Below, in pieces: positions 1 to 64,000 of a stretch of DNA of 64,000 bases. Numbering within the stretch: the stretch's first letter is position 1; each line of letters begins with the position of its first letter. A program made the translations under genes and the position numbers. Below the pieces are notes generated by a model that saw only the letters and a list, made by a program, of their open reading frames with translations, ran no database searches and was not told the origin of the DNA. Origin of the DNA: Tribonema minus (Eukaryota > Sar > Xanthophyceae > Tribonematales > Tribonemataceae); assembly GCA_017506865.1 (NCBI GenBank), contig JAFCMP010000542.1, positions 124,001 to 188,000 of the forward strand. The letters run 5' to 3'.

Positions 1-3000
1 CATGGCGGCGATGCGCTCGCACGCGGCGGCCTCATCGCTCAGCCCCAGCGCGCGCAGCGAGTCTGAGTCATGAGGTCCTGTGCACAACGCTCAGCGTAGC
101 GGCCTCCGCCACCTCCGCCGGCAGCGCGCGCAGCGCGCGGCATGACGCGATCACGCGCAGCCCCTGGCGCTGCATGGCGCGCAGCGCGTGCACCAGCTCG
201 TGCGCGAGGCCGCTGGTGGCAGCGCTCAGCGGCTGAGGGGAGGTCTCGGGGGGCGCCCCCATGTACTTGTGCGCGTCGTTGAGGACGACCAGTTTGTCGG
301 GGGCGCTGTCCAGTGAGCGGAACTGCTCCAGGAGCACCTGCGCGCGCACATGCGTGCGAGGGCAGTGTTAGGCGCTAGCTCCTGCAGGCGCGCCAATGCA
401 GCAGAGGACTTGAAGTAGGAGTGTGGCAGCGCTCGGTGACACGGGGTCTGGGAACAAGCTGTTGCAGAGACAACAGCAGCTTCCGCAACTGCCCAAATGA
501 GCCCGTCTGCAACTGTAAACTATTCAAGGTACTTGTGTCATAGGACCAATCAGTCACATGAAGCTCAGTCAAGTACGGTTGCCATGGTATTTCATTTTGT
601 CGCTAAGGTCGTCAAGCCTCAATGCAGTCATGCTTCTCAAGCAGTGGCGTACCGTGGGCTGGGTCAAAAGATGCGGTGTGGCTATTGCCTGGAGACTAGC
701 ATTTTTATCACAAGCTCCATATCAAATCCAGACTTCTGAAAGTGCTTTGACTGGGATCACCTGGAAGACACAGCTTGCCACAGCTGCTGGCATCAGAGGG
801 TCCACGAGGTCTGCAATCACCACAGCCTTCTCCTGCAACAATTATGCAAGCAACAAGCGCAGTGATTGTCAGTTTGCCATCGTGGCACAGACTGCTTGAG
901 CGTGATCATTCACAGTAGCCGCTGTTCATATACAGAGGGGGTCGCTCCTGAGCGTGCTTTGATTTCCATGGCATCGGCCTCTGAGAGCGCTATGCCATGT
1001 GTGCGGCTTCTTCTTCGAACCTGCATGAAAAACTCTGCAGCACTTTGGTGGCCGACATCATCTGCAAGTGCGTTCAGCAATGTGATGTTTTTGAGTACTG
1101 CGGAGCATCAAGGTGTACCAGCGCGTGGAGCGTTGAGGAGATCCAGCTTCACATAGTTTTCACAAGGATGCGGCATGGAGATTCTGCTAGCAAGCTGGAC
1201 ATCTATCCTCTTTGCTTTTTCGCGCCCTTAGGCGAGAAACAAGAAGAAAAGTAAAGGCTTCATACTTCCGGAGTGTGAATTCATGAGCTGATTTGCTGTT
1301 GTGGCATATTGCCCTCACAAGCCCGCATGAGCATGCTCATTCAAATGTGTTGTGGTTTTATGATAGTCCACTTAGGGCGGTGGAAATTCCCATGTCATCC
1401 CCTGCTGATGATAGGACCCTCGTCACTCTCATAATGCAGCATGCACCGTTTGCTCACTGCATCCCACACCCCACCGTACCAACTATAAACTCTCCAGTGA
1501 CCGCCATACATACATTGAACTTTCTGCCTCTCACACTGATGGAGCTGACGCACCCCACAGCTTGCGTACTCTTGAACTATTCATCAACTGCAAAGTGCAC
1601 CTTGGTCTCGCAGTATAATCACGATCTGGAGCAAAACTGATGAGCTTTTGTGAGGAGCATAACCTTGGCGCACCCATATGTGTATTTTAATAAACATACT
1701 TGACTGAAATTACACTTCAGATACTGGATGATAATTCACCTTGACAATCAGCTCCTCGAGGCACTGAAACTCTGCCGCATAGCGGCCGTTCTGCTCAGAC
1801 TGCCTCACGAAGCAGTCGAGCACTGTGAGCTTCTCTTTGAGAGCCCACGTCTGCGCCTCGGGCAGCTGGGCACCCAGCCCTAGGCATAGGGCTTTGAAGT
1901 CGCTGTAGGCAGGCTTCACACCCGCCTGGCGCTGCATCGTCCTCAGCAGCTCCAGCAGCACCTGCAAGGCCGTCATGCGTCTATGTGAGATATCGACGAG
2001 TATCGTGCGCTGAGCAGCATGCATGACATTGACATTGTATGTACTTTCAGTACTCTCGCTTAGGGCTCAATTGTTTTTTTTTTTTGCATGATGTACATAG
2101 CGTGTCCATCTATGTGTTACGTACCCTGCACAGCGCTCGTGACGACAAGATAAGCAAATGCGGCATACATGCATGCGCACAGTAAGTGCGCCAACCTCCG
2201 TATCATGCGTGGCGCCGTGAAAGTATACGATTTTGCTGTGCTGTGCAAGGAGGCGCGTCTCTGGTAAGTTGTGGGGGGGGCGAGCCCACAATCTTCCAGC
2301 TTTCCCATATCTCACTAATACTGCAGATATTTGTGAATGAGCTCGGAAGCATGTGCTACTACAGCTGCCAGCGCTGTGGTGAGCACTGTGGCCCGGCCCG
2401 CATTCGGGCACGCCCTGATCCTAACCCTAACTCTAGACCTACTCCGCAAGCCAGAAGCGTGCAGCAACGCGCGAAGTACCACGCGCAAACATGCAGAGAA
2501 ACTTCAAGTTGAAGTTACCAGCGAGATGGCGCTGGCGCTGAAGCCGCTGTCGCCGTCGCTCAAGCTAGAAAAGTGCGACAACGCGCAAAGTAAACGTGCA
2601 CAGCAACTTCAAGTTGAACATCGTACCAGCGAGACGGCTCTGAAGCCGCCATTGTGCAAGCCAAGAAACCACATGAGTGCGCACATCAACTTCAAGTTGA
2701 ACCTACCAACGAGATGGCGCTGAAGCCGCCGTTGACGCGCAGCAGCGTCTTGAGCTGAGCCGCGCTGAGGGAGTCCCAGTCCAGCAGCAGCGGGAAGACA
2801 CGCGCGTTTGCGTGGCCGCGGTAGCGCTGCACGCTCTGCCAGTAGAAGTTGGGCGACGCGAGCACTGCCACCCTGTCTACGGCCAGGCCGCCTGCCCATC
2901 CAGAATACAATCGCAAGGTTGCGCGCGTGAAAGTATGAGTATCAATATCGCGCGGCGACTCTCATGTAGAAGTATGCGGCGACAGGGCCAATCGAGCACG

Positions 3001-5680
3001 CGGCGTGTTGCGCGTGTGATGTGAGTATCGGTTGCGCGTCGTCTCTCTCACCTAGAAGTATGCAGCGATGCCTGCTGTTAGTCGCTGCGGAATAAGAACA
3101 GCAGCGAGCATACGTGCATATCCACACTGCCGGTCAATGCCGGGGCACAGCAAGCGAACCTGAGCACTGCCACCAAAATGCGCCGTCAGCCCCCACACAC
3201 AGAAAACAATTGTTCAGCAGAATGTCAGCGTCGTGCTCAATTCCGTGCACCTGTGAAGTTCAAGTGTGCTGTGAAGTTCACGTGTGCTGTGAAGTTGAAG
3301 TATGATATCAGCGCTTGTTGCCCGCATCACACAGACGCTGCGCTGTTGTCATGTCCGAGCTGCAAGCCCTATTTGCGAGCCTGATGCCGTGATTGCACCA
3401 GTGCCCATTTGCCATGCTGGCATGCACACCGTCAATCAGCGCGCCAGCTCCAGCACTGAGCACTGGTGGTTTGTCAACAAACACAAATGTTTAGGGTTAG
3501 TATGGAAACCGCACCTGCCTCTGAGTGAATTAGGCAAAGCGCCATTGCTGGCGCACGTCAAGCCCCGCCAGCGTGCACACCCACAACGTCGCGTCAGAGT
3601 CGTAGTTGACTAGGCGCTAGGGTTAGTCCACAAACCCCACCTACCCTCTCTGTGAACTGAGCAGCGCCATTGCTAGGCGCACGCTGGCACTGTCGCGTCA
3701 GAGTCACAGCTGACTACTGGGGTCATTCCAAAAACCCTACCTACCTACCTGTGAACTGAGCAGCGGCATCGCTCGTCCCCCCAGCGCGCACGCCGGCGCC
3801 GTCACGTGTGCGTCACAGTTGGTCTTATTTCTAAGTCAGAGAAACTCCAGTTCTTTTTCAACTGCCTACCTACCCACCTGTGAACGGAGCAACGCCATCG
3901 CTGGCACGCGTCAACCTCGCCAGCGCGCACGCCGGCGCTGTCGCGTCGGCATCGTAGTTTACTTCTCGTAGGGTTAGTCCAGAAACCCTGAATACTCCAC
4001 TCGCCTACCTACCTACATGTAAACTGAGCAGCGCCATCGCTGGCGCGCGTCAGCCCCGCCAGCGCGCACGCCGGCGCCGTTGCGTCGGCAACATAGCTGA
4101 CTACTTTTGTACATAGTGTTGGTTCAGAAACCCTACCTATATGCCTACCTACCTGTGAACTGAGCAGCGCCATCGCTGGCGCGCGTCAGCCCCGCCAGCG
4201 CGCACGCCGGCGCCGGCGCGTCGGCAACATAGCTGACTACTTCTTGTACATAGTGTTGGTTCAGAAAACCCTACCTATATGCCTACCTACCTGTGAACTG
4301 AGCAGCGCCATCGCTGGCGCGCGTCAGCCCCGCCAGCGAGCACGCCGGCGCCGTCGCGTCGGCGTCATAGTTCAGCACGAGCGCCGCCATGGGCGCCCCC
4401 CCCGCGCCGAGCGCCGCAATATGCGAGCACTGCAGCAGGCAGCCCTCCGCCGCCACGCACACCGTGCGCGCTACATCTGCGGTGTCTGCGCCCAGTACTA
4501 GAAGGCAGAAGGGCTCCTGCGTGTTGAGATAGATGGGGTGGGAGTCGTGCAGGCCCTGGCCGAGCGCGCCCAGGAGCGTCCGCTGCGCGGCCTGCCGGCA
4601 GTTGAGGTTGCGGGGGTTGAAGTTGGAGGCGTGAACGGTTGCGCCGCGGGCGAGTGAGGAAGGTGTTGTGGTTATGCAGGTTTGTGCCAAAGTGGGCTGA
4701 TCAAATGTCACGCCACTGGTCGTGCACCACCTAAAAAGATGCTCCGAAATGGGCGCCGGAAGCCCTTTGCGAGCAAACTTGGTCCTCCACTTGAAATGAG
4801 TGTCCAACACGACAACGATGCTCGGACGATGTTGACAACTGCCAGCGTGCAATATATCTTCTTTAGAATGATTCTCGCAACGGCATTTTATGTGAAGCAC
4901 CAGAAGTAGATCGGGCATGAGTGCATAGGGCAAGTGTGTCCACGCCAGCTACACGAATATTCAAGCCATGCCATGCGTGCGTTGCCCTTGTCGGAGTCAG
5001 TGCCGATGCAAGCCACAATTACAAGGTCGCTGCATCAGTTGAACGCACCACCAGTTATGACAGGGCTCATATTATTCAGAAACAGTGCTCGAAACTGCAT
5101 CAAGCTCCAATCAGGCGGCTAACCAAAACCATGAACGCACCTTCCCTGCTCCAGGATCCGTGAACAAGGGCGCATTGGCACCGGCATTGCCGCCCTCTTG
5201 AAGCTGCGGAAGCGTCAGCAACGAGCTAGCGGGGCCCAAGACATCACTGGGCAGGCCAGCTGACTCGAAGTTGAGCCCGTCATCGTCAAGATCGGAGTGG
5301 CACTCGGATCCTGCTGGGACGGCCTCGTGGCGTTTGAGCATTTCGGCGAAGGAGGGAGCCCCCACGCCGCGAGGATCCGTCGAGGGGCCTGGTTTGGGCT
5401 TGCCATTGGGCTTGTACTTCTTGTGCACAACCCGCATCTCCAATGCCCACCCCACCCTGCGCACCGTTGGCTGGGAATCCACAAAGGCCTTCAGGTTTTC
5501 GAACCCAAACTGTTGGACCTGCGAGTTGGTGAGCTTGTTCGTGCCCACGCTGGCCTGCACAGGCAGGTTGGTCATGAGGACGCCCTCTGGTCCGGCTTCA
5601 TAGACTGCATGCCTCAGTCTTCTGGCCAGCGCTTTCTGCAGCAGCTGCGAGCTGCTCTCGCTCTCGCAGCTAGTGCTCAT
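1..5680 (-). CDS. LOTUS-like / P-loop ATPase-like protein, six exons, runs off the left edge
   Basis: Exons on the minus strand: 5141-5680, 4291-4591, 2707-2891, 1740-1961, 761-832 and 337 to the left edge. All junctions are GT-AG and phases match throughout. The first exon resembles an OST-HTH/LOTUS domain (about residues 14-80), followed by a low-complexity linker. The rest follows, from memory, a eukaryotic P-loop protein family: YLNTQEPFC before the Walker A site, VLASPNFYWQ, PLLLDWDSL, YSDFKA, VVIADLVDP, then VVLNDAHKYMG at the Walker B site and SVVHR. The 24-codon exon 761-832 supplies the strand before Walker B. Where relatives carry a GKS/T loop this protein has GADTADVAR (residues 214-222), and DEAH reads NDAH (460-463), so it may not hydrolyse ATP. 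The frame breaks near 66-80, after SVVHR; a second frame (DSDSLRALGLSDEAAA) continues to the edge. The start is the first Met of exon 1. Exon 2 could begin earlier, because its frame stays open to 4933. Confidence 0.7.
761..832 (-). CDS. 24-codon internal exon of the P-loop-like gene
   Basis: This short exon is bounded by a TTGCAG acceptor and a CAG|GTGATC donor. It reads EKAVVIADLVDPLMP and onward in phase 0 at both ends. It joins exon 4 (ending ELIVK) to exon 6 (starting VLLEQF) without changing frame, and it restores the hydrophobic strand with DLxDP that family members have before the Walker B region. It lies inside 1.4 kb of otherwise unrecognisable intron. Confidence 0.7.
2515..2706 (-). 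repeat. Tandem partial copies of an exon 3' end plus donor (P-loop-like gene, exon 3)
   Basis: The donor end of exon 3, seen on the plus strand as ACCAACGAGATGGCGCTGAAG at 2705, recurs at about 2627 and 2516 in diverged form. The pieces between copies carry the dispersed ACTTCAAGTT motif. The copies lie just inside the intron, downstream of the true donor in the direction of transcription. Confidence 0.75.
3510..4290 (-). repeat. Six-copy tandem array of an exon 3' end plus donor (P-loop-like gene, exon 2)
   Basis: The true end of exon 2 starts at 4291 with CTGTGAACTGAGCAGCGCC. Diverged copies start near 4153, 4015, 3878, 3749, 3650 and 3516, so most are 130-138 bp apart. Each copy carries roughly 70-90 bp of exon sequence, the ACCTACCT donor region and a spacer such as TAGGGTTAGTCCAGAAACCC, which looks telomere-like. 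Divergence tends to grow with distance from the real exon. Confidence 0.85.
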
Positions 5681-6896
5681 CCTGCCCCTGTCGGCCTCGC
5701 CCTCGTGAGCTCGCTGTCTGGCACTTTTGGAGCAGCAGCAGGTCCAATCGCCTGGTGATACAGTCGCTGATTGTTTGCTACTTGCCGTCCCTAGTGCACT
5801 GCTCTGCTTGCAGCGCGCTTCTTACTTTCAGCTCAAAACACTCAAACTTCACCTTCAACTTCTGCAAAGTCGCACAGAAGACATGCAAAGTTTATGTAGG
5901 TGCATGTACTGGCCACAACATTTCAGACTCCGCTGTGCGATCACCTTGTTCGGAATGCATTGTCGGCCATGGCGCGAAATAGTCCTACTAGTCCAAAGCT
6001 ACTAGGGGGGAGCCCAAGTTCAGGATGATGATGTGTAGTGTTGGGATGAAGCATCACACTCGTTCTAGAGTCAAGATCTGGTCGATTATTCGTGTTGACT
6101 AACAGAAATAAGGGTAGGGTAGTACTGGATGAATCTGTACACCGCGTACAGTATGCTGGCTCTTGCGCAGTCCTCGTCAACTGAAATAGAAAGTAGAGCT
6201 TCTACACACAGCTGTAGCACAGCATGATCAAAGTCTTACCGGAGCAGAATGCAAGTTGTGCTGTCGTGCTGCTTCATGCCGCTAGAAATGGACAACACCA
6301 TGCAATGATCATAGGGTGCCCATTAAGGAAGGCGACTTCATGCAACAATGTGGTTGTCCAATCTACATCAGCAACACGGCCAACTCTTGAGTCAGCAGGG
6401 ACAGTAGCGCAAGCGAAATTGCCACACATGCAGAAGCACGGCAGAATGCACAGCTGAGAAAGCCCGACAACAAAAATGCAGATGACGACCTTCCACGAAT
6501 AAATGCGCACGGCACGTGGCTTGTATTTCATATTACCTGCAGAATCGCTCAACAGAGGTCAGACCTGACCACACATGCCTCTCATGCTTGCCAGCCTGGT
6601 GCTGCCTTGCTAGGGTACATGGCACCAAAGGACCCCCCCACCCCCCCCTTCCCCTCTCTGCTGACCCCATTGGGAGCTGCGGGAGGCGCCTGCAAAAATC
6701 TCCCGGGTCTCTGCCCCTCTCCCAACCACTACGTTTGTTCCCTGCGGATGCCAGCAACCATGGCGGTGCACTCAAATCCGCACACCCCATAAACAAGTAG
6801 CAAACAATGCCTGCCGTAAACACCGTGCGCGCACGCGTGTGTGCCACCCCCCCCCCCCCCCCCCTTCTCCCAGTGCATGGGCCACAGACCCCCCCT
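5681..6896. other. Intergenic region between two minus-strand genes
   Basis: This should hold the 5' region of the P-loop-like gene and the 3' end of the citrate synthase gene. Short C- and G-rich runs occur near 6640-6660 and 6846-6864. I see no convincing coding exon or RNA gene here. Confidence 0.4.
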
Positions 6897-9800
6897 CTAC
6901 TTGGCCTTTGTTGCCTGCGACCACAGGAACTCGGGGGTCACGGACTTGGGGCGCTCGAGGGGCAGGCCCAGGGCCCTGTCCCAGAAGAGCTGCGAGAGAG
7001 CGCCCATGGCGCGTGAGACGCCAAACAGCACCGTGTAGTAGTCGTGCTGGGTGAAGCCGTAGTGGCAGAGGAGCACGCCGGAGTGCGCGTCGACGTTGGG
7101 CCAGGGGTTCTTGACCTGCAAAGCGGGGGGGGGGGGGGGGGGGTAGGGGGGGGGATACGTTGGCTTGGTATAGCTGAGGTTGCAGATTTGGCCGGGGAGG
7201 GGGAAGGGGGGGGGATGCACTGGGAGCGCGCACATTTACATGAAGCACAGCTCTTTGCGACAGGATGAACATCACGAGAAGCCTGTGTGATCAAGCATTT
7301 CAGGCAGCGTTCTCACGAGATCACATCCTGCACTGCAGACTGCAAGCGGGAGCAAGAAATACATCTGCCAACTTGCTGCTTCGCAGAGCATTTTCATCCA
7401 ATCATCCAAACGCTACAGCAGGGTCCAAGCAGTGCGATGTGATGGCCCCATGAGATCATCAGTTGAGCTAAATGTCAAAGCCAGTGGGCGATGGGAGCCT
7501 GGTACAGCACGGTGCAGATGGTACGGTTCAGTATGAAGCAGGTGCTCAAAACGAAAACATCACATGTGTATGTTTGCACACCTGCTGCTTTGGCATGAAC
7601 TTCTCAACTCGGAGGGCAGCCAGGATTTACGAGCAGCAGCTCTGGCCACATTTACCCCTCTCACTCTCCGATGATGTTGCAACGTTCAATCCTTGCCCCC
7701 CCCCTTCCTAGATATAAAAATTATGTCCTTGACACATGATGGAGCGAACACAAAACTGATGAGTTGATCGCATCGCGTACCTTGCCCAGCTTGGTAAGGA
7801 CACCTGGCACCACCTCGTAAACCGTGCTGCGGCAAGAAATGACAGGCACAAGAAGGCAGGAGGGGCTGTGAGGGCAGGCTGTTGATTGGAGAAAGAGTGA
7901 AATTTGTAGATGTACTTCAGATATCATGTATGGGCCACTGATGCGTAGTGCATCGATGCCATGCCGTGTGTGCCATGCGCTCTGCCATTGTCCGGGCATC
8001 GGCGTTCATGATGCAGTCAATTCTTACCTACCTTTAAAAGTACGCACCAGCACCATCTTGAACCCACTGGCACCACCACTCCCATCCGTGCGTGACCACG
8101 CACAAATACGTACAAACAATAGCGCTACTGTTCTCCGGCCAACTTCAACCATGGCTTTTGTCTGTTTTCAGCAGGCTTTGACTACGTGAGTCACAATGTG
8201 TACTTGATCAGCCACTTTATTCCTAATTTGAGCAGCCAATCAAGGAGTTCCAAGCTACAGCAGCACCAAAATGGGCGATAACACAAGGCTATTGGTAGAG
8301 CGCACGGGAAAGTACACGCGAATGGCATTGTATTGCCACCGTGCCCAAACACCAACTGTCGTTTGTGGCTTGTGCGCAAATCGATGTCAAACTAGGGCCA
8401 TCATCTGGCAGGCGCTTGCATATTACCGTCCTGCCCTAAAAGCGATTGTTGTTTGGGCCTATGATGTGAAATGCACGAGTCACCCGGCAGGTGCTTGCGC
8501 ATTACAATCTTGCAATCAATGTCAAACAAGAGGCCATCATCTGGCAGGCGCTTGCGTAATTACCCTCTAGCGCTTGCGTAATTACCCTCTAGCCCTACCA
8601 GCAATTGGTGTTAGGGCCTGCGCTCACCTGACAATATGAAATAACCGGTCGTCCAGCGGGTGCTTGCGCATGACCCTCTCGCAATCAATGCAAAATAAAG
8701 GGCCATCATGGCAGGTGCTTGTGCATTACACTTTCACGTACCCTAACAGCAACCGTTGTTCGCGGCCCGTGCTCACCTGACAATGTGAAATAACGGGTCA
8801 TCCGGCAGGTGCTTGAGGGCAAACTGCCGCTGTGCCTCGTAGCGCGGGTCCGTCTTGCGCAGGACGGCGTGGCCGTAGCCAGGGATTACCTGCACATACA
8901 GCAGGTATCAACGCAGCAATATGGTTTGAACACATACGGCACTTCGGCTCTGAATTTGCTGGATCAACATGTGCACAGTCGTTTTTTTACAGAAGTAGAT
9001 ATTGTTGAGATACATAGCCAGAGACGACCTGCGCATACGGTAGGTAGTGAAACAGATTTTGCATTTGAACTCATGTAGCACTTTGTCCGTGTGAACCTGC
9101 TGGACAGGGCACTGCAACTGTCGTTTTGATGCTGCCTGTGCAACTTGTTTCTGTTAACGCACAGCCACTGTAATGCAGAAACAGCTGCAGGCAGCGTAAT
9201 GAACCGTAAATGTCGTTCTACTGCTACTTGTGCAACTTGGTTGCTGTAGATGCACAGTCGCTGTGATGCAGGGAAAAAACTTTTGCAGGCAGGCTACCCA
9301 ACTACCGTACCCAGAGCTCAGCGTCAACAGCGCAGGCCCCTCGAAGCGCCAGTGCTCAGTATCCTGAAGATGAGAATCACCACACATTACTTCTATAGGG
9401 TAAAACCTCACATTGAGCACAGCCATTTTTCTGACATGGGGCACAGCCATTTTTCTGACATGAACGCGCCGAGCGCCGCTCAGCAGTGCTCAGAGCACAG
9501 CCAATTTTCTGACATGAAGTACTGAGCGCTGCTGTTCAGCAGTGCTCAGCTTTCAGAAAGTTGAGCCAGATTGTTCTGTTCTGCTCTACCAGTGCTCATC
9601 AGCAACAGTGCTGTTCCCCCTCATGCAGCAGCGTCCAACGCAAACCCTAAAACCGTAGTTAGCAGCGTCCAACACAAACCCTGAAACCGTAGCTGCCACT
9701 GGGTACAGAGCTGAAGCATCACTGCTGCTGCTGCTGCTGCAATGTATTGCTCAACAAATTCCTGACCTAGTTGCTGCTGCTGTTGCCATGTACTGCTCAT

Positions 9801-12800
9801 GAAACCCTAACCCTAGTTGCCACAGGTGCAGAGCGGACGCATCACTGCTGCTGCCGTTTCCATGTACTGCTCATGGTAATCCTAACCCTAATTGCTGCTG
9901 CGTGCTGGCGGCCTCATGCCTCATCGCGGCAGCGCTCACTTTTCCAGAGTTTGAGCGTTGTCAGCGTAAATTTGCCGCTGCTGCTGCTGCTGCTGTTCAT
10001 TGCTCAACAAACCCTAACCCTAGTTGATGCTGGGTGCTGGCGCCTTGCGCTCACCTTTCCGGAGTTGAGCTTTGCCAGCGTGAACTCCTCGATGGTGTCC
10101 TTGTTGCTCAACAAACCCTAACCCTAGTTGATGTGTGCCTCAGCGCTCACCTTTCCGGAGTTGAGCGTTGCCAGCGTGAACTCCTCAATGGTGTCCTTGT
10201 TGACGGGCTTGCCTGCCTTCTTGAACTCCGCCTGCAGCTGCAGGATCCACCCCAGAACCTGCGCAGACAGATAAAACATGCGTCGGCATTGTGAATTCAT
10301 GTGAATGCATGCAAATTTACGTGCAATGTAGAAACAAAGCGCAACTTGACCTGTGCAAGCAGACGCACATTCGGCGAATGCACCCTCTCACAACGAGTTA
10401 AACATGTGAACAACAAGTGTGACTGAAGTGCCACCTGCTGGGTTGCAGAATGAGCAGACACGGCTCGTGTAACATGCAGAAAGAACTCATGCACAGGCAA
10501 AGCAGACAGTGCGACTAGATCAAGTGTGCGTGCGCGTTTCATAACCAGCCTTCCAGGGGTCGCTCACTTTGCCAGGGCCATGGAGCACGCCTGCTAGCAC
10601 ACTTCCTGGTTGGCCAGCCCATGCATGAGTCGCACTAGCGCGCACAGCCCCACCGCATAGGACAGGTACGGGTCGCTGGGCGCAAAAACTTCAAGTATCA
10701 ACAAACTTCAAACCGGAAAACTCCACATTAAAGTGCGCAACTCACCTCCTGGTTGGCCAGGCCGTGCAGGGGGCCCGCCAGCGCGCACAGCCCCGCCGCG
10801 TACGACAGGTAAGGGTCGCTGAGCGTTGAGCCCACAAGGTGCGTGGCGTGCGCCGACGCGTTGCCGCCCTCGTGGTCCGAGTGGATCACCATGTACAGCC
10901 GCATGAGCTCGTCAAAAGTGGGGTCCGTGAACCTGCACTCATGAATTAATTCACTTGTTCAGCACACAGCCAGCAGATAAGTGAATGGATGACCATGTAC
11001 AGCGCATGAGCTCGTTGAACGTGGGGTCCGTGAACCTGGGGGTGCGTTCATGAATTCATTCACGCGTTCACACAGCCAGCAGATACGTGGATGAATGACC
11101 ATGTACAGCCGCATGAGCTCGTTGAGCGTGGGGTCCGTGAACCTGCGGGTGCATTCATGAGTTCATTCACACGTGGGGCCTGTGACCATGCGGATGCATC
11201 CTCCACTCACTCGCTAGTGTGTGGATGACGATGTACAGCTGCATGACCGCTTGAACTCGTCGAATGCGGGGGCGACGAACCTGCCATGTATCAGCACAAA
11301 AACATTGATTCAGGAACTGGTTTCACACGTGTAGTCATACACCTGTCGCACTGAGAGTGAATGGCTGTTCATACATGAAGTACTGTGTCTGCGCCATGCT
11401 CATGCTCAAAGTATTGCGCTCTCAGCGAGTTCAGTCACACAAACACGCAGCTGGTGGCCTCGAGGAAAATCTTCAACTTGACTCATGGTGAACTGACCAT
11501 GGCAGAAGGCATTGCCAACACGACCTCAACGTCGTTTGCACTTGAAGTTTGGTGCTCACGCTGGGCAACTCGTCCCAAATAGCGGCACAAGTTTCCGCAG
11601 TAGACTCATCGGTAATTTGACCGTTCCAGAAGGCATCGATCGTACCTCTCAACATGCCTTGCACTTGATGGCCGGCATCACACCTGTCTACGCCATTTGA
11701 CCCATCCCGCTAACCTTGAAGTGCATCTCCAAGTACCAGCACGCGCTGTACTCACTCACTGACTCACTCACTCACTCACCCGAGCATGCGGCAGAAGTTC
11801 CCGCTGTAGTCCAGGCTCAGGTCCTTCTTCACCTGCCCGTCCGCGTAGCGGCAGCGGTAGATGAGCGCCGCGATCTCCGGCAGGCGCGCAAACACGTTGA
11901 GGATGTCCTCGTACGCGTGCTGCCACAGCTCCTTCTTGTTGACAGTGTGGTACGCCACGGCAAACTTGCTGTCCGTCTGCATGGCCGCCACCGCCGCCGC
12001 GAACTGCGTCATCGGGTGCATGTCCTTGGGGAAGGAGCGGATGAGCGGCTCGATGTGCGCGGGCAGCTTGGACCTGAAGGGGGGGCGCGGGGGCAAAATG
12101 AGTGCGCATCGTCAATTACGGCAGTTACATTGTAGGCGTCATGCGGATGAGGAGCTCAATGTGCGCGAGCAGCGTAGAACTGATGGAGGAGCGAGGCGTT
12201 TGTCTAGGGGTGCCAAGTGTATTCCTCAGAGTTCAGAAGTGCATGTTATAAATATTAGAGGCAACGAGTGTAGACTACACACCACGTTCAAGGTGTAACA
12301 TTCCGCTTCCCATCTATTTTGTACTTGCAAAAAAATGTCTCCATTTTTTCACATGTATGCACCGCAACTCAAGTTGAACCCGCGATGCTGCTCCCTCTAC
12401 ATACTGGCGAGTGCTTACCAATATGTGGACTCTACAGTACAAGCGCAGTACATGCGCAGAACAGGGGCAGCAGGTACCTGGTGCTTAATGCCGTGCCAAC
12501 TTTGTGCTGTACATGTGATCATCGTATTTTTCACGAGATCATCGCTTCAAGAAGCCCTTGGTCAGCTTGTCAGCACTGCCCGAGACCTCATCTCGCTGAT
12601 TTGGCATGACACTGCTTTGAAAAGCGCTGCTGAGAAGCAAGGCTCGCGAGTAAGTGTCACGGACTGCACGTTTCGTTGCCGCTGCAGTGCTTGAATGATC
12701 CCACAATCATCAGGCGCGCAGCGGAGACATCGGATTGATTCAGCGCTTCAATGTACCATTCAGCTGCGCCTCAATTCATGAATTCATGACTGCTGACCCT

Positions 12801-15800
12801 GCATGGGTTAACATTGAGGTCATTCTGAAGTTGGTTGCAAAGCGACTATTGGAGTTGGGTATGCAGTCAGCATTTCCGCCTGCTCGTGTGTGAGCACGTT
12901 GCTTACGCCAGGCAGAAATTGAAGTTTAAGAATTTGAAGTAGTAGTTTCACCGCCCTGACTCATGAATCATGTGTTCTTCTGAAAATATGCACACACTAT
13001 AAATTCACCTGACACGCATGCAAGATGTCTACACATCAAGGTGCTGGTCCGATGGCACTTTGCACACACTGTTTATCGCAGTGAAACTGATATCACCCAT
13101 GCCAATTGTGCAGCTTGTTTTGACTTCTGTGACTTCAGTTCAGCAACGCTCAACAACGCAAAAAAGTCCACTGGCAGCATATTTGCCTGCCCTTTCAACA
13201 GACACTGTCAGTTCGGTTTCAGCCCCCCTTGTCTGAATTTGACACATAAACCTCAACAGCACCAACGTTGCCCCCTGTATGACTTAAACATGAACCTTAA
13301 AACCTCTACATAAAATGATCCATCCGCTGCAGCGCAACTTCAAACGAACTAGTTGAACCCCTGGCATGGAGGTCCACCGTCAGCACGACAGTGTGTACAA
13401 CTCTGAATGTGACGCGAACCTCAATACCCCCAAATGTGATTCCCTGCAACACAACTTCATGATGAGCTTGTAGCAGGACTACTCCAACGTGATCTCCTGC
13501 GGTGCAACTTCAAGTTCAACTGTTGAAGTACCTGGCGTGAAGGTCCGCTGTTGTGAGAGTGTTTACAAGTCTGATGTAACATGAACCTCAAAATCTCCAA
13601 CGTGACCCCCTGCAGGACAACTTGCATAAACTTCAAAACCTCCACGTGGTCCCCTGCAGTGCAACTTCAAATTCAATCGTTGAAGTACTTTACCTGGCGT
13701 GAAGGTCCGCCGTCAGCATGTCCGCCTGCTCCTTAGTGGGCACCTCGCTAGTCAGCAGCAGCCAGATGAGCGCCTCGGGCGTGGGCTCGCCGCCTGCGCA
13801 GCACGAATTAATTAACAGCATGAATTCACTGTGCGTCCATGAAACGGTAATTTGATCTGTGATGACTGCACAGTGTGCTTCGTTCGTCAGCAGCAGCGAG
13901 TTCAGCATTTTATCAAGCAGAGGTGAGTTGATGATAAATGACCAGATGAGAGTGTCGGGCAAATATTCACCACTGTTGGTGAGCATACAAGTGCGAGTTT
14001 TACAAACGACACACATGCATGACACACGAATGAATGTATAATAAATGAGCTGTGAGATTACATCATCAGCATACTTAAATTACAGGTGTGCACTTGTCAG
14101 ATGTTGATCACAGCGGCAGAGCACATGAGCGCTACCATGATGAACCAGCAGTGTATAACCATGAGTGGAGCTCAGAATTGGCATAGACAAGTAGCGTTCA
14201 TGTCTGCATGTCTCTGTATGCGAGAGCTTTCATGCCACGCATACAAACTGCATGGCCTATCGTTCGCTACAATGTGTGAAGTGTCACGTGTTGTGCCCTG
14301 TTGACACACGAATGTACTATCTACTTCTGAGCACCAACACGGTGCTGCGCTGCAGACAGCGCGCATGCGCAGACACTTTGGCTGGGTGCTCCCCTGAAAA
14401 TTACGGTTAGGGCTAGTTGAAAAAGCAAGCGCTACAGTTTTGCTTGGAGCCCACTGACAGCCCACCAACATGCTCGATGTTTGCTCAGTGTAACCACAGT
14501 CGCGTTCTATTCAGGACATGTTTGCCGGCACTGCAGCAGAGCAGGCACTGAGTGAAGTGGGTAACAAGGCCGCAATTAATGAAGTTCTTACAAGTGAAGC
14601 CCGCTGAGGTGGAGCATCATACACACAGACCTCTCTGACATGCACCGATGCGTCGGCAGTTGAGCGTCATCGACAGTATCGGGTTAGGGCTGGGGATAGG
14701 TGGTGTCATGCACTGATCTATGATCTATGACAGTTGAGCATCATCAAAAGAATAGCCGGACAAACAGCTTCATCGAAGCCTGTCAGAAGCAGCCACTTCA
14801 TGTACACTCAGAATTAGCTAGACATTATATACGTATTATATTGCATCATATACGTATTATATTGCCTCCCGAGTACACAAATTGGTATGTGTGTATTCTC
14901 ATTCCCAATGGTGTGCATGATTGCCAAGTCAACTGTCAAATTTTTCGGGTGTCTGCTTGACACGGCCAATCAACTTGCAAAGCTCAGCACCTGCTGTGGC
15001 TGCAGCGCAGCCATGCGCAAGTGAATATGCATTGGTTCAAAACTATACTTCTACATGTGCTGTTGAGACGGCCACCTCGGTGAATGCTGTGTAGAACAAG
15101 ATACTGGGAAACTGGGGATGAATTAACGAAATGAATTCACACCTCTAAGACTGTCAGAATGACTGCAGCATGTTTCAAAGCTGCGTGACCAGCACTGTCT
15201 CAGGAATTTATCTGGCTCAAGGCATGCGTGAACTCGCCGGCCACACAAAAGATCCAGATATCCTTGCATATGTGGCAGGAGACACGACTCTCGGCGTACC
15301 TTTCTGGTAACCAGGCAGCTTCTTCTGGCAGTCAGGGATGGTGAGACCCCTGAACCGAATCCCCTCCTCAGGATCCAAGTTGCTGGTTTCCCACATCATG
15401 GTCTTGATCCCACGCGATCCACCGATGACCTGGTCTATCGTCACCATGCCCAGCCCCACATCGCCATGCTCCTTCTTCAGCTTCAGCAGAGAGGCCTGCT
15501 TCTCCGGTATCTGCGCCGCCAGGACCTCCTTGAGTGTGCTCGCACAGCGGCTGGAGACGCTCTTTGCTGTCGCCTGCGGGTGGATAGAGCATGTGGAATG
15601 CACAAGTAATTCATCAGGAAATGGTACAAAGCATAGCAGGCAAAAGCAGATATTGCAGCAGCTCAAAAGCTCCAGAACGCTGCGTTTGCGTTTCCAACAC
15701 CAGCGCGCCCCAGCCATGTGCAAGACATGCACCCGATGCGCTCGTGACGTCCTAGGAGAGGCATTCGAAATCTGTGGCTTGCCTTAGGCGCACGAGCGGC

Positions 15801-15821
15801 CAGGTTCCGGAAAGCCTGCAT
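6897..15821 (-). CDS. CS: Citrate synthase, mitochondrial type, nine exons
   Basis: It condenses acetyl-CoA and oxaloacetate to citrate in the TCA cycle, in the mitochondrial matrix. Minus-strand exons: 15783-15821, 15300-15573, 13694-13793, 11780-12073, 10746-10932, 10151-10258, 8777-8889, 7781-7826 and 6897-7115. They sum to 1380 nt, that is 459 residues plus a TAG stop, close to the roughly 466 of animal enzymes. Family landmarks in order: [17 protein letters not shown] with catalytic His292, [15 protein letters not shown] with His341, [11 protein letters not shown] with Asp396, then [13 protein letters not shown] and LERPKS. The N-terminus ([11 protein letters not shown]) is basic and looks like a mitochondrial presequence. 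An in-frame ATG at 15885-15887 would add 22 residues. Intron 1 has a GC donor (AAG|GCAAGC), the only choice I found that keeps frame. The introns around several exons contain degenerate copies of exon edges. Confidence 0.95.
8375..8776 (-). repeat. Tandem copies of citrate synthase exon 7 3' end plus donor
   Basis: The true exon end and donor read GCTCACCTGACAATGTGAAA at 8771. Diverged versions of the same segment and the following TCCGGCAGGTGCTTG occur around 8622-8680, 8460-8510, 8530-8560, 8395-8425 and 8700-8730. The 8622 copy retains the intact donor CTCACCTGACAAT. Confidence 0.8.
9415..9600. repeat. Short tandem repeat with AGCACAGCCATTTTTCTGACATG units
   Basis: Three near-identical copies of a roughly 23-bp unit (GCACAGCCATTTTTCTGACA) start near 9417, 9440 and 9496. 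They are interleaved with the dispersed motif CAGTGCTCAG. The region lies inside a citrate synthase intron and has no coding signal. Confidence 0.7.
9646..10130. repeat. CCCTAA-type repeats and CTG-rich tracts within a citrate synthase intron
   Basis: Pieces such as AAACCCTAACCCTAGTTG recur at about 9803, 9878, 10009 and 10114, with GCTGCTGCTG runs near 9724, 9770 and 9975. They separate partial copies of exon 6. Confidence 0.75.
9923..10110 (-). repeat. Two degraded copies of citrate synthase exon 6 3' end plus donor
   Basis: The true exon 6 end reads TCACCTTTCCGGAGTTGAGC at 10148. A good copy starts at about 10050 and follows about 55 bp of exon sequence. A more diverged copy lies at about 9936. 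The arrangement has the same polarity as at the other exons. Confidence 0.85.
10560..11285 (-). repeat. Partial copies of citrate synthase exon 5 on both sides of the real exon
   Basis: The real exon is 10746-10932. On the donor side, about 10606-10683 copies its 3' 80 bp (CTGGTTGGCCAG onward) with substitutions. On the acceptor side, three copies of ATGTACAGCCGCATGAGCTC followed by GGGTCCGTGAACCTG lie near 10988-11040, 11095-11145 and 11225-11285. Confidence 0.85.
12125..12195 (-). repeat. Degenerate copy of citrate synthase exon 4 5' end
   Basis: The segment GCGGATGAGGAGCTCAATGT resembles the exon's GCGGATGAGCGGCTCGATGT at 12038. It is followed by a matching GCGCGAGCAGCGTAGAACTG. It sits upstream of the true acceptor. 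Confidence 0.65.
13355..13990 (-). repeat. Degenerate copies of citrate synthase exon 3 edges
   Basis: Around the real exon (13694-13793), the donor-side motif CTGGCGTGAAGGTCCGC recurs at about 13531 and, more diverged, at about 13361. On the acceptor side, 13885-13975 is a weak copy (GTCAGCAGCAGCGAG, then CCAGATGAGAGTGTCGGGC). ACTTCAAGTT-type motifs lie between copies. Confidence 0.7.
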
Positions 15822-16134
15822 AGCTGCTGCTCGTGACGGATTGCTGTGTGAGACAAGCTGTATCGCTGCGGTCTGATGGCCACGCACTGATTTATCGGGT
15901 ACTCAATTGCCCTCGCCTTCTGCTGAGCTGCTGAGATGCGAAGTTCCAGATGAAGTTCTGTTGGAAGTTGCCTCGAAGGTCAAAACACACACAGAGCAGA
16001 CAGAATAGGTGGCAAGGTTGCAGACTGCGTTAACGGCGGACGCAGCGAGGAGCCAGGCAGGTCCATCATAATACGATCACAGCAACGCAGCAGGACAACA
16101 GCTTGCGTATTCCGACTCAGGGGAGTACACTTCC
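15822..16134. promoter_or_regulatory. Divergent intergenic region between citrate synthase and a small plus-strand ORF
   Basis: About 310 bp separate the two predicted start codons, so both promoters should lie here if the small ORF is real. I see no clear TATA box. If citrate synthase starts at the upstream in-frame ATG, the region shrinks to about 250 bp. Confidence 0.35.
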
Positions 16135-16509
16135 ATGGGCATTCCAGATGCCCTGATCTTGGGCGTATGCATGGTGGGGGCCTCGTACATGATCAGCAAC
16201 TCCCTTTCAACGACGCCTCTGCTCCAGCACCGCTTCATCATTCATCTCCCGAACGTACGGGCGAAGCTACCGCTGGGCGGCACACTGCAGGTGCAGTTTG
16301 ACGGGCCTGTGCGAGTGGGAGCGTCGGAAGGGGCCATAGCGGAAGCTGCGGCGGGCGCTGCAAGTGCTGGGATCCTGGACGTCGATACCGTACCATCAAC
16401 ACCGGAAACAGGCGCGCTTTCAACCGTGCGGAAGCGGAGGCGGATCCCTTTGAAAGTGAGGTATGCTGGCACCAGCAGGACGGGCGGGAAAAGCGGAAGG
16501 AGCGGTTAG
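16135..16509 (+). CDS. Small hypothetical protein, 124 residues, with a possible N-terminal membrane segment
   Basis: This is a single-exon frame from an ATG in the context CTTCCATGGG to a TAG. Residues 5-24 (DALILGVCMVGASYMISNSL) could be a signal anchor. The middle is rich in Gly, Ala and Val (LPLGGTLQVQFDGPVRVG), and the C-terminus is basic (RKRRRIPLKVRY, then GGKSGRSG). I do not recognise a family. In its favour are its position next to the citrate synthase start, its Kozak-like context and its even third-position GC. A chance ORF cannot be excluded. Confidence 0.4.
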   Translation: MGIPDALILGVCMVGASYMISNSLSTTPLLQHRFIIHLPNVRAKLPLGGTLQVQFDGPVRVGASEGAIAEAAAGAASAGILDVDTVPSTPETGALSTVRKRRRIPLKVRYAGTSRTGGKSGRSG

Positions 16510-19500
16510 TTGAATGTAACAGTTGTGCAAGGACATTGCTCGTGTGGTGTATGCCTTCATAGTCATCGAACGCAGCCCCACGGTGTTCACTGTGCGCGAG
16601 TGCTCACGTGCACATGCGTGCATGTACAAAAGGAAAGGAGCTGCTGCATAGCCTGCAGCACAGGCTTTTCATTGAGTCACACAAACAGCATGTTAGCTTC
16701 ATGTACACAAGGCATCGGTAGAGCGTCGTCAATGAAACTTTGTGGTATTATCCGTCGTCACACTTCAGTTCACATTTTATTATGTTGTCTGCGCTTATTT
16801 GGAGCATGGCGACCAAATGCATGCATATTGCTTGCTGTTGAATGGCCAGTGCCAGCAACTACATACTGCTTCAAAGCAAATCACCACCTGACAACTGCTT
16901 TTGAAGCATAGCACCTCTTGAAATTGTTCAACTGCACCTGCGGGTTGGGGGTTACAAACTGCTGTACGCCACAATGATGTTAGGAATGAAACGGATGTTC
17001 AGACACTGAAGCATTGCGGATGTCAGGTAATGTGATTCAAGCAGTCAATCTGCGCTGTCAAGTCCCCTTCCACAGCTCACTTCTGTGCAGTATCAATCAA
17101 GGTTATGAATGCCTTGCAATGCTCACGTTGGCCTGGACAAGTCAGGTGAGACGGTCTGTGGCTTACACGATCATGATGTGAGGTTCTGGGGACAAATTTA
17201 GGTGAGACAGTGTCTGAGGGTGTAACGTCAAACAAAATGAGTTTGCCGAGCACACAGCAAACAGGCGCGCAGTTGCTGAGCAGTGACACAGTGCTGCAGT
17301 GCGGCGCCAAACACTTGATGCAGCCCCAATACTGAAGCGCGCCTTGCGGTCTGACTCAGAAGTGGTGTCGCGGTTACAGCTCAGCAATGCAAACAAAAAA
17401 GTCGGTCGGATGTGCAATCGGTCTGTCCAGAAAAAGCAGAAAGGACCTGCATCCGCTTGTATAAAGGCCCAAATGGAGGCCAGCCATCCAAATGTTTCTA
17501 GAGTTTGATCCTATGCAGCAAAGATGCAGCAACCTAGTGGGCACTGCGCCCTGAAGCTTGGACGCTGTTGTTGCAATACAGCCCAGCATCTGCGCTCCGC
17601 GTGTGTACGTAATGATGCATTCCACCAGCTCCAGCGCCAGCACATCAGTGAAGTCTGATGCTCAGCAAACCCCAGCCCAGGCTTGTGCAACACTCTGCCA
17701 CCCCCCGCCAGAGCACATTGCTGAGTGCGATGCCTACTGGTTGACAAACAGCGTGCCCGACCTTCGCTATCTCACCACCCCCGGCCGCATAACTATCCAT
17801 ATTTGGAGCATTCTTTATGCCTGTCAAGTACGAGCTCGCTGTGGTGGTGCACGCACGCTTGTGATCTGTGATGATGGTGTTCGTGCCCTTCTGGATCTTG
17901 GCCGCTGTGTAGTGTATATTGGTGCACAATCAATACACTGAGCGAGAATTAATAAAAAGTACACGTCCAAATGACTGAGCATTGTACCTCAAGAAGCATG
18001 TCTCAGTCAACACACCTCGACACTGTGTAGCTCATGTCGAGCGCATTTCAAGTTGCGCATTCAGGTACCTCAGAAGTAATACAGTTAAAGTTGTCAACGG
18101 CGCACTGATTCAGTGCAGGCAGTAATGGCATCACCCATGTCTGTTGTATCAACCTGGTGCTGCAGCAGTAGCCAGCATCAAAACAAGCAAGGCACTTTCA
18201 CCAGAAGCATGTAGAACACTTGAAGAAAGACTCAAAGCAGTAACAGTTTACAAAGTATAAAGGGTTATCATTACGCGTTTTTCAACAAGCGCTGTGCGCT
18301 GCTGACAACATGCCAGAACATGGTTCTGCATACCCGCTGAGATGAAGATCAAAGTGCTGACAACATCTCTATACCCTATGCCCTGCTGCCACAAACGAAT
18401 GTGCTGTGGCACCACTGCGTTACTGCTCTCGACAATCCAACTCAGGTCGCTAGTATGACTTGAGCTTGCGCATATGCAATGCACTTGCGCTTGAGCTTTG
18501 CCACCTGCAACTCATGCAACAAGCAGTGCAGCAACAATTGGCAAAGTGTGAGCGTAGTGCACGGCGATCATGACCTGCCCCATGTACAGTCCATGTACTG
18601 CCTGTGTACTGTGGCATGTGGCGGTATTCTGATGCTAGTCAACCACAGCTTGCTGAAGCAGACAGCTGCCAACAGATGAACGTGTAGGTACCGTGAGGCA
18701 CATAATGCAATCGGGGCAGGATGTTGCAAGCTGGAACCGGCACTCAGTCTTCACTGGCGGCAGCAACACCTACTTAAATACCAGGCGAAGTGAGCTTCAT
18801 GCCAAATCCACAACGCAACTGATGATGCCAGTTAAGCATGCTGTTTCAATACACGTCTCTTGTCCACTTATGCACATTGTTTGTCTAGGTGCCTATCCAT
18901 GCCTGTAGGCTCACCTGAAAATGTCCATGAGGGTAGGTATACCATGGTATGTTCCACGCCCGTTCCACACACCTGCAACTCGGCATCATGGATTATAGAA
19001 TTTGCTGAACGCTGGCACATGCAAGGCCCTGCAAGTACAGCACCTACCTGGGTCTCTCTTAGTGCAGCAGTGAACTTGCCCAAGGCTCACCACCAACCCC
19101 CCGCACCGCAACAAGGTGGAGACCATAGCGGGGGACCAACCACTACCACATATCTACTGTTGCCTACGCAAGCAACTCTACAGTCAGTTATAACCGAAGG
19201 ATTGGAGGCTGACATCGGACATAGGGACGGCCCGGGAAGCATGGAGGCAGCGGAATACCCCCATACCCCCAGAGGAGGGAAAACAACAAAGTGCTACCCT
19301 CCTGCGGTTCAGTATTGCATGCACATCGCCAACCGCCGTCAGTGACAGGGAACAGACTAAAGGTAACGACGCGGTTGACACAGAGCCATCTGCGAGAGCA
19401 GCAGAAAGGGGGGGCCGCACAAGACAGACACCCGTATCCCCTCCCCACTACAGTGGATCTCAAACAGGCTGTTAAGCCTGGCCTATGTCCGATGCCTCTC

Positions 19501-20947
19501 CAGCCTTCAGCTACACTGCAGCTACACCTGACACTTCCTGCAAGCCCAGGCCACGGCACCCTACTATTGAGGGAGATGTCTAGCTGGACTGACTGCAATC
19601 ATCTGCATACAATCAATCAACTATGTTGTGGCTGCCATGGGGCCTCTGGGTTCTACTTCCGCCCAACGCACTACTTCCAAAGAGCACAGAGAGCACTACG
19701 AGCCAAACATTAGGAGGGCGCCCTGGGCTTGCCGCCGCCCAAAGAGAGGACACAAAGGCCTCCCCGCAGACCAGGCTGCTTCTGGTGCCAACGCCCCAAT
19801 GATATGCCGTTAGCAGATAGTAGTGCTGCAGCGCATTAGACATGGTAAGCTGATGTTAAGCTGATGATTGCAGCGCCGTGGGCAATCACAGACCTCAGCT
19901 CGCAGTGCACGAGGTCGAAGAACACCACGGTCGCCTCCAGGGAAGGAACCGTAGGGGCGGCCGCAGTTTCCTGCCGTTCTTTTCGCAGCGCCCTCTTTCT
20001 CTTTGCAAACAAGCCTACCTCAAGCTACACGAAGTGATGGCGCCAGACTTCGCGCCCAGCTCACCTGTGAGCCGCGCTCAGAAAGCCGGAGGACGGCACT
20101 GCCGTTTCCAGCGATCTGCCCTCCCTTTCGCTCGCTGCCATCCTCCTTAGCCTCAATTGCCATCTGGAGGCAGCGAGTGACGAGGTGGTTTTTTTGTCAA
20201 CGCGGCAGTTGCAAAACGGTTACGCCCAATCCGCCCTGGCGCAATAGTGGATGCTCATCAGGCATTTCTGCAGAGCGGGCAGCAGCATTGGGTAAATCCA
20301 CCTTGCAATTGCTCAATGAATGCCACACATTGCCGGCGTTGGTACCAGCATTGGGCACATGTCTCAAACCAGGCACATGCTCACATGGCTGTCAGTCATG
20401 GCAGGAATCCGATCGTGGGTGCGGGAGGCTAGAGTCGTGTTGGACACGCAGCTGGCTGCACAAGCTCGAGGTTTCCTAATATGAGTTCTCATCAAGGCGC
20501 GTTGTGAAGGCTTCTTGACTGCCACCATGGAAGAATCGGCTCTGATGCACAACAAGCACACACTTGACACAACAACAACAACAAGCAGACACATTGATGG
20601 TGAAGGCAAGAGTTCGGCACCACCGCTGTATGTATTGGGAACTGCACCTGCAGTACACTTTTATCAAGTTGCTAGGTATTCCGACAGTATCTGCAGTCAT
20701 GTTCTCGCATTTTTACAGAAATGAGATCGTACAAATACACAAATGATCAGTCTTCGAGAACATTTTACTGATAAACATGGCTGCCTTTGCCGTAATCTCT
20801 TGTACGATATGAGTCAACATCAATGCTATTCCTCTCACAGCGTCAACTTCAACTTTATGAAGTTCTGCAGAGTTGAAGTGAAGTTCGTAACTGCCCAACT
20901 GAAAGAAAAGAAATCGCTGTTCAACTCCAATACACACCAAAGGCGTC
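16510..20947. other. Long region without a recognisable gene
   Basis: Many short open frames occur on both strands, but none has a recognisable motif with splice support. The stretch 19080-20470 has a different, more C-rich texture and may be a decayed insertion. At 17939 a sequence identical to part of the retroelement 3' tail occurs (see the entry there). Confidence 0.4.
17938..17970 (+). repeat. Isolated copy of the retroelement 3'-tail motif
   Basis: CTGAGCGAGAATTAATAAAA, continuing AAGTACA, also occurs at 32771, downstream of the retrotransposon ORF. The sequences 5' of the two copies do not resemble each other here, so this is either a very short 3' fragment or a shared polyadenylation-type element. 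Confidence 0.5.
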
Positions 20948-23900
20948 ATGTCGGAAGCAGAGAGAATGTCGGCAGCAGCAAAGATACAGTCTCTGCAGAG
21001 AGGGCGAGTGGCACGGACTCGGTATAAGGCAGCCGATGGCAAGACAACTGCGAGAGCACAAAGGGAGGCCGCACAACAGCAGGCAAGAGATACACCAAAG
21101 CCGGTCCGACTAGTCTGCCATCCTGATGCAATAGGCGACTAGGCACGGCGCAAACGATTTGGTCTCTGCTGCACCATGAAAACCACGAATGCCTGTAATA
21201 CCAGCACGTAGTATATCCGGCAATGAATAGTGCTGTGTTTCATAGCACTGGTGTTGAACTAATCTGGTGCAGGTATCTGCATCTGAGGTGGTTCGTGAAT
21301 TGAACGAACACCCTGCCTCTGCGAAATACTCTGTAACTGACTTGATAGCATTCTTGAGCGCCGAGCGAGGATCCTGTTCGCAGGCTTCCGTCGGTCCAGA
21401 TGTAACTTGAAGTTACAGTGACATCGCTGGCGCCACATTGTGAACAAAGGCGAATTGTATTCGATGTGAGTTGCGTACGCTTCATAGCACGCCTGGGCTT
21501 AGACGTGATTGGCTTACACGCAACTGGTTGCAGACACTGGCGGGATTAACTGCCACCATATAGGCTGCAGCAACTTCGTTTTGTCGGAGCAATCATCATG
21601 GTGCTGCTATAATAGTCTACTCCTGATGGCTGAGAGATGTGCTGCCATTAACTCAGAACGCACAACATGCCATCTCACTTGTGAATTCAATGTAGTGACT
21701 GGCGGCTCTCCTCCAAAGCGCCCTAAACTGCTGCTTTCAACTTTTTCTTGACGCACTGTGAAAAGCGGTTGCTCAGCAGCTGGTGTCCCGAGGAGTGAGG
21801 TTTCCCGCAGATTTAGGTACTTGCAGGTGCACACACTACGCCAACACCTGGCATGTCACAAAGCACTGAAAAAGTAGACGTGCAGCTCAGTAGCTCGCGG
21901 CAGCGCAATGATCTCAGATGCTCAGCGACTGTCGCATATTCTTGTTTGTCACCAGACACTGTTGTAGCGGTCACCTTGGGCAACAAACAGTTCAGCAGCG
22001 CAGGCACAAACGCGTGTGAGTCAAGCAATGAGAACTCAGTGGAAGCGATACAACTTTCATGGTAGGATTGGGTGCCCGGATGCAAGCCTGGCCAATGCGT
22101 CACCGCTGCGCGATCGCTCCGCAGCTGCACGTGAACACGCAGGGCGGTGCAATGCCGGAATACCAGTCTTAAACCCAGCACTCACCCTCATGCCAACCTC
22201 AACTTGGACTTCAAACTGTCCCGCATATGCAACTGGCTTGCCTAATCATCATCGCTGCAGCGCTCTATAAACTGTACCTACCACTAGTACCAGGCCCAGG
22301 TCCTTTGAGCACTGGGCACAGTCCACTGCATCCCCTGCGCAGCGCCCCCACACGATACCTACTTTTTCTCCCCCCTTCACCGCTCCCCTGCTGCAGCAGC
22401 AGGAGGGGCAGTGCGGCACAGCGACGCTCATCCAGTGGCGCATGCACGCTCACACGATACCTACTTACGCCCCCCCCCCGCCCCGCCCCCGCTGCAGCTG
22501 CAGGAGGAGCAGGGCGGCGCGGCAACGCTCATCCAGTCGCACGTGCTACCTACTTATCCCCACCGTCCTTACCTACCCCCCCCCCCCCCCCCCCGCAGGA
22601 GGAGCAGGGCGGCGCGGCAACGCTCATCCAGTCTGCTCACATTATACCTACTTACCCCTCATCCTTTGCCTTCCCCCCCCCCCCTGCAGGAGGAGCAGGG
22701 CGGCGCAGCAACGCTCATCCAGTCGCGCGTGCGCACGCGCCTCGCGCAAAAACGTGTGGCAGCGCTCGCCGACGGCGGCACCACACTCGACCGTGCCGCC
22801 GTCAAGCGCGGCCTGCACACGCTCGGGCGCGCCCCTCACTCGCTGCGCCACTGCCTCACCGGCTGCGACCTGCGCGGCCTGGGGCTGCGCGATGTGGCAG
22901 CGCTCAGTGACTGGCCGCTGCTGCAGACGCTGGATGTGTCTGACAATGCGCTGACGGAGCTCGCGCCGCTGTGCGCGCTGCCGTTCCTGTGCGAGCTGCA
23001 CGCCGCGCGCAACGGCGTTACCGAGGTGCTGGACTTCGAGGTGCTGCGGGGGCGCGACGTCAGGTGAGGGTCACAGGATTAGGGTTAGGGTTAGGGTCAG
23101 GGTTAGGGCTAGGGCTCGAGTTCAGGTCAGCATTAGGGTTTGCGTTCCTGTGCGAGCTGCACGCCGCACGCAACGGCATAACGGAGGTGCTGGACTTTGA
23201 GGTGCTGCGGGGGCGCGACGTCAGGTGAGGGTTCTAGGGTGAGAGGTCGGGTTAGGGTTAGGATGAGGGGTAGGGTTAGGGTTAGGAGCAGGGTTAGAAT
23301 TACGGTTTGAGGAAGGGTAAGGGTAAGTGTGTGTGGGTCACGGTCAGGGCTAAGATTAGGGTTAGGCTTTGGTTTGGGATTAGGTTAGCGGGGTGTTGCC
23401 TGCCTTCAAAACGTGTCCCACTTTCATAGCGCCATGAGTATGCACTGCTGTGCATGCAGCGCTGTTGTGGGGGAATACTGTACGGCAGCGCCGCGCTGCG
23501 GGCATGCGCCAAGAGCATAACAACGCCCGCAGTGCTCAGCACAACCAATACTGGCGCACTGCATGTGCTTGGTCACGATGTCGTTGTTGAGCTTTGCAGT
23601 GCTCTGACATGGCACCATGCACCCTGAGAGTGGCTGGCTTGCTGACTGGTATATGCACGTTCCGGCTTATGGTACAGTCCGTGTCACTACTGCTTTCATG
23701 AAACATACATCATGATATGGTTATGTGCGTGTTCAACCGTGCAGCTCCTGTACCATGCTTCTGCAACAGTGCTCAGGGCGAGCCGATAACAGTCACACCG
23801 TTGCAGATCTTGATCGATGCGCCATCTTGGCAATGACACACAGCGCACTGTGGTGCACCCAGCCGCAAGGTCGCCAAACGTCGCCAAACCCGCACTGTCA

Positions 23901-25029
23901 GCTTGCGAAATGGCGCAGACTTGAAGAGTGCAGATATGCTGCAAGACAGCTCGTTAAAGGTCGCCCCACAATGCGCTGAGAGCGGTCTTGACCCTGTTTG
24001 ACCTCATCAACAGTGCTCAACACGGCAAGCGCGCATCGCACCATCGCCTGCAGCACGCTCACGCGACGCGAGCACTCACCCCAACACACTCTGTGCCTAG
24101 ACGGTGTCTTCCTGGTAGTGACGCGTTGTCATTGCCCTCAGCAAACCATCGCACTGAACGCATACCCACACGTTCTCTGCGCTGCAAACGGAACACACGC
24201 GCGCAGCGCCGACATGCCGTGGGAGGACCTGCTGGACTGGCGCTCGAGCGCCGTGCGCGCCGAAAGCGCGCTCGCCCTCGCAGACCTCAGCGAGAACGCC
24301 ATCGCCGCCATGCGCGACCTCTCCCCGCACCGCAACCTCCACACCCTGCTGCTGGCGCACAACGCCATCGCCGAGATCCGCGGCCTGAGCGCGCTGCGCT
24401 GTCTCACGCGCCTCGACCTCAGCCACAACCGCCTGACGCAGACCACCGGGTTAGAGGGGCTGCCACTAGTGGAGCTCGACCTGTCGCACAACGCGATCGC
24501 CGCGGTGCGCGGCCTCGCGGCGCCGGAGTCGGGCAACGGCTGCGCGCCGCCGCTGCTGCTGCGCCGCCTGAACCTCGCCGACAACTTCATTATTGAACTC
24601 TCGGGCCTGCAGCGCTGCGCGTCGCTGGTGACGCTCGACCTCAGCGGCAACGCTCTCAGCGCGCTGCGCCAGGTGGAGTGGCTGCGGGACTGCGCCGTTC
24701 TCCGGGAACTGTCCCTGGCGCGCACCGCCGCGGCGGAACAAGAGTGGTACCGGCTGCGCGTGCTCCTGCGACTTCAAGGGTTGACGCTCCTCGACAGCGA
24801 GCCCGTGTCGCCTCAGGAGAAGGTCGAGGCGCTGAATCTGGCGGGGGGGGAGGGGAGCGATCTCGCGAATCGGCAGGCGCTGTTCCGAGGAACGTTCCAG
24901 GAACATGAGGCGCAGTGGTGCGATCTGCTGCCGCCGTACCAGGAGCCGGAGCCGGCGCCTATGGGGCTGGAGGGCAATTGCGCAGTGCTCAGGCACCAGC
25001 GCACTGCAAGTTCAATTTCAAGTTGCTGA
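20948..25029 (+). CDS. IQ-motif and leucine-rich-repeat protein (LRGUK/LRRIQ-like), three exons
   Basis: Exons 20948-21082, 22690-23063 and 24207-25029 give 443 residues in frame. The first IQ motif is at residues 9-26 (AAAKIQSLQRGRVARTR) and the second is at about 51-67 (AATLIQSRVRTRLAQKR), so calmodulin-type light chains may bind. SDS22-type LRRs follow from about residue 100 (LQTLDVSDNALTEL, LHTLLLAHNAIAEIRGL, LTRLDLSHNRLT, LVELDLSHNAIAAVRGL). They end with an LRR-cap-like LTLLDSEPVSPQEKVEALN, which resembles LRGUK/LRRC23 proteins of axonemes. This suggests, but does not prove, a ciliary or cytoskeletal scaffold. Intron 1 needs a GC donor (CAG|GCAAGA) to keep frame; the alternative GT sites do not fit the exon 2 phase well. 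Both edges of exon 2 and the end of exon 3 have tandem copies. The stop at 25027-25029 lies within the first repeat unit. Confidence 0.75.
22395..22650 (+). repeat. Three upstream copies of an acceptor plus the IQ-coding 5' end of LRR exon 2
   Basis: The real exon starts at 22690 with GAGGAGCAGGGCGGCGCAGC. Upstream copies of this start, each preceded by a C-rich tract ending in CAG, lie at 22599, 22504 and 22403. The spacing is 91-101 bp and the 22403 copy is the most diverged. Each copy is followed by about 35 exon-like bases, then by CCTACTTA-type intron sequence. Confidence 0.9.
23075..23390 (+). repeat. TTAGGG-like intronic repeats enclosing a copy of LRR exon 2 3' end
   Basis: Degenerate GGGTTAGGGTTAGGG blocks occupy about 23075-23138 and 23230-23390. 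Between them, 23139-23226 repeats the last roughly 85 bp of exon 2 (from TTCCTGTGCGAGCTGCACGC) including the GACGTCAG|GTGAGG donor, with few substitutions. The copy could act as an alternative donor. Confidence 0.85.
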
Positions 25030-25625
25030 ATGTGAAATTGGGCTCTGCCTTTCTCTCACTTTCCCGTTTGTTGAGATGTCTGTCACGGAGCCCGTGCTGA
25101 TGGGGCTGGAGGGCAACTGCGCAGTGCTCAGGCACCAGCGAATTGCAAGTACTATGTCAAGTTGCTGAATGCACGCAGTGAGTGTAATTGGGCTCTGCCT
25201 TTCTCTCACTTTCCCGTTTCAGATGTCTGTCGCAGAGCGCATGCCGATGGGGCTGGAGGGCGATTGCGCAGTGCTCAGGCCCCAGCGCACTGCAAGTTCA
25301 GTTTCAAGTTGCTGAATGCACGCAGTGAGTGAAATTGGGCTCTGCCTTTCTCTCACTTTCCCGTTTGTTGAGATGTCTGTCACAGAGCCCGTGCTGATGG
25401 GGCTGGAGGGCAACTGTGCCGTGCTCAGGCACCAGCGAACTGCAAGTTCAATTTCAAGTTGCTGAATGCACGCAGTGAGTGAAATTGGGCTCTGCCTTTC
25501 TCTCACTTTCCCGTTTCAGATGTCTGTTGCAGAGCGCATGCCGATGGGGCTGGAGGGCAATTGCGCAGTGCTCAGGCATCAGCGAACTACAAGATCAATT
25601 TCAAGTTGCTGAATGCATGCAGTGC
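24950..25625 (+). repeat. Five-unit tandem repeat of the 3' end of LRR exon 3
   Basis: The segment ATGGGGCTGGAGGGC occurs at about 24961, 25100, 25247, 25396 and 25543, so the unit is about 140-149 bp. Each unit reads MGLEGNCAVLRHQR and ends at a TGCTGA stop, followed by AATTGGGCTCTGCCTTTCTC and a CCGTTTCAG or CCGTTTGTTGAG segment. Units 3 and 5 retain a pyrimidine-rich CAG acceptor. Units 2-4 carry CGCAGTGAGTG, a good donor consensus. Confidence 0.9.
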
Positions 25626-26543
25626 GCTGTACCTGAGCGTGAAGTTGGGCTCTGCCTCGCTCTCACTGTCCCTTTCGTTCGGATGTCTGTTGCACGCTGC
25701 ATGAAGGTTGAGTGCGCTTTGACATATGCAGCATACAGTATACAGTACCATCATGATACGGAAGTCAACGTGTGCATGTTTAGCATTTGCTTCTGCACCA
25801 TAATTGGCATGTTATTTGTGATATGTCCTTACTACAAAAGTGGGCAAGCTTGAACTTGAGCTCAGCATCACGATGTCAGTGTTCTGCCTTATGAACCTCG
25901 GAAGAAGTGCCACTGACACAGCGTGCATGTTGTGCCACGGCAATATACATGGTCGTAGGCAGAAAAGGAGTTGATTGACATTTCTAGTGCTACTTTGGTA
26001 AAAACTGACATTACACCAAGAGTATTGAACCCCCCCCGGGCCGCACACCATGGGCTGTTTCCCGTAGTGGCAATATTGATGTTGCATCAGTGCTTGACAT
26101 CAACTTGTACCACAGCTATGTTGTGCTTGTGTGATGTATGTGGCTGGTGATGTATGCGACACGGGAGAGTCAACAGCACTCGAAACGCGCATCCTAAACG
26201 CACAGTCCCACAACAGATGCCGCACCACATACTTGAAGTATCCTGAACCTCGCCACTGTTGTCAGCACATATTGCTAGGGAGGAAGGAGCCAACAAGTCC
26301 AGCATACAGCCGTGCTACGTCCAATGACTGAACGCAACAAACAGCCGTATCAATTGTATGTGTGGGAACATGCGATTACACATGGTGCCCTGGCCATGAC
26401 CTTCGAAAATTCACAAGATTTGCTGCATGCTACGGCTGTGAAGTGCATGGGCATTGAGCATGCAAGAACAAGCGCTAAACAGGGCACAAAGGTACCGTAC
26501 AACAGACGCGTGGCCACGTAATTTCAGCAAGAAAGTACATGTA
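25626..26543. other. Intergenic stretch before the retroelement fragment
   Basis: The end of the tandem repeat fades out by about 25690. I find no recognisable gene. A CCCCCCC run lies at about 26031. Confidence 0.35.
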
Positions 26544-27283
26544 AACGAGCCCATGTACTCCACAACGGCTTCGTTCGATGGCCTATCCTGGCAGCTGGCC
26601 GTCAAACGCGCCATCGGAGTAGAGGAGCAGACGGCAGGCTGCAAGCTGTGCGGGAAGTCGCCGGGCGGCACCCTGCATGCACGGCTGTGTCAAGCGCCAC
26701 GCGTCAAGGCGCACGACACCATTGTCCACAATAGCGTCAAGAGGGCCACGCAGCGCCTCCTGCGGCAATACCTCAAAACGGGACTGGTGGACGAGGACTA
26801 CACGCCGTTTCTGGGGTCCGCCGGGCCGCCGGGGAGTCGCAGGATGGACATCGTGCTGCCTGCCGACGCCTTCCCGGTGACCGGCTACGACGACCCGACA
26901 CGCCACCTACCGCTCATGGTGGACGTTACCTGCTTCGAGGCACAGGTGGCGTCGCGGGCGGCGAAGACTGCAGCAGACCCCGAGCGATGCTGCCGCGACC
27001 AAGAGGCCGCCAAGACTACCCACTATTCTGGTCATTATGATCAGAATTGCTACAAACTTGCCACATTGGCAATAGGGTCATTTGGCAGCATCGGGGAGCA
27101 GGGGCGGAAGCTGCTGGAGGCTGTGGCGACGGAGTATGCCAGCAGGATGTCAGTGCCCGGAGGAGCGCGCCCTAAAGCTCTCAAGGGCATCGCCCTGGCG
27201 CGCTTACGCTCGGCACTGTCGGCAGCGCTCCACATGGCGTACTCTGGCCGTGTCATGACACACATGGCAGAATCCAGGGGGGG
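26544..27283 (+). mobile_element. 3' fragment of the non-LTR retrotransposon (740-bp near-identical copy)
   Basis: These 740 bp match 31879-32618 of the full element, offset by 5335 bp; I noticed only one substitution (27014 G versus 32349 A). The fragment encodes the C-terminal zinc-knuckle-like CKLCGKSPGG and the restriction-like endonuclease region (RRMDIVLP, VDVTCFEAQ), in a frame open from 26454 to 27335. It begins abruptly at AACGAGCCC, directly after AAAGTACATGTA, which resembles the element's own tail, and it ends in a G run. This suggests a 5'-truncated insertion or recombination product. The near-identity implies a recent origin. Confidence 0.85.
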
Positions 27284-27343
27284 ACAAGTACTTGCGGATA
27301 GGTATGTAGCTGTAGCATGTAGCACCATGGCGTAGCAGAGATC

Positions 27344-29530
27344 ATGAAAAGAATATCATGGCGGCGGCGGGAGGCCCGTATTGCCAACTCTGAATCAGCG
27401 CAGAAATGCAAGGAATCCGATCTAGCGTGCGCACAAGCGCAGGATATTAGCACCAGTGCTGCAGATGGCAATGGCGCTTGTCAACAGGACGATGGCACGA
27501 GTGGCAGCAGCAGAGCAACTGGAGACGGACGCGCAGCGCACAAACGCAAGAGGGTACAGAATGACGGTTGGTCAATTTCCGATCAAACAGGCGAAGGGGA
27601 GCACACGGGCGGGCAAAGTGCAGTCAAGCGCTCTAGAACAGGTCATAACAGTCTGGAACAGCAACCTCTGATGCTAGACGACGAAGCTGGAGGTGGAGGC
27701 AGTGCGGACCCGGAGTACAAGTGCAACTTATGCGACCTCGTGGTGAAGAAGGGCATGTCGCTGCTCTCGTTACAGCAGAGGTTAAACGCCCACATCGCGG
27801 CGAAGCACCAGCGCAAACACCACAGTGGGACAGCAACAACGTTCCTGGAGCGCTCCGACCTCAGCACGTCGCACTTGCAAACCATCTACACCGAGTGTGC
27901 CTTGTGCAAAAACCTGTTTCATGCCAACAAGACATTCAGAGTGGACAGCAGCGATGCCAGCGCGGGCAAGCACTGCCGCAAATGCAGGCCTATCACTTCA
28001 CCCGCTGCAGTGGCGGCAACATTGTCAACAACAGCATCAGCAGCACCGCTAGCACCTGATGCATCGACGGCAACAGCTACCACGTCGCTGCCACAGCAGC
28101 AACCGGCGTGCACACCCATCGGCAACCCCTACGCAAAGGGACCAGCGCACGCGCAGCAGGCACCTGCTGCTCAGGCTGGTGGCAGCAGCTCCTCCGGCAG
28201 CTCGAAGAGGCCGGAACGTGGGGGCAGCAGTGCTACACGAGGGGGTCGGGGTCGCAGTGGAGGGCGCGGACGTGGCAATGGAGGACGCGTTCGCAGCGGC
28301 AGCAATGATGCAGACATCAGCAGTAGCAGAGCGACTAGCGGCAGCAGAACCGGAGGCGGCAGCAGCAGCGGTGCCGGCGGCGGCAGTGCAGCCGGTACTA
28401 AGGACAGCGGCGCTGGCAACGGCCGCAGCAGTGATGCCAGCAGCCGCAGCGGCGGTGCTAGCAACAGCGGCAGTGGCGCGCGAACTCAAAACGGCCGCGG
28501 TGGCCGTGGCAGCGGTCGCAGCAGCGACAGCGGCGGACGAGGCTGTGGTCGTGGCGGCCGCGGCGGCGGCGGAGGGGGCCCCAGAGCGGCAGGTGCGGCG
28601 ACAGCAGCGGCAGCGCCAGGCCCTGCAGGCGCAGCAGGTGGGGCAGGTGGGCTTTTCACGTGGACCATCTCAACCCCCGCAGTCGCAGCAGTGCTTGACA
28701 GCATCAGCCTCGATGAGCTGTGCAAGCTGCAGTTCGCGACAACTAGAAGCCTTGCTAGACCACGCAATCGTCGCTATGTGGGAGCTGCACTGGAGAACGC
28801 AGCAACACATCTGTTGGCACACACAATGACGATGTTCGTCAATGCGGCGCGGGAGCCAGATTCCGCAGGGCGGGTGCAGCGACTGCAAAGATCCACGATT
28901 CTACACCACCTCATGCCATCACTCATCACCTCCACCGATGGCGCACCTGGCATCACTCGCTCCGACAGAATCAGAATGTTGGCACGCGGTGAGCTTGACC
29001 GGTTGGTGCCAGCGCTCCTCGCACACGCGCGTGCGCACCGGCGCTGGCGCGCGCGCCAGCAAACGGAGGCAGCGATCAACGCCTACGTCCTACAGTGCAT
29101 GGGCACACGGGGGGGCTACAGCAGGCAGCGCGTTTCCTTCAGCCCAAAACGGTGGCGATACCTGATGATGACTGCTTTGCCGCCATGCAGTCCAAACACC
29201 CCCCCGCTGCGCCAGGGGAACAACTCCATGAGCTATCCGGCATGGTTGATCAGCTTGTGGCGAAAGCAGCCGACATGCCAGCAGAACTCAGCCTGTTACA
29301 GGGGGAGGGAATTGAGCCAGAGACGGTTGCCAAGCTCATCCAGCGAGCAAGCCCTTACAGTGGAGCAGGCCCATCGGGGCTGCGCTACAGCCACCTGCAG
29401 GATGCGCTACGCACAAGCTGGGGACGGCATGAGTTTGCTGCTGTCCTCACACGGTGGCTTCAGACCGTTATGCGGGAGGCTGCGCGGCTGCCGGATGCCT
29501 TCTGGCAGTTGCATGGCGCGGGGCGCCTGA
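27344..29530 (+). CDS. Retrotransposon ORF, N-terminal part: zinc fingers and Gly/Ser/Arg-rich region
   Basis: This is a 728-codon frame. Residues about 125-155 contain CNLCDLVVKKG, a leucine-rich spacer and HIAAKHQRKHH, a C2H2-like finger. A further Cys cluster follows (CALCKNLFH, then KHCRKC). Codons for about residues 275-420 encode RGG- and GS-rich low-complexity sequence likely to bind RNA. A conserved region then resumes (FTWTISTPAVAAVLDSI). The reading probably shifts to the RT frame around the G7 tract at 29108-29114, and the remaining tail to 29530 is then out of frame. Such N-terminal fingers bind target DNA or template RNA in R2-type elements; that role is inferred here. Confidence 0.65.
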   Translation: MKRISWRRREARIANSESAQKCKESDLACAQAQDISTSAADGNGACQQDDGTSGSSRATGDGRAAHKRKRVQNDGWSISDQTGEGEHTGGQSAVKRSRTGHNSLEQQPLMLDDEAGGGGSADPEYKCNLCDLVVKKGMSLLSLQQRLNAHIAAKHQRKHHSGTATTFLERSDLSTSHLQTIYTECALCKNLFHANKTFRVDSSDASAGKHCRKCRPITSPAAVAATLSTTASAAPLAPDASTATATTSLPQQQPACTPIGNPYAKGPAHAQQAPAAQAGGSSSSGSSKRPERGGSSATRGGRGRSGGRGRGNGGRVRSGSNDADISSSRATSGSRTGGGSSSGAGGGSAAGTKDSGAGNGRSSDASSRSGGASNSGSGARTQNGRGGRGSGRSSDSGGRGCGRGGRGGGGGGPRAAGAATAAAAPGPAGAAGGAGGLFTWTISTPAVAAVLDSISLDELCKLQFATTRSLARPRNRRYVGAALENAATHLLAHTMTMFVNAAREPDSAGRVQRLQRSTILHHLMPSLITSTDGAPGITRSDRIRMLARGELDRLVPALLAHARAHRRWRARQQTEAAINAYVLQCMGTRGGYSRQRVSFSPKRWRYLMMTALPPCSPNTPPLRQGNNSMSYPAWLISLWRKQPTCQQNSACYRGRELSQRRLPSSSSEQALTVEQAHRGCATATCRMRYAQAGDGMSLLLSSHGGFRPLCGRLRGCRMPSGSCMARGA

Positions 29531-32500
29531 CGCCACTTGCAGAACAACAGGAAGATGGTACAGCTAAGCAGCGGCCCATCGTTTGCGGCGAGGTGCTGCA
29601 GCGACTATGCACTTCGGTGTACGTGGCAGACCGCAAAGACTTCCTGGCGGAGCTCCTTGAGCCAGACGGGCAGTATGGGGTAGCCGTCTCAGCAGGAGCG
29701 GAGAAAGCGGCCATGGCCGGCAAACTCGCGTATGAGCTCGGTCACTGGCAGTTCATGCTGGACCTCAAGAATGCCTTCAACATGGTGTTCGTCCTGGCGG
29801 CAGCGGAATGGGTAGCAGCACAGCTGCCGGACTTCCTCGACTACTTCATCGGCACATACGTTCGCACTCGGCCACGCCTGCTGTTCCAGCACGTTGACGG
29901 CTCCACGCGCATCATCATGTCTCAGCGCGGGTTTAAGCAGGGGGACCCCGCGGCACCGATGCTCTTCTGCGGCGCCATTGCTCAGTGCTTGAAACGGTTC
30001 AATGAGGCGGCGGCTGCGCAGCGCGCGCGGAGGCGGATGGGCGCCTACATGGACGATGCCAACGTCCGAACAGGCGCTTGCACGCTGACTCAGGATGACA
30101 TACAGGCGGTGGCGCAGCTCAAACAACACTTTGCGGAGGTGGGGCTGGAGCTAAACCTCACCAAGTCACGCGCGCTGCCTGGCAGGGGGCATGTGGTGAC
30201 AGACCACGAGCGGCAACTGCTGCAGCAGCTGGGCGTTCAGCTAGTGGGGGATACGGATGAAAATCAGAACCGTGGAGCTGTGTTGCTGGGGGTGCCGGTG
30301 GGCCACAGCAGCTTTGTGGACGCATGGCTGCGCAGGGAAGCGGGTGCAGGCGGGGCAGGGGCTCGATTTGCAGAGCGATGCGCGCGCCTGACATCTCCGA
30401 GGGCTATGTTCAGGTTACTGCGCTACTGCGTGGTGCCTCGCATGACGTACTGCCTGCGCACCATTCCCACTACGCAGACAGCGCCAGCCGCCAAGGAGTG
30501 GGATCGGGTCACGCAGTGGGTGCTTGAGCACTCAATGGGCCTGCAGCCACCAGGCCAGACCTGGCGCCAGTTTGAGCAAAGTGGGGCCCACTTCCATCTG
30601 GCAGCGCACGGCCCAGCCTTACAGCAAGCGCGACTCCCAACACGGCATGGCGGCCTTGGCATTACCAGCGCCTGCGACATCGCTGATGCTGCGTATGTGG
30701 CGGGCACGTTGCAAGCGCTGCAACCAGCACTCTCTGGATGGGCGGGGGTGCTGCAGCAGGCGGCTCCTCAAGCGGCTGCAGACAACGCTGCTGAGGATGC
30801 GGCAACACAAGCGGCACCGGCAGCAGCGGCAGCAGCACCAGCACCAGCAGCATCAGCAGCGGCAACTGTTACAGCGGCAGCGGCGGTTGCCAGTGGAGGC
30901 GCGACCGCCCCGGCAGCGGCAACTGCATCAGCGGCTGGCCGCGCTTATGGCGCAGCCATTCCGGCAACACACGACGCAGCTGCCGCTGGATCAGGGGCCG
31001 CGGCGGCAGCACAGGCGGCACCAGCGGCAGCAGCAGCAGCGGCGGCGCACGGCGCAACTACTCCGGCGGCAGCAGCAGCGGCGGCAGCAGCAGCTGCTCC
31101 AGCATCAGAGGCTGCTGCAGCAGCGGCAGCACATGTTGCACCTCAAGTGGCCTCGGCGGCATCACTAACTGCAGCATCAACAGCAGCGGCTGCGGGCATA
31201 GGCAATACAGCTGCTACAGGCCCTACTAGCCTAAGGGCTGCTGCAGCACCTGCAACAGGAGCAGCGTCGGCAGGCGGCGCCGCAACCGTGCCGGCTGCGA
31301 CAGCGGCAATGGCGGTGGCAGCGGCCAATGCGGCAGGTGCTGCACCAACACCTGCGGCAGCAGCAACACCACTGGCAGCAGCAGCAACGGCAGGCGGCAC
31401 AGCTGCAGCACCAGCGCACGCAGCAGCGGCAGCCGTCAATTCAGGCGCTGCGCGTTCCACACCAGCAATGCTACAAGGCGCAGCAGCAGCAGAGGTGGCG
31501 CGCCTGCCCCTCATGCAGACGATCGCCACAGCTGCCACATCTCTACGTGCAGCAACAGGTGACAAGCTGGAACATATACTGCCACCAGCGCTAACGCCAC
31601 TGCAGCAGCAACCACCTACGCAGCAGCCGCCGCTGCGGCCGACAGCAGGTGGTGGCACTGGTGCGGATGCTGCTTGCGTACTTGACGCCAGTGCTCTGCA
31701 GTTGCAGTGTAGCCTGAAGCGCCCCAATCAGAGTGCGCTTGCAGATGCCGTCGCTACCGAGCTTGCAGATAAGGTGGAGGCGGACCTGCAACAGCTGCCG
31801 CAGGGCACGCAACGCACGCAAGCACTTGCTCGATTCCGGTCGCAGCGCCACATGCACTCGATCGGCATGGCATTCCTCAACGAGCCCATGTACTCCACAA
31901 CGGCTTCGTTCGATGGCCTATCCTGGCAGCTGGCCGTCAAACGCGCCATCGGAGTAGAGGAGCAGACGGCAGGCTGCAAGCTGTGCGGGAAGTCGCCGGG
32001 CGGCACCCTGCATGCACGGCTGTGTCAAGCGCCACGCGTCAAGGCGCACGACACCATTGTCCACAATAGCGTCAAGAGGGCCACGCAGCGCCTCCTGCGG
32101 CAATACCTCAAAACGGGACTGGTGGACGAGGACTACACGCCGTTTCTGGGGTCCGCCGGGCCGCCGGGGAGTCGCAGGATGGACATCGTGCTGCCTGCCG
32201 ACGCCTTCCCGGTGACCGGCTACGACGACCCGACACGCCACCTACCGCTCATGGTGGACGTTACCTGCTTCGAGGCACAGGTGGCGTCGCGGGCGGCGAA
32301 GACTGCAGCAGACCCCGAGCGATGCTGCCGCGACCAAGAGGCCGCCAAAACTACCCACTATTCTGGTCATTATGATCAGAATTGCTACAAACTTGCCACA
32401 TTGGCAATAGGGTCATTTGGCAGCATCGGGGAGCAGGGGCGGAAGCTGCTGGAGGCTGTGGCGACGGAGTATGCCAGCAGGATGTCAGTGCCCGGAGGAG

Positions 32501-32682
32501 CGCGCCCTAAAGCTCTCAAGGGCATCGCCCTGGCGCGCTTACGCTCGGCACTGTCGGCAGCGCTCCACATGGCGTACTCTGGCCGTGTCATGACACACAT
32601 GGCAGAATCCAGGGGGGGGGGGCACATGGAGGAGGACGTAGGGGAGGACCCCGAGATGCCATTTGGCGGCGGCGGCGTTTGA
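29095..32682 (+). CDS. Retrotransposon reverse transcriptase with C-terminal restriction-like endonuclease
   Basis: This is a 1195-codon frame overlapping the upstream one. RT motifs in order: KQRPIVCGEV (about 158-167), FMLDLKNAFN (about 219-228), RGFKQGDPAAP (about 278-288), the catalytic YMDDAN (about 318-323), then LNLTKSRAL and the thumb. A highly alanine-rich stretch (about residues 545-795) separates the RT from the C-terminus. There follow a conserved block LNEPMYSTTASFDGLSW, a CKLC plus HARLC knuckle (about 962-978) and an endonuclease core with RRMDIVLP and VDVTCFE, then a lysine in KTAAD. These domains nick target DNA and prime reverse transcription on it. All main catalytic residues are visible, so the copy may be active if the upstream frameshift is tolerated. 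The true N-terminus is probably in the other frame. Confidence 0.85.
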   Translation: MHGHTGGLQQAARFLQPKTVAIPDDDCFAAMQSKHPPAAPGEQLHELSGMVDQLVAKAADMPAELSLLQGEGIEPETVAKLIQRASPYSGAGPSGLRYSHLQDALRTSWGRHEFAAVLTRWLQTVMREAARLPDAFWQLHGAGRLTPLAEQQEDGTAKQRPIVCGEVLQRLCTSVYVADRKDFLAELLEPDGQYGVAVSAGAEKAAMAGKLAYELGHWQFMLDLKNAFNMVFVLAAAEWVAAQLPDFLDYFIGTYVRTRPRLLFQHVDGSTRIIMSQRGFKQGDPAAPMLFCGAIAQCLKRFNEAAAAQRARRRMGAYMDDANVRTGACTLTQDDIQAVAQLKQHFAEVGLELNLTKSRALPGRGHVVTDHERQLLQQLGVQLVGDTDENQNRGAVLLGVPVGHSSFVDAWLRREAGAGGAGARFAERCARLTSPRAMFRLLRYCVVPRMTYCLRTIPTTQTAPAAKEWDRVTQWVLEHSMGLQPPGQTWRQFEQSGAHFHLAAHGPALQQARLPTRHGGLGITSACDIADAAYVAGTLQALQPALSGWAGVLQQAAPQAAADNAAEDAATQAAPAAAAAAPAPAASAAATVTAAAAVASGGATAPAAATASAAGRAYGAAIPATHDAAAAGSGAAAAAQAAPAAAAAAAAHGATTPAAAAAAAAAAAPASEAAAAAAAHVAPQVASAASLTAASTAAAAGIGNTAATGPTSLRAAAAPATGAASAGGAATVPAATAAMAVAAANAAGAAPTPAAAATPLAAAATAGGTAAAPAHAAAAAVNSGAARSTPAMLQGAAAAEVARLPLMQTIATAATSLRAATGDKLEHILPPALTPLQQQPPTQQPPLRPTAGGGTGADAACVLDASALQLQCSLKRPNQSALADAVATELADKVEADLQQLPQGTQRTQALARFRSQRHMHSIGMAFLNEPMYSTTASFDGLSWQLAVKRAIGVEEQTAGCKLCGKSPGGTLHARLCQAPRVKAHDTIVHNSVKRATQRLLRQYLKTGLVDEDYTPFLGSAGPPGSRRMDIVLPADAFPVTGYDDPTRHLPLMVDVTCFEAQVASRAAKTAADPERCCRDQEAAKTTHYSGHYDQNCYKLATLAIGSFGSIGEQGRKLLEAVATEYASRMSVPGGARPKALKGIALARLRSALSAALHMAYSGRVMTHMAESRGGGHMEEDVGEDPEMPFGGGGV

Positions 32683-32800
32683 GTGGTTGTCGTTGCGACA
32701 CTTTCAGACTGTCATACGACATGTAGATTCCTTACAGCTAGATGCCAATCATCTGGGCTTTTTCGCGCCCTGAGCGAGAATTAATAAAAAGTACATGTAA

Positions 32801-33484
32801 AACACACGCGCCACCGTAGCTGGGCACGACAACGCCCAACCGCTGAGCTTTGTCGACGACGTCTGTGACCGCAACGCCGCTAGCTGTGGGGACTGGCACG
32901 AAACCACGGAATACATACACCGGGAGAAGCTGCACTGAGGCAGAACACTGAGCATTGCTGCAATGTCCGCATGCGCTGCTAAAGGTCACACAGAAGTCAA
33001 CACCTCGCGTGCGCGAGCTACTGCGGTGCACCGGAGGCGTTGCCAGCCGTGGCTATGCTGCTGCAAGGGGGGGGCGTTGACCCCCCAATTTGAACTTGCA
33101 CACATGTACACGTGATTGGGCTGAGAGCACGAGGCCACGTTGAAGATGCTACTGCGGGCGCCACTTCTCTCTCCCAACAGCGCCACCGCAGCCTGCTGAC
33201 AGGTTGCATCTGCGGAGAGCAGCTGTGCGCCCAGGTGTTGTCGACAGCATGTCTTGGCACCTGAACGACACAACACCTGGGCGCACACTGCAAACGCTCT
33301 GTCTAGAAAAGCAAGGCGGCTGCTCAAGCGCTCCACTCGGATTGCTCCGCGGTGATCTTCAACTGTTGAAGACGCTGCCGCGAGCGCCACATCCCCCCCC
33401 CAATGCCCCCGCAGCCTACTAACAGTTGCAACCGCCGCCCGAGAGCAGCAAATGGTCTGTACAGGGGAGAGCGGAAGCGCCCCC
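32801..33484. repeat. Partial copies of the 3' end of the DUF707-like gene in its downstream flank
   Basis: GCTCCACTCGGATTGCTCCGCGGTGATCTTCAAC at 33329-33362 resembles the 3' coding end at 33490-33525 with substitutions. The following GCGAGCGCCAC plus a C-rich segment and GCAGCCT recur near 33157-33200 and 33380-33420. These are two degenerating tandem copies beyond the stop codon. The left part (32801-33130) shows nothing identifiable. Confidence 0.65.
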
Positions 33485-36400
33485 TCACGCGCTCCACTCG
33501 GATCGCTCCGCGGCGATTTTCAACTTTGCGGCGGCAAGCGCCATCTTCCGCTGCACCTCCGCGTAGGTGACGTCGGCGCAGGCGCTGAGCACCTGCTGCG
33601 CCGTCGCGACGCGCGTGCGCTGCGCCTTGCGCTGCCGCCAGGGGGTCCAGCGCCAGCGCGGGTAGAGGCGCCCGTAGGCCTGCATGGCGTCGTCGTCTTG
33701 GGGAGTCTTCTCTTCATTGAGGGGCTGGGCGCCCTGCGTAAGTACAGGTGCGGGGGTGTGTGTGGGGGGGTGGGCGGGGGGGTACAGATCAGTGGTTAGC
33801 AATTGCGTGCTGTGTAGCTTGTGTGTGATTTATGGTTAGAGACACGGCGATGGCGGCTTGCAAAGGGAGGGCCATGGACAGAGCGGACTGCTCGCTAGAC
33901 GGTCATTGGATTTCTAAGGGGAGTGCTGCGGATGATTTGTTGGGGGCCCGCAATCATTTGCCGCAACTTGTATGGGCAAAATTACAAGCGTTGACGCACA
34001 ATATCTCAAGCGCATGGTCACATGCAGCCGTGAAGAAGCGGTGGGCTCAGCAACATGCACGAGCCACTTTCTTCCCTCTGCTTTGCTGCACCCCCCAACA
34101 CCAACACTTCAAGTTGATGCCTTGCCCCTCCCTCGCAAATACCCCTACAGTTGAGGCATGTCAGCATGCAACCTCACCTCCAAGTCCAGTTGAAGTAATG
34201 ACGCCCCGGGCACAGCGACGCAAGCAGGCCTCTCCAAACCGGTAACTTTCTTCTCATACTCCCATGCTGCGGCGCACCAGAAGAGGTCGGGGCCCCAGTT
34301 GGACCCCGTCTGAATGGCAACCTCAGACAGCAGCACCTGCGAGCGCAGAGGATAAAGACAGCTCAGACAGGAATCCTGCACTCGCAATGGGTGCGCCGCC
34401 GCAGCAGCTGTACTGGTGAAATGTTGGACCTCGTCTGGATGGCTACTTCCTGAGGGAGGACCTGCGAATGCGCACGATAAGGACAGCTTAGGAACCACCC
34501 TTCAAGCGGCTTCCGCATCGTAGCAGGTGCAAAGCGCTAATGCACCACCTACTAATGTTGAAGTGCCTTGTGACACTTGATGTGATGAATTGCGTACCAA
34601 GTCTTCAAGTGCATATCAGCAATCACTGTAACTAATGCTGCCTGTGCGTCGAAAATGAACTTAACTCAGAACCACAACTTCAACTTCAACCCACCTCGTC
34701 CAGGAAAAACGCGAAGAAGTCGGTGTTGATGAAGGGCGCCTGCGCGCTCACGTACGCCGTGCGCGCAGCCGCAACTTCAACTTCCTGAAGTAGAACATCG
34801 ATGTCGAAGTCATAGTCACTGTCATAGGGCGGCTCTGCACGTATGAGCCTGCGCCACTGCCGCTGCCGCCAGTAGTTGGGGTCGTTGAGCTTGTGCGCCG
34901 GGTGTTGAAGTTTGGCGGCAGTTTCGTCAGTTACGGACTGAGCACTGTAGACAGCGGGGTGAGCGATGATGGCGGCGCCCTCTTTGAAGCCGAGGGAGTG
35001 AGCAGCGGTGAACGTGGCGAAGTCGAAGGTCTCGAAGGAGAGGCGTTCGTCGAGAAGCCACACGTACTGATACCTGTGGAGTAGTGCAGAAAGTAGCCGG
35101 TCCGAGCGATCAGTTACTGCGGCGTGAAAACCAGTCCTCTAATGCAGCATGTGATCAGCGTGCAGTGGCCGAGATCCAGGTGTGTTTATGCACCCACTTT
35201 TCGGTGAAGCTCTGAAGACTAAGAAGCAGCAAGAGAGGACGTGACTGCAGAATACAAAAGGTCATTAGACCAGACAAGCTCCACGGACCAGACAAGCGCC
35301 TCAATGACTACCATGGCCATAAAAGGCAAAGGCTGGTAAGCTGCAGACCTAATTTCAATGCTGACAACAGCAGCCATGACAAGCTCTTAAACTTTGACAA
35401 GCAACAAAAGGCGCTCATCACACAGGGACTCTGGATAATGCCCACAGTGCCCGTGGAGCAGACTTGTCATGTCTGGTGCACTATTAAGATGAAGGCGACT
35501 TGCCCTACTCATGTGGATTACAGGACTAGAGCTAGGTAGCATGCTCTGGAAGCCAGTGTTAGTGCACTTGTTGATTGGGTGCACAGCACTGCAGCACCAC
35601 GCAGCCTGGTGTGTGCACAGCTTGACTGTGCACTGATTGTACCTACCGCCAAAGACAAATGTTACGGTGCGTACTACTTCAAGTATGCATCATGCATCAA
35701 CTTGAAACCTCACTTGACACTCACCGGCTCAGCAGGGCGCGCAACAGTGGCCACTGCAGAACTTTCAGAGAAGGATCTTCTGCACGCCCATCTTGAATTG
35801 AGACGATGCTGACGCCCTGTGCAGCAACTTCTTCAAGTGCTGTTGCTAGGGTGTCGCTAGAGCTGTCGGAGGAAATGAGCGCCCAGTCGCACTGCGCAAG
35901 TGCAGACAACAGGAGGTAATTGCTCAGCACAAGCAACAAGATTCGACACTTCAAGCGCACGACAGCTTTCGGTGCAGGGGAGGTGAGTGGCACAGACCGC
36001 ATTGTATGTTGGATTCATGCAGGAGTCTACATCAGACAGAATCAGAACAAGATCACGAAATTCAAACGAAGTCAGCAGCATTTGAGCAACCTGATTGGCA
36101 TGCAGTGCTTGCATCAACCTTGGTTGTAACGGCAAGCTGATTTCTCATGGACCTATAGTAAAGGTACATACCGAACTTTAACAATCTGCTGCTCAGTTGA
36201 CGGCACTGTGCAGACTCTGGCAGTGTACTTACTCGTGGACAAAACCCAGATCGTGCACGCTCTGCAACAGTTACTGTTGCAGGCAGATCATGATGCTGGC
36301 CCCAGCGCGGTTGCTTCTTGAGCACCATGGCCCGCAAGCCTGAAAGCTGCTTTGCAGCACCTTGCAGAGCGCAGAGTGTTTAGATCTAGCGCTCGTTTGC

Positions 36401-36948
36401 ACTGATCATATTACTTAGCCATGGCAGTGAGACATGAGGTCAACTTCATTTGGTCGCAGCACAATACCATGCTGCTGGCAGAACCCCCATTTGCTCACCT
36501 TGTCTCCCAGTTCGAGCATATTCCGCAGCAGGTTTTGTCGTACTTGTGGCGTTGAGCCCACGACGCTGGCACAGAGAACCTTCAGCGGGGCCATTGCTGG
36601 GCAGTGAAGCGACCCCATAGCCGGCGAAGGCTCCGCCATGTCGAGCAGCTGCCTGTGGGCGATGCCGACTCGTTGCTGCTGTAGAGTGTTGTAGCTTGAG
36701 CTCGAGCGGAATGCGTGTATCGGTGACGCCTTCTCTACAATGCCGTGGAGCAGCATGAACAGAGTTCTGGAGTAGCCCAGCATGATCAGGCTGACGACCA
36801 AGGCACTGCCGAGCGCCCTGCCGTAGCGTGCGGCGCTCGTCCGTAGCCGCTCCCATCGCGCCTCGGCTGGCCAGCCATGTTGTGCTGTTTTTGCCTCAAA
36901 TATGATCGGGAGCGGCAACAGCTCCTGTGCGCCTTGCTTCTGAGACAT
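33485..36948 (-). CDS. DUF707-like type II membrane protein, five exons
   Basis: Minus-strand exons 36499-36948, 35725-35891, 34695-35073, 34247-34336 and 33485-33733 sum to 1335 nt, or 444 residues and a TGA. The start is followed by a soluble stretch and one hydrophobic segment (about residues 44-71, GSALVVSLIMLGYS), as in Golgi signal anchors. The lumenal part carries motifs I associate with DUF707-like proteins of algae: CDWALISSD (151-159), YQYVWLLDE (207-215, where a DxD-like acidic site is usual), an FFAFFLDEVL strand and NWGPDLFWCAAA (345-356). A glycosyltransferase-like fold is possible; no activity can be asserted. The exon 1/2 join ELGDK|CDWAL and the exon 2/3 join LLSR|YQYVW are both clean. 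The exon 4 donor (AAA|GTTACC) is weak and was chosen because it keeps frame. The gene is divergent from the SPRY-ankyrin gene. Confidence 0.65.
34380..34495 (-). repeat. Copy of an acceptor plus exon 4 5' end (DUF707-like gene)
   Basis: TGGACCTCGTCTGGATGGCTAC, then ACCTGCGAATGCGCACGATAAGGACAGCTTAGGA at about 34426-34494 copies the region 34294-34368 (TGGACCCCGTCTGAATGGCAAC, then ACCTGCGAGCGCAGAGGATAAAGACAGCTCAGACAGGA). It lies about 130 bp upstream of the real exon in transcription order and includes a decoy acceptor. Confidence 0.85.
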
Positions 36949-37273
36949 GTTAGTGCTGCGGCGCGCGGCTTACTCCCGTCGTGTAGATCGATGGAAGTGT
37001 CTGGCGGCGCTCTACGCTCTTGTCGCGCTGCACGACGATACAGAACCAGGTGAATTGTGTCGCGCATGGCCATGGCGCGCGGCATTCTGCGCCATCAGCA
37101 TCAGCATGTAGTTCTCCCCACAAGCACCCCCGCCGCGCGCCAGCGTCGAGGAACCACATGGAACCGCTGGTTCCCGGAACTGGACAGTTCCCGGAGGAAG
37201 TAACTGACGTTGAAGTAGAAGAGGAGAGAGAAGAGGACGAGGACGAGGACACAGGCTAGCTACGGGCTGCAAT
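36949..37273. promoter_or_regulatory. Divergent promoter region shared by the DUF707-like and SPRY-ankyrin genes
   Basis: The 325 bp between two opposed start codons should contain both promoters. An 11-bp perfect palindrome GTTCCCGGAAC at about 37170 is followed 7 bp later by AGTTCCCGG, a repeated half that could be a factor-binding pair. The region also encodes an acidic frame (VEVEEEREEDEDED), so part of it could be 5' coding sequence of the plus-strand gene in an unrecognised exon. Confidence 0.35.
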
Positions 37274-40200
37274 ATGCATGAGATACGGCCCTGTACGCCG
37301 GAGCCGGAGCCCGTGCATGTGGAACACATTCCAGACCCCACGCTGTGCTTCTTGGAGGCAGACCTGGATGAAGGCCTGGTGGTGACTGCGAATGGATGTG
37401 GCGTGAAAGCAGTGCCGACGGACCTTGCTTGCAGAGGCAAAACTGCCTACGTGCAGCTCAATCTCAATGACAGCAACCGTCGCTGGTGCACTTTCAGGTG
37501 CGGCCAATTCTGGCTTGCACATGAAAACTTGTCTACCTAAACAGAACGTGCTAGTCCAGGCGAACCACTGCATAGACTGTAGTTGCTTCTCCCTGAGCAT
37601 AGTTGTATACAAATGAAGCAATTTTTAGGTCAACTAGGCCAAAAAACATGTTGCCGTCAATTCTCACTTCTCATCGCAACGCCGTGACCTGCTGCATACC
37701 CACCATGTGCTCATGAGACAGGATCAAGACACTTGGCGGCGGCAAGGAGCACAGGCACGATGGCGCGCCACGCGTCATCCTCGGACTGGCGCCCCTCATC
37801 AGCAGCGAAGTGCGCACACAAACCATGGAGAGGACCGCCGGGAGCGTCGCGCTCACGGACTCAGCAACAGTCCTGCACAACGGAGCAGAGCTGCCCAACT
37901 TCAACAGCATCGATCTGCAGCACCGTCAGTTTGAAAAGGGCGACGCCGTGTCTTTCGGCTTCGACAGAGCAGAAGGGACCGTGGAGATTGGCAAGAACGG
38001 GGTACTGCTGGGACGGGTGACCCTCTCGGATGGGCTGTTACCGGACCTGCACCCTGCAGTCACCATCTGCAGCGCGCGCGCGGATGTACGTTTTGAGTGG
38101 TGTGCGCAGTGCCCGTTCGTCATCAACGCTCAGTCGCCCGGAGGCATCAGCGGCTCAGCGCCTGCAACTCTGCTGAGCACTGATGATGCAGGTGTGGCTG
38201 GCGTTTCGGGAGGGGGGAGGGAGGCTGACGCGGCAGCGCCGTCACACTCTTCACAGCCTGTCATCGTTGACCAACAATCTGGCTCGGAAACGCAGCCGGA
38301 AAACGCGCTGAGACCATGGTCACGAGGTGGTGGGGGTACAGGGTTGGGCTCGTTTGCGAGTGTCAAGGGTCGCAGCGGCACTACAGGGGAGGCAGGCATG
38401 GAGGAGCCGAGCTATAGCTGCGTGTACGATGCATGTGAGAGGGGGGCGCCGGTGGAGCGGCTTCAGGCAAGTTTCATGGGTATGTATGCAAGTATTGTTG
38501 CAAACACTTACTTCAAGGTATTGCACAAATATGTACTTGAAGGCCTGTGCTGATGTGGTGAGAGTATGTCAGCCGTGCTGGCACTGCAGCGCTGTGGTTT
38601 TGCAGTGCAGCTTTATTCGTCGCACCGTGCAGACAAGTTAGCTTGCGCATCGTAGTCCTGATGTCATCATGGAGTAGTGTCACTTCCATTTTGAGGGGCG
38701 GTAGTGTCACTTCCATGTTGAGGCCGAAAATTGGCCAACTCTTGAGCGCAACATGGTCGCCAACGCACAATGCGTGACTCATTACATCGGTGGACAGCCT
38801 GCGCTCTCTGTCCGGTAAATCTTGCATGCTTAAACGGCAATTGCTCTAGCTTTGCCATGTGCACAACAACAGCAAACGAAATACACCTTGAAACATACCA
38901 ACTGGTCCTGTGCTACAAAGACTTTGCACTGAACTCCAATCCAAAAAGTCAAAGCATGAAGCATGCATGCTTGCACTGACAAATATCTCCCGCTCAGCAG
39001 TGCTCAGGCAGGATGAGCCCATACTGGTGTGACTTGATAGCTGACGACGACAAACTGAACAACTGGCACATTTGCAATGCCTTCTGCTAATCCTGTCGTA
39101 AGCTTGAACTAAGGTCAGGGCCCAGGTGGAGTCGCCTATGAGACAATCGATGTCATCACCTAACACTAATGCTAACCCTAACCTAATTCCGAGCCCTAAC
39201 CCTAAGCCCAAACCTAGACTAGCAATGCTACCTGCTTGGCGTGAGCTATTGTTTCCACCATTTGCTTTTGGCAACTCAAAGCGCAATGAGCTACTGTTCC
39301 ACCACCTGCATTTGGCAACCCACAGTGCTTCTTAGCGGTGTGATGCTTACACGGTGTGCATTGCGCTTGGTCGTTGTGTTCATTGTGCAGGAGCTGCTGG
39401 ATGCAAAGGCCGCCGCGCTTTCCTCCAAGCCACTGCCGAACCCCAGCGCGACCTTCAACCGCCTGTGCAAAACTGTCGAGGGGGTAGTCGTGGAGGGTCC
39501 CCACCCCTACCCCAGCAGCATGAAGCACACCGCATTTGTTACAGTGCCAGAGGCGGCGTGTGTGGCGCTTGTGTTTGATGGGGTGTGCAATGCTACTGCT
39601 GGCGATGCGCGCGTCACCATCTGGCTGGATGAATGGCGAACGCAGCGGTGAGCAGTATCTCTGAAGTTGGCTGACATGACACATGGTGTCTGCAAATCAG
39701 CTGCTTTTTTGTCATGAAGTTGTGCTGTTGTGTAGCACTCAAGAGCGGTTGCATGGACTGATGCATGTAATGCGATCATGGCGTTGCATGTGATGTTGGC
39801 TGCAAACTATTGCCGCTGTTGTCCTGAGTTTGAGGCAGTACTTGTACGTGGTACCCTTAACAATGGAGCCACGCAATACCAGGCAGTCTCTTTCTCCTCT
39901 GATTTTACATTCTGCCACTTCACGCTGTATAACTCGTAAAAGAATGCAAACACCGTATCATGGCGAGCGCAATCAACGAATGACTGTGAACTTCAGTGTG
40001 AAGCCATTTGCACAGGGTGCGCCGATGAGTCTATGTAGCTCTAAGTCATGAATTGTGTGTTTTGCACCATATGTGTGCGTATACAGTTGTTTTGTACGCA
40101 AGTTCCTGACTCAGAATGGCAACTGAGTACAGTGGGTACCTAACCCTAACCCTAACCCTAACCCTAACCCTATTTTCCTACTATTCGACGTCGCGCCCCT

Positions 40201-42749
40201 CCTGCCAAGGGTTAGGGTTAGGGTTAGAATGAGAATGAGGTTTAGGTTTAGGATTAGGGTCAGGATTAGGATCAGGGGTAGGGTTAGTCATGTGCTCGTG
40301 CACGTGCAACTGGTGACATTAAAATTCACAACAATGTCTTCTCTGAGGCCATCGAGTATACTTCGAGGGTTAGCATTGGGGTGCATGACCTCATGACCCA
40401 GATACAGACTGCAGCCGTGTGTCACTACTAAACTCGCTTAATGTACGTTTATCGCTGCCCAATTGCAGCCTGGGCCCGCCTGATGGCTACAAGTGCCTCG
40501 CTGGTGACAGTCACAGAACGGCGCCGTTCCACGGAACAGTGCTGGAACAATCAACGGGGCTGCCAGGCATGGGCAACATTCCGCCGCTGTTTGTGCCACA
40601 AGCCTCGTTTCTTGTGACGTTTCACGCTGACCGGTGGGTCGGCCAGGTATGTAGGCAATGTGGGCTTCATGCCATGTACTTCAAAGTACTTCTGCCATGC
40701 TGATGTCTGGTCACAGCCACAGTGTATGTTTTCTGTCCAGATGGTACAGTTATAAAGACAGTGCACATGACAGTTGAGTACTAAGCTTGAAATGATGCCC
40801 CTGGCCAGATTGTCCAAACTCTGCAGCAATCCGGCAGTTCTGTCACAGGAGACAGCATGCAAGCCATGAGTATTTGAGGCTTCAAATGACAGTGGCAGTG
40901 TGGCATACATACACATGACGTACACCCGTGCAGCTGCTCAATCTGCACTGTCGGCGACGCAGCAGAACTGATCACTCATATGCTTGCTGGCATCAGCAGC
41001 TCAACATCAGCCCACCTACATGATGCGCTTGCTAAGCAATGTGTCTGACGTTCACTGCTCTGTCAGCTTCTTGAGACATCATCACTTGACATCAGCTCAA
41101 ACACAACCGCTCAAGGCTGGCAACTTGCGGTTTGCTGTGGAAGAGCAGACAGTCTGTCCTGACTCGTGTCCATGCATGGAGCGTTTTGGGGTCGACCACG
41201 TCAACATGTCAATGCCAGCAATGTGCTTCGCAGCATGCCACATGGTCCAGCGCAAAACCTCCTCCACTTGGGAATGCAGAAATTTAGCCTCAACTCGAGT
41301 CTCGCATTGAGGAAATTGAGCTTGACCATGTCAACATGTCAGTGCCACCAAAATGTGCCTGACATCATCAGCCTGCCTGATCGCGTCTGCCTCGCCACTG
41401 CTACATACCTACCTGCCACTGCTTCGCACACTCAGGCAACAGACGGCGCCGACTGGGGCTGGCGCGTCGTCGCGTACCACTGCGACAGCGAGCAGCACGG
41501 CTTGGCGCTGTGGCAGCAGGCGCGCGAGCACTGCCACCGTGCAGCAGCGCTCAACGCCCCCGCCCCGCCCCCCCGCCACGGCGAAACCGCCCTGCACGTA
41601 GCCGCGCGCGCAGGCAATCACGCAGCCGTGACATGCCTGTGCAGCAGCGGCGGCGCCGATCTGGTGAATGCGCGGTGGCAGAGCGGCGGCGGCGGCGGCA
41701 CGGCCTTGCACGAGGCTGCGGGGGTTGGGGCGTGCGCTTGTGCGGCAGCGCTCATCGCGGCGGGGGCTGATGTGGCTGTGGCGGACGACTGCGGAGAGAC
41801 GGCGCTGCACGTGGCAGCCAGGTGCGTTGCAGAGGGTGACTCGCATACTTGAAGTAGTACTTCAAGTAATGTTATTTTGCTGGAGGGATTGTGTTGGACT
41901 TCCAACTCATGGTCATGTAGCAAACTGTGCGTGCAACAATTCTAGCCATGTTGGTGGAGAGTGTGATGTGGCAGTACGTAACATTGAGCTGGCTACAAAC
42001 GTGGAGCTTGCGCGAGCTTTACCAAAATTGCTGAGGGCGTTCCTTAGAGTGTGATGTGGCAGTGCGTACATTGAACTGGCTGCACTTATAAGCCTTCAAA
42101 TTCTACCTTGCCTGATGTGAGGAGCAAGCAGGAAACGCTTGAGCACAGTCGCACTGCGCCAGCACATACCTAACGGTCGCACCGTTCACAGACGCCCGCC
42201 ACACTCTTTGTTTCTGTGCAATCAGCTATGGGATATGGGTATGCATCCTTGGCCACGCTGCTGCTGTGACCAATGGCTGACCACAGCGTCACCCTGCATG
42301 CCGCGATGTTTATGGTAAAGAGTACCGCGCCGACACCGCACCCACACCTTGCGTGATTTGAGACGCAACCGTTGATCGCTTCGCGCACCCACACGACAGC
42401 AGTATGCTTAAACCGGTCTCCGTTCGCTGACGCCCGTTGCGTTGCTTTGTCCTTCATATGCAGATACGGGTATGCATCTTTGACCAAGCTGCTGCTGCAG
42501 GCAACATCCGATCACGGCGCCACCCTACTGGCTCTCCGCAACACCAAGGGCAAGACAGCACTTCAACTCGTTCCCCCCGGCTGTCACCCCCTCATTGCCC
42601 TGCTGACACCCGCCGTCAAGGGGAAAAAAGAAGCTCACTACAGGTCCCCGATAAGGGGAAGCAGGCTCAAAGTGCCCGGCAGCAGGGGGTCTGTGGGGGT
42701 GGGGAGGGTCAGTGCTCAGCGATCTGCGGACATGCGCTCCTCTGTTTGA
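37274..42749 (+). CDS. SPRY-domain and ankyrin-repeat protein, six exons
   Basis: Exons 37274-37497, 37722-38466, 39391-39647, 40469-40646, 41436-41821 and 42464-42749 give 2076 nt and 691 residues with all phases matching. The SPRY domain (about residues 32-200) shows GLVVTANGCGVKAV, the join WCTF|RIKTLGGGKEHRHDG, DAVSFGFDRAEGTVEIGKNG and LHPAVTI. The middle (about 325-490) has a beta-sandwich-like piece ending DWGWRVVAYHC, reminiscent of regions in HERC/ZZEF1-type proteins. Ankyrin repeats follow (HGETALHVAARAGNHAAV, TALHEAAGVGACACAAALI, the join LHVAA|RYGYASLTKLLL). These are protein-interaction modules, so an adaptor or scaffold role is likely, possibly in ubiquitin ligation, though no catalytic domain is seen. 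Intron 2 has a GC donor (CAG|GCAAGT); the nearby GGTATGT site would break the frame. The start could lie further upstream. Confidence 0.75.
40138..40300. repeat. Inverted interstitial telomeric repeats
   Basis: About five perfect CCTAAC units (40140-40171) are followed 36 bp later by GGGTTAGGGTTAGGGTTAG and more degenerate TTAGGG-like units to about 40290. The two arrays face each other and could form a hairpin. They lie in an intron of the SPRY-ankyrin gene. A degenerate CCTAA cluster also lies at 39162-39207. Confidence 0.9.
42175..42330 (+). repeat. Copy of the acceptor plus the last ankyrin exon 5' end
   Basis: GGATATGGGTATGCATCCTT, then CACGCTGCTGCTG, mirrors the real exon start ATACGGGTATGCATCTTTGACCAAGCTGCTGCTG at 42464. 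The match extends into the upstream intron (ACAGACGCCCGCC versus GCTGACGCCCGTTGC) and downstream (CACAGCGTCACCCTGC). The copy is about 233 bp upstream of the real exon and carries a stop, so it is degenerate. Confidence 0.85.
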
Positions 42750-44656
42750 AACACAATATACATTAGTGAAGCTGCTCAACTTTGTGTGATTTGCCGTCAG
42801 GCGCAAGGGCTGCCTGCGCGTATGTGTGTGCTGCTAAGCAGCGCTGTCGTTTCAACAGGTCGTTACAACATCAGTCTCGCACTTGAGAAAAGGTTGCACT
42901 GTGTAGTGTCTGGTGCAGTTGAGTCTTGCATTGCAATTGCAGTTGTGCAACAGGCCACGATGACAACTGCAAGCATGTGCATGATGGCAATTACAAACAA
43001 TCTCAACATGGCACCCGCAGCATGACGTGCACTGCAAGTACTTTTCCGATGTTAGTGCTTGACATCTCATTCCTACACGCCTTTTCTGTATTACATGTTG
43101 CTGCAGCATCAGGCAGGGACAACCGTAGGTGGCCCAGATGTCATATGACTCGTGACTCAACATTGACTCAGTTGCGTGCGGCACCCTGGTATGGGTGAAT
43201 CGCCGGACAATGACAACCTTTTGAAATGCAAAAGTCACCTACTTCTAGTACTTCAACTGAAGTGCTTCGAAGTATCTCCGTTGAGACGCAAGCAACACCA
43301 TGTGCTCATAGTGCAGCAGCCTGAGGCTGCTCATGAACAACAAATCAAACAAAAGCATCATGGGCTAGCTCTGACACGACACATGCAGTCATGGATTTAC
43401 TGCTTCGATATTCACGCATCTGCTGGCACGAAGGTTGCAGGAGCAGCAGTGACTGGAGATGCACATGATTCAGGCAGTACCATGAGCATGTAACCGCATC
43501 GCGGACAACAGCATTGACCTGTCAATATATACCTACGAGCGGGCAAGAGTAGTGAAATGTCAATATATATTTATAATGAGTGTTGCGATGACGACCTTGA
43601 GCCGGCAGCGTGCTGTAATTCTGCGCACCCCACATCCAGCAGTTCAATAGTACTCCACGTGGGCGATGTATGCACCGATAGTGAGACGCCCTAGACATGT
43701 GAGGGCACATGGTAATCCGTGTCAGTGGCACCGCCCCCCTTGAGTTGCTGGCAGGTGGGAGCTCACTAGTGTTTGAGGCAGCCTGTTGCAAAACAGCAAA
43801 CACTAAGTAGCGCCAGTACTTGCATAAGCCCTCGCCGTTTCAACAATGCTGTCGGGCTGCGCGCACCAGTTCTGCACTGTCGCGATCAGAGTGACTGTGA
43901 CTTGATGCTGGTAGCAACACTCGCTTGATGATCGCTGGATGAGCGTTGCCACCTGCAAACAGACGGGAGAGTCACCTCCGAACAGACGGAGAGCCACCTG
44001 CGAACAGATAGAGAAAAGATGAAAATCATTGAGCAAAGCAAGCAAGCTAATGTCACTGGTTGCGCAATCAATGTGATGGCAATGCCACAGCATGACAGTC
44101 AATCCGCTGACCATGACAGAATATTGAATTGAATGGCCGTCTTTGTAGAACAGGCAATGCACAGGTAATGTGCCCATGCAAGTCATGCATGCGTGTGTTG
44201 GTGCAGCGGACCACATACATGATGCCTTGCGTGCCTTTGAGCGCCCTCATCCACTGACTTTGCACCAGACATTTTGCCACCTTCTCCTGTACATCACATG
44301 CCGCTGGGCGTGGAATATCTGACCATTGCATGTTAAGGATGTAAGTAAATCAGAGCAATACGGTAGGCTGTGCGATGAACAATGATGACATGCACAAGTG
44401 CCTCAGAACAATCTGCACTAATTCTCGTCGTGTACTCTTGTTGGCAAATACTTGAAGTTTACACTTGATGTTACTACCGCTACGCTCGTCACAGGCGCCT
44501 GTGTCACAGAGCAACCTGAGCGCCTAAATGGCAGGCACTCACGGCTCTGGCTACCATGCAGAAAAGCACAATTCGAAGTAGTACGGAACAACGACCGCTC
44601 AGGATCTAGCAGATTCAGAAGACAAGCGTCTTGATTATACCTGACGACCGTCAGTC

Positions 44657-45154
44657 CCGTCATGTCGTTATTTAAGCCGGCGGGGCACCTAATTAAAACA
44701 GGCGTTTGTATACGTCGGACAAGCGAATTGAATCAAGCCTCTGTATTCCCAGGTTTAAACTAGGTGGACTCAGACCAGACACCCTTGAACACCACACAAC
44801 AGGCCCCATACGACTGCTGTTTGCGAGCGCACCGCGAGCATTTCGTTAGTTCAAATTATTGTTGAGCTCTCGCGCGAACTGCATACGAAGCTGAAAAGCA
44901 GTCTCAGAAGGCCCGCATAGGTTGGATGGCAGTGCTGCATCACCGATTTCTTCAAGCGACCTCTGCCGCTCGCGCAGTGCAAGAACAGCAACTTTCAGCT
45001 CAGCGTGCAGTGCAAGCAGCTACATGCCTCACTAGCAAATATGGGGAGTCGGCTTACATTGAATCCAGCAAATGTATTACCCAGGCTTAAATAACTTCGG
45101 GGCCAAATATCGTTTTTATTAGATGCCCCGCTGGCTTAACTAGCGATATGACGG
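44657..45154. mobile_element. Possible DNA transposon or MITE with imperfect terminal inverted repeats
   Basis: The left end, CCGTCATGTCGTTATTTAAG then CCGGCGGGGCACCTAATTAAAAC, matches the reverse complement of the right end at about 35 of 42 positions, including GCGGGGCA and CTAAT. The interior (about 410 bp) has no recognisable coding sequence. I could not fix a target-site duplication, so the outer ends and superfamily are open. TTAA lies within both ends but the inverted similarity continues beyond it. Confidence 0.55.
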
Positions 45155-45278
45155 TAGCCTGGCTATACTGCTATGATTCGAGTGTACTAGAGTAGCCCTA
45201 ACCTCAGACTTGCAACGGACCTGAGGCAGGCAAATCCCTACATTGCGCTTCCCAGAGTGCTTGCAGCAGCTGTAAGAT

Positions 45279-46050
45279 CTCTAGCTTGGCTCAATCATTC
45301 TGACATATCACCAGCGCTGATGAGGTTTCATGGCTGGCCTTCTGTGTTGCCACAGGCGTGTGCAGTGCACTCTGGAGCGGAAGCAACTGCTCAAGCAGTT
45401 TCAAACACAAGTGCACTCGTCAGCAAATGCACTGGGTTGGACAAATGCTGAGCGAAAGGCCGCCTTGGCTGCAGGCATCCATGAGCAAGAGCTGTTTTGA
45501 CAGCCAATACACATTTGGCGCCGCTCGCCTTCATTCAAGGCCACATTCACCTGTTCCAAGCCATATCCCCCCAGAACACAGGCCGCTGAAAGAGGTGCGC
45601 GCGCCCAAGCTATTTCAACCTTGCAGAATCACGCCTTGCTAGCGAACCTGGAAACATGTTCTTCCTGGTGCTAGCGAGCCTGGAAACAAGTTCTTCCTGG
45701 TGCACTGCTGTCGTCAATTCACCACGTTCTTGGAGAGGTAATAGCTTGGGTCAGCGGCTTGTGTTCTGGGGGTATGGCTTGGACAGGTGAGCGTGGCCAT
45801 TAATGGAGTCAAGTTGTACTCTCCGTTCTCGTTCATGGATGCCTGCAGCCAAGGCGGCATTTCGCTCAGCATTTGTCCAATCCAGTGGCATTTGCTGACA
45901 GAGTGCACTTGTGTCTGAAATTGCTTGAGCAGTTGCGTGGCTCCAGAGTACACTGCGCAGGCCTGAGGCAACACAGGACTCCTTAAAGGCCAGCCGCGAA
46001 CTCCTCGTCAGCACTGGTGATGTGTCAGAATGTTGAGCCAGACCAGAGTT
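45279..46050. repeat. Inverted repeat with roughly 320-bp arms
   Basis: The left arm (about 45279-45600) and right arm (about 45745-46050) are inverted copies at roughly 80-85 percent by eye, for example ACAAATGCTGAGCGAAAGGC versus ACAAATGCTGAGCGAAATGC, and CCGCCTTGGCTGCAGGCATC in both. The spacer is about 145 bp. Each arm has short open frames (WLQASMNENGEYNLTP, LPQACAV) of unknown origin. A direct partial repeat of the left arm's downstream flank lies at about 46200-46390. Confidence 0.75.
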
Positions 46051-48677
46051 CTTACAAAGTGTTTGCAAGGTTCCGTTTGAAGTTGGCTTGAAAAGGTTGA
46101 AGTTCTCCGCCCGAGAAAATGAAAAATGAAATGAAGAGCACAAGCACGATGCTTGCAAGTTGGCATGCCATCACTCCGTGCTTTGGATACTACACACAGA
46201 CCGCTGACAGAGGTGCGCCCAAAACTGAAGTATCCACCTGCCTCCTTCATTTTTGCAAACCTGTTGAAGTATCCACCTGGCCGACTGTTGCAACTAACCC
46301 TGCAGATTCGTGTCTTGTTAGCAAGCCTGAAAACATATTTTACTGGCGCACTGCTGCCGTCATCTCATCAGAGTCCTGGTTGTGAAGTTTACAGGGGCAG
46401 CTGACAGTTCACCAAGTGGCAATGTCGCTATGCATGAAACTAGCTGCGACCTCACTGAGGCAGCGATCTCCTCCGCTCACTCCAGAGTGTCTACCGCGTT
46501 GAAACACAACAATGACAAGCTGTACTCTTTATCATCACACTTGTGTGGTACTGTCATCCCCTTCTGCTGGTACAGGAGCAACAGCTCGTCCAAGTGTTTG
46601 AGAATGCCATTATACTTCAAGTGGAGCAGAAGCAGACTTCATGCGCCACCAATTAAACAACATCAGCATACTGTGCACTCAATAATTTTCCCTCCAAGTA
46701 CCTTTGAAGTTTGGCAGAACACTGTGGCACCATTTTCTTTGTGCCTACTGTGCTGGCAAACGAGCAGCCACATGCGCATGCGCGTATTGTGGCATCGCTC
46801 GATGTGCGCAGGCCGTTGACAACAACTCCCTGTGGTGTGTGCTGTTGAATATGTGCATGTCAAGTCAACGATATTTGCTCACTCGACAGACGCTGTGACA
46901 GTCGCTGTTGAGTGGTGTAGTCGTTAGTTGCTCCCAAAACGGTGAACGGCAAGCATATCGTCCACATTTTTCATGAGGTGCAATCAGCAACATTGTAATT
47001 GCAACATGCACAACATCGGTATTTGAGGACAGGCACACATGACCAAAAAAGCTGTCAATCATCCTGTAGAAAGACCAGCATTTGTATGCACAGGCAGCAC
47101 ATGTTGTTGTTACATACCCCACTTCATCTGCACTTGATACCTCACCGTTTACTTCAATCATATGAATAAACTGATTTCAATCATCATATACAGTCTCAAC
47201 ATGGAACAGTGATCTGAGCTGTGACTTTCCTCGTGTTTGTGTGTTTGCTGCTACAGACTTAGTATGTGGTGCGGTTCATGGCAGCGGATGGGACGCTCAC
47301 GTCGTGAAGCAGCGAGGAGATAACGGTGAGAGCACATGAATTCATGAAAAACGAATCAAAAGATCGTTGAGCTCTGGGTGACAAGGGATGGTTAGCCACA
47401 AGTGCCTTCCACCAATAACCGTGGTCGCCGCTGCTGCAGTCATTGGCCACGAGTCAACCAGTGCCACCTTGACCACAGTAGGCAAAAAATACTTCTGTGT
47501 GCAAGCTTTTTAACGTTCGAGGCATGGGTGTTCAGTATGGAAAGGTCTCACGTGTTCGGTAGGCCATCTCCAGCCGGTAGTCCCAAACACCGAGGTTCAG
47601 CAGCTTGCGACAGCGCTCTTAATGCGTGTAGTGCAGAAGGTGATGAACGGGTTTTGAACCAATCCGTGCGGCGACACGGTGGCTCCATGTTGTTTAGCCC
47701 GAGCTATCCGTAGCGTTCTCCTTTCCTCACCTACGAGCAGTAGCGTAGCAGGCGGAGCGCGTGTCAGGAGCCTTGTCTGGTCCCCTAGCTTGTGGTACGT
47801 AATAGCTTCGTTTTCCTCAATTCATATTAGCACATGAGTTCAAGTGCTGAAGTACATCTTACATGTTGTCAGTCGCTTCATAGACTGTAGATGCTATCTA
47901 GTTGGTGAAGCGAGTTGACAATTTTTGTCAATCAGATTACTCAAATTGCAGGATGGCGTTTTCCGATACTTCCATGTGGTGATTGCTCTGCTCATATTGA
48001 TGCCTGAATCTGCTGAGAAGTAGCATATGCAATCACAGCTGCAGTTGCAGGTGAAGTTGAATAAACACCAACACCACGCAGCAGAGGGTGACATTCTCTG
48101 AGGTCATGCGGACTTTGACGGTAAAAGAGCAAAATGGCAACAATAGCACAAACAATGCCCAGCAAAGCATGTGGTGCTACCACTATGATACTGCACCTGT
48201 ATGACGCCATGACACACACCATTGGCATGCGTGTTCCACCAACTTAGGTAAGAACTTGTACATATGCATTCAACTGGCAAGACATGATTGCTGCTGCATT
48301 CTATCATGGTCCATGGGCATGCAAGCCCTTGCACACCCAACGTGCCCCTCTCTCCTCAATAGTACACCAGTCTCTCTGCAGTACCCTGTAAATAAGTGAA
48401 TGTGTCAAGTGTCCTCTACTGTGCACAGTGCTTGTGCAGCTGAGATAAGGTAGAAGTTTACACTATTTGCTACATGTGTGTACACATTGGCATTTCAATA
48501 CTCACCGCATCACTACTTTGCACACGCCAGGCACATCACGCAAACCTGTTTGCATGCACGCAACGAGCTGCATGGTTCACTGCACCCACCGTTATGCAAA
48601 CGCATTGTGTTCTGCACTTTACGGTGCCACACAGGCGGCCCGCAAGGCGCAACAGCGTGCACCGGTGACCTTCACAG

Positions 48678-48845
48678 GCTGAGATCCCTGACTGGGAGCC
48701 GAGGCCTCAGGACAGTATAACAGAGGACACAGAGGTTGCTGCAGACGCCGTGTGTGTGTGGGGAGGGGTTGAAGACGCTGACCAGGAGCGAGTGCAGCGG
48801 TTCTTGGCAGCGGCGTGCGATGCAGAGACCCTTCGTGAAGGCATG
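48678..48845 (+). CDS. Orphan coding-exon candidate (56 codons, acidic)
   Basis: The segment is bounded by CCTTCACAG|GCTGAG and GGCATG|GTGAGT and is open in phase 0 throughout (AEIPDWEPRPQDSITEDTEV, then WGGVEDADQERVQRFLAAAC). The good boundary consensus and coding texture suggest a real exon, but I found no partner exons and no family. Confidence 0.35.
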
Positions 48846-49140
48846 GTGAGTGTGCAAGGTGTCGCTCGTGTGATGGCTGTACGGTTGCGTAGTGCAGTAG
48901 ACGTCACTCAGCCTGCTCGTGAGCTAACAACGCCACTTGAAGTGTGAACTGCAAATTGTCGTGTCCTGAAAAAGAAGCCGTGAGCTTCTTGAAAGTGAAC
49001 ATGAGAAATGATCAGCGGTACTTGAATGCATTGTATGCTGCAGCATACTTCACAAAGTGCTTTGTCAAAGCACATGACGTACATCACAGGCATGCGTACA
49101 AAGTACTGTAGATCCACAGGTACACATACGCTCCCCTCTG

Positions 49141-49215
49141 TTGGCAGCGCTCCACATGGCGTACACGTTTCATATGACGACGCACATGGGCGGAGTTCTT
49201 AGGGGGTGGACCGAT
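49141..49215 (+). mobile_element. Degenerate 3' fragment of the non-LTR element
   Basis: TTGGCAGCGCTCCACATGGCGTAC matches 32555-32578 and is followed by a diverged counterpart of the element's end. The fragment sits about 460 bp left of the large inverted repeat. Confidence 0.6.
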
Positions 49216-49599
49216 GGATAGGATGTAGGGGATTAGGAGGGGGGGGGTGGGTGGGTTGATGACGTATGATGTCGTTCAGAAGTAATATACAATGCGTGTT
49301 GAGAAAGGTATGTGTTAAACTCTGTTGGCAAGCTTGATGTCACCACCTGGGCGTTATCGCCACCATTCAATGGATAGCACACAGCATCAAGAATGCTGAA
49401 GCCTCATACGAGCAGCAATCCAACACGAGCATTGTACACTTCACAGTAGTACTGTTTGAGCAGAGCCTTCGTTTTTTCATGTTGCTTGCGGTGACAATTT
49501 TATCCATGCCATGAACTCAGTGCTGATGCAAAGCATCAATCAGGATGTCTGCAGTTGCTTTTTGCATTCTGCGGCTATTGTGTCCTGGCTGCAAGATGT

Positions 49600-51115
49600 G
49601 TGTTGTGACCACTTACATCTGCTAGCTTTGCAGCTGCCACGCACAAACTGCCGACATCACTGGCAGGCATACAGAAGCACATGTGCGCATGAATCATACT
49701 GACCACCTAACTTCAAGTGAGCTTCTGAAACTAATCACATATGCGCGTCGCTCTGCGCTATTTGCCGCAGTGGTGTGCTTCAAGTTCACCGGATGCAGGA
49801 ATATCTGGGGTGTGGTGATGGTGGCCCCAACCTCTGCAACTGGGCACAATGGAGGCGAAGTCGCAATCACCACAGTGCATGTAGAGGGCAGGGATCTTCG
49901 GGTCCCACGGGTTAGCATCATCGGACATTTCTCCGGTGACATAGCGCTGCGTGGGCTCGAAGAAGAACATGGCAATGTGGAGCGCGCCCTAGAGCGTCTG
50001 CGCAACCCCACCTTCGCCTATGGTCAGTCCATGCACTGGCCTCTCAAGGCAGTGGCCAAGCTGCCCACGCTACGCAAAGCGGCCATGACGAAAGCGCACA
50101 AGCTGGACAGCCCGGACGGCCCTGATGATGCTCCCATCGACCTGAGCGTTGTGCGCAAGCGAAGCGCCAGAATCCTGGGGTCAGCTGCAGCCCCAACGCA
50201 GCGGTGCAGCTGCTGCGCTGCCCACCCCTCCACACACCTCCCGTTACATCTATAGAGGATTGCGGCGACGCTGAGAGCAAGGACCAGGTGGTGAACAGCG
50301 AAATGAAATCGGCACAGCTGCGGCTGCTGCGGGCCATCAATGGTACGTTCCAGCACATGAAGAAAGCAGGGTAGACACTGTTGTATCGCCCAAGCACACT
50401 TTGTCTGAGTTGCTTCCATTCGGCAGCAACGGCACAGTCACTGTGCCTGAGTAGGGCGCACGTTGAGGTGATGTGTCGTTGACTTACATGGGTGCCGAAC
50501 TGGTCAAGGGGCACTCAAGCGGTCTTGATTTGTATCCAAATTTGTGGAATTCTTGTCTGTCCTGATATTTTCTACAGCAGAAGGCAGCACTGTACATACT
50601 TATTAAGTTTACACTCAACCCAGCCCACTAATCATTGAAGCTAAATGTGCGCAACATTGCGCTGTACCGCGTGCCTTGTTTGCCAGAAGTGATGACAGGA
50701 TTGATGTTGCAGCATGCTGTGGAGTTCAAATGCACCGTGCTGACTGTTGTTAATATTGATAGTGGGTTTCTTTGAATGCATCGCAATCATCAGGCTGCAG
50801 TCCTCAGTGGTGCTTTTGTGCGTGTGTGATCTCCTCCGCTCTGCACGCAGTATGCCTGCTGCCAGCACAGGCGGTGCAGTTTTCGAAGACCATGGTTGCC
50901 ACTTTGGATGGGCGGGAAGAACTGCGGTGAAGCTGCAAAAAACGCTGCAATCTGCGAGTCCTTGTCCAAGCGCCCTGACCTGGTGGCACTCCTGAAGGCA
51001 TAGTTGAAGCGATTCGCCCAATGGCATGCGGGAGAAGGAGCAGGCGCCTCGCTGTAATGCTGAAAGATCAGGTACTGCGAACTTCAAGGTGCATGCATCG
51101 TCCGTGGGACGCAAA
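49600..51115 (+). pseudogene. Left arm of a large inverted repeat: damaged copy of an unknown gene
   Basis: This arm is an inverted copy of about 54855-56360. It encodes the same protein as the right arm (GGEVAITTVHVEGRDL, HFSGDIALRGLEEEHGNVER, DSPDGPDDAPIDLSVVRKR). One G is missing at 50177-50180 (GGGG here, GGGGG in the other arm), which shifts the frame after ARILG, and a stop (GCATAG, about 50998) interrupts the second coding block. Identity by eye is about 90 percent over the main block. I do not recognise the family. Confidence 0.75.
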
Positions 51116-51310
51116 ACAGCTATGGTAGCCGTAATGCTTCGCCTGTTTCAGGCATCCCATGGGATTTCGTGGGAATTCATAGGACGTTGTGGGATTCATG
51201 GGAACGCATGGGGAAACAACACTGTTCTGCGAACGAGCCGCACCAAACATAAAAAAAATACTTTGAGATTTCTTCTTCTTTTTAAATTCCAAAGTTTACA
51301 TAGTAGTACT

Positions 51311-51392
51311 ATATAGAGGGGGGGAGCACATGGACGAGGACGAAGGGGGGCTCTCAAGATGCCATTTAGCGGCGGCGTCGTTTGAGTGGTAA
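51311..51392 (+). mobile_element. Short 3' fragment of the non-LTR element
   Basis: GGGGGGAGCACATGGACGAGGACGAAGG, then AGATGCCATTTAGCGGCGGC and GTCGTTTGAGTGG corresponds to 32610-32692, the very end of the element's coding region and its stop. No upstream part is present, so the fragment is heavily 5'-truncated. Confidence 0.7.
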
Positions 51393-51456
51393 GTAGATCA
51401 GTTCCAAAATATTGCTATCAAGGAAAAAATTGAATTTTTAAGTTCTTGTAAAAAAC

Positions 51457-52010
51457 CAGGGGTTGTCACGACTCCTCCAAACCTGAACGACTCCGACTCC
51501 ACTCCAGGGAGCTGTATCTCGTGGGCCTACGATTCCGACTCCGCTTCGAGGAGCTGGCACCAATCATTATACGTCTTTGACTCCGACTCTGCAGAGCAAT
51601 GAGCCGGCCCAAACGACTCTGACTCCGCTTCGGCCGGAGCGGAGGCAGAGCGGAGTCAAAACAGTTGGCGACAACTCCCGGACCGCTCCTGCCTGTTAGT
51701 GGCCAATACCACTGACACTACGTCTGGCTGCCGCTGAGCTACTTGCAGTCACAAGCTCGGCACCACATAGCACAGTTGCACCGAATTTTTAGCGTGTTTG
51801 CGCACGCGTGTGGGTGCTCAGCCTGTACGACTCCGCTCCGACTCCGGCCGGAGCAACTTTACTGGGCGAACGACTTCGACTCTGACTCTGCGGAGTAATG
51901 AGATATAATGATATCATACCGAACGACTCCGACTCCGCTCCGGCTGGAGCAAAGTCGGAGCGGAGTCAGAGGCGACTCTGAGCGAGGAGTGACTGTTGTG
52001 CAAACCCCTG
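51457..52010. mobile_element. hAT-like non-autonomous element (554 bp) with 8-bp target duplication
   Basis: The ends read CAGGGGTTGTCACGACTCC on the left and, as reverse complement, CAGGGGTTTGCACAACAGTC on the right. The element is flanked on both sides by TAAAAAAC, a perfect 8-bp target-site duplication (51449-51456 and 52011-52018). The CAGGG terminus and 8-bp duplication are hAT hallmarks. Subterminal arrays of GACTCCGACTCC and CCGGAGCGGAG on both strands look like transposase-binding repeats. No transposase is encoded. Confidence 0.85.
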
Positions 52011-52261
52011 TAAAAAACATAAACGCAAACCCAAAATAAGTGCTTTGCAAATAAACTAGAAATATTGACCAAAACAAAAAAATTAATAAAAGAAACTGCA
52101 ATTTCTCCAGTTTTAGGCCAGAATTTGATTTGCCAAACAAATTCCTGCTGCAGGACCAGCAATCTGGTTGTCGTTTCAGCACTCCTCTAAACTTCATACT
52201 TCGAAGTATATATGTAGGGTCACTGCGCAGCAGTACTGTTCCAACAATGTCAACTTATATG

Positions 52262-53451
52262 CAGAGATGCCCCGTTAACTGGTAGCACCGGTACCCGTAC
52301 CAGTTTTTGTACCAGTTTTAACCGGTAACTGGTTGCCGCTCGCTAACCGGTACGGGTAACTGGCCGCGTGAGGCAACCCGTAAACACGTACCGATGCCGT
52401 AGCTGATGACCGGCGCCACCAGTTAGAATGCAAGAAGACCGTCCAGTTCAGCGAGTTTATTCTTTTCGTGCCTTGAAGTTAGTTCAGCGGGGTCACAGAT
52501 CACAGGACCATGACACGACACGACAGGTGTAAATGGACGGTGTATGCTGGCAGATATGGTCGTGAGGCGACCTACTGATGCTGCTGTTGACATATGGATT
52601 CGGCTAATGATGGCATGCAAGCGGTCCATGTGCGCAAAAATCGATCACGGTGGCAGTCTCCGATTGATGGATGCGCGACTGTTTGATGTCGCTGAATGCA
52701 CAAGCAGCTTGTGCAGGCTGAGATAGCAGGTTGGATGTAAAGCATGAGCATCCATCAAGTGACGTGGGACGCGATGCGTTCATCTTGAGGAACGCAACTC
52801 CGGATCGGATTGTTTCCGCCTCTAACGCGCTGTCCCTGCTGCGTAAACACGAAAACGTACACATATGACAGAGGTTGTTTGCTGATCCACAAGTGCAAGG
52901 GTGCCAATTGCAGAGCGCAAGTCGAAACAGGTGGCAGCAGGCAGAATGATATATGAGCATGCTGCCCATCCTTTTGCTGGCTGCATGCTGCACACATGTT
53001 GCTGACTGCTTTTGCATCTTGACAGGCGCACTTTGAGTGTCACTGACAGGAGCAAATACTGCGCTAGTATGCTGTGGGTAAGGCTTTGAGCTGTGCGCAC
53101 TATGCACTTGGGTCCATTCGGCTGCATAACCTAGAACCCTCAAACTCCTAACAAGCAATATTCCTGAAGCCTCAGTAGTGACATGTACTGATCGCACGGT
53201 ATAATACGTATGCTTTGCATGTGAGAAAAGCCCTGGCATCACTAGTAAAAAAACTGGTACCACAGGTGAAAACCGGTCAGACCAGTTTTTACCGGTTTCA
53301 CCAGTATACTGGTACCGGTTGTCACAACGCACCAGTTAAACTGGTACGGGTAGCTGCTGGTGCCAGTTATTGAGTTCTGGTACCGGTACCGGTTAGAAAT
53401 TTCTCGCGCTACGCGCGACTGGTGCGATGATGGCAGTACGGGGCATCTCTG
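52262..53451. mobile_element. hAT-like non-autonomous element (1190 bp) with 8-bp target duplication
   Basis: Both ends begin CAGAGATGCCCCGT in inverted orientation. The element is flanked by CTTATATG on each side (52254-52261 and 53452-53459), a perfect 8-bp duplication. Roughly 120-200 bp at each end is filled with variants of ACCGGTACC, ACTGGTAC and AACCGGT, typical of hAT subterminal binding arrays. The centre has an open frame on the minus strand (52604-53332) without recognisable transposase motifs, so I treat the element as non-autonomous. Confidence 0.88.
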
Positions 53452-53459
53452 CTTATATG

Positions 53460-54854
53460 ACTGTTGCACATCATGATCCACTGTGGGAAACAAGCTTTTA
53501 GTGTATAGTAACTGAAGTAGTCTGTATAATCATGCAGTGCAATTCTGACCTTGCCTCAGAAGCTTTGAGTGCTCATAGATTTGAAAGCAAAGCAGGTACG
53601 GGTCAACAAACAACAGATCATTGTGCAGGGTGCTTCTCAATCAATTGCTATTGCAAATTCACGACCTTGCCAGGCAAGCAAGGAGTATGGAATGAACAGC
53701 CTTGTGTGACAGTAATGTCAGTGTGCACATGTTCATCCGTGTGCAAGCAATGCTGCACATAATAGTCCTGCGGGCGGGGTAAAAGTCCTAGAGGAGCGCG
53801 CGCAGGTAGAAGGCAGCATGCATGGTAATACATAATTCATTGACAACAAGAGCATTGTGGCCTGCTTACACACTGTGAAAATTTCACGTGGGGTGTTGCA
53901 CTGCAAGTATGTTGAAAAGCTGGCCATGCAGACAGGTCCACCAGTGTCATTTCATAACAGTAGAGGAAGCAGGGGGCAATGGACATTGTTACCAGCTCTT
54001 CTGAATCAATGTGATGCTGCAAATGCTAGCTGCAACTTGAAGGCGCTGCAGGGTGTGGAATATGGCCTTTCGTGTCTGATGCAGAATTGAAGTTTCAGAC
54101 GGGGGGTAGGGTTCCGTATAGCAATGTCATATGTTTCGATGTCATTGATGAGCATACGACGACTCTGCAGCAAGACGTAGCAACACAACTTACACCTCGC
54201 AGTGTTGAACACGAGGACAGTACAGGGCCAGAAAGAGCGGCAAAAAATTAACTTCAAGTATAGCAAGCTGACCTAAGACCATTGGCAAGACGATTTCTCT
54301 GATCAATCATACGTTACAGTGGTCACTAAAAGGTGCGCTAACGCGTTACCGAGAGCCTGGCATCGATTGACAAGCAGTGTGTAGTACACTGTATACCATT
54401 ATGATGCACAGCCAAGTGCAGCCACTTGGCGCTTTGTAGGCGTTCAAGTCCAACAACAGATTTGATTTGCAAAATGGCTACAGCTGCCATGGTTGCAACA
54501 GTTTCTGGCAGCGGCAGGTGAAGCGGGTTGAGCACTGTCACAACGTATGCAGATACCCACACAGTTTGACAACGACAAAATCCGTTTATTACGAAGCGTG
54601 GCAGTTTGTAACCTCCGGATCTCACCGACACACTGACAACAACGAGATCTCCCGCCTCACTGCAACACTCACATTCACTCAGCACAAGCTGTCTACACCG
54701 CACGACGGCTCGGTCTCCCAGCTTCAATGCGCACGACTGTTCAAATATGCCATTGATGGCCATCATGGTCCATCACTTGAAGCGCTCAACGCATAAGCCG
54801 ACATCAATGATGGGCTTCATTTGTCGCCGGCTGCGTATGCTCCGCCAAGGCGCC
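53460..54854. other. Spacer of the large inverted repeat, right part
   Basis: There is no supported gene. A minus-strand frame at 54338-54766 (142 codons) is open but has no family resemblance and overlaps an equally open plus-strand frame. Confidence 0.35.
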
Positions 54855-56458
54855 ATGAGCGATGCATGCACCTTACAGTTTGCTGTACTTGTTTGCTGTA
54901 CTTATTTGACCTTACAGGCAGGCGCCTGCCCCTTCTCCCGCATGGGCGAATCCCTTCAACTCTGCCTCCAGGAGTGCCACCAGGTCAGGGCGCTCGGACA
55001 AGGACTCGCAGATTGCAGCGGTTTTTGCAGCCTCACTGCGGTACTTGCCGCCCAAGATGCCAATCATGGTCTTCGAAAACTGCACCGCCTGTGCTGGCAG
55101 CAGGCATACTGCGTGCAGAGCGGAGGAGATCACACACGCACAAAAGCACCACTGAGGACTGCAGCCTGATGATTGCGATGCATTTAAAGAAACCCACTAT
55201 TCAATAATAACAACAGTCAGCACGGTGCATTTGAACTCCACAGCATGCTGCAACATCAATCCTGTCATCACTTCTGGCAAACAAGGCACGCGGTACAGCG
55301 CAATGTTGCGCACATTTAGCTTCAATGATTAGTGGGCTGAGTTGAGTGTGGACTTAAATAGTATGTATAGTGCTGCCTTCTGCTGTAGAAAATATCAGGA
55401 CAGACAAGAATTCCACAAATTTGGATACAAATCAAGACCGCTTGAGTGCCCCTTGACCAGTTCGGCACCCATGTAAGTCAACGACACATCACCTCAAAGT
55501 GCGCCCTACTCAGGCACTGTGCCGTTGCTGCCGAATGGAAGCAACTCAGACAAAATGTGCTTTGGCGATACAACAGTGTCTACCCTGGTTTCCTCATGTG
55601 CTGGAACGTACCATTGATGGCCTGCAGCAGCCGCAGCTGTGCCGATTTCATTTCGCTGTTCACCACCTGGTCCTTGCCCTCAGCGTCGCCGCGATTCTCT
55701 ATAGATGTAACGGGAGGTGTGTGGGGGGGTGGGCAGCGCAGCACCAGCTGCACCGCTGCGTTGGGGCTGCAGCTGACCCCCAGGATTCTGGCGCCTCGCT
55801 TGCGCACAACGCTCAGGTCGATGGGAGCATCATCAGGGCCGTCCGGGCTGTCCAGCTTGTGCGCTTTCGTCATGGCCGCTTTGCGTAGCGCGGGCAGCTT
55901 GGCCTCTGCCCTGAGAGGCCAGTGCATGGACCGATCATAGGCGAAGGTGGGGTTGCGCAGACGCTCTAGGGCGCGCTCCACATTGCCATGCTCTTCTTCG
56001 AGCACACGCAGCGCTACGTCACCAGAGAAGTGTGCAATGATGTTGACCCGTGGGACCAGGAGATCCCTGCCCTCTACATGCACTGTGGTGATTGCGACTT
56101 CGCCTCCATTGTGCCCAGTGGCAGACTCTGAGGGTGGGGGCGCCACCACCACACCCCAGGTATCCCTGCATCTGGTGAACCGCACCACCTGCAGCAAAAA
56201 AGCGCAGAGCGACGCGCATGTCTGATTAGTTTTAGAAGTTCACTTGACTTCGGAAGTCATGTGGTCGGTATGATTTGTGGCACAGGTGCTTCTGTGTGCC
56301 TGATGTTGGCGGGCTTGTACGTGGCAGCTGCAAAGCTTGCAGATGAAGTGGTCATAGCCGAACCCCATATTTGGGCCGGCCTGGCCCAAATATCGCGTGC
56401 GCCAGGTAGGCCATGTCATCAGCTGAGAACTGCGCTGCTGCCGCCCCGGAAGCGGCAC
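54855..56458 (-). CDS. Right arm of the large inverted repeat: better-preserved copy of an unknown gene
   Basis: On the minus strand, a possible first exon (about 56240-56458) encodes a Cys/His cluster (DHFICKLCSCHVQARQHQAH) like a BED or C2H2-type finger. The main block starts after CTGCAG at 56188 and runs open to a stop at 55580. It encodes EVAITTVHVEGRDLLVPRVN, FSGDVALRVLEEEHGNVERA and IDLSVVRKRGARILG. A later block (about 54912-55115) reads QFSKTMIGILGGKYRSEAAK, then SERPDLVALLEAELKGFAH. Exon joins are not certain. A zinc finger on a repeated, inverted unit suggests a gene carried by a transposon or multiplied with one. I recognise no catalytic motif. The left arm has two disabling changes that this copy lacks. 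Confidence 0.5.
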
Positions 56459-57598
56459 TCATTGTGCCCCAAGCAAAGCGCTCCTAGTGGCAACAGGACA
56501 CCTAATACTCCAGCAGAGCGATGGGCGAACGGCGTGATGCCTACGGAGCATGCTTGCAACCTGCATCGATGCGCTGCCACTCGCTGCAGCAGGTGAGGCG
56601 TGATGCACGTGCGTGCACTCTCAAAGTGCTGGTTGCGCCAACTGTCATGCTGCCGCTTGCACGCCGTAGCGGTGTGCTCATGGTCGGGCAACGCAGTGCA
56701 GCCAGACAAACCTGCAGCAGTACATTTCCGAGCGCCTGAACAGCACCGCAAGTGCTTGTGCAGGTCATGCTAAAAGTTCGTGATCGGGCACACGACACAG
56801 GTCTCCTCACACGCGGCTGTTAAGTTAGCAGATCATTAGATATCCATGTGAGTGTGCAATGCCTTCTCTTGTCGGCGAGTCTTGCATGCATGTCTATCAG
56901 GGCTCTCTAGAGAATGGTACCCTGGTCAATGATGAAGCAGATTTCAGAGCACTCAGTGCATTCGTCATTGGCCAAGTAATAAAGCAGAGCATATTGCAGC
57001 AAGGTGAACGCCGATTGCTAAGGGGCATATGTGTTTGAGGCAGACTGCATGGTCATGTACTGGTTTTGGATTCTGCATCTCAAAGTGGACACGCTGTGCA
57101 ATCTGGCTTGGAGTAGTCGCCTAATACAGTAAGCTCTGGATGCTACAAATGACTGTGCTATGGGAACATTTACCACAGGGCTGTTGCACTCCACTCGCGA
57201 AGATATCATGTCGTATTCATGTAGTGCATTATGTTCTTTGCAGTACGCATTGTGATGCCGCTGCCACATGGTCTGTGAACTCATGCTTTGGAATCAGCAG
57301 CATACATGATAATCCATCGCCTGTTGGCTACTGTGTGTGTAGTGTCAGCAAGTATGACCTCGGCAGTTGTTCACACGTTCATATGTATTCAATAACCCAT
57401 CGCCTATCGCCTGTATTGTGTGTGGCGTGTCAGCAAATGTGTCCTCGGCAGGTGTTCATTTACAATGCTGCATGCAGCTTGTGCCATGCGATGTAGTACG
57501 CAGCTTGACCTCGCAGCAGTGGCTATTCTGGAACATTTACACATCAATCTTTTCAGATTTCCCGCTCTTTGTTCTCTGTTTTTGTGATGCCTTCGCAG

Positions 57599-57671
57599 GA
57601 TTGCAAGAAGGGCTGACTTTGTACGGCGGCGAGCCACTGAGTGCAAATGTTGACGTCAATGGCCAGAGCAG
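57599..57671 (+). CDS. Orphan coding-exon candidate (73 nt)
   Basis: A long pyrimidine-rich tract ends in CTTCGCAG, followed by 73 nt open in one frame (LQEGLTLYGGEPLSANVDVN) and then AGCAG|GTGAGG. The splice consensus on both sides is good. The peptide looks like beta-strands of an Ig- or filamin-like fold. Partner exons were not identified. Confidence 0.35.
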
Positions 57672-58148
57672 GTGAGGTAGCACGTCAGTACAGACTCTGG
57701 TGTTTGATCTCAGTGAGCGCTCCTGTGGCTGATAGACAAGTCTTTCGCTCCACAGTGCCGACGTGCATGCTCTGAATGATGCCCCACTTCTCTTTGTGCG
57801 TGCAGCATATGAGTGCTCTGTAGCGGTGACCAGTCTCTTGCTGGGACCAATGTGCAAGCACGTGAGCAGTATATGCTTCTACATTAAAGTACGTAGTTTG
57901 AAGGAGTATATGTGCTAATTTGAAGTAGTCAATGTGCTGCACCTGCAGTGCTCTCGCTCGTTCCCAGATCGTAAGCCACACCTGTGCTGGTTTGTCACAT
58001 CTCTGCTGAGCTTCGCTGTTCGTGTGAGTTCTGCAAAATTGTCTTGCGTATATGCATGCCCATCATGCCAATTGTTGAACCTGGAAGTGCACGACAACTG
58101 ATGCGGTTTACGCGCCATTGCAAGTAGAGTGTCATGTGCACCTTTCCA

Positions 58149-58368
58149 GGCGGATTTGCATGTGGGGACTGCCAAAGAGCGCCGCTGTCACTGCCTGTGC
58201 TACAACACCACCTTTACCTTTGGGGTGCTCTTGCTAAACGTGACGCTCAAGCTTCAGCTGCATTGGCAAATCACACCTCGCGCCGCTGCCCACTGGCAGG
58301 CCGCCGCAGGAAGAAATGGCGCGCTACCTACCTGCGTTCAGCTCTGGGATGTGCGCTGTGCGTGCTGA
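58149..58368 (+). CDS. Weak coding candidate downstream of the 57.6-kb exon
   Basis: After TTTCCAG at 58143-58149 a frame reads ADLHVGTAKERRCHCLCYNT, then TFTFGVLLLNVTLKLQLHWQ, ending at a stop near 58368. It slightly recalls a C2-type beta-sandwich. The phase does not match the 57599-57671 exon directly, so an intermediate exon or a chance frame must be assumed. Confidence 0.2.
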
Positions 58369-59159
58369 GCGATGGAGCCAGGCGCGTGCAGGCGCGCTGT
58401 AAGCGCTTGCGCTTCCGTGGCGAGGCAACTGGCCGCAGTGGCAATCGCAGCGTCTTGGGCACGCCTTGGCCAAATTACAGCTGCGTCAGGTCGGCGGCAT
58501 ATTGGTGCATTCCGGCGTGACATTGGTCATAGAGCATCGCCATTGCCATGCCTGGATGATAATGGGTAACTATGCACCGCGTCATGCGGCAGTAAGCTCA
58601 GCGCTGCGTTTTACTGCGCACCCACACATGTGCAGCAATGCCGGACTGCTGTAACGACCGTGTGTCACTCCACTGGGGACCCTGGCGCACGAGAGCACGT
58701 GTGCACCGTGTACACAACGCCGTGCTCGCCAAGTTCAACATCATGCATACCAGGAAGTGTGCCGCTGGTGCATGTGAACGGTCAGTTGATATTCGACCAT
58801 GGCAATTTGGTATCAGAAACCGAGCTGGGATAGCGGCGATGCCGTCGTTGGATGTTTATCGACGGCACTGGTGCTGGAGCGCTGCTGCTGCTACACGTCA
58901 GATGTGCAACACTAGATGCAGTTGCGTACCGCCGCCTCTTGGCCCTCTTGCCGCACGTGGACACAGCAGCTGCAGCAGTGCTCAATACTAGATTAGTCAG
59001 CCCTGAGAGCGCCGAACACGCGCCTGCATCCTAGCCCCACGGCCTGCCCCCCGCCCCCTCTCGCAAGCATGTGCGCCTTGTCCACCTCTTAGATGCTCTG
59101 ACTTGGCTCACCACGGGGGTCGCCGCAGAAACCGCCTCTTTGGAGCGCCGCCGCACCTG

Positions 59160-59345
59160 CAGATTACGGCAGCGCTCACCACTGCAGCAGCACTAAAGCA
59201 GCGCGCAACGCTACAGCTGCAGCAGTGCCCAACGCTGCAGCTGCAGCAGCGCTCACCACTGCAGCAGCGTTGAGCGTGCAGCAGCGCTCGCTCTAGATGA
59301 AGAAGCGCTGAGCACTGCAGGCGCAGCAGCGCTCAATGCACGCCT
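59160..59345. repeat. Imperfect tandem repeat of CTGCAGCAGCGCTCA units
   Basis: Units of roughly 17-24 bp based on CTGCAGCAGCGCTCAMCRCTG recur about eight times. The unit contains the dispersed CAGCGCTCA/AGCACTGC-type motif. The repeat could be read in frame as Ala/Gln-rich peptide, but no gene context supports that. Confidence 0.7.
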
Positions 59346-59594
59346 GCGTCAGCCGCACGGCCTGCACAGTTCACGGTAAATTTGCAGGTGACCTGTTGTT
59401 GACAATCTCACCCTCACCATTGCCGTCCCCCTACTTGCATACGCACTATCGGGCTGACATTTTGGCCACGACGCATTCGGCGCCACTTCAAGCAGGAAGC
59501 ATTACGGGTAATGCGCGCTCAATTCCGGCACTGCCATTGCCCGCGTCTCGTCGACGCCCCACTTGATGAAAATGAGGCAAGCAATTGCGATGAG

Positions 59595-60475
59595 TAGGGT
59601 TGTTGGAATCGAAATTTTTTGGAAATTTAAGTCGTGTATCGTAATCGTAACGTAACGTACCGCAATCGTAAGCCGTAAAATTGCTACTAATCGTAAACCG
59701 TAATCGTAACATAAGTATGCCGTAATCGTTCACAAATAGTAAAAGCCGTAAATGTCCTAAATGAGCTCAAATATGAGGACTTTTGTAAATTATGCACAAC
59801 CCAACCCCAAACCAGATATGCTACACACATCAGGATCAATGCAACATGGTGGAGGACAATTATCTTGTGTGTTGCTTCAGAGCAGCGCAGAGAGACCACC
59901 GTGAGGCACGTGCTGGCGAAGCCCTGAGCTCAATCATGGCCTTTCAGATGCTGCGGTCGTTTGGGGGACCCCAGCATCGTTCTTGCCGCAGTGACAGTGA
60001 AAAAGTGTTTGCCGTAATGGTTGCAGCTGCGGTAGCAGCCGCCTTCCCTTTTGCAAGCTCCCCGCCACCCAAGGGTCGCTCTGCTTTTGCGGATTGAGCT
60101 TTGTGCGCTTACATGCATATCAGCAAGTACTTGTTCCGCCACGCAAAGAAGCTCGTGGGCGCAGGCTGTCCAACAGCGCTGCACCTTCATTGCATTGTTG
60201 CCACAACCAGAACTCTATCTCTTGCAACTTCACTTCAACCTGCTTTCGAGGGTGTGGGCGGCCGTACCACGAGTAGGTAGCTACTAGAAACGAGATAGCC
60301 TACTAGCAGGCTACCACGTACTACCTCTATACAGTATATGCCGTAAATTACGGCATCGGCACCGTAACTTACGGCACCGTAACTTACGGTCTTACGATAT
60401 GCGTCCTGATTTACGGCATAAGTTGCGGCGTAAAAAGTTACGCGTAACTTTACGATTTAAGATTGCAACAATCCA
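59595..60475. mobile_element. hAT-like non-autonomous element (881 bp) with 8-bp target duplication
   Basis: The left end TAGGGTTGTTGGAATC and right end (reverse complement) TGGATTGTTGCAATC are inverted copies. GCGATGAG flanks both sides (59587-59594 and 60476-60483), a perfect 8-bp duplication. Both ends hold dense subterminal arrays of CCGTAA, CGTAACG and TTACGGC variants in both orientations. The centre has no transposase motif. Confidence 0.85.
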
Positions 60476-60483
60476 GCGATGAG

Positions 60484-63400
60484 TTTATGCCAACATTTTC
60501 TCAATGCGCTGTTCAGCATGCACATCGATGTGCATAACGCGCATCAACATTGGCAGCAACCATGTGTGAAGCACTTGCAATAGAGATCCGACCTTGACCT
60601 CTGAGTATGCTCCTTGTCAATGCGTAATGCGCACTCCAGGCTGGCAGTTTGGCACTGCCTGTGGTGGCGAGCGGTGGGCAATGGCAGGTCGTGGAGTAAG
60701 CAATCCTAATGTAGCAACCTTTATTGCTTGGATGTGATTTGAGTCGTTGCACACACTGTATTGTGGTCTGCTCTGATGCTTCACCATACACAATTAAATG
60801 TATGTATGCACACGAGTGCTTCGAAGTCTGACTTTGCTGAAAACTGAACGTCCTTTTGAACACAAGGCTCATGGAGTACGTCCCTGCTGCAGTCGCTGGG
60901 GCAATGTCATGTGTTGTGCGCAGAAACCTCACTGAGCCTGCTTGCTGTGTGCTTGCGACAGGGGGCGGTGTTCATAATAATGGCGTCTGCTGCGGCGCGG
61001 CTGGGGCAACATCAATGTAATGCTGATGACAGCAGCAGTGACAGCAGCGCGTGCAGCGTCGGGGCTGCCGCCACCATGCAGCGCACGTGGCGGCAGTTGC
61101 ACAGGCATGGACACCGAATGCAGCTGCTGCAGCTTTGGGACCTAGTGGGCAACAGCTGCGGTGGAGCCGGCAACAAGGACGGACAGTATTTAAGGCAACC
61201 TGGTGACCACAGCGGCCATTGCTCAGACAATGCCGCAGTTTGCAAGTGTGACTCCGCCCCTCTCGTGCGGTGGCAGTAGCCTGCATCACCCATGTTGCAG
61301 GTAGATGAGGGTTGACATGGTGCTTTGAGCACTGACATAGCGCAGCAGCCAGAAACATCCAGTTGTGGGACTTGCAAACAAGTCGTCGCCACCTCGACAA
61401 TTGATGCAGTGCTTTGACCAATGAGGTTGTGGCCTCGGCCAAAGCATGTGACCTACAGTAGCAGGCTATGTCCTTGGCCCACTCATCGGACATCAGGGGA
61501 CACGGAGAACACTATGTAGAGAAGAGGTACGCGGCAGCACAATGGGCAGAAACCCGCAGCCTGAGCGCCTTGTACGTAAAATACATTTCTCGCATCGACG
61601 TTCCAACTCTGTTGTGTGCTGCAGGTTTCCTCTGTGGCACTGCGCCATTATGTCATGTATGCATGTCATGCATTTTGAAATACTTTGCTTTGTGTTCCGA
61701 CTGCTGCACATGTGATGAGCCAGATGCATGGGTTTTGATAGCAATTGTGAGCTCACTTCATTCTCTGAGGTCCGTTGTGCAAACTCGTTGGTTCAGGAGT
61801 GACTGTGTACCACGACAATTTCCAGGGCATTTGCACCCGAGCGCTTCGCCGCGCCGCTGGTGATTTTTGTGTGTTTATGGTGCATTGGATTCCTGCTTAC
61901 GCTATGTATGTACTTCGAAGTATTCATTTTTTGTTTTGCGATATGCATTTATTTACATGCCTCGGCCATCAATGCATTAACGTCAAGCAAGCCGCACTGC
62001 GCCCACTTTTTGAGAATGCTAAATACTTCATTTGATGTCTTGGTCATCAATGCATCAATGTCAAGCAGGCGGCACTGCGCCCACTATGAAAAAAAATGAA
62101 TACTTCAAGTAGTGCGTTTGCAGACACCACGTAGCACACACACATTCCAGCAGCCGTATTTCAGCTCTCATCTACTTTGCTTTGAAGCCAGCAGTCACTA
62201 CGGTACAGGCAAGTGAGATGCATGCATCAGATAATTGCCAACCTCTTACTGCCCAAGACACCTATCATGAGCAGTTGGCACCACCAGTAAAGCACATAAA
62301 GCATAAATGGGGTGTGACAAACGTGTAGGAGAAGAACATTGAAGTGTCGTGTTGCAAAATGGAGAGTTGAGTATTTGTTGATTCAGTCAAGTTGTCACCA
62401 CGACCAGTGCCACGCGCTGCCATATGCAACTGACAAAGCTGCAGGCGCGCTGCATGAGCTAAGGTGCTCGGGCTGCACTGATTGCACACATAGCGGTCAT
62501 ATGAGCAGCTGCAGTATGCCGCGTGCGTCTCACATTTCTCAAAATCCTCAGCGTTATATGCGCTCGCTCATTACAGCCAGATGGCAGTCCCGGCACACCT
62601 GCGCTGCCTGTCAGCCGCGCGCCCTCGCCAAGGTCCTTTGCGCTTGTGCACCGACTGAGCAGCACCTTGCGCCACACCTGCCACTGCGAAGGCGCTGCTG
62701 CTGATCAGGCCACCTTGCTTGCTCTCCCCAAGAGAGCGGTCCCCCTAAGCCGCCTCCGGTGGCCGGCATGCTTTGGCGCGCAGTGCGCTGGTGCGCCAGT
62801 ACGGCCACCGGCGCCAAACTTGCTTGCAGCACGCGCCATTGCTGCCGCCGCAGGCAGATACGCGCTTCTTGCCTTCCTTGCCAATCACACGCGCTGCTGG
62901 TATATGCGTAGTGTGCCGCGTGTATACCGCCGTCAAAACAGGTGCCGTCCTTGCCGCCGTACGTGAGGGGCTGCCGTCCGCACTGAGCATGCAGCACACG
63001 TGTCGCGCGATGCTCGCTGCCCACACAGCTGTGAGCGTTGTTCTCGATGCTGGACTGTGGCTGCACTGCCGCTGCTTTTGTGCACGCCCCCATCATATAT
63101 TGCGCTACTCCAGCTGTTGAAAACGCAAGACGAAGAGCAACAAGCGTAACGAGCAATGTCAATGGGTACCCGTGTATTGAGTGACATGTACGCCACATCA
63201 CATACATTGCCGAGCTCACAAGTCGGCTTAATGGTGTGATCACAGTGGACTGAATGCAGGTGCACAATATAGCGCCTTGATGACCGTCATAGGTTAACAT
63301 TGGCACACACCAAAGACGAGAAACTGGTACGGCCACAAGCTGAGGACACCACATGCACATGAGCGTGCTAAGGAAGAAACTGGTTCCTGGCAGAACTTCC

Positions 63401-64000
63401 TGCCTAGGCATTAGCATCTTCTCTGATGGCATCAGGCAAAAGTGCCAGATGTTCAAGTGGCCGTGAAAAAAGTAAACCAGTGCACTGCATCATGATTTGT
63501 GGAGTCATTCATAATCAATATGCTGCGCGGCACAAGCAACATATGCAATGTCTAGGTGCTTTCATGATCATTTCATCAGCAGTCGAGCTGGTGCCCTGCT
63601 CTTTTCTATCATGATGCACCAGCTTATTAGTTGCGAGCAAATCAGCATCGCGCACTCACCTTTTATTGCCAATAAAACGGGGAGCCACATCATGTCCGCC
63701 ATCATGCTGCCTTTGCAAGGTTCTGCCTCATATTTTTCATGCATCATCATGGTCGAAACCTTCCCATTTGGAACCTACGTCCAATATCAGCTCCACCGAC
63801 CTGCAAGCAGCAGAAAGGCAGCATGCACATTAGAGAGCGGCTGTTGGTATCGAAGCAGACAGACAGAGTGTCCAGAGGGTACAAGCATCAGCAATACAAA
63901 ATACACGCATTTACACGAGGCCAGGATCCTGTAGCTAATTGCAATGTGTCGAGGCAAGCTGGCAAGCACTTGCGGCGCTCTTCACAAGGCAGGAGGTGTA
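60484..64000. other. Region with coding-like texture but no supportable gene model
   Basis: A GC-rich stretch at 62570-63120 has plus-strand frames with even codon texture. After CATTACAG at 62577 one reads PDGSPGTPALPVSRAPS, then a different frame from about 62770 reads ARSALVRQYGHRR and AVSVVLDAGLW up to a stop at 63118-63120. The change of frame means either an unseen intron or decay. A possible short exon lies at 61797-61859 (TTCAG|GAGTG to CGCTG|GTGATT). I recognise no family. Confidence 0.3.

Follow-up and report, generated by a model that had tools for sequence, protein, structure and literature searches.

Minisatellites and other local tandem repeats of introns consist of units arranged head-to-tail, in which some copies have decayed and a period can span several units, and tandem exon duplication copies exon sequence together with its splice sites. 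Intron gain by tandem duplication is also known: the excerpted text of one report describes a potato case in which the duplication crossed an intron–exon boundary (PMC4974935), and that of another assigns 5 of 31 novel intron positions in Drosophila to this process (PMC2891723). Introners, as characterised in the consulted part of PMC9860276, represent one element copied into many genes; a term search gave nothing on Tribonema. The excerpts of PMC7617258, PMC6330051 and PMC12477816 held nothing bearing on the pattern of border copies described below, and no genome-wide, border-anchored form appeared among the matches listed from a literature mostly without subscription journals.

Here we analyse a window, i.e. 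a whole stretch of 64,000 nucleotides of DNA from the yellow-green alga Tribonema minus (Xanthophyceae), together with 26 further 10-kb stretches of its genome. An earlier note on this window had claimed that exon edges with their splice sites are tandemly copied into the flanking introns or 3' flanks.

Results

Gene Models in the Window

The window carries five curated multi-exon gene models (Table 1). The product of the citrate synthase (CS) model is 100% identical over 459 aa to the NCBI Tribonema minus protein P0001, therefore the splice choices for this gene match an independent annotation; the identical protein also agrees with the GC-AG intron that follows the exon 1 donor at 15783. The LRR model and NCBI P0122 share the first exon, the acceptor of exon 2 and the stop, and they part at the exon 2/exon 3 junction (23063-24207), where P0122 has 21 residues and our model has one. 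These extra residues are absent from three aligned relatives (Chrysoparadoxa, Ectocarpus and Ascophyllum), which favour the shorter model, and the junction is possibly mis-annotated in P0122.

The P-loop-like gene, named by the label of the earlier note, matched no Pfam family in the Pfam search; its model has a single metagenome homologue (36% identity over 54%), and its 3' end may extend outside the window. The label DUF707, given to the gene at 33485..36948, could not be confirmed, as this gene has no Pfam match at E<=0.01, while the ankyrin repeats were confirmed (Pfam ankyrin, 1e-14).

Elsewhere in the window, a 740-base direct repeat (26544-27283 and 31879-32618, 99.9% identical) lies at both ends of a reverse-transcriptase element with RVT_1 within 28999-32682 in the Pfam search; the pair may stem from a truncated LINE copy that stands in tandem ahead of a complete copy. 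An imperfect palindrome of 785 bases (45271-46056, 72% self-complementary) is possibly a hairpin element, and interstitial telomere-like CCCTAA/TTAGGG tracts occur within introns at 40139-40287 and 23075-23388.

Table 1. Genes and exon-edge arrays of the window, with the positions of exons and copies.
Feature	Position	Strand	Exons or copies	Remarks
P-loop-like gene	85..5680	-	exons 5141-5680, 4291-4696, 2707-2891, 1740-1961, 761-832, 85-337	open frame across GT-AG sites
Citrate synthase (CS)	6897..15821	-	9 exons: 15783-15821, 15300-15573, 13694-13793, 11780-12073, 10746-10932, 10151-10258, 8777-8889, 7781-7826, 6897-7115	
LRR gene	16135..25029	+	exons 16135-16455, 22690-23063, 24207-25029	NCBI Tribonema minus P0122
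DUF707-like gene (label of the earlier note)	33485..36948	-	exons 36499-36948, 35725-35891, 34695-35073, 34178-34336, 33485-33733	open frame, GT-AG sites
Ankyrin-repeat gene	37274..42749	+	exons 37274-37497, 37722-38466, 39391-39647, 40469-40646, 41436-41821, 42464-42749	
P-loop exon 2, 3' edge array	3538..4372	-	copies 4153-4232, 4018-4096, 3878-3959, 3749-3820, 3650-3683, 3538-3607	76/80 to 58/69 matches
P-loop exon 3, 3' edge array	2447..2734	-	copies 2627-2654, 2533-2559	self-BLAST and finer search
CS exon 3, 3' edge array	13244..13718	-	copies 13532-13551, 13361-13385	
CS exon 5, 5' edge array	10879..11174	-	acceptor-carrying copies 10983-11035, 11092-11142	
CS exon 5, 3' edge array	10600..10825	-	copy 10604-10682	66/79 matches
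CS exon 6, 3' edge array	9676..10202	-	copies 10055-10106 (50/52), 9941-9970	
CS exon 7, 3' edge array	8379..8815	-	copies 8686-8721, 8628-8666, 8517-8554, 8464-8497	
LRR exon 2, 5' edge array	22337..22732	+	copies 22403-22449, 22504-22546, 22599-22633	GCAG before each
LRR exon 2, 3' edge array	22982..23309	+	copy with donor 23143-23224	77/82 matches
LRR exon 3, stop-codon end array	24947..25694	+	copies 25086-25168, 25243-25315, 25385-25465, 25540-25612	
DUF707-like gene, stop-codon end array	33323..33525	-	copy in 3' flank 33324-33389	53/59 matches
DUF707-like exon 4, 5' edge	34423..34449	-	weak copy, 23/27	more sensitive search only
Last ankyrin exon, 5' edge array	42232..42526	+	upstream copy 42233-42295, AG gone	48/63 matches

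Arrays at Exon Edges

Self-BLAST of the whole window (matches of at least 40 bases, period 40-1000, E<=1e-4) revealed 18 local arrays, 12 of which hold a single curated exon edge, with at least one such array in each of the five genes. The claim that all five multi-exon genes carry edge copies was thus borne out, as was the range of one to six copies per edge, with six at P-loop exon 2. Weak copies of CS exon 4 (on both sides) and of the 5' edge of DUF707-like exon 4, both named in the earlier note, were found by a more sensitive search only. Splice sites account for ten of the 12 edge arrays and gene ends with a stop codon for the other two, so the duplicated feature is the coding/non-coding border and not the splice site as such. 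The other six arrays comprise two intronic ones (9116-9292 and 41958-42084), one in the LINE ORF (30757-31431) and three in the 43-64 kb region, where no gene is annotated and whose arrays were left out of the counts.

The ten splice-edge arrays span exon–intron borders that already existed, and the CS protein product is unchanged despite the edge copies, as its identity to the NCBI protein indicates. Arrays are recognisable in 10 of the 24 introns of the five genes and supply 16% of the 24.3 kb of intron bases. The proposed expansion of introns therefore stands as a contribution; a role as the main cause goes beyond these data.

Enrichment at Borders in the Window and the Genome Sample

In the 26 stretches, the exons are predictions of a gene finder whose sole training set was the five curated genes of the window. 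In leave-one-gene-out runs, the top three of 36 settings recovered 16-17 of 29 exons exactly (40-45 predicted), with a base sensitivity of.82-.90 and a precision of.87; the chosen setting, with a start/end penalty of -6 and a splice penalty of -6.5, falls between the scored grid points. For the null, each duplication unit was re-placed wherever protein breakage is not expected, and its chance of crossing one exon edge was scored. The main count leaves out five TE/satellite arrays (window 30757, L003 3631, L022 1, L024 307 and L019 4350) and 13 ambiguous stretch arrays (coding, two edges, contained or over-deep exons).

Exactly one exon edge was held by 12 of the 14 arrays tested in positions 1-43,000 of the window, against 3.0 (uniform) or 3.9 (GC-matched) expected, and by 50 of the 70 testable arrays of the stretches, against 16.0 or 19.1; none of 100,000 simulations for the stretches was as high as the observed 50. 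The corresponding numbers were 44/64 with four ORF-dense stretches omitted (12.6 or 15.3 expected), 43/73 under a stricter exon filter (11.9 or 14.7) and 52/73 under an earlier array-length null (22.1), in which the five TE/satellite arrays were kept and 14 ambiguous stretch arrays set aside. Copies of exon edges thus lie at borders beyond chance both in the window and in the 26 further stretches. This placing of repeat units against a null, a check proposed in the earlier note, gives a border excess of about three times chance, and the term "genome-wide" used there holds in the sample of stretches. The anchoring at exon–intron borders is confirmed as a position above the GC-matched null; an active border-seeking process goes beyond these data, and duplication also affects gene ends that have no splice site.

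Two stretches are peculiar in their own right. L001:1-10000, at the start of the 2.45-Mb contig C1, has 71% GC and long ORFs over 92% of its length, unlike the other stretches, and L022:1-3744 is a long satellite-like array with a step of about 237 bases and 94-96% identity.

Sides of the Exon on Which Copies Lie

The position of copies relative to the exon was assessed independently of the arrays with 50-base probes, at a threshold set to a 0.5% rate for unrelated flanks. Probes from exon 3' ends matched the downstream flank in 9/25 cases in the window and 36/149 in the stretches, and probes from 5' ends matched the upstream flank in 5/25 and 25/153. On the wrong side, the matches were 0/25 and 8/153 for 3' ends upstream and 0/25 and 6/149 for 5' ends downstream. 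Exon-middle probes gave 0/18 and 2/94 upstream and 0/18 and 2/88 downstream (4/218 pooled). Hence the rule that copies of 3' ends lie downstream and those of 5' ends upstream, as stated in the earlier note, is upheld by 75/352 own-side versus 14/352 wrong-side probes (p about 1.5e-12), with 3' ends matched somewhat oftener than 5' ends (45/174 vs 30/178, p=.05). The rule is largely forced by selection: it is what ordinary tandem duplication leaves behind, and no special mechanism is needed.

Build of the Arrays

The median array period is 141 bases (5-95%: 77-361), and most units measure 90-260 bp. Of the 58 single-pair arrays, 22 show a match over 90% or more of the period and 36 over a smaller part; the copies abut (gap within 15 bp) in 15 of the former 22. 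In the P-loop exon 2 array, Tandem Repeats Finder gives positions 3869-4370 as 3.6 head-to-tail copies of 138 bases. The arrays are thus local tandem repeats with head-to-tail, abutting copies.

Full-unit arrays number 42 at edges and 17 in the interior, and partial-match arrays 28 and 6; at identities of at least 85%, 17/19 partial-match arrays and 8/12 full-unit arrays, i.e. the young ones, lie at edges (p=.005 for the latter). Full-unit pairs at 60-70% identity were found six times at edges and never in the interior. Several high-identity pairs share about 35-80 bp of exon and 4-8 bp of intron, and in stretch L002 the spacer keeps weak homology, as judged by eye. The arrays are locus-specific, with 7/105 matching another fetched locus. 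The short words ACTTCAAG / CTTGAAGT recur in the window and the stretches and are present within some array spacers.

Decay of the Copies

Substitutions were sorted at 26 edges with two or more copies (about 431 sites per codon position). Changes private to one copy are distributed as 68/67/87 over the codon positions (p=.17), while third-position bias is seen in the changes separating all copies of an edge from the real exon (5/4/21) and in those common to only some copies (7/3/29). This indicates that the copies drift without detectable coding constraint, that the exon evolves mostly at third positions, which supports the predicted exons as coding, and that different copies hold different past states of the exon. 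The raw mismatches amount to 144/126/313 when copies are set against the real exon and to 133/124/222 when they are set against each other; the third-position richness of the latter may be explained by copies having been taken at different times, and some coding constraint would look similar. The mean difference between copy and exon is 8-12%, and 9/97 copies contain an in-frame stop. Their proposed divergence with distance is a weak tendency: the nearest copy is more exon-like than the farthest at 16 of the 26 edges and less so at 10, with mean identities to the exon of.899 and.874.

Decoy splice sites are indeed left behind. Among copies that pass a complexity filter and reach within 3 bases of the exon edge, GT or GC is kept in 50/60 donors (42 GT, 8 GC; 48.1 expected from copy identity) and AG in 24/32 acceptors (25.4 expected); the unfiltered values are 63/86 donors (50 GT; 68.1 expected) and 33/45 acceptors (36.0 expected). 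The splice dinucleotides are neither clearly guarded nor purged and are lost at about the neutral rate. These patterns suggest that the copies are non-functional and decay neutrally.

Exon-Derived Part and Spacer

In 54 donor copies, identity is.88-.91 across the exon part,.93 at +1 and.81 at +2, and falls after +6; 30 acceptor copies have the same profile. The intron side was compared ungapped, so the fall there is partly due to indels. When the 50 bases past the site were aligned with gaps in 97 copies, the median identities were.62-.72 by exon-identity class, with a mean of.56 for random sequence. At 40 splice edges, in pairs that cover both parts, K is.238 in the intron and.073 at exon codon positions 1+2, a ratio of 3.3 (95% CI 2.3-4.7), whereas a neutral tandem copy predicts about 2, a value exceeded at 29/40 edges. 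Copies diverge from one another (62 pairs) by.149 over the exon part and by.333 over the flank, a comparison biased by the copies having been found by their exon part. The LRR stop-end array is without spacer excess (4/55 exon, 48/490 flank).

Spacers could diverge more because the exon-derived part is refreshed when it recombines with the functional exon. As a cause of this difference, selection acting on the copies is disfavoured by the substitution patterns described above.

Discussion

We suggest that local head-to-tail tandem duplications, mostly with units of 90-260 bp, are frequent in Tribonema minus. Duplications within an exon would mostly be harmful and lost. A unit spanning one coding/non-coding border would leave that border in place beside the exon body, and the spare copy would fall into the intron or 3' flank and be tolerated, so that 3' ends with their donors pile up downstream and 5' ends with their acceptors upstream. 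The functional exon, which selection keeps constant, would be copied repeatedly over time, and perhaps it also refreshes nearby copies by gene conversion or unequal exchange. This combination of tandem duplication, a selection filter and the exon as a repeated source and possible refresher is the explanation that we prefer, with somewhat better than even confidence.

The filter by itself predicts too few edge arrays: uniform duplication with filtering gives about 27%, and 71% was observed, therefore an additional exon-linked rate of duplication or persistence must be assumed. Since young full-unit arrays already lie at edges in 8 of 12 cases, persistence alone is not enough. We infer that duplications arise more often, or persist for longer, in exons and close beside them; a higher rate there combined with selection against duplications within exons would do to produce the border excess, as would recombination seeded by the constant exon. 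A stronger version, in which borders are true hot spots where duplications start and the exon is a master copy that seeds and rewrites dead intron copies, is possible and, on balance, doubtful. If it were correct, introns would be partly built from past exon states.

The closest rival states that duplication is uniform over the genome and that edge arrays merely stay visible for longer, the exon part of one copy being conserved. Edge copies do have one slow partner, and many edge arrays are old, as the six edge and no interior full-unit pairs at 60-70% identity testify. The edge excess stays, however, when exon parts are masked and interior arrays masked equally, with 29/73 edge and 8.6/24 interior arrays surviving (all arrays included; 27/70 and 7.8/22 by subtraction without the five TE/satellite arrays), and the position of the young full-unit arrays also speaks against this reading, which we disfavour and regard as unlikely. 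With survival after masking similar at edges and in the interior, pure detection bias was rejected as the cause of the border excess. Less likely again is that each copy arose as a short templated insertion of exon end and splice site instead of a tandem unit. The partial-match arrays and the high-identity pairs with only a few shared intron bases would suit such an origin, and short templated copying is possible behind some copies, but full-unit arrays form the majority, the P-loop array is built head-to-tail, and the spacer in L002 keeps weak homology.

Selection for the copies as decoy or alternative splice modules is very improbable. It would agree with matches that often extend only through the exon part and splice consensus, and with the third-position richness of copy-versus-copy mismatches; it disagrees with private changes lacking significant codon-position dependence, with the near-neutral loss of splice dinucleotides and with the copying of stop-codon ends, and constraint on coding or splice sites was rejected accordingly. 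An origin by insertion of introner-like elements or transposons, with long target-site duplications, finds some accord in direct repeats that in some cases flank unlike sequence, yet the same sequence in many genes was not seen among the fetched loci (7/105 arrays), so an element family of this kind is hardly credible. An assembly artefact deserves just as little credence: local repeats are typical assembly errors, but the average difference of 8-12% from the exon, and private changes even over codons beside shared ones biased to third positions, are not expected from misjoined reads.

Under the preferred reading, in which tandem duplications are filtered by selection, the elementary events that tandem-duplication models of intron change invoke would be common enough in the Tribonema genome to be counted. 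The edge copies resemble snapshots of a coding exon, each bearing its own time stamp, and may represent an internal clock. They also offer a natural test of splice-site choice, in which real sites compete with similar copies, the nearest of which is typically 50-190 bases from the real site (10-90%). Finally, they are a hazard for annotation: the gene finder took six window copies for exons.

Compared with minisatellites, the Tribonema arrays share the head-to-tail units, decayed copies and multi-unit periods, and differ in that one unit of each edge array holds a functional exon edge and in that the arrays cluster at coding borders. As in tandem exon duplication, exon sequence is duplicated along with splice sites, but the spare copy in Tribonema is a part of the exon with the splice site of that edge and carries no coding constraint.

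The introners described in the consulted part of PMC9860276 are likewise intron-related repeated sequences across many genes, whereas the Tribonema arrays are locus-specific. The nearest parallel is intron gain in potato and Drosophila, which, in the excerpts of PMC4974935 and PMC2891723, also proceeds by local tandem duplication reusing existing splice signals. There a new intron arises, in one potato gene and at 5 of 31 Drosophila positions, while in Tribonema the duplicate falls into an existing intron, leaving the CS product unchanged, and the process is recurrent, multi-copy and spread across the sampled genome.
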